A stretch of DNA of 49,025 nt from assembly GCA_938020445.1 (NCBI GenBank), contig CALIIC010000012.1, positions 1 through 49,025 of the forward strand, given 5' to 3'. A program made the position numbers and the translations under genes. The notes beneath the pieces are model-generated. The model was not told the DNA's origin, made no database searches, and was given only the letters and a program-made list of their open reading frames with translations. Numbering within the stretch: the stretch's first letter is position 1; every line of letters starts with the position of its first letter. Source of the stretch: an uncultured Flavobacteriaceae bacterium. Lineage in GTDB: Bacteria; Bacteroidota; Bacteroidia; Flavobacteriales; Flavobacteriaceae. This document shows, piece by piece, positions 1 through 49,025 of this stretch.

Positions 1-2333
1 CTCTCCGCATTCGTGGCGCCTTTTAAATAGCACACAAAACTACCATCTATCTGCTGTTCCGTAACCACGGAAACAGCACCCTTTGGACTGTTTATTTTTT
101 CGGTAGCTATAAGCACTTCCATAAGCGCAGTTGCTATTTTCTTGGTCTTCTTATAGGTATTCCCAAACATGAAGTACAGTTGAACGGCCTTAAAGGTCTT
201 CGGGGCAAAACCTACAAAAATAGCGGCTAAAAGCACATACAAAAATTGAAAAATACCTTTCCCGACCAACACATCGAAGTGTTTGGCCAAAAACTCCGGA
301 AAAAACAAAGAAATTCCCGTAACGACCTGTAAGAGCAAAAATCTTGACGCGTTGCCCCATCGCAACTTCTTGGCCTCTTCAGGCGGCACATCTCCCATAT
401 AAGGCACTTTCACTTCCCGAACAAGTACACTGCCTTTCGAAATAGCATCGAACCAGCGCGCTTTCAGTTTTGAACGTTCGTTGGCCAATTGCACCATCCC
501 ATCATTCAATTTTTCAAGATCCGTATCAATGTAGAATTTTGTTGGTAGCTGAAGTCGTTCCAATCCATTTTCAATATAGGTGGTTCCTGCAACTGAAACC
601 CCTGAAAACGCTTCAAATCTTCTTTGCAGTTTTTCAAGATCCTTACCACCATCTTCCCTTGTCGGGTCGATACAGGCCAGGTGCCAAATAGTCCCTGTTT
701 TATGCGCTGCATTCGCGTCTACTCGAATGGCCCTGCCCCGCATTTGGTTCGATGAAACAAAAGACCCCACATAAGATGCAAGAATAAGCGTATTCATTGC
801 CGGAGCGTCCCAGCCTTCTCCTAACAATGATTTTGTACCGACCAGTATTTTAATTTTTCCCTCCTGAAAAAGTGCCGTAACAGCTGCTACCAAAAGGTTT
901 TTACCACTTCCCCCGGAATCAACTACCATAAAATCTGCATCCGAAGACAAGGGTACACTCCTAAAATGCGCGCCCTTCAACCGTACTGCAAATGCCTCCA
1001 TTACTTCCTTATGTAGTATAATCAATGAGCCGGTAAGCACCCCCAAATGCTCTTCGAAAGTGCCTTGCATTCGAAGCGTCTGAAAAATAGAAACAACTCC
1101 GAGTTTATTGAGAGGGGTCATATCATCTCCATTGAAATCTAAAAACTCTTTTCGGATAAAATCGGTCAATACGACCGCCTTTAGCTCCGCCCCTAGTTGC
1201 TTTGCCTCCGCTCCAAGAATGGCGTTGATACTCTGAAGTTTGGAAGGGCTATTTGCCAAACTGCGGTACAGTTGTTCGTCGCCAACAAAATTTACGCGCT
1301 TCTTTTCGAATACACCGATTTTGGCAAGTTGTTTTTCAATGGTAGAAAGCAAGGCCTCATGGGCGACAAATTCCGCTCGCTGAACCACCAACAGTTCTTG
1401 TAACAATAGTTCGAGCCATTCATAGTTTAAATTGGGAAACGCAACCTTTTTTCCCTCAAACCCTAGTAAACGCAGCTTTTTGGAATCAATAGTGAAACCG
1501 GCGGCTTTTAGAAAAATCAATATGGCCGAAAAAAAATGGGGTTTTTCATAAAGCGCCTCAAGGGAATTGGAAGTATCGGTATACAAAGGGTGCCGTAGTA
1601 GCAACTGTTGAAAATCGTTGTTCTTCAACAACGTATTCATAAACTCCAATATTTGTTCCCTGTAGGCGACAATGTATTTGATCTGCGCCTGATCAGGCTT
1701 TGAAAAAAAAACGAAATCTTGATGCGGACACAAGTCTTCGTTTTGCACCAAATCAGGTACGGCAATTTCATCGTCGATCGGGCCGCACAATTCAAAGTAC
1801 TTCGAAAGCTCTTGGGACGTACTATCATAAGGTGGCGTGGCAGTAAGCGAAATAACCGTTAGATTTTCAACTTGTTTTAAGTCCATCAGGTTTTTCCACC
1901 ATGCGTTTTTAAGGTGGTGTGCCTCGTCTAGAACAACTGCTTGTATCCCATTTCTTTCAATAAAACCCTTCAATGAATCTTCTTGTGCGACCAAGGCCTT
2001 GTCCAAGGCGTGCAGTGATTGGTAGGTTGAGAAGGTAATCGTTTTTGGGTTTTTAATATCCAATGTATAGTCGTCGAAGGAACTATTATTTAGAAAAAAG
2101 GTCTCCAACCTGCTTTGCCATTGATTTCGAATGGTCAAAGTAGGGCTGAGCACCAACGTAGATTTCCCTACTTGTCGTAACATTTCAAGGCCCAAAATTG
2201 TTTTCCCAGAACCGGGAGGTGCCACCACATGTAAGTGATTGTCCTGGATATGTTCCTGAAAATGGTCCAAAAAACGCTGCTGATAGCCCCGCCAAGTAAA
2301 TTTGAATTTTAGATGCTGGTAGCGTTTGGTCAA
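1..2333 (-). CDS. DEAD/DEAH-type SF2 helicase-like protein with a possible C-terminal membrane region (3' end outside the window)
   Basis: About 777 residues are visible in one open frame; the end lies beyond base 1. Helicase motifs appear in order: Walker A APPGSGKT near residue 40, the DEAH-type motif LDEAHH, motif III SLTATPP and a motif VI-like SNQMRGRAIR. This fits the type III restriction Res-subunit/DEAD-like superfamily 2, acting on nucleic acid with ATP. The frame is closed by TAG at 2349-2351, and no ATG precedes Walker A, so TTG at 2333 is the likely start. Near the visible C-terminus are two hydrophobic stretches (FLLLQVVTGISLFF and QFLYVLLAAIFVGF), unusual for a helicase. The gene is divergent from hemB. 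No methyltransferase or other restriction partner is adjacent, so restriction, defence or repair roles are all open. The family is clear and the biological role is unknown. Confidence 0.8.
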   Translation of the reverse strand, partial: MTKRYQHLKFKFTWRGYQQRFLDHFQEHIQDNHLHVVAPPGSGKTILGLEMLRQVGKSTLVLSPTLTIRNQWQSRLETFFLNNSSFDDYTLDIKNPKTITFSTYQSLHALDKALVAQEDSLKGFIERNGIQAVVLDEAHHLKNAWWKNLMDLKQVENLTVISLTATPPYDSTSQELSKYFELCGPIDDEIAVPDLVQNEDLCPHQDFVFFSKPDQAQIKYIVAYREQILEFMNTLLKNNDFQQLLLRHPLYTDTSNSLEALYEKPHFFSAILIFLKAAGFTIDSKKLRLLGFEGKKVAFPNLNYEWLELLLQELLVVQRAEFVAHEALLSTIEKQLAKIGVFEKKRVNFVGDEQLYRSLANSPSKLQSINAILGAEAKQLGAELKAVVLTDFIRKEFLDFNGDDMTPLNKLGVVSIFQTLRMQGTFEEHLGVLTGSLIILHKEVMEAFAVRLKGAHFRSVPLSSDADFMVVDSGGSGKNLLVAAVTALFQEGKIKILVGTKSLLGEGWDAPAMNTLILASYVGSFVSSNQMRGRAIRVDANAAHKTGTIWHLACIDPTREDGGKDLEKLQRRFEAFSGVSVAGTTYIENGLERLQLPTKFYIDTDLEKLNDGMVQLANERSKLKARWFDAISKGSVLVREVKVPYMGDVPPEEAKKLRWGNASRFLLLQVVTGISLFFPEFLAKHFDVLVGKGIFQFLYVLLAAIFVGFAPKTFKAVQLYFMFGNTYKKTKKIATALMEVLIATEKINSPKGAVSVVTEQQIDGSFVCYLKGATNAE

Positions 2334-2371
2334 GAGTTTGGCTATTTTCTAGATGGTAAATGGATTATAAG

Positions 2372-2379
2372 TAACTTTG
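2372..2379 (+). promoter_or_regulatory. Candidate -7 box of the hemB promoter
   Basis: TAACTTTG matches the Bacteroidetes sigma-A -7 consensus TAnnTTTG perfectly and lies 24 bp before the hemB ATG, giving a leader of about 20 nt. No clear -33 TTTG is seen at normal spacing. Confidence 0.5.
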
Positions 2380-2403
2380 ATTTTTCAAAAATAGGCGAAT
2401 CTC

Positions 2404-3393
2404 ATGTACCCTTTAAGAAGAAACCGTAGATTAAGAACTAACGATGCAGTTCGACATTTAGTGCGCGAAACCATATTGACCCCCAGTGATTTTTTAGTGC
2501 CCTTGTTTGTGGTAGAGGGAAAAGGAATCAAAGAAGAAATTACCTCTATGCCAGATTACTATCGGCTTAGTCTTGATAATCTGGAAAAAGAAGTGAAAGA
2601 ATTATGGAGTATGGGATTGTGCGCCGTACTTCTTTTCGTAAAGGTTCCCGACACTTTAAAAGATAATAAAGGTACCGAAGCTTTGAACTCCAATGGTCTT
2701 ATGCAACGCGCCATCAAAACGGTTAAAAATGTTTGTCCGGAAATGTTGGTCATGACCGATGTGGCGTTGGACCCTTATTCCTCCTATGGGCATGACGGAA
2801 TCGTGGAGGACGGAGCCATATTGAATGATGAAACTGTTGAACTATTGGCAGATATGAGCGTCTCCCATGCCCAGGCAGGTGCAGATTTTGTAGCGCCTAG
2901 CGATATGATGGACGGTCGTATTCTTAGCATTCGAGAAGCATTGGAGGAAGAGGAGTTTTTCCATACGGGAATCATGAGCTATAGTGCCAAGTATGCGAGC
3001 GCCTTTTACGGTCCTTTTCGGGATGCGTTGGATTCTGCGCCGGTAGACATGCAAGATGTACCCAAGGATAAAAAAACCTATCAGATGGACTCGGCCAACC
3101 GTTTCGAAGCCATTACCGAAACCCAAGCAGATATTGATGAGGGTGCCGATATCGTTATGGTCAAACCCGGACTTTGTTATTTGGATATTGTAAGGGAAAT
3201 ACGCAACGAGGTAGACGTTCCTGTGGCGGTGTACCAAGTGAGCGGTGAATATGCCATGTTGAAAGCCGCAGCGGAAAAAGGATGGCTCGATCACGATGCG
3301 GTGATGATGGAGCAATTGATTGCCATTAAAAGAGCCGGCGCGAACATCATCGCCAGTTACTTTGCCAAAGACGCGGTAAAATTGATGGGATAA
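2404..3393 (+). CDS. hemB: Delta-aminolevulinic acid dehydratase (porphobilinogen synthase)
   Basis: This cytosolic enzyme condenses two 5-aminolevulinate molecules to porphobilinogen in tetrapyrrole (heme) synthesis. The 329 residues match the full family length. The two Schiff-base lysines are visible: K196 in MSYSAKYASAFYGPFR and K254 in MVKPG. The metal region near residues 118-131 reads DVALDPYSSYGHDG. Cysteines found there in zinc enzymes are replaced by Ala and Asp, as in the magnesium-dependent class (established for Pseudomonas-type HemB). The gene starts a + strand group, with the next gene 43 bp downstream; no other heme gene is adjacent. Confidence 0.97.
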   Translation: MYPLRRNRRLRTNDAVRHLVRETILTPSDFLVPLFVVEGKGIKEEITSMPDYYRLSLDNLEKEVKELWSMGLCAVLLFVKVPDTLKDNKGTEALNSNGLMQRAIKTVKNVCPEMLVMTDVALDPYSSYGHDGIVEDGAILNDETVELLADMSVSHAQAGADFVAPSDMMDGRILSIREALEEEEFFHTGIMSYSAKYASAFYGPFRDALDSAPVDMQDVPKDKKTYQMDSANRFEAITETQADIDEGADIVMVKPGLCYLDIVREIRNEVDVPVAVYQVSGEYAMLKAAAEKGWLDHDAVMMEQLIAIKRAGANIIASYFAKDAVKLMG

Positions 3394-3436
3394 TGGTTTC
3401 CTAGCCACATACTGTCACTCAAAACGGTAGAATTCA

Positions 3437-4774
3437 ATGAAAAAAATTCTTCTCTTTCTAACGTCCAACTTTTTCTTTTTCTACTTGAATGCACAAAATG
3501 GCCTCGATAAAACCGTAAAAGGAACTTTAGCAGATAACGAATTTCAAAAGGTCACATCTCTTGAAAACTTCGATTCTGATTACGCGCATCAACAAGTCGA
3601 TTCAATTATAACAAATGGTATAAAAAACGAAGCCTTCCCTGGGGCGCAGGTGTTGGTAGCCCAGCAGGGAAAAGTAATTTTTCATAAAGCTTATGGCTTC
3701 CATACCTACGACAGCCTTCAAGCCGTTTCCTTGAACGATATATATGATCTCGCTTCCATTACCAAAATTACTGCCGCCTTGCCCGCACTTATGAAACTGG
3801 TAGATGAGGGGCGTATAGATCTTGACAAACCTTTTAGCACCTATTGGACACGTTGGAAGGGAATAAAGGACAAGAAAGATTTAACGCTTCGTGAAATCCT
3901 GGCCCACCAGGCGGGCCTCACCCCTTATATTGTATTTCTGAACGAAGTACTTCGCAAAAATGGAACTTTAAAGAAGCGCTATATTCGCAAAAAAGCATCC
4001 CCCTCCTTTTCACTTCAGGCATATGACACTATTTATGTCAAAAACCGCTTTAAGCGAAAAATGTACCGAATGATCGATCGGTCTACCGTTTCAGAAGAAA
4101 AAAAATACCGTTATTCAGGACTTTTATTTTTGATCGTCCCCGAATTGGTACGGCAACTCACAGGAGTGGACTATGAGACCTATCTAGAAACGCATTTTTA
4201 CCGGCCCTTGGGTACCAAAACAATGGGGTTTCGTCCTAAAACGAAAAATTTTGCCAACCAAATCGTACCAACGGAGTATGATAGTCTGTATCGAAAGGTC
4301 TTGACCAAAGGTTGGGTACATGATGAAAATGCCTCCTTAATGGGGGGTATTTCCGGGAATGCCGGACTATTTGCTACGGCGAAAGACCTTGCAAAAATAA
4401 TGCAATTGTATGTCCAGTATGGTGTGTATGACGGCCAACGCTATGTATCCGAAGCGACCCTTAAAGAGTTTAGCACTGCCCAATATCCCGCAAATGAAAA
4501 CCGAAGAGGGCTCGGATTCGACAAACCCTTGTTGAACAATGCGGCATTGGACTTCACGGAAGCCTACCCAGCACCTGAAGTAAGTGCAGAAAGCTTTGGA
4601 CATAGCGGTTTTACAGGAACCTTTGCATGGGCAGATCCAAAAAACCAATTGGTATATATATTTCTTTCAAACCGTGTGTACCCTACACGTAATCATCGCG
4701 GGCTGTATAATTTAAAAATAAGGCAAGCGATTCAACGGGTTTTTTATCAAGCTACTTCCGCTTCCCAAGATTGA
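3437..4774 (+). CDS. Exported serine hydrolase of the beta-lactamase/class C PBP family
   Basis: The 445-residue protein starts with a signal peptide (MKKILLFLTSNFFFFYLNAQ) and carries a beta-lactamase-related domain (PF00144-type) from about residue 52. The nucleophile motif SxxK is S107-I-T-K110, and the third motif is HSG in GHSGFTGTFAW near the C-terminus. The usual YxN motif reads YSG at residues 226-228, so Asn is replaced by Gly. Such proteins act in the periplasm as esterases, D-amino-acid peptidases or penicillin-binding-like hydrolases; the substrate cannot be told from sequence. A second, unrelated-looking copy with canonical YSN is at 25299-26519. It follows hemB by 43 bp and precedes the CBS protein by 41 bp. 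Confidence 0.88.
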   Translation: MKKILLFLTSNFFFFYLNAQNGLDKTVKGTLADNEFQKVTSLENFDSDYAHQQVDSIITNGIKNEAFPGAQVLVAQQGKVIFHKAYGFHTYDSLQAVSLNDIYDLASITKITAALPALMKLVDEGRIDLDKPFSTYWTRWKGIKDKKDLTLREILAHQAGLTPYIVFLNEVLRKNGTLKKRYIRKKASPSFSLQAYDTIYVKNRFKRKMYRMIDRSTVSEEKKYRYSGLLFLIVPELVRQLTGVDYETYLETHFYRPLGTKTMGFRPKTKNFANQIVPTEYDSLYRKVLTKGWVHDENASLMGGISGNAGLFATAKDLAKIMQLYVQYGVYDGQRYVSEATLKEFSTAQYPANENRRGLGFDKPLLNNAALDFTEAYPAPEVSAESFGHSGFTGTFAWADPKNQLVYIFLSNRVYPTRNHRGLYNLKIRQAIQRVFYQATSASQD

Positions 4775-4815
4775 TTCCCATTTAATTGGTATCTTCGTCT
4801 CCATATTTTTGAAGT

Positions 4816-5937
4816 ATGGGTCTCCTTATTTTTTATGCTGTAATCTCTATTTTCTTTTCGTTTCTATGTTCCATTTTAGAAGCGGTCTTACTGAGTATCA
4901 ATCCCACCTTCATTAATTTGAAGAAAAAAGAAGGAAAGGCCTATGCCGATACCTTGGAAGTGCTCAAAAAAGATGTTGACAAGCCGTTGATCGCCATCCT
5001 CACCCTCAATACCATTGCACATACCGTAGGTGCCATTTTGGTGGGGGTGCAGGCAAAAGTAGCCTATACCCAACTCTACGGCACTACCCAACGCAGCTTT
5101 TTAGGAATTGAATTTACCGAAGACTTGATGGTTGGCGTGGTATCGACCATTATGACCATTTTGATTTTGGTTGCCTCTGAAATTATTCCCAAGACCGTTG
5201 GAGCCACCTACTGGAAACAATTGGCCAACTTTACCGCCAAGGCGTTAAAAATTATGGTATTGGCCTTGAAATGGACAGGCCTTCTGTGGATTCTACAGTT
5301 ATTTACAAAATTGGTAGGTGCTAAAAGTCATCACGGAAGTGTTTTAAGTAGGGAAGATTTTACCGCCATGACCGATATTGCTCACGAAGAAGGTGTTTTC
5401 GAAAAATCGGAATCGACCATCATCAAGAACCTACTTCGTTTTGACGAAGTACTTGCAAAAGATATCATGACGCCGCGCACGGTCCTAAAAATGGCTTCGG
5501 AAGACATTTCTATCGCAGCGTTTTTCGAGGACAATCAGAAAATGCGCTTTTCTCGAATTCCGCTTTATGGAGCGAATGCCGACGACATTACGGGTTTTGT
5601 GCTTAAAGACAATATCTTGGAAGAGCTTGTCAATGATAATGGGGATGTTTCCCTTTCCGAAATACGCCGTGATATCCTGATCGTAGAACGAAATGCGCCT
5701 ATTCCACAACTGTTTGAAACCCTTGTTGCAAAACGGCAGCATATCGCTTTGGTGGTAGATGAGTATGGTTCGGTCAGTGGTTTGGTCACCATGGAAGACG
5801 TTATCGAGACCCTTTTGGGGCTTGAAATCATGGACGAGAGCGATAATGTGGCCGATTTACAGCAACTTGCCCGAAAGAACTGGGAACACCGGGCAAAAAA
5901 AACCGGACTTATCGAAAAAACCGATACTTCCGACTAA
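4816..5937 (+). CDS. CNNM/DUF21 transmembrane protein with paired CBS domains (HlyC/CorC family)
   Basis: Residues 1 to about 170 form the DUF21/CNNM membrane domain with three or four hydrophobic segments. A CBS-domain pair follows at about residues 205-330 (KDIMTPRTVLKMA and VDEYGSVSGLVTMEDVIETLLG are typical). At 373 residues it lacks the C-terminal CorC_HlyC domain of longer relatives. Family members are linked to magnesium or cobalt export and to divalent-cation homeostasis, with the CBS pair sensing nucleotide. Its stop TAA overlaps the ATG of ogt by one base (TAATG), which indicates translational coupling. Confidence 0.9.
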   Translation: MGLLIFYAVISIFFSFLCSILEAVLLSINPTFINLKKKEGKAYADTLEVLKKDVDKPLIAILTLNTIAHTVGAILVGVQAKVAYTQLYGTTQRSFLGIEFTEDLMVGVVSTIMTILILVASEIIPKTVGATYWKQLANFTAKALKIMVLALKWTGLLWILQLFTKLVGAKSHHGSVLSREDFTAMTDIAHEEGVFEKSESTIIKNLLRFDEVLAKDIMTPRTVLKMASEDISIAAFFEDNQKMRFSRIPLYGANADDITGFVLKDNILEELVNDNGDVSLSEIRRDILIVERNAPIPQLFETLVAKRQHIALVVDEYGSVSGLVTMEDVIETLLGLEIMDESDNVADLQQLARKNWEHRAKKTGLIEKTDTSD

Positions 5938-6410
5938 TGGAAATTGCGTTTATAAAAACGCCTTTGGGCATTGCTCGATTAGAGGGCGACGAAGCAGGCC
6001 TTGCTGCTATCTCGGTATTGAACAGCACCAATACGCCCACTGAAGTTGTACCCGAAGTTTTGGAAGATGGCGTTTACCAATTAAAAGAATATTTTGAAGG
6101 AAAACGAAAAACCTTCGATCTGGATTTAAATCCCCAAGGAACCGATTTTCAAAAAAGAGTTTGGGAAGCACTCCTCAAGATTCCGTACGGAAAAACCGTT
6201 TCTTATTTAGAACTCTCTAAAACCTTGGGAGATGTGAAAGCGATTCGGGCCGTAGCGGCAGCAAATGGAAGAAATCCCTTGTGGATCGTTATACCCTGTC
6301 ATAGGGTTATTGGTAGTGACGGATCGCTTACTGGATATGCAAGTGGTTTGCACCGAAAAAAATGGTTGATCGACCATGAAAGCCCCGTAACACAACAAAG
6401 CCTCTTCTAA
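5937..6410 (+). CDS. ogt: Methylated-DNA--protein-cysteine methyltransferase
   Basis: This suicide DNA-repair protein transfers alkyl groups from O6-alkylguanine (and O4-alkylthymine) to its own cysteine. The active site IPCHRVIG is present with C121. The helix-turn-helix and arginine-finger region KAIRAVAAANGRNP and the C-terminal GYASGLHRKKWLIDHE are typical. At 157 residues it is the short Ogt form, without the Ada regulatory domain. The start overlaps the stop of the preceding CBS-protein gene by one base, so they are co-translated. Confidence 0.95.
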   Translation: MEIAFIKTPLGIARLEGDEAGLAAISVLNSTNTPTEVVPEVLEDGVYQLKEYFEGKRKTFDLDLNPQGTDFQKRVWEALLKIPYGKTVSYLELSKTLGDVKAIRAVAAANGRNPLWIVIPCHRVIGSDGSLTGYASGLHRKKWLIDHESPVTQQSLF

Positions 6411-6412
6411 TA

Positions 6413-6436
6413 GTTACCGACCAAACGGTCGGTAAC
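6413..6436. repeat. Perfect 10-bp inverted repeat with 4-nt loop just after ogt
   Basis: GTTACCGACC and GGTCGGTAAC flank AAAC, 3 bp after the ogt stop. There is no T-run on either side. It could act as a 3'-end stabilising hairpin or a TetR-type palindromic operator (ACCGACC...GGTCGGT resembles such sites), but no promoter or gene start is next to it. Confidence 0.6.
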
Positions 6437-6596
6437 ACCGGCCAATTCTCTAAGTATCCCCTTAAAAGCGTTGTTCAACGAATGTTTCTGGTCCTAGAAC
6501 TATAGCATGGCAATCTTACCATTGGCAGTCCGATCCCAATTTAGACCTATGAGTCGGTTTTACAATTTCTTCTTATTTCCATACTTCTTCAAAAAA

Positions 6597-6627
6597 GAAA
6601 GCCCTGACAATTGTAGTCAGGGCTTTC
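6597..6627 (-). terminator. Intrinsic terminator of the M4 protease gene
   Basis: A perfect 12-bp stem (GAAAGCCCTGAC with GTCAGGGCTTTC) around a 7-nt loop. On the - strand it is followed by a run of Ts. It lies 27 bp after the protease stop and could also stop transcripts from ogt. Confidence 0.85.
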
Positions 6628-6653
6628 AAAACTGGTCTATTATTGCTTGTTTC

Positions 6654-9600
6654 CTACTCTTTTATAAACTTTTGGGCCATTACTTCCTCCCCGTCGTTTA
6701 CTTCCATAATGTAAACGCCCGCAGCAAGTCGAGTTACGTCGATGCTATTTGAATCAACCTTCCCTGCTTTGATTGTTTGCCCCAAGAGGTTTACAATTCT
6801 AAAAGTAGCTTCTTCATTTACTTCAGCAAGTCGAAGTTGTAGGGAATTCTTCACGGGGTTCGGTAGCATTAAAAAATCTGCTTCGAATCCTTCAGAATCT
6901 GCACCTCCAAGAACGCCCATTATTCCGCCCGGGTTCCCCATGTCTGCAATACTTTGTCTTGATACGGCACTGCCACCATTTGCAGTGATGGTTACCTGAT
7001 CAATATATACTTGATCTTGGTTTGCGCTGGCATCACAACGGAACCGGAACTGTGCATTCGAGGCAAAGTTATAATCCGCACTACTGATCGTAGCGGTTGC
7101 GGTATAGAAACTTCCGTTCGTAAAAGAAGTCCCCGCGGCATAGGAGGCTACCGTATTCCAAGAAGACCCATCGTAAAACTGCACCCAAAAATCTTCCCCG
7201 TTTTCCATGCTGTTCGGGTAGAAGTAAAACTCCACATCAATACTGTTATAGGCGCTTACATTGTATGCACCGCTGGTCATAGTAGACGAATTTGTATTGT
7301 CTCTTAAGCGGATAGAATAGTTCCCTTCATATGATCTTGTGCCTGAGTACCGAAAGGAATCACTACCGCCATCGGCCCAACCATCCCAGCCCGTCTCGAA
7401 AAAGCTCGTTAGTAGCACATCGGAACCGCCTCCGGTATTATCGAGAGTCGTAACGCTTATAGCACTGCTTTGACCAGAATCATTCCCAGCGGCATCATTG
7501 GCACTTACAGAGAAATCGTATGCCGTATTCGCACTAAGCCCGCTTACTTGATACGATGTACCCGAAGTTGTCACAATGGAACTTCCGTTTTGATACACGG
7601 TGTACCCCGTTACCCCAACATTATCCGTAGAAGCATTCCATGAAAGGTCTGCGGTGGTTTGGCTAACATTCGATGCAGCCAATGCTCCCGGAACGCTCGG
7701 CGCTTGCGTATCGGCCACCCCCGCGGAAATAAGTACGGTATAATCCTCTACTTCGCCATAGGTAAAAGTTTCACAGCTGGTTGGCACCCCATTGTACTTC
7801 ATAGCAACACGCATACGGGTCGCTCCATTGTTAGCGGTTGAGGGAACCGTAAAATTACCACTTACCGAAGTGCTATTCGTTGCACTTTGCGAAAACACTT
7901 GCTCTCCCGAATCGGTAAAATCTCCATCGTTGTTATAATCGATCCAAACACTATAACCTTCATTGTAAACCGTACCGGTCCACGTCGGGTTTACCGTAAT
8001 TGTGTTTGAAACACCTTTGGTCAAACCGGTAGAAACACTTGTAAAGTCTGTATAAAATTGGGCTCCGGAACTGTTGTCAATTGCTCCCAACCGCACACGA
8101 CCAATATACTCGTCGTTCACATTGGTGCTTGCCGAAGTACAATAGGTAACCGGGGCCGATCCCGTAGTAGTTACATTGGTACTTGCCGAAGCACCACTAC
8201 CGCCTGTACTGCAATTGGCATCGATACTTACGCTATAGCTAGTTCCTGGGGTTAAGCCGGTAGCACTATAACTTGTGCCATTTACAACAGTAGTAGTACC
8301 AGCTACCACCAGGTTGTAAGATACTGCGCCCGATACGGCATCCCAGCTTATATCAAAGCCTGTATCACTTATATTCGAAGCGGACAGGTTCGCTGGCGCA
8401 CTGAGTGAACAGGTGGGGATATATACCCCCCCTACGCCCACAGCGTACCACGCATTGGTCGTTGCAATCTCTTCCGCAGAACCAGCACCATACAGATCAA
8501 TAGCCGATTGAATAGCACCTGTTCTGGCATCGGCAAATGTTGAATTCGCCGAAAGATAGGTAACCAAATTTCGATACGCGATCGCTCCCGCTTTTGTTAA
8601 ACCGATTCCTGTAACATTGTAAGCATCTCCAATATCATTGGTTCCCGATTCGCCCACGGCTAAAATATAAAACCATTTGTTTTGAACTCCTGAATTGGAG
8701 TGCACCCCACAATAGTCGTTGCTACGGGTAGGTGTACCACATTGAGGATTCGTCCAGTTAGAACCACCGTAGGTATCTGGATCACCATACTGCCCGGGAT
8801 TGCTCATAGAACGAAATGCGCCGTTCCCAGTAATCCCAATTTCGGAACCCATTTGCCAGTTGTTACTGCCGGTTGCATAGTTTTCTACCAATTCCCCAAA
8901 AATATCAGAAAATGATTCGTTTAAGGCACCTGATTCTCTTTGGTATACCAGATTTGCAGAAAACTCCGTTACACCATGTGTAATTTCGTGTCCCGTAATA
9001 TCCAAAGTCACCAAAGGGCCATACGTAACGCCATCACCATCGCCATAGGTCATTCTACTACCATCCCAAAAAGCGTTCACATAGTTCGAAGAATAACTGA
9101 TGTACGATCGTAGTACCGATCCGTTTCCATCATACGAATCCCTATTGTGATTGGATACATAATACTGAGCGGTTTGTTCTGCGGCATAGTGCGCTTGAAC
9201 CCCCGTTTGTTGGTTCGAAAAAGTGGCAGAGCTACTTGTAATATCCGTGGCACTTCCATAGTTGGTACCATTGTTCAAATCATAAGTTTCAATGCCCTCG
9301 GCAGTTTGACGTAATCGATAAGTACCCCCTGAAAGGTCTGCTGTAAAGGAAACATTCCCGTTGTACAAACTAGCGCCATTCGCCGGGGTATCTGCATGAT
9401 GAATTCGTGCATTTTCAAAAAGGACCGCCCCTGATTTTGCATCTACGTACACATCGGCCCGATAAATCGGATCATGAGAGTAAATGTCATACTTGTATAC
9501 GAGTTTTGCTTCTTTGGTAATTCCGTCAATGGCTGGAAAAATTACCAACTCCCCCTTTGGTTTTTTATAGGCAAGACTTTTTGCCATTGCGGCATCTTCC

Positions 9601-10049
9601 CATGCATATGATTTGGCACCGACATGATCAGTTGCACTTGAGAGCGCTGCACTGTTGGAAAGAACGGGTTTCGAAGCCGTATTCTTCGCATTGTGGTACT
9701 GCCCCATCATCGTCTGAACTTTTCCATTCTTAGAGTGAACCGTGTAGGTAGCAAACTCTACCTTAATTCCATTATGATACTGCTGATACTTATCATGGGT
9801 AAAGCCCAATTCATCAGATTTAGATGAAATTTTTCGCATCTCATCTGCCTTGGAAATTTGAAGATACTTGGTAAAAAGTGCTTGGGAATCCTGCGGATTT
9901 AGCGCAGCTTCCTTTGAAAAACGAATAGCCGTTGTATTTCCTTTCTCATCTGCCGTTTTCGTTACAACCGGGTTCGCTTGCCGCTGTTGCGCAAATGAGA
10001 ACGCAAAAGCAAAAACGAGCAGAAAAGAAATAGTGTAGTTTTTTTTCAT
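6654..10049 (-). CDS. Secreted M4-family (thermolysin-like) metalloprotease with T9SS type-A sorting domain
   Basis: The 1131-residue precursor has a signal peptide (to about residue 20), an FTP/PepSY-like propeptide (about 40-215) and an M4 catalytic domain (about 220-545). The zinc site is H354-E-I-T-H358 with third ligand E378 in GALNESFSD, and the catalytic His is H450 in GVHSNSGV. A fibronectin type III domain follows (about 548-630), then a GEVED domain ending GEVEDYTVLI (about 640-775), a second FN3 (about 782-870), a jelly-roll-like domain beginning TSFFETGWDGW, and a C-terminal T9SS type-A sorting domain (LMLPNPVKNSLQLRL ... GVYIMEVNDGEEVMAQKFIKE). It should be exported through the outer membrane by the type IX system and degrade extracellular protein. 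It appears monocistronic. Confidence 0.95.
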   Translation of the reverse strand: MKKNYTISFLLVFAFAFSFAQQRQANPVVTKTADEKGNTTAIRFSKEAALNPQDSQALFTKYLQISKADEMRKISSKSDELGFTHDKYQQYHNGIKVEFATYTVHSKNGKVQTMMGQYHNAKNTASKPVLSNSAALSSATDHVGAKSYAWEDAAMAKSLAYKKPKGELVIFPAIDGITKEAKLVYKYDIYSHDPIYRADVYVDAKSGAVLFENARIHHADTPANGASLYNGNVSFTADLSGGTYRLRQTAEGIETYDLNNGTNYGSATDITSSSATFSNQQTGVQAHYAAEQTAQYYVSNHNRDSYDGNGSVLRSYISYSSNYVNAFWDGSRMTYGDGDGVTYGPLVTLDITGHEITHGVTEFSANLVYQRESGALNESFSDIFGELVENYATGSNNWQMGSEIGITGNGAFRSMSNPGQYGDPDTYGGSNWTNPQCGTPTRSNDYCGVHSNSGVQNKWFYILAVGESGTNDIGDAYNVTGIGLTKAGAIAYRNLVTYLSANSTFADARTGAIQSAIDLYGAGSAEEIATTNAWYAVGVGGVYIPTCSLSAPANLSASNISDTGFDISWDAVSGAVSYNLVVAGTTTVVNGTSYSATGLTPGTSYSVSIDANCSTGGSGASASTNVTTTGSAPVTYCTSASTNVNDEYIGRVRLGAIDNSSGAQFYTDFTSVSTGLTKGVSNTITVNPTWTGTVYNEGYSVWIDYNNDGDFTDSGEQVFSQSATNSTSVSGNFTVPSTANNGATRMRVAMKYNGVPTSCETFTYGEVEDYTVLISAGVADTQAPSVPGALAASNVSQTTADLSWNASTDNVGVTGYTVYQNGSSIVTTSGTSYQVSGLSANTAYDFSVSANDAAGNDSGQSSAISVTTLDNTGGGSDVLLTSFFETGWDGWADGGSDSFRYSGTRSYEGNYSIRLRDNTNSSTMTSGAYNVSAYNSIDVEFYFYPNSMENGEDFWVQFYDGSSWNTVASYAAGTSFTNGSFYTATATISSADYNFASNAQFRFRCDASANQDQVYIDQVTITANGGSAVSRQSIADMGNPGGIMGVLGGADSEGFEADFLMLPNPVKNSLQLRLAEVNEEATFRIVNLLGQTIKAGKVDSNSIDVTRLAAGVYIMEVNDGEEVMAQKFIKE

Positions 10050-10135
10050 AATTGAATTTGATTAAAATTAGTCATGGTTAATACGCGTTAAATATATGTT
10101 AATTTTTAACAATAGGTAGATAAAGTGCAGATTTT

Positions 10136-10144
10136 TTCGATGAA
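10136..10144 (-). promoter_or_regulatory. TTCATCGAA motif upstream of the M4 protease
   Basis: On the - strand this reads TTCATCGAA, about 87 bp before the protease ATG. The same 9-mer recurs at 11208-11216, 47141-47149 and 47160-47168, and close relatives sit upstream of the five small-RNA promoters. A clean TAnnTTTG promoter was not found in the 10050-10233 intergene. Confidence 0.3.
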
Positions 10145-10233
10145 ATAAATATTTTTTCCTACAAATTATAAAAATTACTACTAGTCTATTTGTAGTTTCA
10201 ATACCTTGCCGGTTGACAAAAAAAGAAATAAAA

Positions 10234-10275
10234 AAAGTCCAATTTTCGACTGTTATAGTTCGAAAATTGGACTTT
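10234..10275 (-). terminator. Intrinsic terminator of the lipoprotein gene at 10341-11135
   Basis: A perfect 16-bp stem (10234-10249 with 10260-10275, arms reading AAAGTCCAATTTTCGA and its complement) with a 10-nt loop. It is followed on the - strand by T-rich sequence and lies 66 bp beyond the lipoprotein stop. Confidence 0.85.
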
Positions 10276-10340
10276 GTAACGTTTAAGAAAAGTAATCTGT
10301 TCTACCTATGCATAGTGTAAAGAATTCGCCTTAAACGATT

Positions 10341-11135
10341 TTAATCACCGCAACTAATAGCGCTAAGAGCAAGTGTTTCAGCAGTAATATCTGCCTTTGT
10401 ATAAGAATCATTGAACAAAGCAAACTTGTCGATACCATGACCTGAAGACCTCGCCGAAACCTCCATCGTATAGATTCCTGCTTCATCGAATTTCACAAAT
10501 ACATCGTGACCATTATTATCAAAGGTGGAAGATTGCCATTTAAAATTTAAATCATTCCCACTTCGATAGATTTTAAACCAGCCGTCTTTGGAGGCGCCTT
10601 CGGGGTTTGGAGTTTTTCCCGTATCTCTTGGGTAAACAGTACTCTCTGCTTTTTGTCCGTAAAAATCACTAGCATCTGCAAATCGTAACCAAGTATCGTT
10701 ATGATCAGTACCGCTATCACCCATTTTTACCGCAGATTTCCATATGAATCGATACACACCGGTGTTTTCTATCTTAATTTTAAAGGAGGTAGCTCCTAAG
10801 CCAGGATTCCCCAGCGACTGCTCTCCTGTCCATACCATATATCCTTTCCCCGAAAGTGCATCACCATCTGTGCTTAATTTCCAATCTGAGTCGAAAACGG
10901 CCTCCTCGAATTGTACATGAACCAAGCCATCCTTTTCAACGAATACATAATCTCCTTTATCGGTACAATCACCTGTTTTAGGTGCTTCCTCTTCAGATGG
11001 AGGTGTTATTTGTTCTTCATCGATGGGTACATCTGTTGTTTCGGTACTACACGATACAGTCATCATTAAAACAACCGTACTAAAAATTAAACTCGAAAAA
11101 GAAAAAAAAGAATTTGGGAATTTTGTGCGTTTCAT
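10341..11135 (-). CDS. Lipoprotein with a carbohydrate-binding-like beta-sandwich domain
   Basis: The 264-residue protein has a lipoprotein signal peptide ending MMTVSC, with C29 as the lipidation site. An acidic Pro-rich spacer (EEQITPPSEEEAP) follows, so it is likely held at the outer membrane. The rest contains GYMVWTGEQSLGNPG, TGVYRFIWKS, GTDHNDTWLRF, GWFKIYRSG and YTMEVSARSSGHGIDKFALF, a pattern I associate with all-beta CBM-like modules of marine Bacteroidetes polysaccharide-degrading proteins; this is a resemblance, not a proven family. No glycoside hydrolase or SusCD pair is adjacent. A strong terminator follows it. The function is unassigned. Confidence 0.75.
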   Translation of the reverse strand: MKRTKFPNSFFSFSSLIFSTVVLMMTVSCSTETTDVPIDEEQITPPSEEEAPKTGDCTDKGDYVFVEKDGLVHVQFEEAVFDSDWKLSTDGDALSGKGYMVWTGEQSLGNPGLGATSFKIKIENTGVYRFIWKSAVKMGDSGTDHNDTWLRFADASDFYGQKAESTVYPRDTGKTPNPEGASKDGWFKIYRSGNDLNFKWQSSTFDNNGHDVFVKFDEAGIYTMEVSARSSGHGIDKFALFNDSYTKADITAETLALSAISCGD

Positions 11136-11322
11136 AAGATTTGGGGTCTTTTGCGTTCAATTGATAAAACGGATTGTCTACAAAAAAATTGGTTTGAACC
11201 CCTGTATTTCGATGAACTACATCACCCCTAAAACAACTATTTTTAAGAATACCTGTTTTCTGGGTGTTTTGGTAAGCAGCAGATGTGTAGCTTTATAGTA
11301 CATAAATTGAAAACCAAGTGCC

Positions 11323-13152
11323 ATGAATTTATTCTCGATAGCAGAAATTAGCGGAAAAGCACAAAATGCCTTCAAAAGATTTCCGGTCACCTTAGTTTGG
11401 GCCATTATTGGAACCTTTTACTGTATGTTTCTCCTTGATGATAATAGTGGCGACCTATTTGATCGAAATTTAGATGTGGTACTGACCCTTATCCTGGGAA
11501 TAAGTTGGTTGATTGCCACCCAGTTCTTTATTGAACAACAGCAAAAACCCCAAAAATGGTTTGTATTAAAAGGAGTTATACTGGTATTGCTCTTTTTATT
11601 CTGCTGGTATTATCCCGACGGTTTCCCAAAAAGCGAATCTCCGGGTTTTCTTCTTCGGTTCTTCCTTTTTCTGATTGCGGGACATTTGTTTGTTTTATTT
11701 GCACCTTTTATGAGGTCATGGAACAAGGAAGCGTATTGGTCCTATTTAAAATCGGTGGCAACGGCCATACTCCGCAGTACTTTTTTCTCCGGAGTACTGT
11801 ATTTGGGTCTTGCCTTGGCATTGGTGGCAATAGATGCCCTATTCGATACCAATATCAACAGTAGGCGCTTTGGACAGTTGTTCTTTTTCTGCCTGGGAAT
11901 CGTTAACACCTGGATCTATTTATCCGATTTCCCAAAAGATGTTCGCTCGAACACCACCATTCATTTTCAAAAAGCATTGGAGGTCTTTGTAAAATTCATC
12001 TTAATACCATTGGTGCTACTGTACCTTTTGATTTTGTATGCGTATAGTGTGAAAATTCTTATTGAGTGGGAGTTACCCAAAGGGTGGGTGTCCTATTTGG
12101 TCACGGTCTTGGCCTTTTTAGGATTTATAGTCCAAGTAATTATAAATCCTGTTCAAAAAAGCATCAAAGCATGGACAGTGAACAAATTTTACCCTTGGTT
12201 TTATATTTTATTGCTTCCCTTATTGGTCTTGCTTTTTATCGCCATCATGCGCCGGGTAAATGACTATGGGATAACCGAAAATAGGTACTTCGTACTCGTG
12301 TTGGCCGTTTGGATTTTGGCAATGGCCCTCTACCTGTTGTTTGCAAAAAACAAACGCCTGATCCTATTGCCCATCAGCTTATTCATTTTGGCCCTTGCAT
12401 CCTCCTTCGGTCCTTGGGGTGCCATGGGCATTTCTAAACGTAGTCAACTAGCACAATTCGAAAAGGTTTATACCAAGATAATGGGCGATGATAAAACCGC
12501 AAATACCAAACAGTATAATCAGTTAAAGTCAATTCTGAACTATTTAGACGATCGGCAATCACTTTCCCAACTAGACCCCATAACAGGTATCGCAATGGCT
12601 GCCGCATTTAAAGACACCATTAATGATGATGAATCGTATCGCTATAATTATTCCTGGTTGGATACCCAAAAGGTGATGGACTCCTTGGGGATTTTTCTAA
12701 ATCCAAAAGATGCTGCCGCCAACAACCTGAATGGAAAATCATATAACTATTATGGAACACATTTGTTCACTTACAAGTCAGTTGCAATTGATGCCTACGA
12801 TTATTTTTCTCCCATACAAATGAACAGTTATGCAGAAAAAAAAGGGGAAATAGGCAATTTTCTTGTGTCGTATGATAAGGAAAACATAGCCGTGCTTATT
12901 GAATCGAAGACCGATAGTTCGGAATTCTATCGCGTTTCCTTAGAGGAAAAACTCATGGCGCTAGCAAAGTACAATTCATCCCTTCCGGAAAATCGTGCAA
13001 GCGAAATGGTGCTAGATTTTGAAAAGGAACGTATTTTAGGAAAGCTAATTTTTACCGATTTGGGTTATAATTTAAAGGATGACGAAATAACCCTTAATCA
13101 TTCGAGCGCCTATCTCTTTCTTAAACAAGAACCCTATGCTAGACAAAATTAA
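11323..13152 (+). CDS. DUF4153 family integral membrane protein
   Basis: The 609-residue protein has about ten to eleven hydrophobic segments in its first 370 residues (for example VVLTLILGISWLIATQFF and ILLLPLLVLLFIAIM). A soluble C-terminal part follows with TANTKQYNQLKSILNYLDDRQSLSQLDPITGI. Length and layout match flavobacterial DUF4153 proteins, whose function is unknown. Its 3' end overlaps the exonuclease gene by 17 bases, which suggests co-translation. A weak -7-like TAGCTTTA lies near 11287 upstream. Confidence 0.85.
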   Translation: MNLFSIAEISGKAQNAFKRFPVTLVWAIIGTFYCMFLLDDNSGDLFDRNLDVVLTLILGISWLIATQFFIEQQQKPQKWFVLKGVILVLLFLFCWYYPDGFPKSESPGFLLRFFLFLIAGHLFVLFAPFMRSWNKEAYWSYLKSVATAILRSTFFSGVLYLGLALALVAIDALFDTNINSRRFGQLFFFCLGIVNTWIYLSDFPKDVRSNTTIHFQKALEVFVKFILIPLVLLYLLILYAYSVKILIEWELPKGWVSYLVTVLAFLGFIVQVIINPVQKSIKAWTVNKFYPWFYILLLPLLVLLFIAIMRRVNDYGITENRYFVLVLAVWILAMALYLLFAKNKRLILLPISLFILALASSFGPWGAMGISKRSQLAQFEKVYTKIMGDDKTANTKQYNQLKSILNYLDDRQSLSQLDPITGIAMAAAFKDTINDDESYRYNYSWLDTQKVMDSLGIFLNPKDAAANNLNGKSYNYYGTHLFTYKSVAIDAYDYFSPIQMNSYAEKKGEIGNFLVSYDKENIAVLIESKTDSSEFYRVSLEEKLMALAKYNSSLPENRASEMVLDFEKERILGKLIFTDLGYNLKDDEITLNHSSAYLFLKQEPYARQN

Positions 13153-13849
13153 TCTGGAGAATATTCTTTTTTTAGATATAGAAACTGTTCCTGAAACCCA
13201 AAATTTTGAGCAACTCGATGCTTCTAAAAGAGAGTTGTGGGAACAAAAATCCAAGTACCAACGCAAAGAGGACTTCTCGGCTGAAGAATTTTATGATCGC
13301 GCAGGCATATGGGCCGAGTTCGGCAAAATAGTTTGCATTTCGGTCGGTTACTTTTCCTATAAAGGTATTGCCCGCTCTTTCCGAACGACCAGTTTTTACG
13401 GTGACGAGCCAAAACTTCTTAAAGAGTTTAAAAACTTGGTAACCACACATTTTAGTGGATCCAAGCACTTGCTTTGCGGCCATAATGCGAAAGAATTCGA
13501 TTTTCCTTACATCGCGAGGCGTATGATCATTCACGCAATCGAACTTCCGTACAAACTAAATTTATTCGGAAAAAAACCTTGGGAAGTACCTCATCTAGAT
13601 ACGATGGAGTTGTGGAAATTCGGGGATTACAAACATTTTACATCGCTAAAATTGTTGACCAATATTCTAGGCATTCCTTCCCCAAAACAAGATATTGACG
13701 GAAGTATGGTACGCAAAGTCTTCTATGAGGACAACGATATTGATCGCATCATTACCTATTGCGAACTGGATGTCGTCGCCACGGCCCAAGTTTTCCTGCG
13801 GATGCGCAACGAAGAATTATTGGCTAAAAGCGAAATTAAGAGCATCTGA
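13136..13849 (+). CDS. Predicted 3'-5' exonuclease related to the PolB exonuclease domain
   Basis: The 237-residue protein has a DEDD-type exonuclease fold: Exo I is LFLDIETVP with D14 and E16, Exo II is GHNAKEFDFPYIARR, and Exo III is ITYCELDVVATAQVFLRM. This matches the stand-alone PolB-like 3'-5' exonuclease family (PF10108-type). It is likely a cytosolic nuclease trimming DNA or RNA 3' ends; the substrate is not known. Its start lies inside the end of the DUF4153 gene (17-base overlap). No terminator hairpin was recognised before the convergent gene at 13886. Confidence 0.88.
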   Translation: MLDKINLENILFLDIETVPETQNFEQLDASKRELWEQKSKYQRKEDFSAEEFYDRAGIWAEFGKIVCISVGYFSYKGIARSFRTTSFYGDEPKLLKEFKNLVTTHFSGSKHLLCGHNAKEFDFPYIARRMIIHAIELPYKLNLFGKKPWEVPHLDTMELWKFGDYKHFTSLKLLTNILGIPSPKQDIDGSMVRKVFYEDNDIDRIITYCELDVVATAQVFLRMRNEELLAKSEIKSI

Positions 13850-13885
13850 AGCTCGCGCCTTTAAGTGGTCTCGTTCCAATACTGA

Positions 13886-14860
13886 TTATACGTTGAACTT
13901 TAATTGTATATAGACCGGGAAATGATCGCTATAGCCCCCAATGTATTTTCGCCCCGCATAGGTGCGATAGGGTGTTCCCTTAAACTTGCCTTTGAACTCC
14001 GTCAAAAAAGCTTCGTCGAAAATATTGGCATGTGCAAAACTATGGGTGCCTTTCTCATAGTTTAAGAAGTTATGCGAAAAAATAATCTGATCGAACATGC
14101 TCCAACTTTTGCGATAGTTGGCCGTACCGCGATATTCGGACATCAGTTTTTCAGACGGGTTGTACAGCGTATTCATTTCTAGCAAGGTCTGAATACTCTG
14201 GGAATCGGGGTTGTCGTTAAAATCTCCCATAATAATGTAGTTGGCGTTAGGAGTTTCTACTTCAATCTTCTCAATAAAACTTTTAAGTGTCTCGGCTGCC
14301 TTGATTCGTTTGTAATCGGTTTCCATTTCACCATCTCTTCTAGAAGGCCAATGATTTACGAAGATGTTGACAGTTTCCCCATTGAGCTTTCCATGCACAT
14401 ATAAAATATCGCGGGTGGTATCACGCCGACCATCAGGATTATTCACATATAGCGTAATGGGTTCCGAATGAAGTACCTCAAAATACTTCTTATGATAGAT
14501 CAATGCCGCATCGATTCCCCGTTCATCAGGAGAATCATAATGCACAAAACCATAATCGATTCCTCGCAGGGGTTCTGCGTCGATCAAATCTTGCATTACA
14601 TTTTCATTTTCGACTTCGGCTACCCCAACCAATACGGGAACATTCTCGGTTGTCACCGCACCTATTTCCGAAATGGTCTTTGCCAGTTTGTACAATTTGC
14701 GCTTATAACGTTTCATTGACCACTTCTTTTGACCTTCGGGCGTAAACTCGTCATCCAGGGTATCCGGATCATCAATGGTGTCAAAAAGGTTTTCAAGATT
14801 GTAGAAAGCAATGCTATGAAGATTCCCTTTTGGATTTTTCTTTACAAAAGATAAAGACAT
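13886..14860 (-). CDS. Endonuclease/exonuclease/phosphatase-family protein
   Basis: The 324 residues carry the EEP fold motifs: AFYNLENLFDTIDD near the N-terminus, VGVAEVENENVMQDL, VNHWPSRRDG, IMGDFNDNPDS and the C-terminal GGYSDHFPVYIQL, where SDH holds the catalytic His. The family includes metal-dependent DNases and phosphodiesterases. No signal peptide is seen, so it is probably cytosolic. It is convergent with the exonuclease gene at 13136-13849, and has its own candidate promoter at 14889-14896. Confidence 0.9.
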   Translation of the reverse strand: MSLSFVKKNPKGNLHSIAFYNLENLFDTIDDPDTLDDEFTPEGQKKWSMKRYKRKLYKLAKTISEIGAVTTENVPVLVGVAEVENENVMQDLIDAEPLRGIDYGFVHYDSPDERGIDAALIYHKKYFEVLHSEPITLYVNNPDGRRDTTRDILYVHGKLNGETVNIFVNHWPSRRDGEMETDYKRIKAAETLKSFIEKIEVETPNANYIIMGDFNDNPDSQSIQTLLEMNTLYNPSEKLMSEYRGTANYRKSWSMFDQIIFSHNFLNYEKGTHSFAHANIFDEAFLTEFKGKFKGTPYRTYAGRKYIGGYSDHFPVYIQLKFNV

Positions 14861-14888
14861 GGTGTTTTTTGTTGGGGAGTTAAATTTA

Positions 14889-14896
14889 CAAAAATA
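14889..14896 (-). promoter_or_regulatory. Candidate -7 box for the EEP-family gene
   Basis: TATTTTTG on the - strand matches TAnnTTTG and lies about 28 bp before the ATG at 14860. No good -33 element is visible. Confidence 0.5.
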
Positions 14897-15085
14897 GCAT
14901 GGGAAGTAATACTCCCCCTACCTTTTTAATTGAATACGCAGAATTAACGCAAAAAGAACATCCCTAGTATTCTTTAAAACACTGTTTCTAGTTATATAAT
15001 TGCTGAAAGGCAAAAAGAATCGAAATTTACGGCCCAAATATGAAATTCCCCTATAAAAGAAAAACACAGGAACCAATTCATTGAT

Positions 15086-15093
15086 TAGATTTG
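15086..15093 (+). promoter_or_regulatory. Candidate -7 box of the hflX promoter
   Basis: TAGATTTG matches TAnnTTTG and lies 16 bp before the hflX ATG, predicting a leader of about 10 nt. The remainder of 14897-15085 shows no further feature. Confidence 0.5.
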
Positions 15094-15109
15094 TATTCTA
15101 AATTCCCAT

Positions 15110-16321
15110 ATGCTAGAAAAGAAGTCGACAAATTATGAAAAGACAGTTCTGATCGGGGTCATCAATCAGGAACAGAACGAGAAAAAGGTAGACGAGTATC
15201 TCGACGAGCTGGCCTTTCTCACGTTTACCGCAGGCGGTGAAGTATGCAAACGTTTCGTGCAACGAATGAATGTTCCGAATCCTAAAACGATGATTGGAAG
15301 TGGCAAAATGTTGGAAATTGAAGCCTATGTCGAAGAACACGAAATCGGTTCGGTAATTTTTGATGATGAACTGAGTCCGGGTCAACAACGAAACATTGAA
15401 AAGCAATTGCGGTGCAAGATTTTAGATCGTACGGGCCTTATTCTTGATATTTTTGCGCAACGTGCACAAACAAGTTATTCGAGAACACAGGTAGAGTTGG
15501 CCCAGTACGAGTATCTATTGCCCAGGTTAACGGGCCTATGGACGCATTTGGAGCGCCAAAAGGGAGGTATTGGAATGCGCGGCCCCGGGGAAACCGAGAT
15601 TGAGACCGACCGTCGTATTGTTCGAGATCGCATTACTCTGCTTAAAAAGAAACTACTAAAAATTGACCGCCAAATGGAAACACAGCGCGGCAATAGAGGA
15701 GCGTTGGTTCGTGTTGCGCTTGTAGGGTATACCAACGTTGGTAAATCTACCTTAATGAACGTGGTGAGCAAAAGCGATGTTTTTGCCGAGAACAAACTGT
15801 TCGCCACCCTAGATACCACGGTACGAAAGGTGGTGATAGGCAACCTGCCATTTTTATTGAGTGATACCGTAGGATTTATACGAAAACTTCCTACCCAGTT
15901 GGTAGAGAGTTTTAAAAGTACCTTGGACGAGGTGCGGGAAGCCGATCTATTATTACATGTGGTAGATATTTCACATGACCAATTTGAAGAGCATATTGAT
16001 TCGGTAAACAAGATTCTTGATGAAATAGATAGCGCGGATAAGAATACCATCATGGTCTTTAATAAAATAGACCAATACCGCCCTGAAACCATTGCCGAGG
16101 ACGATCTTATCACCGAAAAGACCGAAAAACACTTCAGCATTGAAGACTGGCAAAAAACATGGATGCAACGCGTTGGGAATAATGCCTTGTTTATTTCGGC
16201 ATTGAACAAAGAGAATCTAGACGATTTTAGAAAACGTGTTTATTCCGAAGTACGGGATATACACGTTACGCGTTTTCCATATAACAACTTCCTATACCCT
16301 GAAAATTTGGACGAATACTAA
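15110..16321 (+). CDS. hflX: Ribosome-associated GTPase HflX
   Basis: The 403-residue protein is a full-length HflX, a GTPase that binds the 50S subunit and splits stalled ribosomes under stress. An N-terminal HflX domain (about 10-200) contains FDDELSPGQQRNIEK and the glycine-rich KGGIGMRGPGETEIETDRR. The G domain follows: G1 GYTNVGKST at 206-214, G3 DTVGF, the HflX signature RKLPTQLVESFKSTLDE, and G4 FNKID. It is a single gene with its own -7 box; small RNA A lies downstream. Confidence 0.97.
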   Translation: MLEKKSTNYEKTVLIGVINQEQNEKKVDEYLDELAFLTFTAGGEVCKRFVQRMNVPNPKTMIGSGKMLEIEAYVEEHEIGSVIFDDELSPGQQRNIEKQLRCKILDRTGLILDIFAQRAQTSYSRTQVELAQYEYLLPRLTGLWTHLERQKGGIGMRGPGETEIETDRRIVRDRITLLKKKLLKIDRQMETQRGNRGALVRVALVGYTNVGKSTLMNVVSKSDVFAENKLFATLDTTVRKVVIGNLPFLLSDTVGFIRKLPTQLVESFKSTLDEVREADLLLHVVDISHDQFEEHIDSVNKILDEIDSADKNTIMVFNKIDQYRPETIAEDDLITEKTEKHFSIEDWQKTWMQRVGNNALFISALNKENLDDFRKRVYSEVRDIHVTRFPYNNFLYPENLDEY

Positions 16322-16400
16322 TTTAAGTTCTCGAAAATTTTTAAAAATCGAAACTTTCAAGATCGCCGTTTGTCGACTATTTTGAACCGCTCATATTTTT

Positions 16401-16465
16401 CACAACAAAAAATAGGCAGTTCACAACAATAGTACCCTTGTATAGAAAAATCGGAAATATATTTA
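16401..16465 (+). promoter_or_regulatory. LytTR-like control region of small RNA A
   Basis: Direct repeats CACAACA at 16401-16407 and 16422-16428 (21 bp apart) are followed by the -7 box TATATTTA at 16458-16465, 36 bp from the second repeat. A TTTGTCG element sits 32 bp before the first repeat. The layout matches five other sites in the window. Confidence 0.8.
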
Positions 16466-16470
16466 CAGTG

Positions 16471-16598
16471 TTATTAAGCGTAACACCTTATCCCAAACAA
16501 ATGGCTTGAACTTAACCGAACAGCTTTTAAAAAATAAAATACGCATGTAACAAACCTACTTTAAAAAATCACCTCGGCTCCCCAGCCGGGGTTTTTTT
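16471..16598 (+). ncRNA. Small RNA A of a five-member LytTR-box RNA family
   Basis: A transcript of about 128 nt is inferred from the -7 box at 16458-16465 to the T-run at 16598; there is no plausible ORF. It carries CCTACTTT at 16555-16562, in a 22-bp block shared exactly with RNA B (core TGTAACAAACCTACTTTAAA). It ends in a hairpin with a CCCC loop. It lies between hflX and the 3' end of the PorP/SprF gene on the opposite strand, so it closes the adhesin operon whose promoter has the same control region. The exact start is estimated; function is unknown. Confidence 0.72.
16572..16598 (+). terminator. Intrinsic terminator of small RNA A
   Basis: An 8-bp stem (CCTCGGCT with AGCCGGGG, one G-T pair), loop CCCC and seven Ts. 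Read on the - strand it is also followed by Ts, so it may end the PorP/SprF operon as well. Confidence 0.85.
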
Positions 16599-16612
16599 AT
16601 GCCTTTTTCTTA

Positions 16613-17533
16613 CTAAAAAAATCGAGGTTCATTAAGTCGTACTTTTCCATTCATAAAATCATAGCGAAGCAAAATCTCATGCGTGCCAAAATTATAGCCT
16701 TTCAACTCTTTGTTGTTAAGGTTATAAGAATATCCTACATGCATCCTGGGTGTAACCTGCACCCCAAGTAATACAGCGATCGAATCACTTAGGCGATAGG
16801 CAAGCCCCACATTTAAAGTCTCCTTGAACAATGCACTTAATGCAATATCGGCGACCCAATCGTCGTTCGGTTCCCATTTCGCGAAAACCGAAGGTTTCAA
16901 TAGCACCTCTTTGTTCAGTTCAAACACTGTACCCCCTATCAAAAAGAAATGCAAGCGGGCAACATCTATCTCTTGTTCTAACGGATCATAATATTCCTGC
17001 GAAAAGAAATTAGGTACCGATAGGCCAATGTAGGTCTTTTCGGACCTGTAGTAGATGCCCGCACCAATACTCCCTAGAAATTTATTTTGAATGTTCGTCT
17101 GAAAGGCAATGTCTTCATTTTCCGATAGGCCTTTCGAAAAATCCACGTCAAATACGCGTGCGCCCGCCCTAAGACCAAAAGACAGTTTTTTGTTTTTATA
17201 ATGCAACGGAATCGTATGCGAAAAATTCGCGTCGAACACCAAATTGTTCACAGGTCCCAGCGCTTCATTAGAAATCCCGATACCCCACCCTACGGTACTT
17301 TCCGTTGGGCCATGAAGACTCACAAATTGTGTGGTCGGAGCACCATTTACACCGACCCATTGCGAACGGTGCATCCCAATTGCGGAAAGGTATTCTTTTG
17401 ACCCCGCATAGGCAGGGTTCACTGTCATAGTGTTGTAGGTATATTGGGCAAATTGCGGCTCTTGCTGTGCCTTAAGTGTATAGCTATTAGAAAGGACTAG
17501 CCCTAATAGTATCAGTAGAAAATTCTTTTTCAT
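16613..17533 (-). CDS. PorP/SprF-family type IX secretion membrane protein
   Basis: The 306-residue protein has a signal peptide (to about residue 22) and the family opening EPQFAQYTYNTMTVNPAYAGSKEYLSAIGMHRSQWVGVNGAPTT, then beta-barrel outer-membrane strands. Members pair with large substrates carrying type-B (gliding-motility) C-terminal domains and help export or anchor them at the surface. It lies 34 bp downstream of exactly such a substrate gene on the same strand. The pair is therefore an operon and a functional couple. Confidence 0.95.
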   Translation of the reverse strand: MKKNFLLILLGLVLSNSYTLKAQQEPQFAQYTYNTMTVNPAYAGSKEYLSAIGMHRSQWVGVNGAPTTQFVSLHGPTESTVGWGIGISNEALGPVNNLVFDANFSHTIPLHYKNKKLSFGLRAGARVFDVDFSKGLSENEDIAFQTNIQNKFLGSIGAGIYYRSEKTYIGLSVPNFFSQEYYDPLEQEIDVARLHFFLIGGTVFELNKEVLLKPSVFAKWEPNDDWVADIALSALFKETLNVGLAYRLSDSIAVLLGVQVTPRMHVGYSYNLNNKELKGYNFGTHEILLRYDFMNGKVRLNEPRFF

Positions 17534-17567
17534 AAGCTTTGGTTTGGCCTTTTTAGCGAATCTTTTT

Positions 17568-20500
17568 TTAATGCTTTAGATAAAGCCAATCTATGATGGG
17601 TTTGGAACCGTCTCCTAAATCGAGTGAGTAGTAATAGGTCCCCTCAGGAAGTCTTTCACCTGCATTTACCGTAGCATTTACTTCAGAAATTCCTTGCCAA
17701 TTGTTCTGGTAATCTTCTGCCTCGTACAATTTTTTTCCCCAGCGATCAAAAATGGTAAGCACACTATTGGGGTAATCCGCTAGGCAGTCGATTTTGAAGA
17801 AATCGTTGACACCATCACCATTTGGGGAAAACTTGTTGTACACCAGCAGACATCTGGGAACGAGGTTTGCCTCCGCATTATTATTGGTATCGTTCAAGTC
17901 AATTTGATCCAAATAGGCCAATTGTACCTGATTGAGATACGTCCCGGTCTTTAATACTTCAACCGTAAGTTCCAAGGCAGCACTGTTGCCAGCGTTTAAC
18001 AAAGGGATACTCCAAAAATTCGATACCGCATCATAACTGCCTTCTGTTGTTTGGGCATTTACAAAACGATATCCCGAAGGAAGTAGTTCCTCAATACCGA
18101 TGGTACTTGCATCGGTATCACCATTATTTGAAACGTTAATGGAAAACACTACCTCTTCCCCAATACCAGGGTTTGCATTGTTCACACTTTTTACAAGACT
18201 TAGATCGGTAGATGGAAAACGAACTTCAAAACTCGCTTGATCATCTTCATCTAACCCTTCCTTACTATTGTTGGGTGTACTATCGGGGTCTAAAAGATCA
18301 CTTGCAATGATCTCGGCCCTATTCAAATATTCGTTCTCTCCTCCTGTATAAGCTTGCACCACTGCGTCGAAACTTAACTCGATCGATTCGCCCGGTAATA
18401 CCGTTAGCCCATTCCAAACAACACGATCGCTTTCTGCAAGTATCCCTTGGTCACTAATATTGGTGATGGTACCAAAACCGGTTGGAAGCGTATCTTGCAC
18501 CCCAACTCCCGTAGCCGTTTCATCTCCTTCATTTGTGACGGTCAGTACAAATGTGATGGTATCATCTGCAACCGCTTCGGAACTACTTGCTGTTTTTTCC
18601 AAACTTAGATCTGCGGTCAATACAGCGGCGGTATCTTGGTCATCTTCCCCACTAAGATTATTTCCTGGTTCAGAGTCCCTATCTTCTTGGTCCGAAGCGA
18701 CTACTGCTGCGGTATTCGTATAGATTCCCCCTACGTTTACGATTGCTTCAAAAGTAAGTTCAACCGTGGCTCCGTTCGCAATTGAAAGGTTCGACCAAAC
18801 TATTGATTCGTCTTGGTTATGCATTCCATTTGCACCGATACTTTCTGGTAATACTAGGTACCCTGATGGAACCATATCAACAATTGAGACTCCGGTGGCA
18901 TCAGCAGAGCCGTTCGTCTCATTGTTATAAACAGAAATAGTAAACGTTACCGTATCCCCGGCCTGTACCTGCTCAGGGAATACTTCTTTCGTAAGCTCTA
19001 AATCGGCATTGCCCTCGAACACAATGGTTACCTGGTCTGAAATAGGATTACAGATTCCGTTTGAGATGGTCCATTCAAACACATACACACCCACTTCTGT
19101 TCCTAAAACCGATGTTTTGGGGTCATTTGCTACTATAAAATTGGCAGGGGTAGGTCCTGAAACTTGGGTCCAACTTCCTTCACCGACTGTAGCTGGATCA
19201 GCGTTCAACTGAACAATATCAAATTCCCCGAGCGTTTGATCGGCCCCGGCTTCCACCGAATTTGCTTGTTCAAAAACGATGATGGTCACAACATCTGAGA
19301 ACGAACAGCCTCCATTACTGCTCGTCCAGCTAAACTCATAAGTGCCAGGTTCTAGATTTGTGATTGGAGTCTTTGGGTCACCAACGGCCGCAATCGTTGC
19401 CAAATTACCAAGGGCCGTTATCCCGGGGCCCGAAATTTGTGCCCAAGTTCCCGTTCCTACCGACAAGGGCGATGCATCTAAAGTTGTTCGATCAAGGCTA
19501 CATAGTGCTTGATCGACCCCTGCATCTGGCATATCGGGTACTTCCCCGTTAAAGGTAATGGAAACCCGATCGGTAGAGTTTGCACAACTACCGGAGGTAA
19601 AAGCACCATTGGTAACGGTCCATTCAAAAACATAGGTTCCCAAAGCAGTGATATTCGATAAACTCGAGGTAGGTGAATTGGGGCTTTCAATTACGATCGC
19701 ACCGCCCGATGGATCTGTAATCAGGCTCCACTCACCAACGCCTAAAGGAGGGGCTACTGCATTTAAATTCACCAAGGCGGCGCAGGCGTTTGGTTGATCT
19801 GGCCCTGCAACGGCATCATATGGTTCAAAAACGGCTATTCGCACTACATCTGCCTCATCTGTACAATTTTGGGTAGAAAAATTCCATTCCAAAATATAGA
19901 TGCCGGGAGCCACAAGATTGTCTAGTGTTGTATTATGAAGGTAGGGGTCATTGATTGTAGCAATGCTCCCTTCGGGTTCACTGGCAAATCGCCAAAAAGC
20001 TTCATTTCCTGGGAGGGTCGTATCAAAGCCGGCAGCGATGGCGTTATTTCCATCCAAGGATATAGAAGTATTTCCGCCAGCATTGCAAATCACTTGATCG
20101 TCCCCTGCGTCGGGACTCGCAGAGGAGGAGTTGCTGGTAGTGATCACAACTTGATCGGCAGTTGATGGGCAAGTGGTATAATCCGTGGTAAACTCGAATA
20201 CATATTCGGAGCCTGTAGTTAGGGTCACATCTGCACGGGGACCATTTACAGGATTTTGAAGGATCATCGCGGGCGTTCCCGGATTTCCGTTCACTCCTGG
20301 ACCATCAATCTGAAGCCATGTTCCGGTAGATCCTTGAGTAGCTTGTAATACCGTGTTTTCAGATTCGCATAACTGTTGATCTGGCCCTGCATTGGCCGTC
20401 ACAAACACCTCAAACGTACTGTCTGAAAATGTAGGCACACAAAAATCGTCTCCGGTTATCGTCCATCGAAAGGTATAGGTTCCAGAAACCAGATTGGTCA

Positions 20501-23309
20501 CGGCGGACGTCGGGTCGTTCACATTTGCAATGGTTGGCGTATTCGGCGCACCACTAAGCAAGGTCCAAAAACCTGTTTCTATATTGGAGTCATACGCATT
20601 TCCATCCAATACAAGTGAATTGGCATTACAAATTCTTTGATCAGATCCAGTACTGGCAACCGTAGGGGGTACCCCTATATTCACTTGTACGGTATCCGAA
20701 GTTTCAGAGCAACTGCCGTTGCGCACGGTCCATTGATAAATATATTGACCGGAGTATGCAAATGTAAAGGTCGCTGTTGGACTGGTAGCATCATCGACGC
20801 TTACACCACCAAGACCTGAAACCAGTGTCCACTCTCCAGATCCACTAGACGGATCTGCCGCCATAGTCAACTGATTGGAGCAAATTGAACGATCAGGGCC
20901 TGCTTCTGCATCTACCCCGTCTACAACGGTAATCTCTACCTCATCAGAGCTGGTTTGACATTTGTCGAGGGTCCAAGTTAATATATAGGTCCCCGGAATC
21001 GAAATCGTCCCCGTCGTATTGAATTGGCCAGTATTCGCAAATGAAAAACCTACAGCAGGCGTTACCGACCAACTGCCTGTTTCATCTGCGGCCGGGGCAT
21101 TTGCAGAAAGGCTAACAGAAGTTGTTCCGGTTGGGAGGCATTGGTCAACACCTGCATTAGCAAAAGAAGGCCCTTCGGTAGAATTGGTACGAATGGTTAC
21201 TGTATCTTCTCTAGGGGCGGGGCAATTTAGATTGTTCGGATCGCGAATAGTCCATTTTAAAATATAGGTCTCACTTGGATCGTCAAAACCGGATACGATG
21301 GTATTTGGATCATTGACATCGGCAAAAGACAGACTTGTGCCAATCGGAGCACTGTTCACACTCCAGGTACCTTCTAGGGTAGACACCGATGGAGTATTTG
21401 CATTCAGTTGCACTTGTGAACCAAAACAAACCGTTTGATCTGCTCCGGCGTTGCTATCGACAATTGCTGAAGAGGATACGGTAATCTGTACATCTGACTG
21501 TGCAGGCGTACATTGTTCACCGCCCGATACACTGTACCTAAAAGTATAGGTTCCCGGTTGCAAGTCGCTGATTTGTGTTGTTCTGGCATAGGGGTCTACG
21601 ATATTGGCATTACTAGGGCCATTTATTTGCGACCACAAGGAAGTACCTGAGGAAATAATGTTTCCGGTCAAGGAGGTTTGGGTAATGTTACAGGGCAGAT
21701 TCTGTCCTGTTCCTGCGTTGGCAGGTGTCGGAATCGATGAGATACGCACATTCACCGAGGCTGTTGCCTCTTGACAACCCTGCTGTACCGACCCGTCGAC
21801 CTTTCGTCGAAAGAGGATGGTATACGTTCCTTCTACATCAAAATCGAGAGACAAGGGGCCGCTTGCGATGGTTTCAAAATCTTCAGAATCTACCATCCGT
21901 GAATCTGGTGGCCCACTAACAATACTATAGGATGTATTTGCTACCCCGGTAGTGGTAAATGGAATGGACACCTTGGTTTCACCACATAGCGGTACAACGT
22001 CGTTTCCACCATTTACTTCTATAGCGATAGGTTCGATAGAATAGGCAATAGTTACTGTACTAGAATCAGAACAGCCGGTAGTGTTATTAGCGATCGTATA
22101 GGAGAACACGTAGGTACTCTCACCATCAAGATCGGTTACCTGGGTTGCGCTGTTGGTTGGGTTGCCAATAGAAGCCGGACTGCCTGAGGTCGTAACCCCA
22201 GGGCCCTCAATTTGCGCCCACTGTACGGTTTCACCGGTATATATTGGAAGTGCACCTGACAAGGTAGTCGTCGTAAATGAACTATCGCAAAAGCGGAGAC
22301 TTCGATGTTCGGTAGTAGCACTTGTCACATCCTGTGAAGCTTCGGCAACTGTGATTGTCATCGTGTCGGAACCAGTAACACAGGGTCCGTCTACCGACCA
22401 AAGTAGCACATATGTCCCTTCGATTAAGTTAGACACCTTGCTCGTATTACTATTTTGATTTTCAAAAACAGGAGTACTGGGGCCGGTTACCAATGACCAT
22501 GTGCCTTGCTGCCCGTTAATATTGCTTCCTCCGAAGTACGCGTTGAGTCCCGTGCTCTGAGAAACCGAATAGCAATTGTCCAGACTCTGGTCCGGACCTG
22601 CATTTACAATCGCCCTACCGCCATAATTCGTAACAAGCATCTCCGAATAGGATTCACAATACTGACCTAATGCATCTGCAGGGCCGCGAATCGTCCATCG
22701 CAATGTACTTGTGCCGGCATATACCTCTAGCAAACTAATTGTTGTGGTAGGTGAATTGGGTTCATTGATGATTACTCCGGCATTGTTGTTGCCCTCGAAA
22801 GTCCAAGTACCCACTTCGCCAGGGTTTTCGGGAGGGTTTCCATAAACCTCAATTGTCCCCGATCGATCCGGACAGGAAAACAAATCGTCGCTGGTCTCGG
22901 CAATCGTAATAGGAGCAACTGTTATCTCAATATCTTGAAACTGGGTACTGCCATCGAAACAGTTGGCACTGAGCCTAAAAGTGTAACTATTGCCCCCTTG
23001 CATGCCAAAAATGGCACTGTTCAAATCGGAAGGATCCTGTAAGAGCACCGGGGGGCCAGCAACTTGTGACCAAAGAGGAGCACCCTGTAGCTGCCCTGTA
23101 ACTGAGCCGGACAAGGTATAGTTTAGGTTATTTTGACAGATTGTTTCTGGTATTCCCGCATTTACAGAGCAGTCTTGTGCTTGAGTTTTTTGTAAGAAAA
23201 AAAAATAAAATAGCATCCCGAAGAGCATGACGGAAACATACTTTGATTTTCCATTACATCCTATTTTTAAAGCATTTTCATTGCTTTTATATGTTTTATT
23301 TTGCCCCAT
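17568..23309 (-). CDS. Giant repeat adhesin with DUF11 domains and T9SS type-B (gliding motility) C-terminal domain
   Basis: The 1913-residue protein has a late N-terminal hydrophobic signal (VMLFGMLFYFFFLQ, ending KTQAQD). About thirteen tandem Ig/PKD-like repeats of roughly 90 residues follow, each opening with a version of NAGPDQxxC (for example NAGADQTVCFG, EAGPDRSICSN, DAGDDQVICNA). Three DUF11-like repeats come next (ADLELTKEV, ADLSLEKTA, TDLSLVKSV). The C-terminus is the gliding-motility type-B sorting domain with NKFSPNGDGVNDFFKI and IFDRWGKKLYEAEDYQNNWQG. It should be displayed on the cell surface by the type IX system, together with the PorP/SprF protein encoded next. The upstream control region at 23374-23437 predicts a leader of about 60 nt, consistent with the ATG at 23309. 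The ligand is unknown. Confidence 0.93.
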   Translation of the reverse strand: MGQNKTYKSNENALKIGCNGKSKYVSVMLFGMLFYFFFLQKTQAQDCSVNAGIPETICQNNLNYTLSGSVTGQLQGAPLWSQVAGPPVLLQDPSDLNSAIFGMQGGNSYTFRLSANCFDGSTQFQDIEITVAPITIAETSDDLFSCPDRSGTIEVYGNPPENPGEVGTWTFEGNNNAGVIINEPNSPTTTISLLEVYAGTSTLRWTIRGPADALGQYCESYSEMLVTNYGGRAIVNAGPDQSLDNCYSVSQSTGLNAYFGGSNINGQQGTWSLVTGPSTPVFENQNSNTSKVSNLIEGTYVLLWSVDGPCVTGSDTMTITVAEASQDVTSATTEHRSLRFCDSSFTTTTLSGALPIYTGETVQWAQIEGPGVTTSGSPASIGNPTNSATQVTDLDGESTYVFSYTIANNTTGCSDSSTVTIAYSIEPIAIEVNGGNDVVPLCGETKVSIPFTTTGVANTSYSIVSGPPDSRMVDSEDFETIASGPLSLDFDVEGTYTILFRRKVDGSVQQGCQEATASVNVRISSIPTPANAGTGQNLPCNITQTSLTGNIISSGTSLWSQINGPSNANIVDPYARTTQISDLQPGTYTFRYSVSGGEQCTPAQSDVQITVSSSAIVDSNAGADQTVCFGSQVQLNANTPSVSTLEGTWSVNSAPIGTSLSFADVNDPNTIVSGFDDPSETYILKWTIRDPNNLNCPAPREDTVTIRTNSTEGPSFANAGVDQCLPTGTTSVSLSANAPAADETGSWSVTPAVGFSFANTGQFNTTGTISIPGTYILTWTLDKCQTSSDEVEITVVDGVDAEAGPDRSICSNQLTMAADPSSGSGEWTLVSGLGGVSVDDATSPTATFTFAYSGQYIYQWTVRNGSCSETSDTVQVNIGVPPTVASTGSDQRICNANSLVLDGNAYDSNIETGFWTLLSGAPNTPTIANVNDPTSAVTNLVSGTYTFRWTITGDDFCVPTFSDSTFEVFVTANAGPDQQLCESENTVLQATQGSTGTWLQIDGPGVNGNPGTPAMILQNPVNGPRADVTLTTGSEYVFEFTTDYTTCPSTADQVVITTSNSSSASPDAGDDQVICNAGGNTSISLDGNNAIAAGFDTTLPGNEAFWRFASEPEGSIATINDPYLHNTTLDNLVAPGIYILEWNFSTQNCTDEADVVRIAVFEPYDAVAGPDQPNACAALVNLNAVAPPLGVGEWSLITDPSGGAIVIESPNSPTSSLSNITALGTYVFEWTVTNGAFTSGSCANSTDRVSITFNGEVPDMPDAGVDQALCSLDRTTLDASPLSVGTGTWAQISGPGITALGNLATIAAVGDPKTPITNLEPGTYEFSWTSSNGGCSFSDVVTIIVFEQANSVEAGADQTLGEFDIVQLNADPATVGEGSWTQVSGPTPANFIVANDPKTSVLGTEVGVYVFEWTISNGICNPISDQVTIVFEGNADLELTKEVFPEQVQAGDTVTFTISVYNNETNGSADATGVSIVDMVPSGYLVLPESIGANGMHNQDESIVWSNLSIANGATVELTFEAIVNVGGIYTNTAAVVASDQEDRDSEPGNNLSGEDDQDTAAVLTADLSLEKTASSSEAVADDTITFVLTVTNEGDETATGVGVQDTLPTGFGTITNISDQGILAESDRVVWNGLTVLPGESIELSFDAVVQAYTGGENEYLNRAEIIASDLLDPDSTPNNSKEGLDEDDQASFEVRFPSTDLSLVKSVNNANPGIGEEVVFSINVSNNGDTDASTIGIEELLPSGYRFVNAQTTEGSYDAVSNFWSIPLLNAGNSAALELTVEVLKTGTYLNQVQLAYLDQIDLNDTNNNAEANLVPRCLLVYNKFSPNGDGVNDFFKIDCLADYPNSVLTIFDRWGKKLYEAEDYQNNWQGISEVNATVNAGERLPEGTYYYSLDLGDGSKPIIDWLYLKH

Positions 23310-23373
23310 AAAAATCGGTGTGGTCGGTCGTGGTCATAAATCAATACCACTCAAATAAGTAGTATTTTTCCTT

Positions 23374-23437
23374 CAAATTTATATGAATAACCGAGTGAGG
23401 CCTTGTGTTTGTTGTGTATCATCAATAAATTGTTGTG
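23374..23437 (-). promoter_or_regulatory. LytTR-like control region and promoter of the adhesin-PorP/SprF operon
   Basis: Read on the - strand, CACAACA occurs at 23437-23431 and 23416-23410 (21 bp apart). A perfect -7 box TAAATTTG occupies 23381-23374, 35 bp from the second repeat. The spacing is identical to that of small-RNA promoters B to E. The predicted start is near 23368, about 60 nt before the ATG. The TTCATCG element seen 32 bp before the small-RNA repeats is absent here. Confidence 0.8.
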
Positions 23438-23638
23438 TGCTATCGGGAAATAGATGTAAGGCACACAGGGAATGCCAATTATCAGTTCCTTTTAGGGTAA
23501 TGACCAAGGCTATGAAAGTAAAAAGAGCCTGAAACGTATCACCTGTGCATCTTTTCTGTCTTTGTCCGCTTTCTCGGAGTCACTTTAAACAGTTCATTCT
23601 TGGGATAGACGTTGCCGGAAAAATAAAGAAACCGTTGC
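23438..23638. other. Intergenic stretch with no recognised gene
   Basis: Between the adhesin control region and that of small RNA B there are about 200 bp with no credible ORF, hairpin terminator or CACAACA pair. It may hold a degenerate remnant or simply spacer DNA. Confidence 0.4.
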
Positions 23639-23672
23639 ATTTCATCGATCAATTTACACCCTTGCTATTTTT

Positions 23673-23736
23673 CACCACAGAAAGCGTTGGGTTCACAACA
23701 ATAATTTAGATATGGGCCACTACGATCCTATATTTG
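23673..23736 (+). promoter_or_regulatory. LytTR-like control region of small RNA B
   Basis: CACCACA at 23673-23679 and CACAACA at 23694-23700 are 21 bp apart. The perfect -7 box TATATTTG is at 23729-23736, 35 bp after the second repeat. TTCATCG at 23641-23647 lies 32 bp before the first repeat. The 20-mer CACAACAATAATTTAGATAT is shared exactly with RNA D. Confidence 0.82.
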
Positions 23737-23741
23737 ACCTG

Positions 23742-23892
23742 TACTAATAAAATGCAAAGAGCCGCTATTTTGCTCCTGTATTTAATCAAAAAGAAAAACA
23801 CCAATTAACCTACTTTATATAACCATTTAAAAGTATTACATGTAACAAACCTACTTTAAAGGAAAAGCCCCGATCCCCATCGGGGTTTTTTT
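23742..23892 (+). ncRNA. Small RNA B of the LytTR-box RNA family
   Basis: A transcript of about 151 nt is inferred, with CCTACTTT twice (23809-23816 and 23850-23857). The second copy lies in the block shared with RNA A. The terminator hairpin has a CCCC loop. It diverges from the adhesin operon and is followed within 100 bp by the control region of RNA C. No credible ORF is present. The start is estimated from the -7 box. Confidence 0.75.
23868..23892 (+). terminator. Intrinsic terminator of small RNA B
   Basis: A 7-bp stem CCCCGAT/ATCGGGG with loop CCCC, followed by seven Ts. Confidence 0.88.
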
Positions 23893-23984
23893 ATACCCAT
23901 ACCCTTCCCATCTTCTTTAAAAAAGTTTTAATCCCTAGCATCAAAAAGGTACTTTATCGAAGAAAAAGAACCGTTCATACGGCA

Positions 23985-24048
23985 CACAACACCCTACGAT
24001 TATTTGACAACAATAATTGCAGTGTTCTTGAATACCCTCCTATATTTA
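23985..24048 (+). promoter_or_regulatory. LytTR-like control region of small RNA C
   Basis: CACAACA at 23985-23991 and GACAACA at 24006-24012 are 21 bp apart. The -7 box TATATTTA is at 24041-24048, 35 bp from the second repeat. TTTATCG lies 32 bp before the first repeat. Confidence 0.8.
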
Positions 24049-24053
24049 CAGTG

Positions 24054-24207
24054 TAATTAAGTGATAGTGTCGACCCCAAATCACACTTGAACCAACCTAC
24101 GTTGAGCTTTGATTTCCCCAAATCGGTGCTAGACCTACAACGCTTGGAACCAAATCTTTAGATACCTACTTGCAAAAAACCCTGACGTATATGTCAGGGT
24201 TTTTTTT
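24054..24207 (+). ncRNA. Small RNA C of the LytTR-box RNA family
   Basis: A transcript of about 154 nt is inferred with three CCTAC motifs (24096-24100, 24134-24138 and CCTACTT at 24165-24171). An internal hairpin GATTT-CCCC-AAATC lies at 24111-24124. Its 5' end resembles RNAs A and D (GTAATTAAG-like). It ends at a strong terminator that touches the stop codon of the convergent exported-protein gene. No credible ORF. Confidence 0.75.
24180..24207 (+). terminator. Intrinsic terminator of small RNA C
   Basis: A 7-bp stem CCCTGAC/GTCAGGG, extended by A-T pairs, with a GTATAT loop and eight Ts. The A-run on its left makes it bidirectional, so it probably also ends the operon on the - strand at 24206. 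Confidence 0.9.
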
Positions 24208-24817
24208 AATTATCCGTTTTTCTTTTTGCTTCTCGCTTCAGCCGTTCGGCTTCTCGCTTCAACCGTTCGGCCTCCCTCAATTTTTGTTCAGCCTGCCGTT
24301 CAAGCCGCTCTGCTTCCCTGCCCATTTTCTCTTCTTCTCTTTTTAGTTTCTCCGCAGTTCTTTCTTCGCTCGACTTTCCGGAAGTATAGTCCTTGATGTT
24401 TTGAGTAATGGTCTTGAACTTCTTGATCATTCCATTCGATAGCAGTTCTTTATCAAGATATATTTTTAACGTTCCGCTGTTCAACTTTACCTCGTAGCCC
24501 ATATCGCCAGCATAGGCCCGTTTCCAATTATACTTGTTGCCCGAAGTAGTAAGGTATTCATTTCCCAATTCCTCTAGCAAATACGAACGTATTTTGGCCG
24601 TTTTATCTTTATGAAATTCTGAACGTACTTTGTAATTATCATCTGAATCGCTAATCGAAAAGTAGGTCCGTCCCTTTTGTTGATAGTCAACGTTGCTGCC
24701 GTCTACGGAAATGGAGATGCTCGAAGACGAAGCGGTCGTTGTGCTCGTAGTTTGTTGGCCATGGCCCGTTAACATCCCTAAAAAAATACTTAGTAATACA
24801 TAAATGATGATTCTCAT
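24206..24817 (-). CDS. Exported protein with C-terminal charged coiled coil, paralogue of the neighbouring gene
   Basis: The 203-residue protein has a signal peptide (MRIIIYVLLSIFLGMLTGHG). A globular middle contains KVRSEFHKDKTAKIRSYLLEEL, WKRAYAGDMGYEVKLNSGTLKIYLDKEL and IKKFKTITQNI. The tail, from about residue 150, is a charged helix with repeated REAERLKREAERLKRE heptad-like units, probably a coiled coil. The middle aligns by eye with the protein at 24830-25294. It is the last gene of the kinase operon, 12 bp after its paralogue. No known family was recognised. Confidence 0.75.
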   Translation of the reverse strand: MRIIIYVLLSIFLGMLTGHGQQTTSTTTASSSSISISVDGSNVDYQQKGRTYFSISDSDDNYKVRSEFHKDKTAKIRSYLLEELGNEYLTTSGNKYNWKRAYAGDMGYEVKLNSGTLKIYLDKELLSNGMIKKFKTITQNIKDYTSGKSSEERTAEKLKREEEKMGREAERLERQAEQKLREAERLKREAERLKREAKRKTDN

Positions 24818-24829
24818 GATTGTTGTTTT

Positions 24830-25294
24830 TTAATTGTTGATTTCCTTTAAAAATGCTTTTCCCAATTTATTGATAACGGCAAAACCTGTCGTATCTATTT
24901 GTTTTCTATACACGGTGATTTTCAGTTTTCCTTCTTCTACCTTTACCTCGTGCATGGGCTTCCCTTCCTTTGTGGTCTTTTTCCAACTCATTTTTTCAAA
25001 ACCTGTAGTAGTATCACCATCGTCTAACATTGTTGAAACTACTTTTTGAACCGCTTCTTTTTGGCTCTTTTCAAAAAATAGCGCCACCTTGTACACTTTA
25101 TTCGTGATTTTAAGGCTATAGTCATCTTCAAACTCGTATTCGAAACGAGAACCTTTTGTATCGGCTTCAAAACCATAAACGTTCACCGACTCGGCGCTTA
25201 GATGGAACTGATGCTCTTTTTCTTCTTCATCTTGGGCAAAAACACCCACTGTGGCTACCATAACGAACATTATTGTAATTGCTATATTTTTCAT
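24830..25294 (-). CDS. Small exported protein of unknown function, paralogue of the next gene
   Basis: The 154-residue protein has a signal peptide (MKNIAITIMFVMVATVGVFAQ) and an acidic start (DEEEKEHQF). The segment KVALFFEKSQKEAVQKVVSTML ... MSWKKTTKEGKPMHEVKVEEGKLKITVYRKQ matches the layout of the gene at 24206-24817 (a Val-Lys-rich strand, Trp-Lys, Gly, EVK-L-Gly-LKI). It lies 4 bp after the serine hydrolase gene and 12 bp before its paralogue. No function is assigned. Confidence 0.75.
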   Translation of the reverse strand: MKNIAITIMFVMVATVGVFAQDEEEKEHQFHLSAESVNVYGFEADTKGSRFEYEFEDDYSLKITNKVYKVALFFEKSQKEAVQKVVSTMLDDGDTTTGFEKMSWKKTTKEGKPMHEVKVEEGKLKITVYRKQIDTTGFAVINKLGKAFLKEINN

Positions 25295-25298
25295 TTTT

Positions 25299-26519
25299 CT
25301 AATTTTTATTGTTACTAATTCCTTTCTGATAGGTGCGTATTACATTCCAGCAAGCTTGTACTTGTTTTGCGGCCACGGGATTGTCAATGACATTGGTATT
25401 GGTAAAAAACACTGCGCCCATTTTTATATCCTTGTAGTAATACATAAGGGTTAATATACCGGGGTCACCTCCATTATGCCCTAGTACCGTATCCCTATTG
25501 TACTCCCAGAAATACCCATAGTTGTCGGTCTCCTCTTCGTCTCCGTATTGTGCAGGGCTTACTTGGGCCTGAATCATTTCCCTACAAAGTTCACTTCCTA
25601 ATAGTGTGGAATCCCCTTCATACGAGCGAATGATTGCCTGTAGGTACTTCGTTAGGCTTTCAATACTTGTTCGCAAACCACCATCTGGATAGGTATTCAA
25701 AGAATAGGCCGGCAATGCTTGCCCGTTATTGGCATATACTTGTGCATGTTTTTTGCGATCTATGGCATCATAGGACCAGCCCGTATCCTTCATGCCAATG
25801 GCATCAAAAATATACTGTTGGGTGAATTCAGGAAACGATTGGCCAGTAGCAACCTCTATACAGTAAGCCGCAAGTGCCGAAGCGACGTTCGAGTATTCAT
25901 ACTTTTCGCCCGGCGCCGATTTTAAAAAGTTCTTTTTATGGAACAAGCTTCCTTTGGGTGTTAGATACTCTTCCAGATAAGCAGCCAGAGGCATCGCTTT
26001 ATTTCGTTTAATTTGCTCTAAATACTTCGACATCTCCTTTCCATAAATTTCAGGGGTTATCGAATCAGGATTTTCAAGTACATAGCTCTGATCGTACCCC
26101 TTTTCAAAATCAAATATACCAGAGGTGTGGGTTGCCAAGTGCTTAACGGTAATCTCACTTCCCGGAAATTTAGGATGCCATACTTTAAAGGGTAAAATAT
26201 CGTTTACGGGGGTATTCATTGTGAACTTTCCCAATGCTACCGCTTTCATAAGGGACACCCCAATAAAAGTTTTCGAAATGGAACCGATATTTTGAATTGT
26301 ATTGGTTTCATATGCCTTCTTAGCTTTTATATCGGCATACCCGTATCCTTTTTGAAAGTAAAGCGAATCAGCTGAAAAAACCGACACCCCAAAACCGCTC
26401 AGGCCCGTCTGCTTGGAAATGCTATCCAGTTCGTATCGCAGCCGTTCCATAGGGGCCTGCGCTTCTAAGTTGACCGCCATTCCCATGACCATCAAAAAAG
26501 GTAGTATAAATTGTCGCAT
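25299..26519 (-). CDS. Exported serine hydrolase (beta-lactamase/class C PBP family)
   Basis: The 406-residue protein has a signal peptide ending near VNLEAQAP and a full PF00144-type domain: SxxK is S-I-S-K in NIGSISKTFIGVSLMKAV, the second motif is YSN in YEYSNVASALAAYC, and the third is HNG in VLGHNGGDPG. It likely works in the periplasm or at the surface as a D-peptidase or esterase. It lies 46 bp downstream of the response-regulator gene in the kinase operon, which suggests a role in an envelope response. Confidence 0.9.
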   Translation of the reverse strand: MRQFILPFLMVMGMAVNLEAQAPMERLRYELDSISKQTGLSGFGVSVFSADSLYFQKGYGYADIKAKKAYETNTIQNIGSISKTFIGVSLMKAVALGKFTMNTPVNDILPFKVWHPKFPGSEITVKHLATHTSGIFDFEKGYDQSYVLENPDSITPEIYGKEMSKYLEQIKRNKAMPLAAYLEEYLTPKGSLFHKKNFLKSAPGEKYEYSNVASALAAYCIEVATGQSFPEFTQQYIFDAIGMKDTGWSYDAIDRKKHAQVYANNGQALPAYSLNTYPDGGLRTSIESLTKYLQAIIRSYEGDSTLLGSELCREMIQAQVSPAQYGDEEETDNYGYFWEYNRDTVLGHNGGDPGILTLMYYYKDIKMGAVFFTNTNVIDNPVAAKQVQACWNVIRTYQKGISNNKN

Positions 26520-26565
26520 ATTGTTTGTTTTTATTTTAATTGATTGATGAAATAAACTCCGTTTA

Positions 26566-27246
26566 TTACGCTACCTTAAAGGTGAGTCCTACACCGCGAA
26601 CACTTTCGATAGCAATTGATGAGTCTTGCTTAAAGTACTTTCGCAGTCTGCTAATAAATACATCCATACTTCTTCCTGAGAAAAAGTCGTCGTTGCCCCA
26701 AACGTCTTTGAGGAGGTCGTCTCTTTTTACCATGGTGTTTTTATGCTCATACAAATACTGTATGAGTACGGTTTCTTTTTCGGTAAGCCGTTGTTCGGTT
26801 TCTCGAAATAGTAATTTGTGATTGATCGAGTCGAATTCATACTCCCCGATACGATACAGCTCTTCTTTTTTTGGTTGAATGCGCTGTGTTCTTTTAAGAA
26901 TATTTCGCAGCCTTAGCACTAAGATATCTGCCTCAAAAGGTTTTACGATATAATCGTCGGCACCTAACTTGAGTCCTTGAATGCGATCTTCCTTAAGCTT
27001 TTTAGCAGTCAAGAATACAAAGGGTACTCCTGGATCTATATCGACCACTTTTTCGGCCAAACTAAAGCCGTCGAGCTTCGGCATCATTACATCGAAAACA
27101 CAGATATCAAAATTGTTTTTAGTAAACAGTTCCAATGCTTCCATTCCATCTTTGGCCCAGGTAACCTGATATTCATGTATTTCTAAATATTGCTTAAGAA
27201 TACTTCCAAAATCAAAATCATCTTCTGCCAATAGTACATTTGTCAT
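26566..27246 (-). CDS. OmpR/PhoB-family response regulator
   Basis: The 226-residue protein has a receiver domain (about 1-118) with acidic pocket E8-D9-D10, phosphorylation site D52 in DICVFDVMMPKLDGF and the switch lysine in FLTAKK. A winged-helix DNA-binding domain follows (about 130-226) with DDLLKDVWGNDDFFSGRSMDVFISRLRKYF and VRGVGLTFKV. It is 6 bp downstream of its kinase. OmpR-type proteins bind 11-bp-period direct repeats, and such repeats occur at 28713-28841 before both the kinase gene and the divergent DUF5916 gene. It is not of the LytTR class expected for the small-RNA promoters. Confidence 0.95.
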   Translation of the reverse strand: MTNVLLAEDDFDFGSILKQYLEIHEYQVTWAKDGMEALELFTKNNFDICVFDVMMPKLDGFSLAEKVVDIDPGVPFVFLTAKKLKEDRIQGLKLGADDYIVKPFEADILVLRLRNILKRTQRIQPKKEELYRIGEYEFDSINHKLLFRETEQRLTEKETVLIQYLYEHKNTMVKRDDLLKDVWGNDDFFSGRSMDVFISRLRKYFKQDSSIAIESVRGVGLTFKVA

Positions 27247-27252
27247 GCTTTC

Positions 27253-28638
27253 TTAATTTACTGGTATGGTTATACTAAATTTGCTTCCCTGGCCCAACTC
27301 GCTTTCAATTTCAATGGTTCCCTCGTGTGCGTCAACAACTTGTTTGGTATAGTATAGCCCGAGACCCAAACCCTTTACATTGTGCACATTTCCAGAAGCA
27401 ACGCGATAAAATTTATCGAAAATAGTAGGTAACTCTTTTTGTGAGATTCCGATTCCATTATCGGCAATTACGATCTCATAATGATTGTTCTTTAGCCGAG
27501 TCGAGATGGTTAAGGTCACTTTCTCTTTCCCATACTTTACGGCATTTTCAAGAATATTGAACAAGGCGGTCGTAAACATAAAGGTATCGATACGCAACAT
27601 GACCTCCGTTGTTTCAATAGCCCGCTCGATGGTCAAGTCTTTACTTTGAACCGACAGTGCAAAATCATCTATCAAGTTATTGAGGTAGGTATCATCTAAA
27701 ACTTGTTCTTTGTGAAGTACCAAATCCTCAGAACCCAAACTATTTGTCATTACTTGATCGATCAATTTTTGCAGTCGATCATTCTGACGATCTAAAATCC
27801 CCAGCGTGTTTTCAAAGGCTTTTGGGGAAGCTAAGATTTCTTTCTTTTTTAGGCTTTTGGATGCAATGGTCAAGGTGGCCAACGGAGTTTTGAGCTCATG
27901 GGTAATGTTATTTATAAAATCCGTTTTTACATCGGCCACCTTTTTTTGTTTGATCAAGTTTTTAATCGAATAATAAAAAAGCCCGACCACGAAAATTAAT
28001 AAGAGGATTGATCCTGCCAAGAGCGCCGCCATTCTTCCTAAAACGATGCGTTTCCATTCAGAGATGTTCATTCGATCTTTGGTGATTACTCTAAACTCCA
28101 GTGTTTTCTCTATCCCATCTTCCTGTTGGGTATAGTCGGATTGCCAAAGGGCCTGACTCACATTGTATCCTTCGCTTTCCTCAAAATCCTCGCCGAACTT
28201 TAAAATGCGATCGTGATTGCCAAAAGGGAATACGGTATCATTGCTAATCGTATCAAAGACTATGACGGAGTGTACATTCTTTTTAAACTTGATATCAAAA
28301 CCTAAATCGGTCTTTTTCAGTTCATCATCATACAGTTTATTATAGGTACTGTTCAAAGAATCTGTTTGCTTTTTCAACGCATCTAAAAAGGTTTCTTTCG
28401 AAAGGTCTTTAAATCGATATTGCCATAACAGCTGCATAAAATGTTGATCCCAAAGGTCGTCGATCTCCACGATGGCTTCCGTTTCATCATCAATCCTGCC
28501 AATGGCCGTTCGCGTCTCATTTAAAAAGGCATCTTTCTTAAGTTCATACGTATTGTAGATCAGATAGGTCTGTATGCCTACCAAGGCGAACAGTGTTGCG
28601 ATCGCTGTTACTATAAGTATGTTTATTTTTTGTTGCAT
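27253..28638 (-). CDS. Membrane sensor histidine kinase
   Basis: I start the 461-residue protein at the ATG at 28638 (MQQKINILIVTAIATLFALV), because this gives a proper first membrane helix; an in-frame ATG at 28752 adds 38 unlikely residues. TM1 spans about 6-28, a periplasmic sensor domain about 30-200, and TM2 about 203-225. The H-box is FINNITHELKTP with H247, followed by N-box NILENAVKYGKE, G-box DNGIGIS, F-box IFDKFYR and GLGLGLYYTKQVV. It is the first gene of the operon with the response regulator, a serine hydrolase and two exported proteins. The signal is unknown. Confidence 0.93.
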   Translation of the reverse strand: MQQKINILIVTAIATLFALVGIQTYLIYNTYELKKDAFLNETRTAIGRIDDETEAIVEIDDLWDQHFMQLLWQYRFKDLSKETFLDALKKQTDSLNSTYNKLYDDELKKTDLGFDIKFKKNVHSVIVFDTISNDTVFPFGNHDRILKFGEDFEESEGYNVSQALWQSDYTQQEDGIEKTLEFRVITKDRMNISEWKRIVLGRMAALLAGSILLLIFVVGLFYYSIKNLIKQKKVADVKTDFINNITHELKTPLATLTIASKSLKKKEILASPKAFENTLGILDRQNDRLQKLIDQVMTNSLGSEDLVLHKEQVLDDTYLNNLIDDFALSVQSKDLTIERAIETTEVMLRIDTFMFTTALFNILENAVKYGKEKVTLTISTRLKNNHYEIVIADNGIGISQKELPTIFDKFYRVASGNVHNVKGLGLGLYYTKQVVDAHEGTIEIESELGQGSKFSITIPVN

Positions 28639-28712
28639 AATGGTTTGGTTGTTATTCTTCAACACCTCAAAAGTATCATAAAGCTTACTCCTCGCCCAAC
28701 AATTGGAGACCG

Positions 28713-28734
28713 TTAACCCACCGTTAACGTTAAT
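28713..28734 (-). promoter_or_regulatory. Two 11-bp-period TTAAC repeats upstream of the kinase operon
   Basis: On the + strand TTAACC starts at 28713 and TTAACG at 28724, 11 bp apart, about 75 bp before the kinase ATG at 28638. The geometry fits an OmpR-type operator and suggests autoregulation. Confidence 0.5.
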
Positions 28735-28808
28735 AAGGCTCGGAAGCCCCATTAAATAAGGGTTTTACTTGCTGTGTTAATGCCTTTCATCCGTTGCCCA
28801 AAACCACA

Positions 28809-28841
28809 TTAACCTGTCTTTAACCCCTGCTTAACCTGCTT
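28809..28841 (+). promoter_or_regulatory. Three tandem 11-bp TTAACC repeats before the DUF5916 gene
   Basis: TTAACC starts at 28809, 28820 and 28831, exactly 11 bp apart. A -7-like GATATTTG at 28858-28865 lies 17 bp after the array. This is the typical layout of an activating OmpR/PhoB-family site. The adjacent response regulator is the obvious candidate binder. Confidence 0.65.
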
Positions 28842-28913
28842 ATCCGCCAGGTCGCCAGATATTTGAATTGTTCAAAACAAGGCTTGTCTACTAACAACCA
28901 TAAACCCATACAG

Positions 28914-31358
28914 ATGAAAACAATATCAAAAACCAACCTGTTACTTGCCGTTCTTCTAATTCTAAGTAATCTATGCCAAAACATACAGGCACAGGATAGC
29001 CTGCAACACATTACTATTCATCATAAGACCGGGGTTATTAAAATAGACGGCATGCTGAATGAAGCCGACTGGAAATCTCAATTGCAGACTTATACCTTCA
29101 TACAATCAGCGCCGAATAATGGCAAACTGGCCTCTCAAAAAACCGAAGTCGCCGTACTGTATGATGATACCTACCTGTACGTTTCGGCCAAGATGCATGT
29201 GGCCGACCGATCTGAAATTAATTCGATCTTAACTGCAAGGGACGATTTGGGAAACAGTGATTTTTTCGGATTAGGCCTCGACCCGTTCGGACTTTCACAG
29301 GATGGCTATGAATTTTTGGTGACCAGCGCAGGGGTACAGTTCGATCAAAAAATTTCGAATGATGACAACTATCCCAATTTTAATGTAGTATGGGAAAGCA
29401 AGGTGGTCATTGAAGATGATCAATGGCTGGTAGAAATGAAAATACCCTTTAATAGTATTCGCTTCCCTAAAGAGGAATTAAACAATTTGCGTATCAACTT
29501 TCAACGATTTTCCGCCTTCAATAATGAAGATACCTATTGGAATCATATTGATATTGAACAAGACGGTTTTTTAAATCAATTTGGCCGCGGAACGGGCATG
29601 TCAAAAATACACCCCCCGCTAAACCTTTCGTTTATTCCCTTTACTTCTGTTTTTACAGAAAAGAACCCTTTCTCCGACGGGCGCACTACCCAATTGAATG
29701 TAGGCATGGATATGAAATATGTATATGATAACTCCTATACTTTGGATGTCTCCCTGATTCCCGACTTTAGCCAAGCTCCTTCAGATAACCAAGTATTAAA
29801 TCTCTCTCCTTTTGAAATTCAATTTAATGAGAATCGGCAGTTCTTCGTTGAAGGTACCGAGCTTTTCGACAAGGGCGGTTATTTTTATTCAAGAAGAATT
29901 GGTGGCAGGCCCTTAAACAGTGGAGCGGTAGAAGGCCAATTGGAAGCAAACGAGGAACTAATTGAAAACCCCATCTCATCGAACATCCTTAATCTTATCA
30001 AGTTTACCGGAAAATCGGAAAACGGCTTCTCGGTCGGGGTACTAAACGGGATTACGAACAACACTTATGCTACCGTGGAAAATACCGAGACTGGTGAACT
30101 TCGGGAAGTACAAACCAACCCCTTATCGAACTACAATGCCGTTGTATTGGACCAAACCTTAAAAAACAATTCGTCTATTACCTTTTTAAACAATTCGGTA
30201 ATGCGAGAGGGCGATGATTATGATGCCAACCTGAGCGCCTTGCTCTTCACCGGTTTTAATAAAAAGCGAAGCTACTCCCTTAAATTAAGAGCTGCCCTAT
30301 CACAACAATATAGTTCGGAAGAGGAAGATAACTTTGGGCAAAATTACTACGCCGCCCTAGAAAAAATAAGTGGTGCTTGGAACCTTGGAATACGAACCGA
30401 ATTGCATGACGACACCTTCGATTCGAATGATTTTGGCTTTCTACCAAGAAACAACCGATTGAATTTCACCAACTATGTGGTCTATAAAAAATTCAATCCG
30501 GAAAAGACTTTTAATTACTATCAATTAAGGGGGCTTTTTCTAAAACAGTACTACTATTCATTGATGGAAGAGGAAGTAAGTTTGTATGATATCGAATTCT
30601 TCGGGCAACTGAAAAACAATATGAATCTCATAGCAGGGGTACAATATCGTGAACCCAGCACCAGCTTTTTTGAGGCCCGCACAACTGACCAGCCTTTTAA
30701 TCGCCCAGCGTTCTTTCAAACATTCTTGGAGGTACAGACAAATTCGAACAAACCCATTTACTTTGCATCTTATTTAGAAACCCGCAATTACGTAAACTCG
30801 GATACCTTTACCTATAGTATTGATTGGGGATACGGTTTAACGGCGAACATAGGGCAACATTTAAGCATAAAGCTAGATCAAAGTCTAGAGTACATGGATG
30901 CAAATCACGGCTACATGACCCGTTTGGACGACCAAGTACTCATCGGAAAACGCAGCATACAGGAATGGAGCAATCAATTGCAAATTTCATATGTATTCAA
31001 CCCCAAGTTAAGCACCAACCTTCGCCTACGACACTACTGGAGCCAAGTGAACTATATGGACCAATTTTCCTTGACCTCTTCTGGAAAAATACAGGAGAAT
31101 GGTTTGGCCGTAACCATCAATGATTTTGATACCAACTATAATAATTTTCTCGGGGAACTTTCTGCTAAATGGCAGTTTGCCCCAGCCAGTGAACTACGTT
31201 TCTTCTGGAGGTACGGTACCGAGAGTTTTAATGACGACTTGAATTACAATTATGGCGACAACTTAGGGAATAGCTTGCGCGCAGACAATAGTAGCACCAT
31301 TTCCTTAAAAATGACCTACTTCTTAGATTTTAATAGGTTGCGTTCCAAAAAAGGATAA
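28914..31358 (+). CDS. CBM9-like/DUF5916 outer-membrane protein
   Basis: The 814-residue protein starts at the ATG at 28914, which places a good signal peptide first (MKTISKTNLLLAVLLILSNL, ending IQAQD); an in-frame ATG at 28863 adds 17 residues upstream. Residues about 25-220 resemble a family 9 carbohydrate-binding domain (IKIDGMLNEADWK, DDTYLYVSAKM). The rest is the DUF5916 beta-barrel region, including NENRQFFVEGTELFDKGGYFYSRRIGG and many alternating strands. These proteins sit in the outer membrane; their substrate is unknown. It is divergent from the kinase operon and separated by OmpR-type repeats, so it is probably a main target of that system. Confidence 0.9.
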   Translation: MKTISKTNLLLAVLLILSNLCQNIQAQDSLQHITIHHKTGVIKIDGMLNEADWKSQLQTYTFIQSAPNNGKLASQKTEVAVLYDDTYLYVSAKMHVADRSEINSILTARDDLGNSDFFGLGLDPFGLSQDGYEFLVTSAGVQFDQKISNDDNYPNFNVVWESKVVIEDDQWLVEMKIPFNSIRFPKEELNNLRINFQRFSAFNNEDTYWNHIDIEQDGFLNQFGRGTGMSKIHPPLNLSFIPFTSVFTEKNPFSDGRTTQLNVGMDMKYVYDNSYTLDVSLIPDFSQAPSDNQVLNLSPFEIQFNENRQFFVEGTELFDKGGYFYSRRIGGRPLNSGAVEGQLEANEELIENPISSNILNLIKFTGKSENGFSVGVLNGITNNTYATVENTETGELREVQTNPLSNYNAVVLDQTLKNNSSITFLNNSVMREGDDYDANLSALLFTGFNKKRSYSLKLRAALSQQYSSEEEDNFGQNYYAALEKISGAWNLGIRTELHDDTFDSNDFGFLPRNNRLNFTNYVVYKKFNPEKTFNYYQLRGLFLKQYYYSLMEEEVSLYDIEFFGQLKNNMNLIAGVQYREPSTSFFEARTTDQPFNRPAFFQTFLEVQTNSNKPIYFASYLETRNYVNSDTFTYSIDWGYGLTANIGQHLSIKLDQSLEYMDANHGYMTRLDDQVLIGKRSIQEWSNQLQISYVFNPKLSTNLRLRHYWSQVNYMDQFSLTSSGKIQENGLAVTINDFDTNYNNFLGELSAKWQFAPASELRFFWRYGTESFNDDLNYNYGDNLGNSLRADNSSTISLKMTYFLDFNRLRSKKG

Positions 31359-31425
31359 AACAGCAGGGACCTTCAAATACACTATACATGCAGTTCATCG
31401 GACATACAAAACCTTTGGTAGGATA

Positions 31426-31489
31426 CACAACACTTTCTACTTGGCACACAACAATAATTTAGATATCGTCAAAAGTGGTGGTAAGTTTA
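31426..31489 (+). promoter_or_regulatory. LytTR-like control region of small RNA D
   Basis: CACAACA at 31426-31432 and 31447-31453 are 21 bp apart. The -7 box TAAGTTTA is at 31482-31489, 35 bp after the second repeat. TTCATCG at 31394-31400 lies 32 bp before the first repeat. Confidence 0.8.
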
Positions 31490-31494
31490 CACTG

Positions 31495-31604
31495 TAATAA
31501 AGCGAAAGATTAGATTCCCAAATCGAAACTTAGCCCAAATAAAAGACCAAACCAAATTAGACCAAACCTACTTAGTAAAAGCCCCGGGTAACACCGGGGC
31601 TTTT
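31495..31604 (+). ncRNA. Small RNA D of the LytTR-box RNA family
   Basis: This is the shortest member, about 110 nt. It has CCTACTT at 31567-31573, a small hairpin GATT-CCCA-AATC at 31513-31524 and repeated ACCAAA/CCAAAC segments that look unstructured. Its 5' end (GTAATAAAGCGAAA) resembles RNA A. No credible ORF. It follows the DUF5916 gene but has its own promoter. Confidence 0.74.
31577..31604 (+). terminator. Intrinsic terminator of small RNA D
   Basis: An 11-bp stem AAAAGCCCCGG/CCGGGGCTTTT with a 6-nt loop. The T-run is part of the stem, so it works in both directions. Confidence 0.85.
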
Positions 31605-31677
31605 AAATGTACTTTTCGCCATACGCCCCTCTTATCTAGTGTATTTCATCGATGAAACAACGCATTTTAACTTGTTT

Positions 31678-31741
31678 CACAACATCTTTGGTTGTATTCA
31701 CAACAAAAATTTAGTCTCCCTTCCATTTGCTCCTACATTCG
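31678..31741 (+). promoter_or_regulatory. LytTR-like control region of small RNA E
   Basis: CACAACA at 31678-31684 and 31699-31705 are 21 bp apart. The -7 box TACATTCG, one mismatch from consensus, is at 31734-31741, 35 bp from the second repeat. TTCATCG starts at 31645, 33 bp before the first repeat. Confidence 0.78.
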
Positions 31742-31746
31742 TCATG

Positions 31747-31899
31747 TATTTAAGATTTAGTGTTTGTAATACCTTTTTAGGTATTTGGATTTGCCCAAAT
31801 CTGCATAAGACTTTATTAGTTCGATTTTAATTGACTGTGCAACCAAATGTAACGAATCCTACTTAACAAAAAAACGCCCCGAGACTGTCGGGGCGTTTT
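31747..31899 (+). ncRNA. Small RNA E of the LytTR-box RNA family
   Basis: A transcript of about 153 nt with CCTACTT at 31858-31864, a 7-bp hairpin AATACCT-TTTT-AGGTATT (31768-31785), and GATTT-GCCC-AAATC (31788-31801). The 3' block ATGTAACGAATCCTACTTAA is a diverged version of the A/B block. It is the least conserved of the five and lies in tandem behind RNA D. Confidence 0.72.
31871..31899 (+). terminator. Bidirectional intrinsic terminator of small RNA E and the DUF3078 gene
   Basis: A perfect 12-bp stem AAAACGCCCCGA/TCGGGGCGTTTT with a 5-nt loop. A-runs and T-runs on the two sides serve both strands; the convergent DUF3078 gene ends at 31937. Confidence 0.9.
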
Positions 31900-31936
31900 A
31901 CTTTTCAGCGTTTTACTGCCTGTATTTTATCATCTC

Positions 31937-32869
31937 TTAAAACGCATAGTTCAACCCTAACATCCAATAGCTTTGGGTTGGGTTGTCAACGTTATCAAAG
32001 GTAGGAGGGGTACCTCCTTCAGGTGTATTGGCAATGCCTGCAGCCAACGCTTCTTGTTTATTACCCCTTAGGCCAAATTCAAAACCGACTCCGATGCCTT
32101 TCCATAAGGTATATCCAAAAGAGTTGATCCATGTCCAGTTACTCAAATCTCCATTTTCATAGCTTTGAAAGGTAGAAAAATTTGTTTTGAAATTCACAGC
32201 TCCTAATTGCTTCGTGTAATCAACAACGATCTTGGCACCTGCCGATGATTCATATACTGCATCGTTATCGGCAAACACAAAGTTGTAGTTCAACGGATGA
32301 ATCACTACGACCATATCGGTAATAGGGGTCCAAGTGGCACCCACACCAATATCGAGATATCCAGGATCATTAAAGTTGTTGATAATAGACGTTCTGTATT
32401 CCCCCAAAGCGGAAATCGCGAACTTTTCGCTCAACTTATACCCGTATAAAGAAGTAATATTGAATACATCGGTTGTACCATTGAAATCTTCACTGTCGGT
32501 ATCATCATCTTTGTTATCCAATTTTACCCATTGTAGGTTTACGTTTCCAGCGTTTCTCCAAAAGAACTTCTCACGGTCCAAATTGGCAAAGCCGTTTACT
32601 GTTACGCCTATATTCCCAGAGTTGTTATTCGGAGTACCTTGTAAGTACCAATTACTGAAGCCCGAAATATTGGCTCCTATCGTTCCGAACGCACCTGTTT
32701 TCCATCCTGGAAAAGCATCTATTTGCCCCTGAAGTGCGTCAACCCTACCCTGAATTGCAGCAACAGAGTCTTTTTTCGCCGCTTGTTCGGCTTTCAACTC
32801 ATCGATTGTTTGTCCAAAAGAGATTGTCATTGTAAACAATGCAATCACCATTGTCGTAAGTCTTTTCAT
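31937..32869 (-). CDS. DUF3078 family outer-membrane protein
   Basis: The 310-residue protein has a signal peptide (MKRLTTMVIALFTMTISFGQ), a short helical segment (about 22-53), and then a beta-barrel-like region with GWKTGAFGTIGANISGFSNWYLQG and a terminal NYAF ending in Phe, as outer-membrane proteins do. It matches flavobacterial DUF3078 proteins, of unknown function. It has its own -7 box at 32928-32935 and a terminator shared with small RNA E. Confidence 0.88.
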   Translation of the reverse strand: MKRLTTMVIALFTMTISFGQTIDELKAEQAAKKDSVAAIQGRVDALQGQIDAFPGWKTGAFGTIGANISGFSNWYLQGTPNNNSGNIGVTVNGFANLDREKFFWRNAGNVNLQWVKLDNKDDDTDSEDFNGTTDVFNITSLYGYKLSEKFAISALGEYRTSIINNFNDPGYLDIGVGATWTPITDMVVVIHPLNYNFVFADNDAVYESSAGAKIVVDYTKQLGAVNFKTNFSTFQSYENGDLSNWTWINSFGYTLWKGIGVGFEFGLRGNKQEALAAGIANTPEGGTPPTFDNVDNPTQSYWMLGLNYAF

Positions 32870-32927
32870 ACTTTAAAATATTAAATGTTAGTGTTTATAG
32901 TTTATTTCCTATGTAGTATAAGACACA

Positions 32928-32935
32928 CAAAAGTA
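32928..32935 (-). promoter_or_regulatory. Candidate -7 box of the DUF3078 gene
   Basis: TACTTTTG on the - strand matches TAnnTTTG and lies about 58 bp before the ATG at 32869. Confidence 0.5.
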
Positions 32936-32969
32936 CTAATTGTCACTAAGTCCGCTAAATAATTTTGGC

Positions 32970-33476
32970 TTATTTTCTCTTGAAGAGAGGCACTGAAGAA
33001 CAAGCTTCCCCGTACATAAGGGATTTTACAACCGCTTGTAGTTTGGCACTGACCCAGATATAGGCATTGGGCGGAACTGGTTTTTTACTACAACCTTTTA
33101 CGATTACCAGCTTGTCTTGATATGCAGATACGTCAAGCTTTTCAATGATTTCCTGATAAAGTATGGTTTCCAATAGTTCCGGGGAACCTTGAACAGTTTT
33201 TAGTGCGAAAGGGGCCAATTTTGCGGTCAATAGCATATAGGCCCAGCCAGGTATAATGGCATCTGTAGAACAATTAATGGATACGTATGCACCTTTGTAC
33301 ATGTTCCAATCATGTGCGGTTACAAAAGCTCTAAATTCTTTTTCTCGCAAGATAAGTCCTTCGTAGAGCCAGTCTTTGATATCAAGCGCCATTCGTTTCC
33401 CCTCTGGGTAATGCGCTTCAAGGTCGAAGGTGACTAATTTGCTCTCCGCTACGCGATTTACGATTTGTCCTGACAT
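32970..33476 (-). CDS. DUF2480 family protein
   Basis: The 168-residue cytosolic protein opens MSGQIVNRVAESKLVTFDLEAHYPEGKR and contains DIKDWLYEGLILREKEFR and VIVKGCSKKPVPPNAY. These features match DUF2480, a Bacteroidetes family regularly found beside SUF genes. It is last in the cluster, 41 bp after the DUF59 gene. The function is unknown; the context suggests a role linked to Fe-S assembly. Confidence 0.88.
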   Translation of the reverse strand: MSGQIVNRVAESKLVTFDLEAHYPEGKRMALDIKDWLYEGLILREKEFRAFVTAHDWNMYKGAYVSINCSTDAIIPGWAYMLLTAKLAPFALKTVQGSPELLETILYQEIIEKLDVSAYQDKLVIVKGCSKKPVPPNAYIWVSAKLQAVVKSLMYGEACSSVPLFKRK

Positions 33477-33517
33477 ATCAAATGGATAGGTGATTTTTTA
33501 GAAAGGCCCGTTTGCAT

Positions 33518-33850
33518 TTAGAGTAGGCCCAACTCTAATTTGGCTTCTTCACTCATTAGATCCTGTGTCCAAGGGGGATCGAAGGTAATCTCAACTTCGG
33601 CATCTTTTACCAAATTCAATGACTTTACCTTTTCCTCAACCTCAACCGGCAGGGTCTCGGCCACCGGACAATTAGGCGAGGTCAATGTCATCAATATCTT
33701 TACATCGTTCTCTTCATTGACAAGTACATCATAGATCAAACCCAATTCATAAATGTCTACGGGGATTTCAGGATCGTAAATGGTCTTTAACACCTTAACG
33801 ATTTTCTCTCCCAACTCTCTTGTATCTACTTCCACTGTTTCTTCGCTCAT
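33518..33850 (-). CDS. DUF59/MIP18-family SUF-associated Fe-S assembly protein
   Basis: The 110-residue protein carries the DUF59 signature TIYDPEIPVDIYELGLIY and TSPNCPVAETLPVEVEEKV with its conserved cysteine, and ends VEITFDPPWTQDLMSEEAKLELGLL. Such SufT-type proteins help mature Fe-S proteins. It sits between sufE and the DUF2480 gene, with 10 bp to sufE. Confidence 0.92.
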   Translation of the reverse strand: MSEETVEVDTRELGEKIVKVLKTIYDPEIPVDIYELGLIYDVLVNEENDVKILMTLTSPNCPVAETLPVEVEEKVKSLNLVKDAEVEITFDPPWTQDLMSEEAKLELGLL

Positions 33851-33860
33851 TTTTCTCCTA

Positions 33861-34283
33861 TTAATTCAATTGTGTTTGGTATGCCACGGCGTATAACTTC
33901 AACTGCTTGATCATGCTTACCAACCCATTTGCCCTGGTAGGGCTTAGATGTTCTTTCAATCCTATTTCGTCTATAAACTGGGTGTCGGCGTCAATAATAT
34001 CCTGTGGTTTTTGATTGCTGAACGCCCGAATTAAAATAGCAATAATACCTTTCGTAATAATTGCATCGCTATCGGCCGTAAAAACCAATTTATCATCGTC
34101 TAATTCTGCATGCACCCATACCTTGCTTTGACAACCTTTGATGATGTTATCGTCTGTTTTATATTGATCGTTGATCAAGGGCAATGATTTCCCTAAATCG
34201 ATCATATATTCATAGCGTTGCATCCAATCGTCGAACATCGAAAATTCATCTACAATCTCTTCTTGTATCTCCTTGATCACCAT
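33861..34283 (-). CDS. sufE: Cysteine desulfuration protein SufE
   Basis: SufE takes persulfide sulfur from SufS and passes it to the SufBCD scaffold. The 140 residues are full length. The acceptor cysteine is C51 in IIKGCQSKVWV, and the fold motifs FSMFDDWMQRYEYMIDLGKSLP and LSPTRANGLVSMI are present. A -7 box TATTTTTG at 34298-34305 predicts its own promoter with a leader of about 10 nt. Confidence 0.95.
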   Translation of the reverse strand: MVIKEIQEEIVDEFSMFDDWMQRYEYMIDLGKSLPLINDQYKTDDNIIKGCQSKVWVHAELDDDKLVFTADSDAIITKGIIAILIRAFSNQKPQDIIDADTQFIDEIGLKEHLSPTRANGLVSMIKQLKLYAVAYQTQLN

Positions 34284-34297
34284 TCACAAATTTTATA

Positions 34298-34305
34298 CAA
34301 AAATA
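34298..34305 (-). promoter_or_regulatory. Candidate internal -7 box before sufE
   Basis: TATTTTTG on the - strand matches TAnnTTTG, 15 bp before the sufE ATG. It suggests that sufE and downstream genes can be transcribed apart from sufS. Confidence 0.45.
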
Positions 34306-34358
34306 CGACAAGTAGAATTGGTTTTCAACCGTTTAAAGGAATGCTTAACAGTGTTGCT

Positions 34359-35573
34359 TTAGGCGAGCATGTTCCTAGCTCTCTCAACCGACGCGACCAA
34401 AACATCAACTTCTTCCGTAGTGTTGTAAAAACTAAAACTCGCCCGCACCGTTCCTGGTATTTTGTAAAAGTCCATGATGGGCTGCGCGCAGTGGTGTCCT
34501 GTTCGTACGGCGACTCCTAGTTTGTCGAGAATGCTTCCGATATCGTAGGGGTGCATCCCCTCTATATTAAATGAAATTACCGAAGTTTTGTTTACGGAGG
34601 TACCGTAAATCTTCAACCCCTCAATCGTCAAAAGTTTGGTCGTGGCGTATTCCAAAAGTTCGTTTTCATAGGCCGCAATATGCTCTAACCCTATCGCATT
34701 GATATAGTCTAAAGCTGCTCCAAAAGCAATTCCCCCACAGATATTTGGTGTTCCCGCCTCGAATTTATGGGGCAGATCGGCATAAGTTGTTTTTTCGAAG
34801 GTTACTTCTGCAATCATTTCGCCCCCTCCTTGGTAGGGTGGTAGTTTTGCCAACCATTCTTCTTTCCCATACAACATCCCAACACCGGTCGGGCCACAAA
34901 TTTTATGCGCCGATACAGTATAAAAATCAACATCGAGTTTTTGCATATCGGCCTTTAAGTGGGGGGCAGCCTGTGCCCCATCAACGAGCACCGCCGCGCC
35001 CACTTCATGCGCTGCTTTGATCATCGCTTCGATTGGGTTGATCGTTCCCAAGGCATTCGAAATATGATTGCAAAAAACCAACTTTGTGGCATCGGAAAGT
35101 AATTCATGGTATACGCCCATCTCGAGTTCGCCCTGTTCATTCATAGGAATGACTTTGAGTATTGCTCCGGTGCGCTCACAGAGCATCTGCCAAGGAACAA
35201 TATTGGAATGATGTTCCATTGCCGAAACTAGTAATTCGTCGCCCTTCTTCAATAGACTTGTAAACCCACTTGCTACAATATTGATGCTATGGGTGGTTCC
35301 TGCCGTTAGAATTACTTCATGGGGCTTGGCAATGTTAAAATGATGCTGCACTTTGGCGCGTGCCTCTTCGTAGGCATCGGTCGCTTCTTGAGAAAGGGTA
35401 TGCACGCCTCTATGAATGTTTGCATTGTAATTTGTGTAGTAGTCGACAATGGCATCGATTACCTGGGTGGGTGTTTGGGAAGTAGCCGCATTGTCGAGAT
35501 ATATAAGGGGTTTCCCATTTACTTCTCTGGTTAATATGGGAAAGTCTTTTCGGATTTTAGCAACATCGATCAT
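34359..35573 (-). CDS. sufS: Cysteine desulfurase SufS
   Basis: This PLP enzyme removes sulfur from L-cysteine for Fe-S assembly. The 404 residues have the PLP lysine K224 in VSAHKICGPTGVGMLYG and the catalytic cysteine C362 in RTGHHCAQP, as in the group II (SufS/CsdA) class. The N-terminal YLDNAATSQTP is typical. It precedes sufE by 75 bp and has its own -7 box upstream. Confidence 0.97.
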   Translation of the reverse strand: MIDVAKIRKDFPILTREVNGKPLIYLDNAATSQTPTQVIDAIVDYYTNYNANIHRGVHTLSQEATDAYEEARAKVQHHFNIAKPHEVILTAGTTHSINIVASGFTSLLKKGDELLVSAMEHHSNIVPWQMLCERTGAILKVIPMNEQGELEMGVYHELLSDATKLVFCNHISNALGTINPIEAMIKAAHEVGAAVLVDGAQAAPHLKADMQKLDVDFYTVSAHKICGPTGVGMLYGKEEWLAKLPPYQGGGEMIAEVTFEKTTYADLPHKFEAGTPNICGGIAFGAALDYINAIGLEHIAAYENELLEYATTKLLTIEGLKIYGTSVNKTSVISFNIEGMHPYDIGSILDKLGVAVRTGHHCAQPIMDFYKIPGTVRASFSFYNTTEEVDVLVASVERARNMLA

Positions 35574-35591
35574 AAGGTGAATTTGAATTTA

Positions 35592-35599
35592 CAAAGATA
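35592..35599 (-). promoter_or_regulatory. Candidate internal -7 box before sufS
   Basis: TATCTTTG on the - strand, 18 bp before the sufS ATG. It is followed by GTAAA, as is the identical box before sufA at 40488-40495. Confidence 0.5.
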
Positions 35600-35652
35600 C
35601 CTACTACACGCTAATTATAGGAAACCATACGCTTTAAATACCCGCTAACCAA

Positions 35653-36294
35653 CTATCGGAATAGGTAGTTTACCGAAAGCTGAATAGAAGTATTGTAATT
35701 TTGGAGATCGCCAAAACTTCCATTGAGCCGATTGCGAACGCCTTGGTAAATTCGCCCTGAAAGGGCAAATTGATCTGTTAGGGCATATGCAACACCGGCA
35801 GCAACGCCATAGTCGAGTTGAAACCGACCGTTTACCGATTGCCGATCATCCAAGGCATCTGTATCGATACCATCAAAATTTTTGAGTTTCGTAACTTGAT
35901 TTAGGAGAAAACCAAACTGTGGTCCCACTTGAATCGATAGGCGTTCAAGAATTGAGAAATTAGCAAGAATGGGCACAGTAAGATAGTTTAACTGTACAGC
36001 GGTCTTAAAGTCTGCCCCATCGATTGTTGGGTCTTGCCGATCAATTACGAACAAATCTGTATTGAATTGAAAGCCTTGTGATGAATACACTAGCTCTGGT
36101 TGAAAAGCGAACCGATCTGTAAAGCGAATCTCGGCGAAAACTCCGAGATGACCAGATAATCTTGGATTAATGCCCTCCGTTTGGTCTCCAATGATGGTAC
36201 TATAGTTAAGTCCGGTTTTGATTCCGAAACGCGTTTCTTGAGCAGTAAGGCCATACGCGGCCAAAAGTAAAAAAATAGCGAATAGGTATTTCAT
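35653..36294 (-). CDS. Outer-membrane beta-barrel protein inside the SUF cluster
   Basis: The 213-residue protein has a signal peptide (MKYLFAIFLLLAAYGLTAQE) and a PorT/OMP_b-brl-2-type barrel: RFGIKTGLNYSTIIG, FAFQPELVYSSQGF, LNYLTVPILANFSI, IQVGPQFGFLLN, LDYGVAAGVAYAL and a C-terminal aromatic-rich strand (LSVNYLFR). It lies between sufD and sufS on the same strand, 46 bp from sufD. Nothing suggests a direct Fe-S role; it may simply be a passenger. Confidence 0.88.
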   Translation of the reverse strand: MKYLFAIFLLLAAYGLTAQETRFGIKTGLNYSTIIGDQTEGINPRLSGHLGVFAEIRFTDRFAFQPELVYSSQGFQFNTDLFVIDRQDPTIDGADFKTAVQLNYLTVPILANFSILERLSIQVGPQFGFLLNQVTKLKNFDGIDTDALDDRQSVNGRFQLDYGVAAGVAYALTDQFALSGRIYQGVRNRLNGSFGDLQNYNTSIQLSVNYLFR

Positions 36295-36340
36295 AAAATC
36301 AAATCAACAACCAAATTCCAAACAAGTTCGTGTAAAACGC

Positions 36341-37657
36341 TTACAAATCAAATCCTAAGTTAACCCCTAGCTTTTTGGCAATCAACTTATTGATTCGCGC
36401 TTTCAACTCGGGGATGCGTACACTTTCCAATACGTTATTGGCAAAGGCGTACATCATTAGCGCTCTGGCTTCTTTCTTCGGAATACCCCTTGTTTGCAGG
36501 TAAAAAAGCGCATCATCATCTAACTGCCCTATCGTACAGCCGTGGGAGCATTTTACATCATCTGCAAATATTTCCAATTGCGGTTTTGTATTGATGGTCG
36601 CCTTATCACTTACCAATATGTTATTGTTCTGCTGAAAAGCATTCGTTTTTTGGGCTATTTTATCGACAATGATCTTCCCGTTAAATACACCGGTCGCATT
36701 TTCACCATAAATACCTTTGTAGTCCTGATGGCTCTCGCAATTGGGTTGAATATGGTGTACAAGGGTATGGTGATCTACATGTTGTTTTTCACCCAAAATA
36801 GTAACCCCCTTCATGATAGAGTCTATATGCTCCCCGTTTTGGTAAAAGTTAAGGTTGTTTCTCGTCAATTTACCTCCAAAAGAAAAGGTATGAACTTTTA
36901 CAACGCTATCGTCTTTCTGGTTCACATAGGTGTTGTCTACCAAAGAAGCAGTTGATAGGTCGTTTTGCACCTTGTAGTAATCAACAATGGCGTTTTTTGC
37001 AGCAAAGATTTCAGTAACCGAATTCGTCAACACCTCGTTTTCGGTTAAACTTTGGTGCCGCTCGATTACCTGTAATTCCGCATTTTCCTCGGCAATGATC
37101 AGGTTACGGGGTTGTAATAATAAAGACGCCTCATTTCCTGTTGAGAAGTGTACGATTTCGATCGGCTTCTTGGGCATCTTACTCTTCGGAATATAAATGT
37201 AGGCACCCTCTCTACTAAAAGCCGTATTCAAGGTTGTAAGGGACTCGTCTTTTGAGGCTATTTTGTTAAAATATACATCAATAATCTGCTTGTACATCGG
37301 CTTTGTCAATGCAGAACTCATCAAACAGATATCGACGCCATCGTGGGTCGTTTCTGAAAGGAACGAACTATAGATACCATCAACAAACACAATTTTATAG
37401 GTGTCTATTTCATTGATGAAATACTTCTTCACATCCTTATAATCGAGCGCGTTTGCTTCCTTTGGAAAAATACTGAAATCAATTTTTTGCAGGCTGTTCA
37501 GCGAAGTATATTTCCAGGCCTCTTCTTTTTTAGTTGGAAATCCTTTTTCCTCAAAATTCTTAATGGCCTCACTACGTTCATCATGTACCGGGCTATCGAT
37601 ATCAACGTTGTTCTCAAACGCCATGAAAGAAGAAATTAGCTTGTCTTTTAAATCCAT
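36341..37657 (-). CDS. sufD: Fe-S cluster scaffold protein SufD
   Basis: SufD is part of the SufBC2D scaffold. The 438-residue protein has the family C-terminal core: HHIQPNCESHQDYKGIYGENATGVFNGKIIV, ATINTKPQLEIFADDVKCSHGCTIGQLD and YLQTRGIPKKEARALMMYAF. Its N-terminal helical domain includes GFPTKKEEAWKYTSL. It follows sufC by 103 bp. That gap holds a TTCCGT/ACGGAA hairpin (37677-37692) that may adjust sufD levels. Confidence 0.96.
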   Translation of the reverse strand: MDLKDKLISSFMAFENNVDIDSPVHDERSEAIKNFEEKGFPTKKEEAWKYTSLNSLQKIDFSIFPKEANALDYKDVKKYFINEIDTYKIVFVDGIYSSFLSETTHDGVDICLMSSALTKPMYKQIIDVYFNKIASKDESLTTLNTAFSREGAYIYIPKSKMPKKPIEIVHFSTGNEASLLLQPRNLIIAEENAELQVIERHQSLTENEVLTNSVTEIFAAKNAIVDYYKVQNDLSTASLVDNTYVNQKDDSVVKVHTFSFGGKLTRNNLNFYQNGEHIDSIMKGVTILGEKQHVDHHTLVHHIQPNCESHQDYKGIYGENATGVFNGKIIVDKIAQKTNAFQQNNNILVSDKATINTKPQLEIFADDVKCSHGCTIGQLDDDALFYLQTRGIPKKEARALMMYAFANNVLESVRIPELKARINKLIAKKLGVNLGFDL

Positions 37658-37760
37658 TTGCTGCTCTTACTTTTACTTCCGTGAATACGGAAATCTTTTC
37701 TACTTATTCTCAGGGTACTTCAATAGATTCCCACCTTCGTGGAAATGAAATACCACTTGG

Positions 37761-38513
37761 TTACACCACCGCCTCATTTTTAATCCAGTCGTATCCTTTT
37801 TCCTCTAATTCCAATGCGAGTTCCTTTCCGCCTGATTTAACGATTTTTCCGTTATGCAAAACATGAACAAAATCGGGCACAATATACTCCAACAACCGCT
37901 GATAGTGCGTAATAACCACTACAGCATTGTCTTTGCTTTTCAATTTATTCACGCCGTTTGCAACAATGCGCAGCGCGTCGATATCAAGGCCAGAGTCGGT
38001 TTCATCCAAAATAGCAAGTCTTGGTTCGAGCATCGCCATTTGAAAAATCTCGTTTCTCTTCTTTTCCCCTCCAGAAAATCCTTCGTTCAAAGAGCGGGAT
38101 AAAAACTTGCGATCTATCTCGAGCATCTCCGATTTTTCGCGAATCAGTTTCAGCATTTCTTTCGCTGGCATATCCTCTAAGCCGCGTGCTTTCCTAGATT
38201 CATTGATGGCAGTTTTCATGAAGTTCGTAACAGACACTCCCGGAATCTCTACGGGATACTGAAATGATAGGAAAATTCCTTTGTGTGCTCTTTCTTCCGG
38301 CGCGTCATCTTCCAAATCCTCCCCATCTAGCACTACACTTCCTTGCGTTACTTCAAATTCTTCTTTCCCGGCGATTACCGAAGCCAAGGTACTTTTTCCG
38401 GAACCATTTGGGCCCATAATAGCATGAACCTCCCCTGCGTTTACTTCAAGATTGATTCCCTTTAAAATATCTTTATCTTCTACCCTTGCGTGTAGATCAT
38501 TGATTTTCAACAT
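37761..38513 (-). CDS. sufC: Fe-S assembly ATPase SufC
   Basis: This is the ABC-type ATPase of the SufBCD complex. The 250 residues include Walker A GPNGSGKST, the signature FSGGEKKRNE, Walker B LAILDETDSGLD with the SufC-typical D-E-T-D-S-G-L-D, and the switch His in VVITHYQR. It lies between sufB and sufD. Confidence 0.97.
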   Translation of the reverse strand: MLKINDLHARVEDKDILKGINLEVNAGEVHAIMGPNGSGKSTLASVIAGKEEFEVTQGSVVLDGEDLEDDAPEERAHKGIFLSFQYPVEIPGVSVTNFMKTAINESRKARGLEDMPAKEMLKLIREKSEMLEIDRKFLSRSLNEGFSGGEKKRNEIFQMAMLEPRLAILDETDSGLDIDALRIVANGVNKLKSKDNAVVVITHYQRLLEYIVPDFVHVLHNGKIVKSGGKELALELEEKGYDWIKNEAVV

Positions 38514-38610
38514 CGTTCTTAATTTAAATAATTGGGTGCCTTTGGCATTTTATTAAAATCTTCTTTTTGGTGTTGCAAATATTCCTTTGCGGTTTCTTCT
38601 ATAAATTCGT

Positions 38611-40056
38611 TTATCCTACGGATCCTTCCAAACTTATCTCTAATAGTTTTTGTGCCTCAACGGCAAACTCCATGGGTAATTTATTCAGGACTTCCTTACT
38701 GAACCCATTGACGATCAAGGCAATTGCTTTTTCGGTATCTATGCCTCTTTGATTGCAATAAAATATCTGGTCCTCCCCAATTTTACTGGTAGTAGCCTCA
38801 TGTTCTATTTGTGCCGTTTTGTTTTTAACTTCAATATACGGGAAGGTATGGGCCCCGCAATCGTTCCCCATTAATAGCGAATCGCACTGCGAAAAGTTTC
38901 GTGCATTCTCGGCCCGGCTGTTCACTTGTACCAGACCGCGGTAACTGTTCTGTGATTTTCCTGCGGATATTCCCTTCGAGATAATTGTGCTTCGGGTATT
39001 CTTGCCTAAGTGAATCATCTTGGTGCCCGTATCGGCTTGCTGGTAATTATTGGTCACCGCAATGGAATAAAATTCCCCGATCGAATTGTCTCCTTTTAAA
39101 ACACATGATGGATATTTCCAAGTAACGGCCGATCCCGTTTCGACCTGTGTCCAAGAAATTTTGGCATTTTTCTCGCACAGACCTCTTTTGGTCACAAAAT
39201 TGAATACACCCCCTACGCCATCTTTACCTCCAGGGAACCAGTTTTGTACCGTCGAATATTTAATCTCCGCATCGTCTAATGCGATGAGTTCTACTACGGC
39301 CGCATGCAATTGATTTTCATCACGGGAAGGAGCGGTACAACCTTCTAAATAACTAACATAGCTTCCTTCATCGGCAATGACCAAGGTTCGTTCAAACTGA
39401 CCTGTACCCGCTTGGTTGATCCTAAAATAGGTAGAAAGTTCCATTGGGCAACGAACCCCTTTGGGAATATAACAGAAGCTTCCATCAGAGAATACAGCCG
39501 AATTCAAGGCTGCATAAAAGTTATCTTTTTGTGGTACGATAGACCCGATATACTTTTTAACCAATTCGGGATGTTCTTTGATCGCTTCTGAAATAGAGCA
39601 GAAAATAATTCCTTTTTCAGCTAGGGTCTTTTTAAAGGTGGTTGCTACTGAAACAGAATCCATCACAATATCTACGGCCACCCCTGCAAGTTTCTTTTGC
39701 TCGTCCAACGAAATACCCAATCGCTTAAAAGTATCCAACAATTCTGGATCTACTTCATCCAAGCTATCGTACTTGGGTTTGCTGTTCGGGGCGGAATAGT
39801 ATGAAATTGCCTGAAAATCTGGTTTGGCATATTGTACATTGGCCCACTCGGGCTCTTCCATCTCCTTCCAGGCTTTGAAAGCCTCTAAACGCCATTCGGT
39901 CATCCATTCAGGCTCTTCTTTCTTCTTTGAGATGGCCACTACGATATCTTCGTTTAAACCTACGGGAAAGGTCTCCGATTCAATATCAGTATAAAAACCA
40001 TACTCGTATTCCTTGGTTTCGAGCTCTTTTTTTAATTCCTCTTCAGTATATGCCAT
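38611..40056 (-). CDS. sufB: Fe-S cluster scaffold protein SufB
   Basis: SufB is the sulfur-accepting subunit of SufBCD. The 481 residues contain the family blocks [76 protein letters not shown] and [23 protein letters not shown]. It lies between sufA and sufC, as in other Bacteroidetes clusters. Confidence 0.97.
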
Positions 40057-40131
40057 ATTTTTATCTAATAAGTTAAAAAGAAAAAAAGCGAAGGTTCAAC
40101 TAGTAGCTATTTCCTTTTTCTTACTTAAATT

Positions 40132-40461
40132 CTAGAGTGAAAAACTTTCTCCGCACCCACAGGTACGTTGCGCATTGGGATTGTTGAATACAAAACCTTT
40201 GCCATTGAGTCCGCCTGAATATTCTAAAACGGTACCGACTAGGTACAGAAAGCTTTTTTTATCTACGATAATGCGTACATCATTATCTTCAAAAACTTTA
40301 TCAGACGCTTCCATCTTATTGTCGAAGTTCAATTCGTACGACAATCCGCTACATCCGCCGCTTTTTACACCGACCCTTACGTAGTCAGTAGTAGCATCGT
40401 AGCCTTCTTCGGTCATTAAATGAACGACCTTTTTTTTAGCTGTTTCGGAAACCTGTATCAT
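40132..40461 (-). CDS. sufA: A-type Fe-S carrier (SufA/IscA/HesB family)
   Basis: The 109-residue protein has the three conserved cysteines of A-type carriers: C37 in GVKSGGCSGLSYEL and the C-terminal pair C101-x-C103 in RTCGCGESF. Such proteins pass Fe-S clusters to target enzymes. It is first in the SUF cluster, 75 bp before sufB, behind a -7 box at 40488-40495 and a palindrome at 40505-40519. Whether it is best called SufA or ErpA cannot be settled from sequence. Confidence 0.93.
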   Translation of the reverse strand: MIQVSETAKKKVVHLMTEEGYDATTDYVRVGVKSGGCSGLSYELNFDNKMEASDKVFEDNDVRIIVDKKSFLYLVGTVLEYSGGLNGKGFVFNNPNAQRTCGCGESFSL

Positions 40462-40487
40462 TATTTATTACGATTCTAAATAGTTTA

Positions 40488-40519
40488 CAAAGATAACCCA
40501 TTAGTAGGTTTTTAACCTA
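40488..40519 (-). promoter_or_regulatory. SUF promoter with a TAGGTT/AACCTA palindrome
   Basis: On the - strand a -7 box TATCTTTG occupies 40495-40488, predicting a leader of about 21 nt for sufA. Just upstream, 40505-40519 is an inverted repeat with 6-bp arms (TAGGTT and AACCTA) and a TTT centre, in the position of the -33 element, where a repressor could act. The regulator is unknown. Confidence 0.5.
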
Positions 40520-40593
40520 ATAACTAACATTATAATAACAAATTTGGAAATAGGGGTTTTCTATGACTTAAAAACCATGAACCGTAGCGGCTC

Positions 40594-41958
40594 TTATTTA
40601 ATCTTGATGACCAGTAGATCGGTCATTCCCTTAAGCGAAGCATTGGGAGCATCTTCACTGCCAAGCTGGCCCACCAAAAGCACGCTATAGTCCTCGTTTT
40701 CAACGGTATCGAAACCAAAGTCAAGACCTGAACCCCCATATGATTTTTGCCATACGAGCGCACCCATGGCGTCTGTTTTCACAAGCCATATATCGTTCTC
40801 GCCGGCATTGGAATCTGCATCTAAATCAGTGCTTTTAGAGTTTCCTGAAATCAAGAAACCGCCATCTGCGCTTAAGGTGATCCCTTGGGCGTCCTCAAAC
40901 TCGCTACCACCAATGGTTTGTTCCCATAGCAGATTGCCTGCATCGTCTACCTTGATCAGCCAAATATCAGATTCACCATTATTCTTAGAAATATCAAGGT
41001 CGGTGCTAAAGGTATTTCCCGCAATTACATATCCTCCATCCGTTGTTTTGGTGATGTCTTGGGATATTTCGATTCCTGACCCTCCATAGGAACGTTCCCA
41101 TACCAATTCGCCTTCTTTGTCAATTTTAAGTACCCAATAGTCATAACTCCCACGACTGTTTTTAATATCAAAATCGCTGCTTTCGGAAAAACCGGTCATC
41201 ACATACCCGCCATCGTCGGATTGTACTACTGCATGAGCCCTATCGTTGTTGGTGCCTCCAAAATACCTTCTCCATTCCATTTCTCCCTGTGCACTTAACT
41301 TTGTAGCCCAAAACTCGCCGACCCCATGTCGGGTCAATGAATTTCCTTTTTCTTCAAATCCATCTGCTCGGGCAGAAGTAACATCTAAAAATCCAACAAA
41401 AAAGAACCCTCCGTCTGCCGTTTGAAGAATGTCATATGAATGATCATGTCCCGAAAAACCAAAGCTTTTTTCCCATTCAATTGCACCCGAAGCATCTAGC
41501 TTTAAAATCCAGTTGTCATGAAACCCTTCATTATTACTACCATCGCCATCACTACTCATAGCGTACCCGGTTACAGCGTATCCCCCATCGGTTGTTTGGA
41601 TTACGCTTTGCCCCCGATCGTCTTTACTGCCTCCATAGGTTTTGCTCCATTGTACTTCACCATCTGCGGTGAGCTTCAGCAACCAATAATCATTTACCGC
41701 CAATGTTTTTCCCATTAAATCCCCATCCGTACTATTTGAAAAGCCTAGAACGGCATACCCGCCATCAGTTGTTTTAATGACCGATTGGGCTGTTTCTTCC
41801 CCGGTACCGCCAAAATTTTTTATCCATTCAACTTCTCCAAGAAATTGCGCAGGCTGTTCCATCAATGGGCCAGAACCCCCATCATCATTTGAACAAGAAT
41901 ACCCAAGAAGGGCAACGAATACAAAAACAAAACGAATCTTATACATCTTCTTTAACAT
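40594..41958 (-). CDS. Lipoprotein with seven DGGY beta-propeller-like repeats
   Basis: The 454-residue protein has a lipoprotein signal (VFVFVALLGYSC) and then about seven repeats of 50-60 residues. Each reads like W-x-K-x-x-GG-x-x-x-D ... TTDGGYAVxGxSxSxDGD (for example VQWSKTYGGSKDDRGQSV, LVWERSYGGSGIEISQDI). Seven units suggest a seven-bladed propeller at the outer membrane or cell surface. It lies 25 bp after the choice-of-anchor B gene on the same strand, so they form an operon. The start is ATG 41958; ATG 41946 is also possible. The ligand is unknown. Confidence 0.85.
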   Translation of the reverse strand: MLKKMYKIRFVFVFVALLGYSCSNDDGGSGPLMEQPAQFLGEVEWIKNFGGTGEETAQSVIKTTDGGYAVLGFSNSTDGDLMGKTLAVNDYWLLKLTADGEVQWSKTYGGSKDDRGQSVIQTTDGGYAVTGYAMSSDGDGSNNEGFHDNWILKLDASGAIEWEKSFGFSGHDHSYDILQTADGGFFFVGFLDVTSARADGFEEKGNSLTRHGVGEFWATKLSAQGEMEWRRYFGGTNNDRAHAVVQSDDGGYVMTGFSESSDFDIKNSRGSYDYWVLKIDKEGELVWERSYGGSGIEISQDITKTTDGGYVIAGNTFSTDLDISKNNGESDIWLIKVDDAGNLLWEQTIGGSEFEDAQGITLSADGGFLISGNSKSTDLDADSNAGENDIWLVKTDAMGALVWQKSYGGSGLDFGFDTVENEDYSVLLVGQLGSEDAPNASLKGMTDLLVIKIK

Positions 41959-41983
41959 AGGTACTTAAGGGCAAATACGTTCC

Positions 41984-43225
41984 TTAATTCGACTTTCTGA
42001 TGACGAATAAGCCACGACTCATATCACTTACTACGATTTTGCCACTGGCAAAATAAGGGTACACACTCCATACCCCGCTAAATTGAGCGACATCGGTCTC
42101 AGGATGGGTATCAAAAAATGCTTTTTCGGTAACATTCTTTCCATCAATCTGAGAAATATCGATTACACGAACACCCGCTGCGTAATTGGCTAAAAAGAAT
42201 TCGTCGCCCTTTACGTACCCGTTATGGTCAATAGCGCTTGTAGGTCCCAAATAAGTGTAATGTAGGGAAGGGGCATCCAAATCATTAAAATCGAATATCA
42301 AGGTTCTAGATTTAAAGCCTACTTGTTGTTCGTCTAATTCGTCTCCTAAAATGAAGTAACGCTGATCCTCGGTAAACCAACCTTGGTGCGTATAACCGAT
42401 ATTGGAATAGGTAATCGTAGCAATCTCAGAAGGATTCGCTTTATCGGTCACATCAACAATTGCAACAACATCCTCGTTGGCTCCTATATAAATTTCTCTT
42501 CCTGTATAATCCGCATCGGGACCCGTATACGTTACTACCTGGGCATCGTGGGTATAGGCATTGGCTGCGTGCCCACCTGCCGCAAGCGGATTTTTAGGAT
42601 CCCTGACATCTATAAAATGTCCTCCTCCACTAAAGGTTGTTGTACCGACTGCGTAGGCAAAACCCGTTTCTTCATTGATAACAATATTATGCGCATTCCC
42701 AAATTCGGTATATAAGACGTCCGCATCGAAAGTCGCAGGGGCATTGGCAACACTTCTTAATCTTGTAAGATCAAAAATCTGCATCCCATGGCCGGCGGCC
42801 TCGGATACTATAAATGCATGGTCTTTATACACTTTAACATCTCGCCATGAGCTAGAAACGGTAGCAGTAGCTAATTTTCCAAGATATACGAGATTCTCCT
42901 CATCTGAAATATCAATAAAGACGGTCCCATTATTCAGTCCCATAATTGCATATTCTTTGCCTGTATCAGGGTCGGTCCAGCCCCAACTGTCATTCGCACC
43001 GCTCGCATTAAAGCTTGTGGGTGCTATTTGCCCGATTAGGTCGTACCCATCACAAGGAAAGTCGCCCGCCATACCATTCTCGCAAGGTGTAATAGAGGTG
43101 GTAGGGGTGCCACTGCCATCACCTCCGTCGCCCCCTCCCGGGGCTATTGGATCGAGACCGTTGTCGCTATTGGAACAGGCGGTAATCAAAAAAAACGAAA
43201 GGCATCCGAAAAGGAACTTTTTCAT
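41984..43225 (-). CDS. Choice-of-anchor B family lipoprotein (LVIVD-type repeats)
   Basis: I choose the ATG at 43225, giving 413 residues, because it starts a clean lipoprotein signal (MKKFLFGCLSFFLITAC). A Gly-rich spacer follows, then the family hallmark CDGYDLIGQI and WGWTDPDTGKEYAIMGLNNGTVFIDISD. Propeller-like repeats come next (HAFIVSEAAGHGMQIFDLTRLR, IYIGANEDVVAIVDVTDKANP) and HNGYVKGDEFFLANYAAGVRVIDIS. The family uses different anchors; here it is a lipid anchor. It is the first gene of a two-gene operon with its own -7 box at 43250-43257. Function is unknown. Confidence 0.9.
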   Translation of the reverse strand: MKKFLFGCLSFFLITACSNSDNGLDPIAPGGGDGGDGSGTPTTSITPCENGMAGDFPCDGYDLIGQIAPTSFNASGANDSWGWTDPDTGKEYAIMGLNNGTVFIDISDEENLVYLGKLATATVSSSWRDVKVYKDHAFIVSEAAGHGMQIFDLTRLRSVANAPATFDADVLYTEFGNAHNIVINEETGFAYAVGTTTFSGGGHFIDVRDPKNPLAAGGHAANAYTHDAQVVTYTGPDADYTGREIYIGANEDVVAIVDVTDKANPSEIATITYSNIGYTHQGWFTEDQRYFILGDELDEQQVGFKSRTLIFDFNDLDAPSLHYTYLGPTSAIDHNGYVKGDEFFLANYAAGVRVIDISQIDGKNVTEKAFFDTHPETDVAQFSGVWSVYPYFASGKIVVSDMSRGLFVIRKSN

Positions 43226-43249
43226 GTGTGGGTATTTAGTGGTTTTTAA

Positions 43250-43257
43250 CAAAGGTA
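43250..43257 (-). promoter_or_regulatory. Candidate -7 box of the lipoprotein operon
   Basis: TACCTTTG on the - strand matches TAnnTTTG and lies 24 bp before the ATG at 43225. Confidence 0.5.
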
Positions 43258-43309
43258 TTTATCAGGGTTTGTTTTTCAGATAAACCTTCTTGAGCTTATA
43301 AATTATCAA

Positions 43310-43326
43310 GATATACTTCGTATATC
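43310..43326. repeat. Inverted repeat GATATAC-TTC-GTATATC
   Basis: A perfect 7-bp palindrome with a 3-bp centre in the divergent intergene between the lipoprotein operon and thiL. It may be an operator; no regulator is assigned. Confidence 0.45.
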
Positions 43327-43439
43327 AGAACTGTGATGACAACTGTTTTGTAAAGATAGTATTTATTGACCATCACAGACAATCACTATGCTGCATTGTA
43401 AACACCTTTGGTCATCAAAAACCCTACCGATCAATGGCT

Positions 43440-43467
43440 TTTGTTGTAAAAATTACACTTATTTTTG
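43440..43467 (+). promoter_or_regulatory. thiL promoter, possibly leaderless
   Basis: TTTG at 43440-43443 and the -7 box TATTTTTG at 43460-43467 are spaced by 16 bp. Transcription should begin at about the thiL ATG at 43472, so the mRNA may have almost no leader. Confidence 0.55.
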
Positions 43468-43471
43468 CCCC

Positions 43472-44527
43472 ATGCTAGAAGATAAAAAACAAGAACGCAC
43501 GACACTTGAAAAATTAGGGGAATTCGGACTGATCGAACATCTGACCCAAAATTTTACACTCCAGCAAGCATCAAGCCTCATGGGAATAGGGGATGACGCC
43601 GCTGTTCTTGATTTTACCGATAACAAAACTGCGGTCACTACCGACCTATTGATCGAAGGTGTTCATTTTGACCTTAGTTATATGCCCCTAAAGCATTTAG
43701 GGTATAAGGCGGTGGTCGTGAATCTTTCGGACGTATATGCCATGAATGCGACCCCTACTCAAATCACAGTCTCAATGGCCGTCTCGAACCGTTTTCCTTT
43801 AGAAGCTTTGGAGGAACTATATGCGGGAATCGCCTTGGCAGCCAAAGCGTATAATGTAGACCTCATTGGTGGGGATACGACCTCCTCCAAAACGGGCTTA
43901 CTTATCAGCATTACGGCACTAGGGGAAGCAAAAGAGGAAGCGTTGACCTATCGCAACGGGGCAAAACCCAATGATCTTTTGGTCGTTAGTGGGGATTTGG
44001 GCGGTGCGTATATGGGGCTGCAAGTGCTTGAACGTGAAAAGGAAGTTTTTAAAGTAAACCCAGCGAATCAGCCCGATTTGGAACCCTACTCCTACATTGT
44101 TGAAAGGCAATTGAAACCAGAGGCTCGAAAAGATATTAAAGAATTGCTTGGTCAACTGGAAGTGCTCCCTACATCGATGATCGACATTAGTGATGGCCTT
44201 TCTTCAGAAATTCTTCACCTATGCCGAAAGAGTAGTGTTGGCTGTAATTTGTTCGAAGATAAGATTCCATTAGATCCCACAGTAATAAGTTCGTGCGAAG
44301 AGTTTAACATTGACAGCACCATGGTGGCCCTCAGTGGTGGGGAAGATTATGAATTGCTTTTCACTATTGATCAGAAAGACTTTTCCAAAATAAAAGGCAA
44401 CCCAAATTTAACTGTCATTGGCCATATGACAGATGCGAACGAAGGCGCACATTTGGTTACCCGTGCCAATAGTAAAATTGAGTTGACCGCCCAAGGGTGG
44501 AATTCATTTACATCTGAACAACCCTAA
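43472..44527 (+). CDS. thiL: Thiamine-monophosphate kinase
   Basis: ThiL phosphorylates thiamine monophosphate to the active cofactor thiamine diphosphate. I start at the ATG at 43472 (351 residues, MLEDKKQERTTLEKLGEFGLIEHL); the in-frame ATG at 43388 would lie upstream of the apparent promoter. AIR-synthase-like motifs are present: GIGDDAAVL, TTDLLIEGVHFDL, VNLSDVYAMNATP, LIGGDTTSS, DISDGLSSEILHLC and ALSGGEDYELLF. No other thiamine gene is nearby. Confidence 0.96.
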   Translation: MLEDKKQERTTLEKLGEFGLIEHLTQNFTLQQASSLMGIGDDAAVLDFTDNKTAVTTDLLIEGVHFDLSYMPLKHLGYKAVVVNLSDVYAMNATPTQITVSMAVSNRFPLEALEELYAGIALAAKAYNVDLIGGDTTSSKTGLLISITALGEAKEEALTYRNGAKPNDLLVVSGDLGGAYMGLQVLEREKEVFKVNPANQPDLEPYSYIVERQLKPEARKDIKELLGQLEVLPTSMIDISDGLSSEILHLCRKSSVGCNLFEDKIPLDPTVISSCEEFNIDSTMVALSGGEDYELLFTIDQKDFSKIKGNPNLTVIGHMTDANEGAHLVTRANSKIELTAQGWNSFTSEQP

Positions 44528-44715
44528 TGAAATTCAAATAAATAGGCAGCTTGCAGATTGAATTGCAATGAAAATCATCTTTTCATAGGGATTTTAAAAC
44601 ACATCCCAGTTTCTGTCTTTCAAAATTTAAAGAAAAGCATCAAGAATAGGGTTCAGCCAATGGGTTGGGTCGAAATAGTCTTTTGAAAACCAAAGCTTTG
44701 TCCAAAACTTTTAAA

Positions 44716-45369
44716 ATGGACTATTTCAACTTCTTTCACAAATTAAACATCATTGTTCATGTGACCAATGGGACACTTGCCCTCGTTATCGCGGTGGTTG
44801 CCTTTGCAAGTAAAAAAGGAGCCAAGCTCCATATAAAAAGCGGGCGTATTTTTACGGTGCTTTTAGGGGTCGTTGTCTTTACAGGTTTGCTCGGGGTATT
44901 CATTTTCAATGTCAATACCTTTCTGCTAGTGGTAACCTTACTCAGTGGTTATAATGCTTATTCGGGAATTCGAATATTGAAAACGAAATCGAACCGTCCA
45001 AAACTCCAAGACATCCTTGTAGGCCTTCTTTGCGTGTCTTCAGGATGTTATTTTTTGTACTACATGAAATCGATTGGCATGTTTTGGGACCCTGTTGTTG
45101 TCTATTCGACCGTAGGTTTTTTGTTTGCCCTTGTTGCCTATGATTTTCTTCGATACCTCATCCCTGCCAACAAGTACGGGAAGCTATGGTTATACGAACA
45201 TATCTATAAAATGACCGCGGCATTTACGGCACTTCTGTCTGCTGCCGTAGGTACCATCTTCCCAAACTACAAGCCTTTTAGCCAAATAGGTCCGTCTGCT
45301 GCGGGCACCTTGCTCGGAATTACCTTTATAGTGTATTTTTATAGAAAGAATAATCGACGGGCTAAATGA
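44716..45369 (+). CDS. Multi-pass membrane protein of unknown function
   Basis: I prefer the ATG at 44716 (217 residues, MDYFNFFHKLNIIVHVTNG) over one 51 bases upstream. There are six to seven hydrophobic segments, including GTLALVIAVVAFASKKGAKLHIKSGRIF, LLGVVVFTGLLGVFIF and SAAGTLLGITFIVYFY. The pattern K-LH-KSGR-F and a conserved Trp/His region (LWLYEHIYKM) recall small DUF2306-like membrane proteins, but the match is weak. The gene overlaps the next by four bases (ATGA), so the two are translated together. Confidence 0.7.
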   Translation: MDYFNFFHKLNIIVHVTNGTLALVIAVVAFASKKGAKLHIKSGRIFTVLLGVVVFTGLLGVFIFNVNTFLLVVTLLSGYNAYSGIRILKTKSNRPKLQDILVGLLCVSSGCYFLYYMKSIGMFWDPVVVYSTVGFLFALVAYDFLRYLIPANKYGKLWLYEHIYKMTAAFTALLSAAVGTIFPNYKPFSQIGPSAAGTLLGITFIVYFYRKNNRRAK

Positions 45370-46406
45370 AGTTGTTTAAATGTACTATCGCACCAATCAT
45401 TCAAAGGTTCGTCTGTCTAATGACTTTTTTGGTTATAAGTTCTTGTGCCTCGGTGCCAAAACTCGCAAAGGAAGAAAAACAAATCATCAAGGAGGTGCTC
45501 AAAGCTCCGATACGGGAGGTTGTTCAAGGAAAAACCGGCATGGCGCAGGTGGCCGGACATCAAATTTGGTTCGAACACCAACAACCTAAAGAAGAAAGCA
45601 AAGGAACCATTATGCTCATTATGGGCAATGGCAATGATGCCCTGACGTGGCCACAAAATTTTATTTCAAGTTTCTTAGATTCAGGATACGGTGTCATACG
45701 ATTTGATCATCGAGAGACAGGTCTCTCTACATCCGATAAAAAATGGAAAGCGAAAAGGGCCTATTCGTTAAACGATATGTCTGAGGATGTAATAGCGATT
45801 CTTGACACACTTGCGATTCAAAAAGCCCATATTGTAGGCGTTTCTATGGGTGGAATGATTGCGCAGATCCTGGCGATAGAACACTCCGAAAGAGTTGAAA
45901 CCTTAACTACGATCATGTCTTCTGCCGATGTATCAGATCCAGACTTATCACCGATGTCACAAGAAATATTTCCAGCCATGATCAGTGCCGTTTTCAAACA
46001 CGGATTTTTTGGGAATACCAAAGGACAGATCAAACTACAAATTGTACATCGAAAAATACTGATGGGCGAAGCTACCGGGCAGATCGATGTGCGGGCAATG
46101 GCAAAGACGTCCTTGTACAATCTCAAAAAACGAAAAGGATATAACCTCCTATCGGCACGACATCATTTTAAAGCCATCCAAATGGCCGAACCTCGCTATG
46201 AGGCCCTTTCAAAATCGTTGGTTCCCATTCTCTTAATTCACGGGGAAGAAGATCCTGTGATGCCGATTGCCCATAGTAAAAAACTAGCCTCTTTACTACC
46301 GGGGTCGGACACCTTGTGGGTGAAAAACATGGGGCATGATCTGCCCGATGCCGCGTTGGGAATGATTACCGACAAAATGCTTTCTCATTTCAATGAAAAG
46401 CACTAA
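45366..46406 (+). CDS. Alpha/beta-hydrolase, probable lipoprotein
   Basis: The 346-residue protein has a signal region ending LVISSC with C27 as a likely lipidation site. The alpha/beta-hydrolase fold follows: oxyanion region IMGNGND, HRETGLS, nucleophile elbow GVSMGGM, acid in HGEEDPVMP and catalytic His in NMGHDLPD. It is a periplasmic or membrane-bound esterase-type enzyme of unknown substrate. It overlaps the upstream membrane-protein gene by four bases. Confidence 0.88.
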   Translation: MKLFKCTIAPIIQRFVCLMTFLVISSCASVPKLAKEEKQIIKEVLKAPIREVVQGKTGMAQVAGHQIWFEHQQPKEESKGTIMLIMGNGNDALTWPQNFISSFLDSGYGVIRFDHRETGLSTSDKKWKAKRAYSLNDMSEDVIAILDTLAIQKAHIVGVSMGGMIAQILAIEHSERVETLTTIMSSADVSDPDLSPMSQEIFPAMISAVFKHGFFGNTKGQIKLQIVHRKILMGEATGQIDVRAMAKTSLYNLKKRKGYNLLSARHHFKAIQMAEPRYEALSKSLVPILLIHGEEDPVMPIAHSKKLASLLPGSDTLWVKNMGHDLPDAALGMITDKMLSHFNEKH

Positions 46407-46450
46407 AAATCAGGTGTTCTAGAGCGTTAAAAACTACACCTTAAGCTACC

Positions 46451-46510
46451 GGTCAGGATGGGTTCGGCAAGCCATTGTGGCTGCGCACTTCCTGCTTGTC
46501 AAAATGGTGC
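46451..46510. repeat. 60-bp direct repeat, copy 1
   Basis: From GGTCAGGATGGGTTCGGCAA to TGTCAAAATGGTGC. It matches 46552-46611 in 56 of 60 positions, 101 bp apart. It lies in a 361-bp non-coding gap after the hydrolase gene. Confidence 0.8.
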
Positions 46511-46539
46511 TAGCAACTGCATCTCTTAAAACAGAAAAC

Positions 46540-46558
46540 CCTGACGCCATCGGTCAGG
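46540..46558. repeat. CCTGAC/GTCAGG hairpin next to repeat copy 2
   Basis: A 6-bp stem with a 7-nt loop at the left edge of repeat copy 2. The first copy lacks the left arm. No T-run follows. Confidence 0.5.
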
Positions 46559-46611
46559 ATTGGTTCGGCAGGCCATTGTGGCTGCGCACTTTGTGCTTGT
46601 CAAAATGGTGC
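46552..46611. repeat. 60-bp direct repeat, copy 2
   Basis: Four mismatches to copy 1 at 46451-46510. Small open frames cross it (for example one ending IPKNQGRASLTVVGRT) but none resembles a protein. The gap 46612-46767 after it shows no further gene or hairpin. Confidence 0.8.
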
Positions 46612-46767
46612 CTCACCAAAAAGAAAATTCCCAAAAATCAAGGGCGGGCCAGCCTAACTGTTGTGGGGCGTACGACAGTGAAGAAGCTGGTGCTTACTTA
46701 ATTTCCAGGAAGTTCTCTATGAGTCAGGTTACCGTAGGAAAACGATAACCCTATTGCCAAAGCATAG

Positions 46768-46986
46768 TTAAGCTACGCGCTGTGCAGCTCTATGTCTTTT
46801 CTGATAAATATCTTCAAGTGTATTATTAATGTCTTGCAACTCTGGTGTAAGTGCCGAAAGGTTTCCACTTACATCGGTAGTAACTTGTTTTCCGCAATGA
46901 ATGCATTTGTATTCTTTGATGTGAAGCGTCACTTTTTTAGAGACGGAATAGTGATGTCCGAAGAGGTTGCAAAATACTTTTTTCAT
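46768..46986 (-). CDS. Small zinc-ribbon-like protein
   Basis: I choose the ATG at 46986 (72 residues, MKKVFCNLFGHHYSVSKKVT). The metal-binding pattern C-x4-H-x and C-x2-C (FCNLFGHHY and YKCIHCGKQV) recalls DUF1660-type small proteins common in Flavobacteriaceae. The second half is helical (LTPELQDINNTLEDIYQKRHR). It is flanked by non-coding DNA. The -7-like TATTTTTA near 47002-47009 is one mismatch from consensus. Function is unknown. Confidence 0.72.
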   Translation of the reverse strand: MKKVFCNLFGHHYSVSKKVTLHIKEYKCIHCGKQVTTDVSGNLSALTPELQDINNTLEDIYQKRHRAAQRVA

Positions 46987-47140
46987 GCTAGTAGGTTTTA
47001 AAAATAGCATCTGAGATTTTTGGGGAATCAGAGAATGCCTAAAAATTTGGGTACTTAAAAAAGCAGTTATTAAATTGCTTTTGTATCGAACGCATGTGTC
47101 TAACTTTTTATTGGGAACATCCTATGATTTTATGAATATT

Positions 47141-47168
47141 TTCGATGAACGACACCTTTTTCGATGAA
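47141..47168 (-). promoter_or_regulatory. Two TTCATCGAA motifs 19 bp apart between the zinc-ribbon gene and brnQ
   Basis: On the - strand TTCATCGAA occurs at 47149-47141 and 47168-47160. The same 9-mer is found in two other intergenes (10136-10144, 11208-11216). The rest of 47011-47289 shows no gene. Confidence 0.35.
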
Positions 47169-47289
47169 ATACCCACTATTTGAATAAAACTTTAACGGGT
47201 GATTTCACGGCTGCCACCAAATTACCATAAATGATTTTCTAAAATTCCTATCTTTCCATTCTTTATATAAACCGAAAAAGCAATTTGCT

Positions 47290-48570
47290 ATGATTCGCAC
47301 TAAGGATACCTTGGTAACCGCCTTTGCGTTGTTTTCTCTATTCTTTGGCGCCGGCAACTTAATTTTACCTCCCTTATTGGGTTTTCAAGCAGGTTCGCTT
47401 TGGTGGCTTGTTACGGTTGGTTTTTGTCTTTCCGCGGTGCTGATTCCAATTTTCGGAATCTTGGCGCACGCAAAATTGCAGGGGACCATTTTTGATTTTG
47501 GAAAAAAGGTATCGCCCACCTTCAGTTTGGTGTATTCCTTTTTGGTCTATGCAATATCCATTAGTTTACCATCTCCGCGAACTGCAGCCGTTACACATGA
47601 AATGGCCATTGAACCTATCTTTGGAAGTCCATCGCTCCTGACAAGCATGATCTATTTTGTACTGGTCTTTATTTTTGTCATGAACCGTTCAAAGATTCTA
47701 AACATCATTGGGAAATTTTTGACACCCGCGATTATCTTAATTCTGTTACTAATTATAGGGGTCACTTTATTCTCCTACGATTTTAACTTTGGAGAGACCA
47801 CCTTCACCAGTCCGTTTTCAAAAGGAATCCTCGAAGGGTACCAAACCTTTGACGCCATTGGCGCGGTTGTCGTTGGTGGTGTGATCATCGTATCGATCAA
47901 TCTCAGAAATAAAAATGCTTCCTATGCCGAAAAAAAAGCGTTGATTCGCAATGCTGGTTGGTTAGCGGGCCTTGGGCTGTTTTTGATCTATACCGGACTC
48001 ATTATTACAGGATCTCTAATGCATGGTTCATTCGATAGCGATGTTTCGAGAACCGCTTTGCTAAGCGGCATCAGTCTTCAAACTATGGGAGGAACAGCAA
48101 ATCTTTTTCTGAGTATTTTAGTGGGTTTGGCGTGTTTCACAACTGCGGTCGGCATCGTTACGGGCACTGCCGATTTTATGAAGTACCGCTTTAAGGATTC
48201 CTCTAAGGCCTATCTTATTACGGCTATTGTTGGGTGTGTCCTAGGAGTAGCTATGGGGCAATTTAATGTGGGGTATATCATTGCCGTCGCTTTACCGGCC
48301 TTAATGTTCATTTACCCCATTACGATCGCATTGATTCTCTTAAACGTAGTTCCTGAAAAATTTGCTTCTCCACTTGTCTTTAGAGCTGTGGTGATCGCGA
48401 CAATTCTTTTTAGCATTCCAGACTTTTTGGGCACTATAGGACTAGCGAATGTTGCCGAAAAGTTACTGCAGTATATTCCGCTTAGCCAATTTAGCATGGG
48501 ATGGGTGCTACCGGCGTTATTGGTTTTTGTTCTAGTTAACTTAACCAGACTAAAACTAGTACGATCCTAA
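47290..48570 (+). CDS. brnQ: Branched-chain amino acid transporter (LIVCS family, BrnQ)
   Basis: The 426-residue inner-membrane protein has about twelve membrane helices and the family N-terminus FALFSLFFGAGNLILPPLLGFQAG. It also contains PSPRTAAVTHEMAIEP and GYQTFDAIGAVVVGGVII. BrnQ imports leucine, isoleucine and valine with Na+ or H+. It is a single gene; a -7-like TATCTTTC lies about 43 bp upstream. It converges with the M24 peptidase gene. Confidence 0.95.
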   Translation: MIRTKDTLVTAFALFSLFFGAGNLILPPLLGFQAGSLWWLVTVGFCLSAVLIPIFGILAHAKLQGTIFDFGKKVSPTFSLVYSFLVYAISISLPSPRTAAVTHEMAIEPIFGSPSLLTSMIYFVLVFIFVMNRSKILNIIGKFLTPAIILILLLIIGVTLFSYDFNFGETTFTSPFSKGILEGYQTFDAIGAVVVGGVIIVSINLRNKNASYAEKKALIRNAGWLAGLGLFLIYTGLIITGSLMHGSFDSDVSRTALLSGISLQTMGGTANLFLSILVGLACFTTAVGIVTGTADFMKYRFKDSSKAYLITAIVGCVLGVAMGQFNVGYIIAVALPALMFIYPITIALILLNVVPEKFASPLVFRAVVIATILFSIPDFLGTIGLANVAEKLLQYIPLSQFSMGWVLPALLVFVLVNLTRLKLVRS

Positions 48571-48589
48571 TTGTATTTGCATAAAAAGC

Positions 48590-49025
48590 TTACTTCATCA
48601 ATTCCTCGATTTCTTCTACCTCAATAGGAATGGTACCCATTAAATTAAAGGGGGCACCTTGTTCCTGAATGACCACATCATCTTCAATTCGCACTCCCAT
48701 CCCCTCATCGGGAATGTAAATGCCCGGTTCAACGGTGAATACCATATTGGCTTTCATAGGTGTTTTTAACTCCCCATAATCATGGGTATTCAATCCGATA
48801 TGGTGGCTGGTACCATGCATAAAGTACTTTTTATAGGCAGGCCAGTCTGGGTTCTCGCTTTGTACATCTGCCTTATCCAATAACCCCAGCCCCAAAAGCT
48901 CAGAAGTCATTACCTTCCCGACCTCAGCATGGTAGTCGGCCCAAATGGTTCCTGGAACCAACATATTCGTTGCTTCCTTCTTCACATTAAGAACGGCATT
49001 GTATACCTGTTTTTGTCTTTCGGTA
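48590..49025 (-). CDS. M24-family aminopeptidase P-type protein (5' part outside the window)
   Basis: The frame is open to base 49025 (TERQKQVYNAVLNVKKEATNM), so the N-terminal part is missing. About 144 C-terminal residues show pita-bread metallopeptidase motifs: HGTSHHIGLNTHD with the metal His, FTVEPGIYIPDEG with a metal Glu, and GVRIEDDVVI with the last metal Glu. This fits Xaa-Pro aminopeptidase (PepP-like). The two Asp ligands lie outside the window. A signal peptide cannot be judged. Confidence 0.9.
   Translation of the reverse strand, partial: TERQKQVYNAVLNVKKEATNMLVPGTIWADYHAEVGKVMTSELLGLGLLDKADVQSENPDWPAYKKYFMHGTSHHIGLNTHDYGELKTPMKANMVFTVEPGIYIPDEGMGVRIEDDVVIQEQGAPFNLMGTIPIEVEEIEELMK

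Follow-up and report, generated by a model that had tools for sequence, protein, structure and literature searches.

A candidate LytTR two-component regulon of sibling small RNAs in Flavobacteriaceae, with a predicted CAP-lipoprotein mRNA target

What drives five short, terminated intergenic units that recur along one flavobacterial contig, and what could their RNAs do? The units lie on the plus strand of a 49,025-nt stretch of DNA, hereafter the window, which is contig C12 of a 4.66-Mb genome in 207 contigs (82% complete). Taking all lines of evidence together, we consider it probable that a LytTR two-component system drives a set of sibling small RNAs (sRNAs) and that one sibling with a conserved core blocks a CAP-domain lipoprotein mRNA; with less confidence, we suggest that the window RNAs may compete for a binder of the leader of that mRNA. 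The outcome is a candidate regulator with its candidate operator, two families of RNAs that Rfam does not match, and a conserved mRNA as the predicted target. Flavobacteriaceae are a major family of the sea, yet to our knowledge little work has been devoted to their sRNA circuits, and in our search of the open-licence literature neither these RNAs nor any sRNA family driven by a LytTR regulator in Bacteroidota came up.

Five intergenic units with a common plan

All five units are built as an initial sequence-only reading of this DNA had described them: two TTCACAACA-type boxes whose starts are 21 bp apart (5/5), a TAnnTT[T/C] box (the −7 box) 28–29 bp beyond the second repeat, a short non-coding body, and a G+C hairpin with a T-run at the 3′ end. 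The −7 box starts 35 bp from the start of the second repeat, or 36 bp in unit 1 (the unit at 16401), which reproduces the spacing given in that reading, and from unit 1 to unit 5 it reads TATATTTA, TATATTTG, TATATTTA, TAAGTTTA and TACATTCG. The control regions had also been called identical, but the boxes are not, since the first repeat of unit 2 is CACCACA and the second repeat of unit 3 is GACAACA. The units and their predicted transcripts are as follows.

16399–16598, plus strand: unit 1, boxes 16399–16407 and 16420–16428, −7 box 16458–16465
about 16472–16598, plus strand: predicted transcript of unit 1, CCTACTT 16555–16561, terminator about 16572–16598
23671–23892, plus strand: unit 2, boxes 23671–23679 (CACCACA) and 23692–23700, −7 box 23729–23736
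about 23743–23892, plus strand: predicted transcript of unit 2, CCTACTT 23809–23815 and 23850–23856, terminator about 23866–23892
23983–24207, plus strand: unit 3, boxes 23983–23991 and 24004–24012 (GACAACA), −7 box 24041–24048
about 24055–24207, plus strand: predicted transcript of unit 3, CCCC-loop hairpin, CCTACTT 24165–24171, terminator 24180–24207
31424–31604, plus strand: unit 4, boxes 31424–31432 and 31445–31453, −7 box 31482–31489
about 31496–31604, plus strand: predicted transcript of unit 4, CCTACTT 31567–31573, terminator 31580–31604 (by eye)
31676–31899, plus strand: unit 5, boxes 31676–31684 and 31697–31705, −7 box 31734–31741
about 31748–31899, plus strand: predicted transcript of unit 5, CCTACTT 31858–31864, terminator 31874–31899

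The transcript bodies, previously taken to have diverged, proved instead to be related: CCC loops recur among them, and CCTACTT is common to all five, just 5′ of the terminator. This shared heptamer had gone unmentioned in the initial reading. The longest ORF, computed directly, spans 11–24 codons in the four window units scored by script; the terminator of unit 4 was passed over by the scoring script and read by eye. The Rfam search of the window gave 0 matches at the gathering cut-off, and the matches in E-value mode were all below the cut-offs, in line with the initial statement that no described RNA family was recognised. In their sequence features, namely an own promoter, a terminator and no long ORF, the units correspond to non-coding sRNA genes. 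A script found 45 such terminated units in the window and 15 regions of relatives, and the longest ORF was shorter than 30 codons in 39 of them.

Units 1, 3 and 5 stand tail to tail with minus-strand genes, so that their terminators could also serve those genes, and genes for an OmpR-type receiver protein and a kinase (26566–28752) lie between units 3 and 4. On the minus strand, three further features are relevant.

23374–23439, minus strand: control region resembling those of the units, boxes 23439–23410 with TATAAATTTG downstream, before the adhesin gene
17568–23309, minus strand: adhesin-like protein of 1913 aa; DUF11/PKD-type domains; type IX secretion signal of the CHU_C kind
16613–17533, minus strand: PorP/SprF protein, downstream of the adhesin gene

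The adhesin-like gene (17568–23309) is a possible member of the regulon; its control region scored weakly (E 0.44) with R1, the promoter model introduced below.

Recurrence of the promoter and its association with a LytTR regulator

With up to 3 mismatches allowed, TTCACAACA-N12-TTCACAACA occurs at 6 sites in the window (the five units and one minus-strand site) against 0.06 expected from dinucleotide shuffles of the window, and 0 of 100 shuffles reached 6; as the consensus was derived from the same five units, this figure is partly circular, and the independent support is the recurrence of the promoter in other genomes. The genome-wide pattern search suggested at the outset was run on the source genome and returned 37 box-pair sites at up to 3 mismatches compared with 17 for the reversed pattern, which indicates that a fair share of the weak matches is due to chance. 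R1, a sequence-only model built from the five window promoters, found 14 places in the source genome at E≤0.01, all five units included. Further places at this threshold belong to three sRNA genes with a different body (C75, C156 and, beside a LytTR gene, C23) and, among others, to a gene for a 35-aa protein and one for a DUF6747 protein. The C23 kinase gene (E 0.034) and one for a PorP/SprF-like protein (E 0.054) scored more weakly.

Promoter conservation was then computed directly over one automatically chosen sample of 60 relatives, which served for the R1, regulator and core searches alike. Scoring the best candidates per genome (up to 72), R1 gave 7–16 matches at E≤0.01 in 13 genomes, only 1–2 matches in nine (best E 3.8e-5) and none in 38. 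Similar clusters of units are syntenic in several relatives. Absence of the layout from related genomes had been named in advance as one result that would speak against a regulated family; the layout is conserved in 13 of the 60, with synteny in several genomes. Judged by its sequence, the predicted promoter class also precedes protein genes (those for the adhesin, the PorP/SprF-like protein, the DUF6747 protein, a 33–35-aa protein and the kinase) and a second, more conserved sRNA.

The boxes on C23 adjoin the gene of a 250-aa receiver-LytTR protein, which is followed by the gene of a 654-aa TPR-HisKA_2 kinase. Orthologues of this regulator (E≤1e-60, scoring the best candidates per genome, up to 45) were present in exactly the 13 box-rich genomes of the 60 and in 0 of the 47 others. 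We also examined 80 named kinase loci from Maribacter, Ulvibacterium, Eudoraea, Muriicola, Zeaxanthinibacter, Flagellimonas/Allomuricauda, Robiginitalea and others, several of which appear to come from genomes among the 13. In 79 of them, the 900 bp before the kinase contained boxes (up to 4 mismatches), the sole box-less locus having only 202 bp of upstream sequence, and the regulator was found in 76 at 86–99% identity, three of the four misses having short upstream sequence. Culturable relatives that have the regulator include Maribacter polysiphoniae and Muriicola jejuensis. The boxes in 79/80 kinase loci, together with the occurrence of the regulator (13/60 and 76/80), argue for this LytTR regulator. 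The initial description, in which units that end in terminators and seem not to code for protein are preceded by a LytTR-like control region, is supported, both by the lack of an Rfam match and by the coincidence with one LytTR regulator in 13/60 genomes.

In LytTR-controlled promoters, direct repeats come in pairs spaced by about 21 bp, and the units have two such repeats at this distance upstream of the promoter. Binding sites differ between LytTR proteins; the published half-site is [TA][AC][CA]GTTN[AG][TG], and on reading alone neither TTCACAACA nor its complement TGTTGTGAA fits this consensus. We propose that the five units are sibling sRNA genes in the regulon of the TPR-HisKA_2 kinase and the 250-aa LytTR regulator of C23. 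The phosphorylated regulator would bind the boxes spaced by 21 bp and, once bound, would activate a Bacteroidota-type promoter, leading to transcription of the units. Boxes also precede the kinase gene and the second sRNA, which usually has one of its copies next to the regulator gene.

Three other explanations bear on this assignment. The boxes might belong to a different regulator, either the OmpR-type system at 26566–28752, whose receiver and kinase genes are inside the window, or another LytTR protein, given that 39 LytTR matches in the source genome mean that a paralogue could also bind them. However, boxes stand in the operon of the C23-type LytTR regulator in 79 of the 80 loci, regulator and boxes coincide in the 13/60 genomes, and the 21-bp repeat is LytTR-like and unlike the usual spacing of OmpR-type repeats, which is about 11 bp, so we regard a different regulator as improbable. 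Much less probable still is a coding function of the units, with small proteins or leader peptides as their products instead of RNAs. The promoter class does precede very short genes (those for 33–35-aa, 32-aa and DUF6747 proteins), but most script-found units have short ORFs only (39/45, as given above), no common reading frame among the units was seen by eye, and an ATG-started frame runs through the core of the second sRNA in only 3 of 83 copies. An origin by chance or by assembly artefact, with promoter-like AT-rich spacers standing beside the terminators of neighbouring genes, would find some room in the tail-to-tail position of units 1, 3 and 5, but it is already contradicted by the excess of box pairs in the window (partly circular, as stated) and by the syntenic counterparts in several genomes, and we consider it hardly credible.

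A second sRNA with a conserved core and the CAP-lipoprotein start codon

The second sRNA in this promoter class carries a 22-nt core, 5′-UUUCAUUUUCAUAUAGUGUUCUC-3′. In 11 of the 13 regulator-positive genomes, a short RNA beside the regulator consists of the core TTTCATTTTCATATAGTGTTCTC and then a terminator, and in the other 2 the core does not adjoin the regulator. Core conservation was computed directly: without mismatches the 22-mer occurs in 45 copies in the 13 genomes, 2–4 in each, and in 0 of the other 47, and no one-mismatch variant was found across the 60. Forty-five identical copies without a near variant in 60 genomes would, if the reading as an sRNA is true, represent an unusually constrained seed, kept in register with a single start codon. 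In the 80 named loci, the core sRNA is upstream of the kinase in 61; among the 19 without an exact core, three have short upstream sequence, three have diverged copies (L171, L186 and L187) and the rest have no close copy.

Copies from collected loci were gathered by exact match to a 23-mer, which is therefore invariant by construction; the free evidence of conservation comes from the seven bases 3′ of the 23-mer, which are 93–100% conserved in 81 copies, and from the core search of the 60 genomes. Boxes (up to 4 mismatches) were found 60–170 nt upstream of 79 of 84 exact core copies, compared with 21 of 840 random-position controls, and only 32 of the 84 have a strict TAnnTT[T/C] box where one would be expected. 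In a 30-sequence alignment, 6 of the 14 pairs of the core-sRNA terminator stem show two-sided changes. Rfam was negative for the core sRNA as well: a search of 11 further loci gave 0 matches at the gathering score, and all matches in E-value mode were below the cut-offs. Between core sRNA and kinase, many named loci also have units with CCCAAA-type stretches, for which a loose pattern that takes in some kinase leaders gave 60 box-linked matches in 58 of the 80 loci.

The core complement GAGAACACTATATGAAAATGAA was searched in the 60 genomes with up to 3 mismatches, which gave 16 imperfect matches versus a total of 4 with the reversed control. Regulator-positive genomes account for eight of the 16: six fall on the start codon of one and the same gene, which encodes a CAP-domain protein (about 160 aa, PF00188; lipoprotein by eye), with one at an ABC-transporter-like start and one elsewhere. 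Two of the eight matches in regulator-negative genomes were inspected, and no long ORF begins at either. The ABC-transporter-like start (C48; by eye) was discarded as a core target, being found in the source genome only.

A protein search for the CAP protein covered 24 of the 60 relatives, 13 with the regulator and 11 without. Every regulator-positive genome (13/13) has an orthologue, and the pairing of its start region with the core reaches −23.9 to −31.9 kcal/mol in 13/13. The corresponding values were −5.5 to −12.1 kcal/mol for nine homologues in 7 of the 11 regulator-negative genomes and for two second copies. For several distant CAP homologues, in this set and in the named genomes below, the start codon was set to where the match began, so that the true one may lie some codons away. 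Across 376 other start regions, which are ATG-started ORFs of at least 150 aa from the window and 40 of the 80 named loci and not curated genes, the lowest core pairing energy was −20.3 kcal/mol.

Complementarity to the core at the CAP start was also found in 14 of 26 further named genomes, hand-picked from the 80 loci outside recognised members of the 13. It was −23.1 kcal/mol or lower in 14/14 genomes of the Maribacter/Ulvibacterium/Eudoraea/Muriicola/Robiginitalea type. Within the whole set of 26, one CAP start region (L308) was read from an internal ATG. The other 12 of the 26 (10 Flagellimonas/Allomuricauda and 2 Zeaxanthinibacter) gave −9.7 to −20.4 kcal/mol in 10 and −24.0 in 2, and the core itself is present in all 12. 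Three genomes with a complementary CAP start have no exact core in the examined locus. This start-codon complementarity, which was computed directly, points to pairing of the core over the AUG of the CAP-lipoprotein mRNA, by which the second sRNA probably blocks translation through occlusion of the start codon. In several Flagellimonas-type leaders, (G)AGAACAC was seen by eye further upstream, uncounted; it is complementary to GUGUUCU of the core.

Possible action of the window RNAs and relation to known systems

The five window RNAs are without the 22-nt core, and their possible action was approached through the script-found units. Six of the 45 were dropped for an ORF of at least 30 codons, and five further box places without a scored terminator, window unit 4 among them, are uncounted. 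The bodies of the remaining 39, minus the terminator, contain 41% A, 21% C and 12% G. Protein-gene leaders make up three of the 39, so the recount was confined to the other 36, sRNA-like units, and CCUACUU was found in 35 of them. The stems of the units differ, yet often close on CCC-containing loops: the 36 units hold 39 CCC-loop hairpins versus a shuffled mean of 15.8 (maximum 26, 100 rounds), and all 39 units hold 40 versus 16.3. The CAP leaders of the 13 genomes have the same elements, with CCTACTT in 12 and CCTGCTT in the remaining one, and with 23 CCC-loop hairpins versus 9.2 in shuffled sequences (maximum 16). In the Flagellimonas CAP leaders examined, CCUACUU is absent.

Elements in common with the leader, with the start codon absent, suggest decoys for a common binder. 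With lower confidence than for the core sRNA, we propose that these A-rich, G-poor RNAs, with their CCC-loop hairpins and CCUACUU, would act post-transcriptionally by competing for the binder of the CAP-leader elements. Support for such a decoy role is weak and consists of shared motifs only, as we found no antisense target, no enrichment of CCTACTT and no notable pairing. Specifically, CCTACTT showed no enrichment upstream of genes across the 80 named loci, which ruled it out as a general leader element, and none of the units paired notably with either the CAP leader or the core sRNA. In the source genome, 5 of 7 CACCTACTTA sites are 9–27 nt before a start codon, and the reversed control has 2 sites. 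The fuller scheme, in which one LytTR system would run two opposed RNA arms on the CAP mRNA, the anti-start-codon sRNA shutting it and the leader-mimicking window RNAs titrating its binder, seems to us doubtful.

A better chance, although still somewhat short of even, is given to the view that the window RNAs are ordinary trans-acting antisense sRNAs, with CCUACUU and the C-rich loops as seeds for AAGUAGG and GGGG sites in mRNAs. C-rich loops of Gram-positive sRNAs pair with mRNAs in this manner, and the G-poor bodies and the position of CCUACUU adjoining the terminator would suit such a role, as would the kinase leader of the source genome, where TTTAAAGTAGG is perfectly complementary to units 1 and 2 over 11 nt. 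However, only 1 of the 80 named loci has AAGTAGG upstream of its kinase, and the kinase leader was rejected as a conserved target on this count. The longer complement, taken from the 3′ segment that is conserved in units 1 and 2, was not enriched in the 13 genomes either (38 matches, including the sRNA genes themselves, versus 44 for the control), so that an antisense target of this segment was likewise rejected, and duplex scans of 14 start regions gave a best z of −3.0, within the expectation for many comparisons.

Compared with systems described elsewhere, the proposed LytTR regulon appears closest in logic to the CiaR/csRNA system of streptococci and, within the phylum, to the FopS family. 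Streptococcal CiaR drives several similar intergenic, terminated csRNAs via a direct repeat in their promoters, and unpaired regions of the csRNAs are complementary to start codons, as far as the portion of that report used here describes them (PMC3091779). Alike in logic are the response regulator, the direct repeat and the several similar terminated intergenic sRNAs. The repeat itself differs, being TTTAAG-N5-TTTAAG for CiaR and TTCACAACA-N12-TTCACAACA with a LytTR regulator in Flavobacteriaceae, and the best match to the CiaR box in the five promoter regions has 3–5 mismatches of 12. Moreover, the anti-start-codon stretch is a feature of the csRNAs themselves, whereas here it is found in the sister core sRNA and was not seen in the five window units.

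FopS and GibS of Bacteroides thetaiotaomicron are multicopy sRNAs with a single-stranded 5′ part and a Rho-independent terminator, which bind near the start codons of surface-protein mRNAs, the targets named in the sections drawn on here being SusC mRNAs (PMC11697453). The likeness lies in a multicopy sRNA family of the same phylum and in start-codon-proximal binding, which is predicted here; a LytTR-system promoter is not described in those sections, and the predicted target here is a CAP lipoprotein. In the Rfam search no family reached its score, which would include FopS if Rfam covers it. The Rfp RNAs of Flavobacterium psychrophilum are likewise flavobacterial intergenic sRNAs, among which Rfp18 is tied to secreted-protease expression. 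As described, Rfp18 differs in being strongly structured, with its third stem-loop providing the pairing region, and LytTR does not appear in the main text of that catalogue (PMC9723704). Because regulator, operator and predicted target differ, we do not class the proposed system with the CiaR/csRNA or FopS family. Decoy RNAs of the CsrB/RsmZ type present a repeated short GGA motif in hairpin loops. Should the decoy reading of the window RNAs be right, these would resemble CsrB/RsmZ in a repeated loop motif common to RNA and mRNA leader, the motif being GGA in the one case and CCC loops with CCUACUU in the other.

A repeated motif and a further regulatory system in the window

Six matches to TTTCATCGA were found in the window, against 0.72 expected, two of which overlap and form a single palindrome (31644-31652 + and 31649-31657 -):
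749-757, -, TTTCATCGA match
10137-10145, -, TTTCATCGA match
23640-23648, +, TTTCATCGA match
31644-31652, +, TTTCATCGA match
31649-31657, -, TTTCATCGA match
47161-47169, -, TTTCATCGA match
This motif, which in relatives is also present 5′ of the small-RNA units and 5′ of CAP genes, looks like an operator for a different regulator.

The stretch between units 3 and 4 also codes for a histidine kinase and a response regulator of the OmpR type (26566-28752, -).

Motif sites and complementary sequences in gene leaders

Five of the seven own-genome CACCTACTTA sites are located 9-27 nt 5′ of a start codon, and the genes that follow encode a LytTR regulator, a CAP protein and three proteins of which, as judged by eye, one resembles a sigma factor and two resemble glycosyltransferases:
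G000:C118:1797, CACCTACTTA site
G000:C60:18123, CACCTACTTA site
G000:C80:8035, CACCTACTTA site
G000:C127:16893, CACCTACTTA site
G000:C198:8461, CACCTACTTA site
The own-genome kinase leader (G000:C23, L021) contains TTTAAAGTAGG, an 11-nt complement to units 1 and 2, for which no conservation was found across the named loci. In the own genome only, a near-complement of the core, the conserved stretch of the second small RNA beside the regulator, spans with two mismatches the start codon of a gene that by eye resembles those for ABC transporters (G000:C48:38205-38226, -).

Protein genes behind the same promoter

At L026 (1501-), L145, L146 and L151, a unit-type promoter is followed by a gene for a conserved 33-35-aa protein and then a terminator. 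Its pattern, drawn by eye, is M[ED]A..N...E.IQVY[KR]N[DE]F.SGI.ML..KLFML, and a Pfam search with the own-genome copy returned no match. On C164 (L052), the 21-bp-spaced boxes precede both a PorP/SprF-like gene (by eye), near which an adhesin-like gene lies, and a DUF6747 gene (G000:C164:5987 and 9728).
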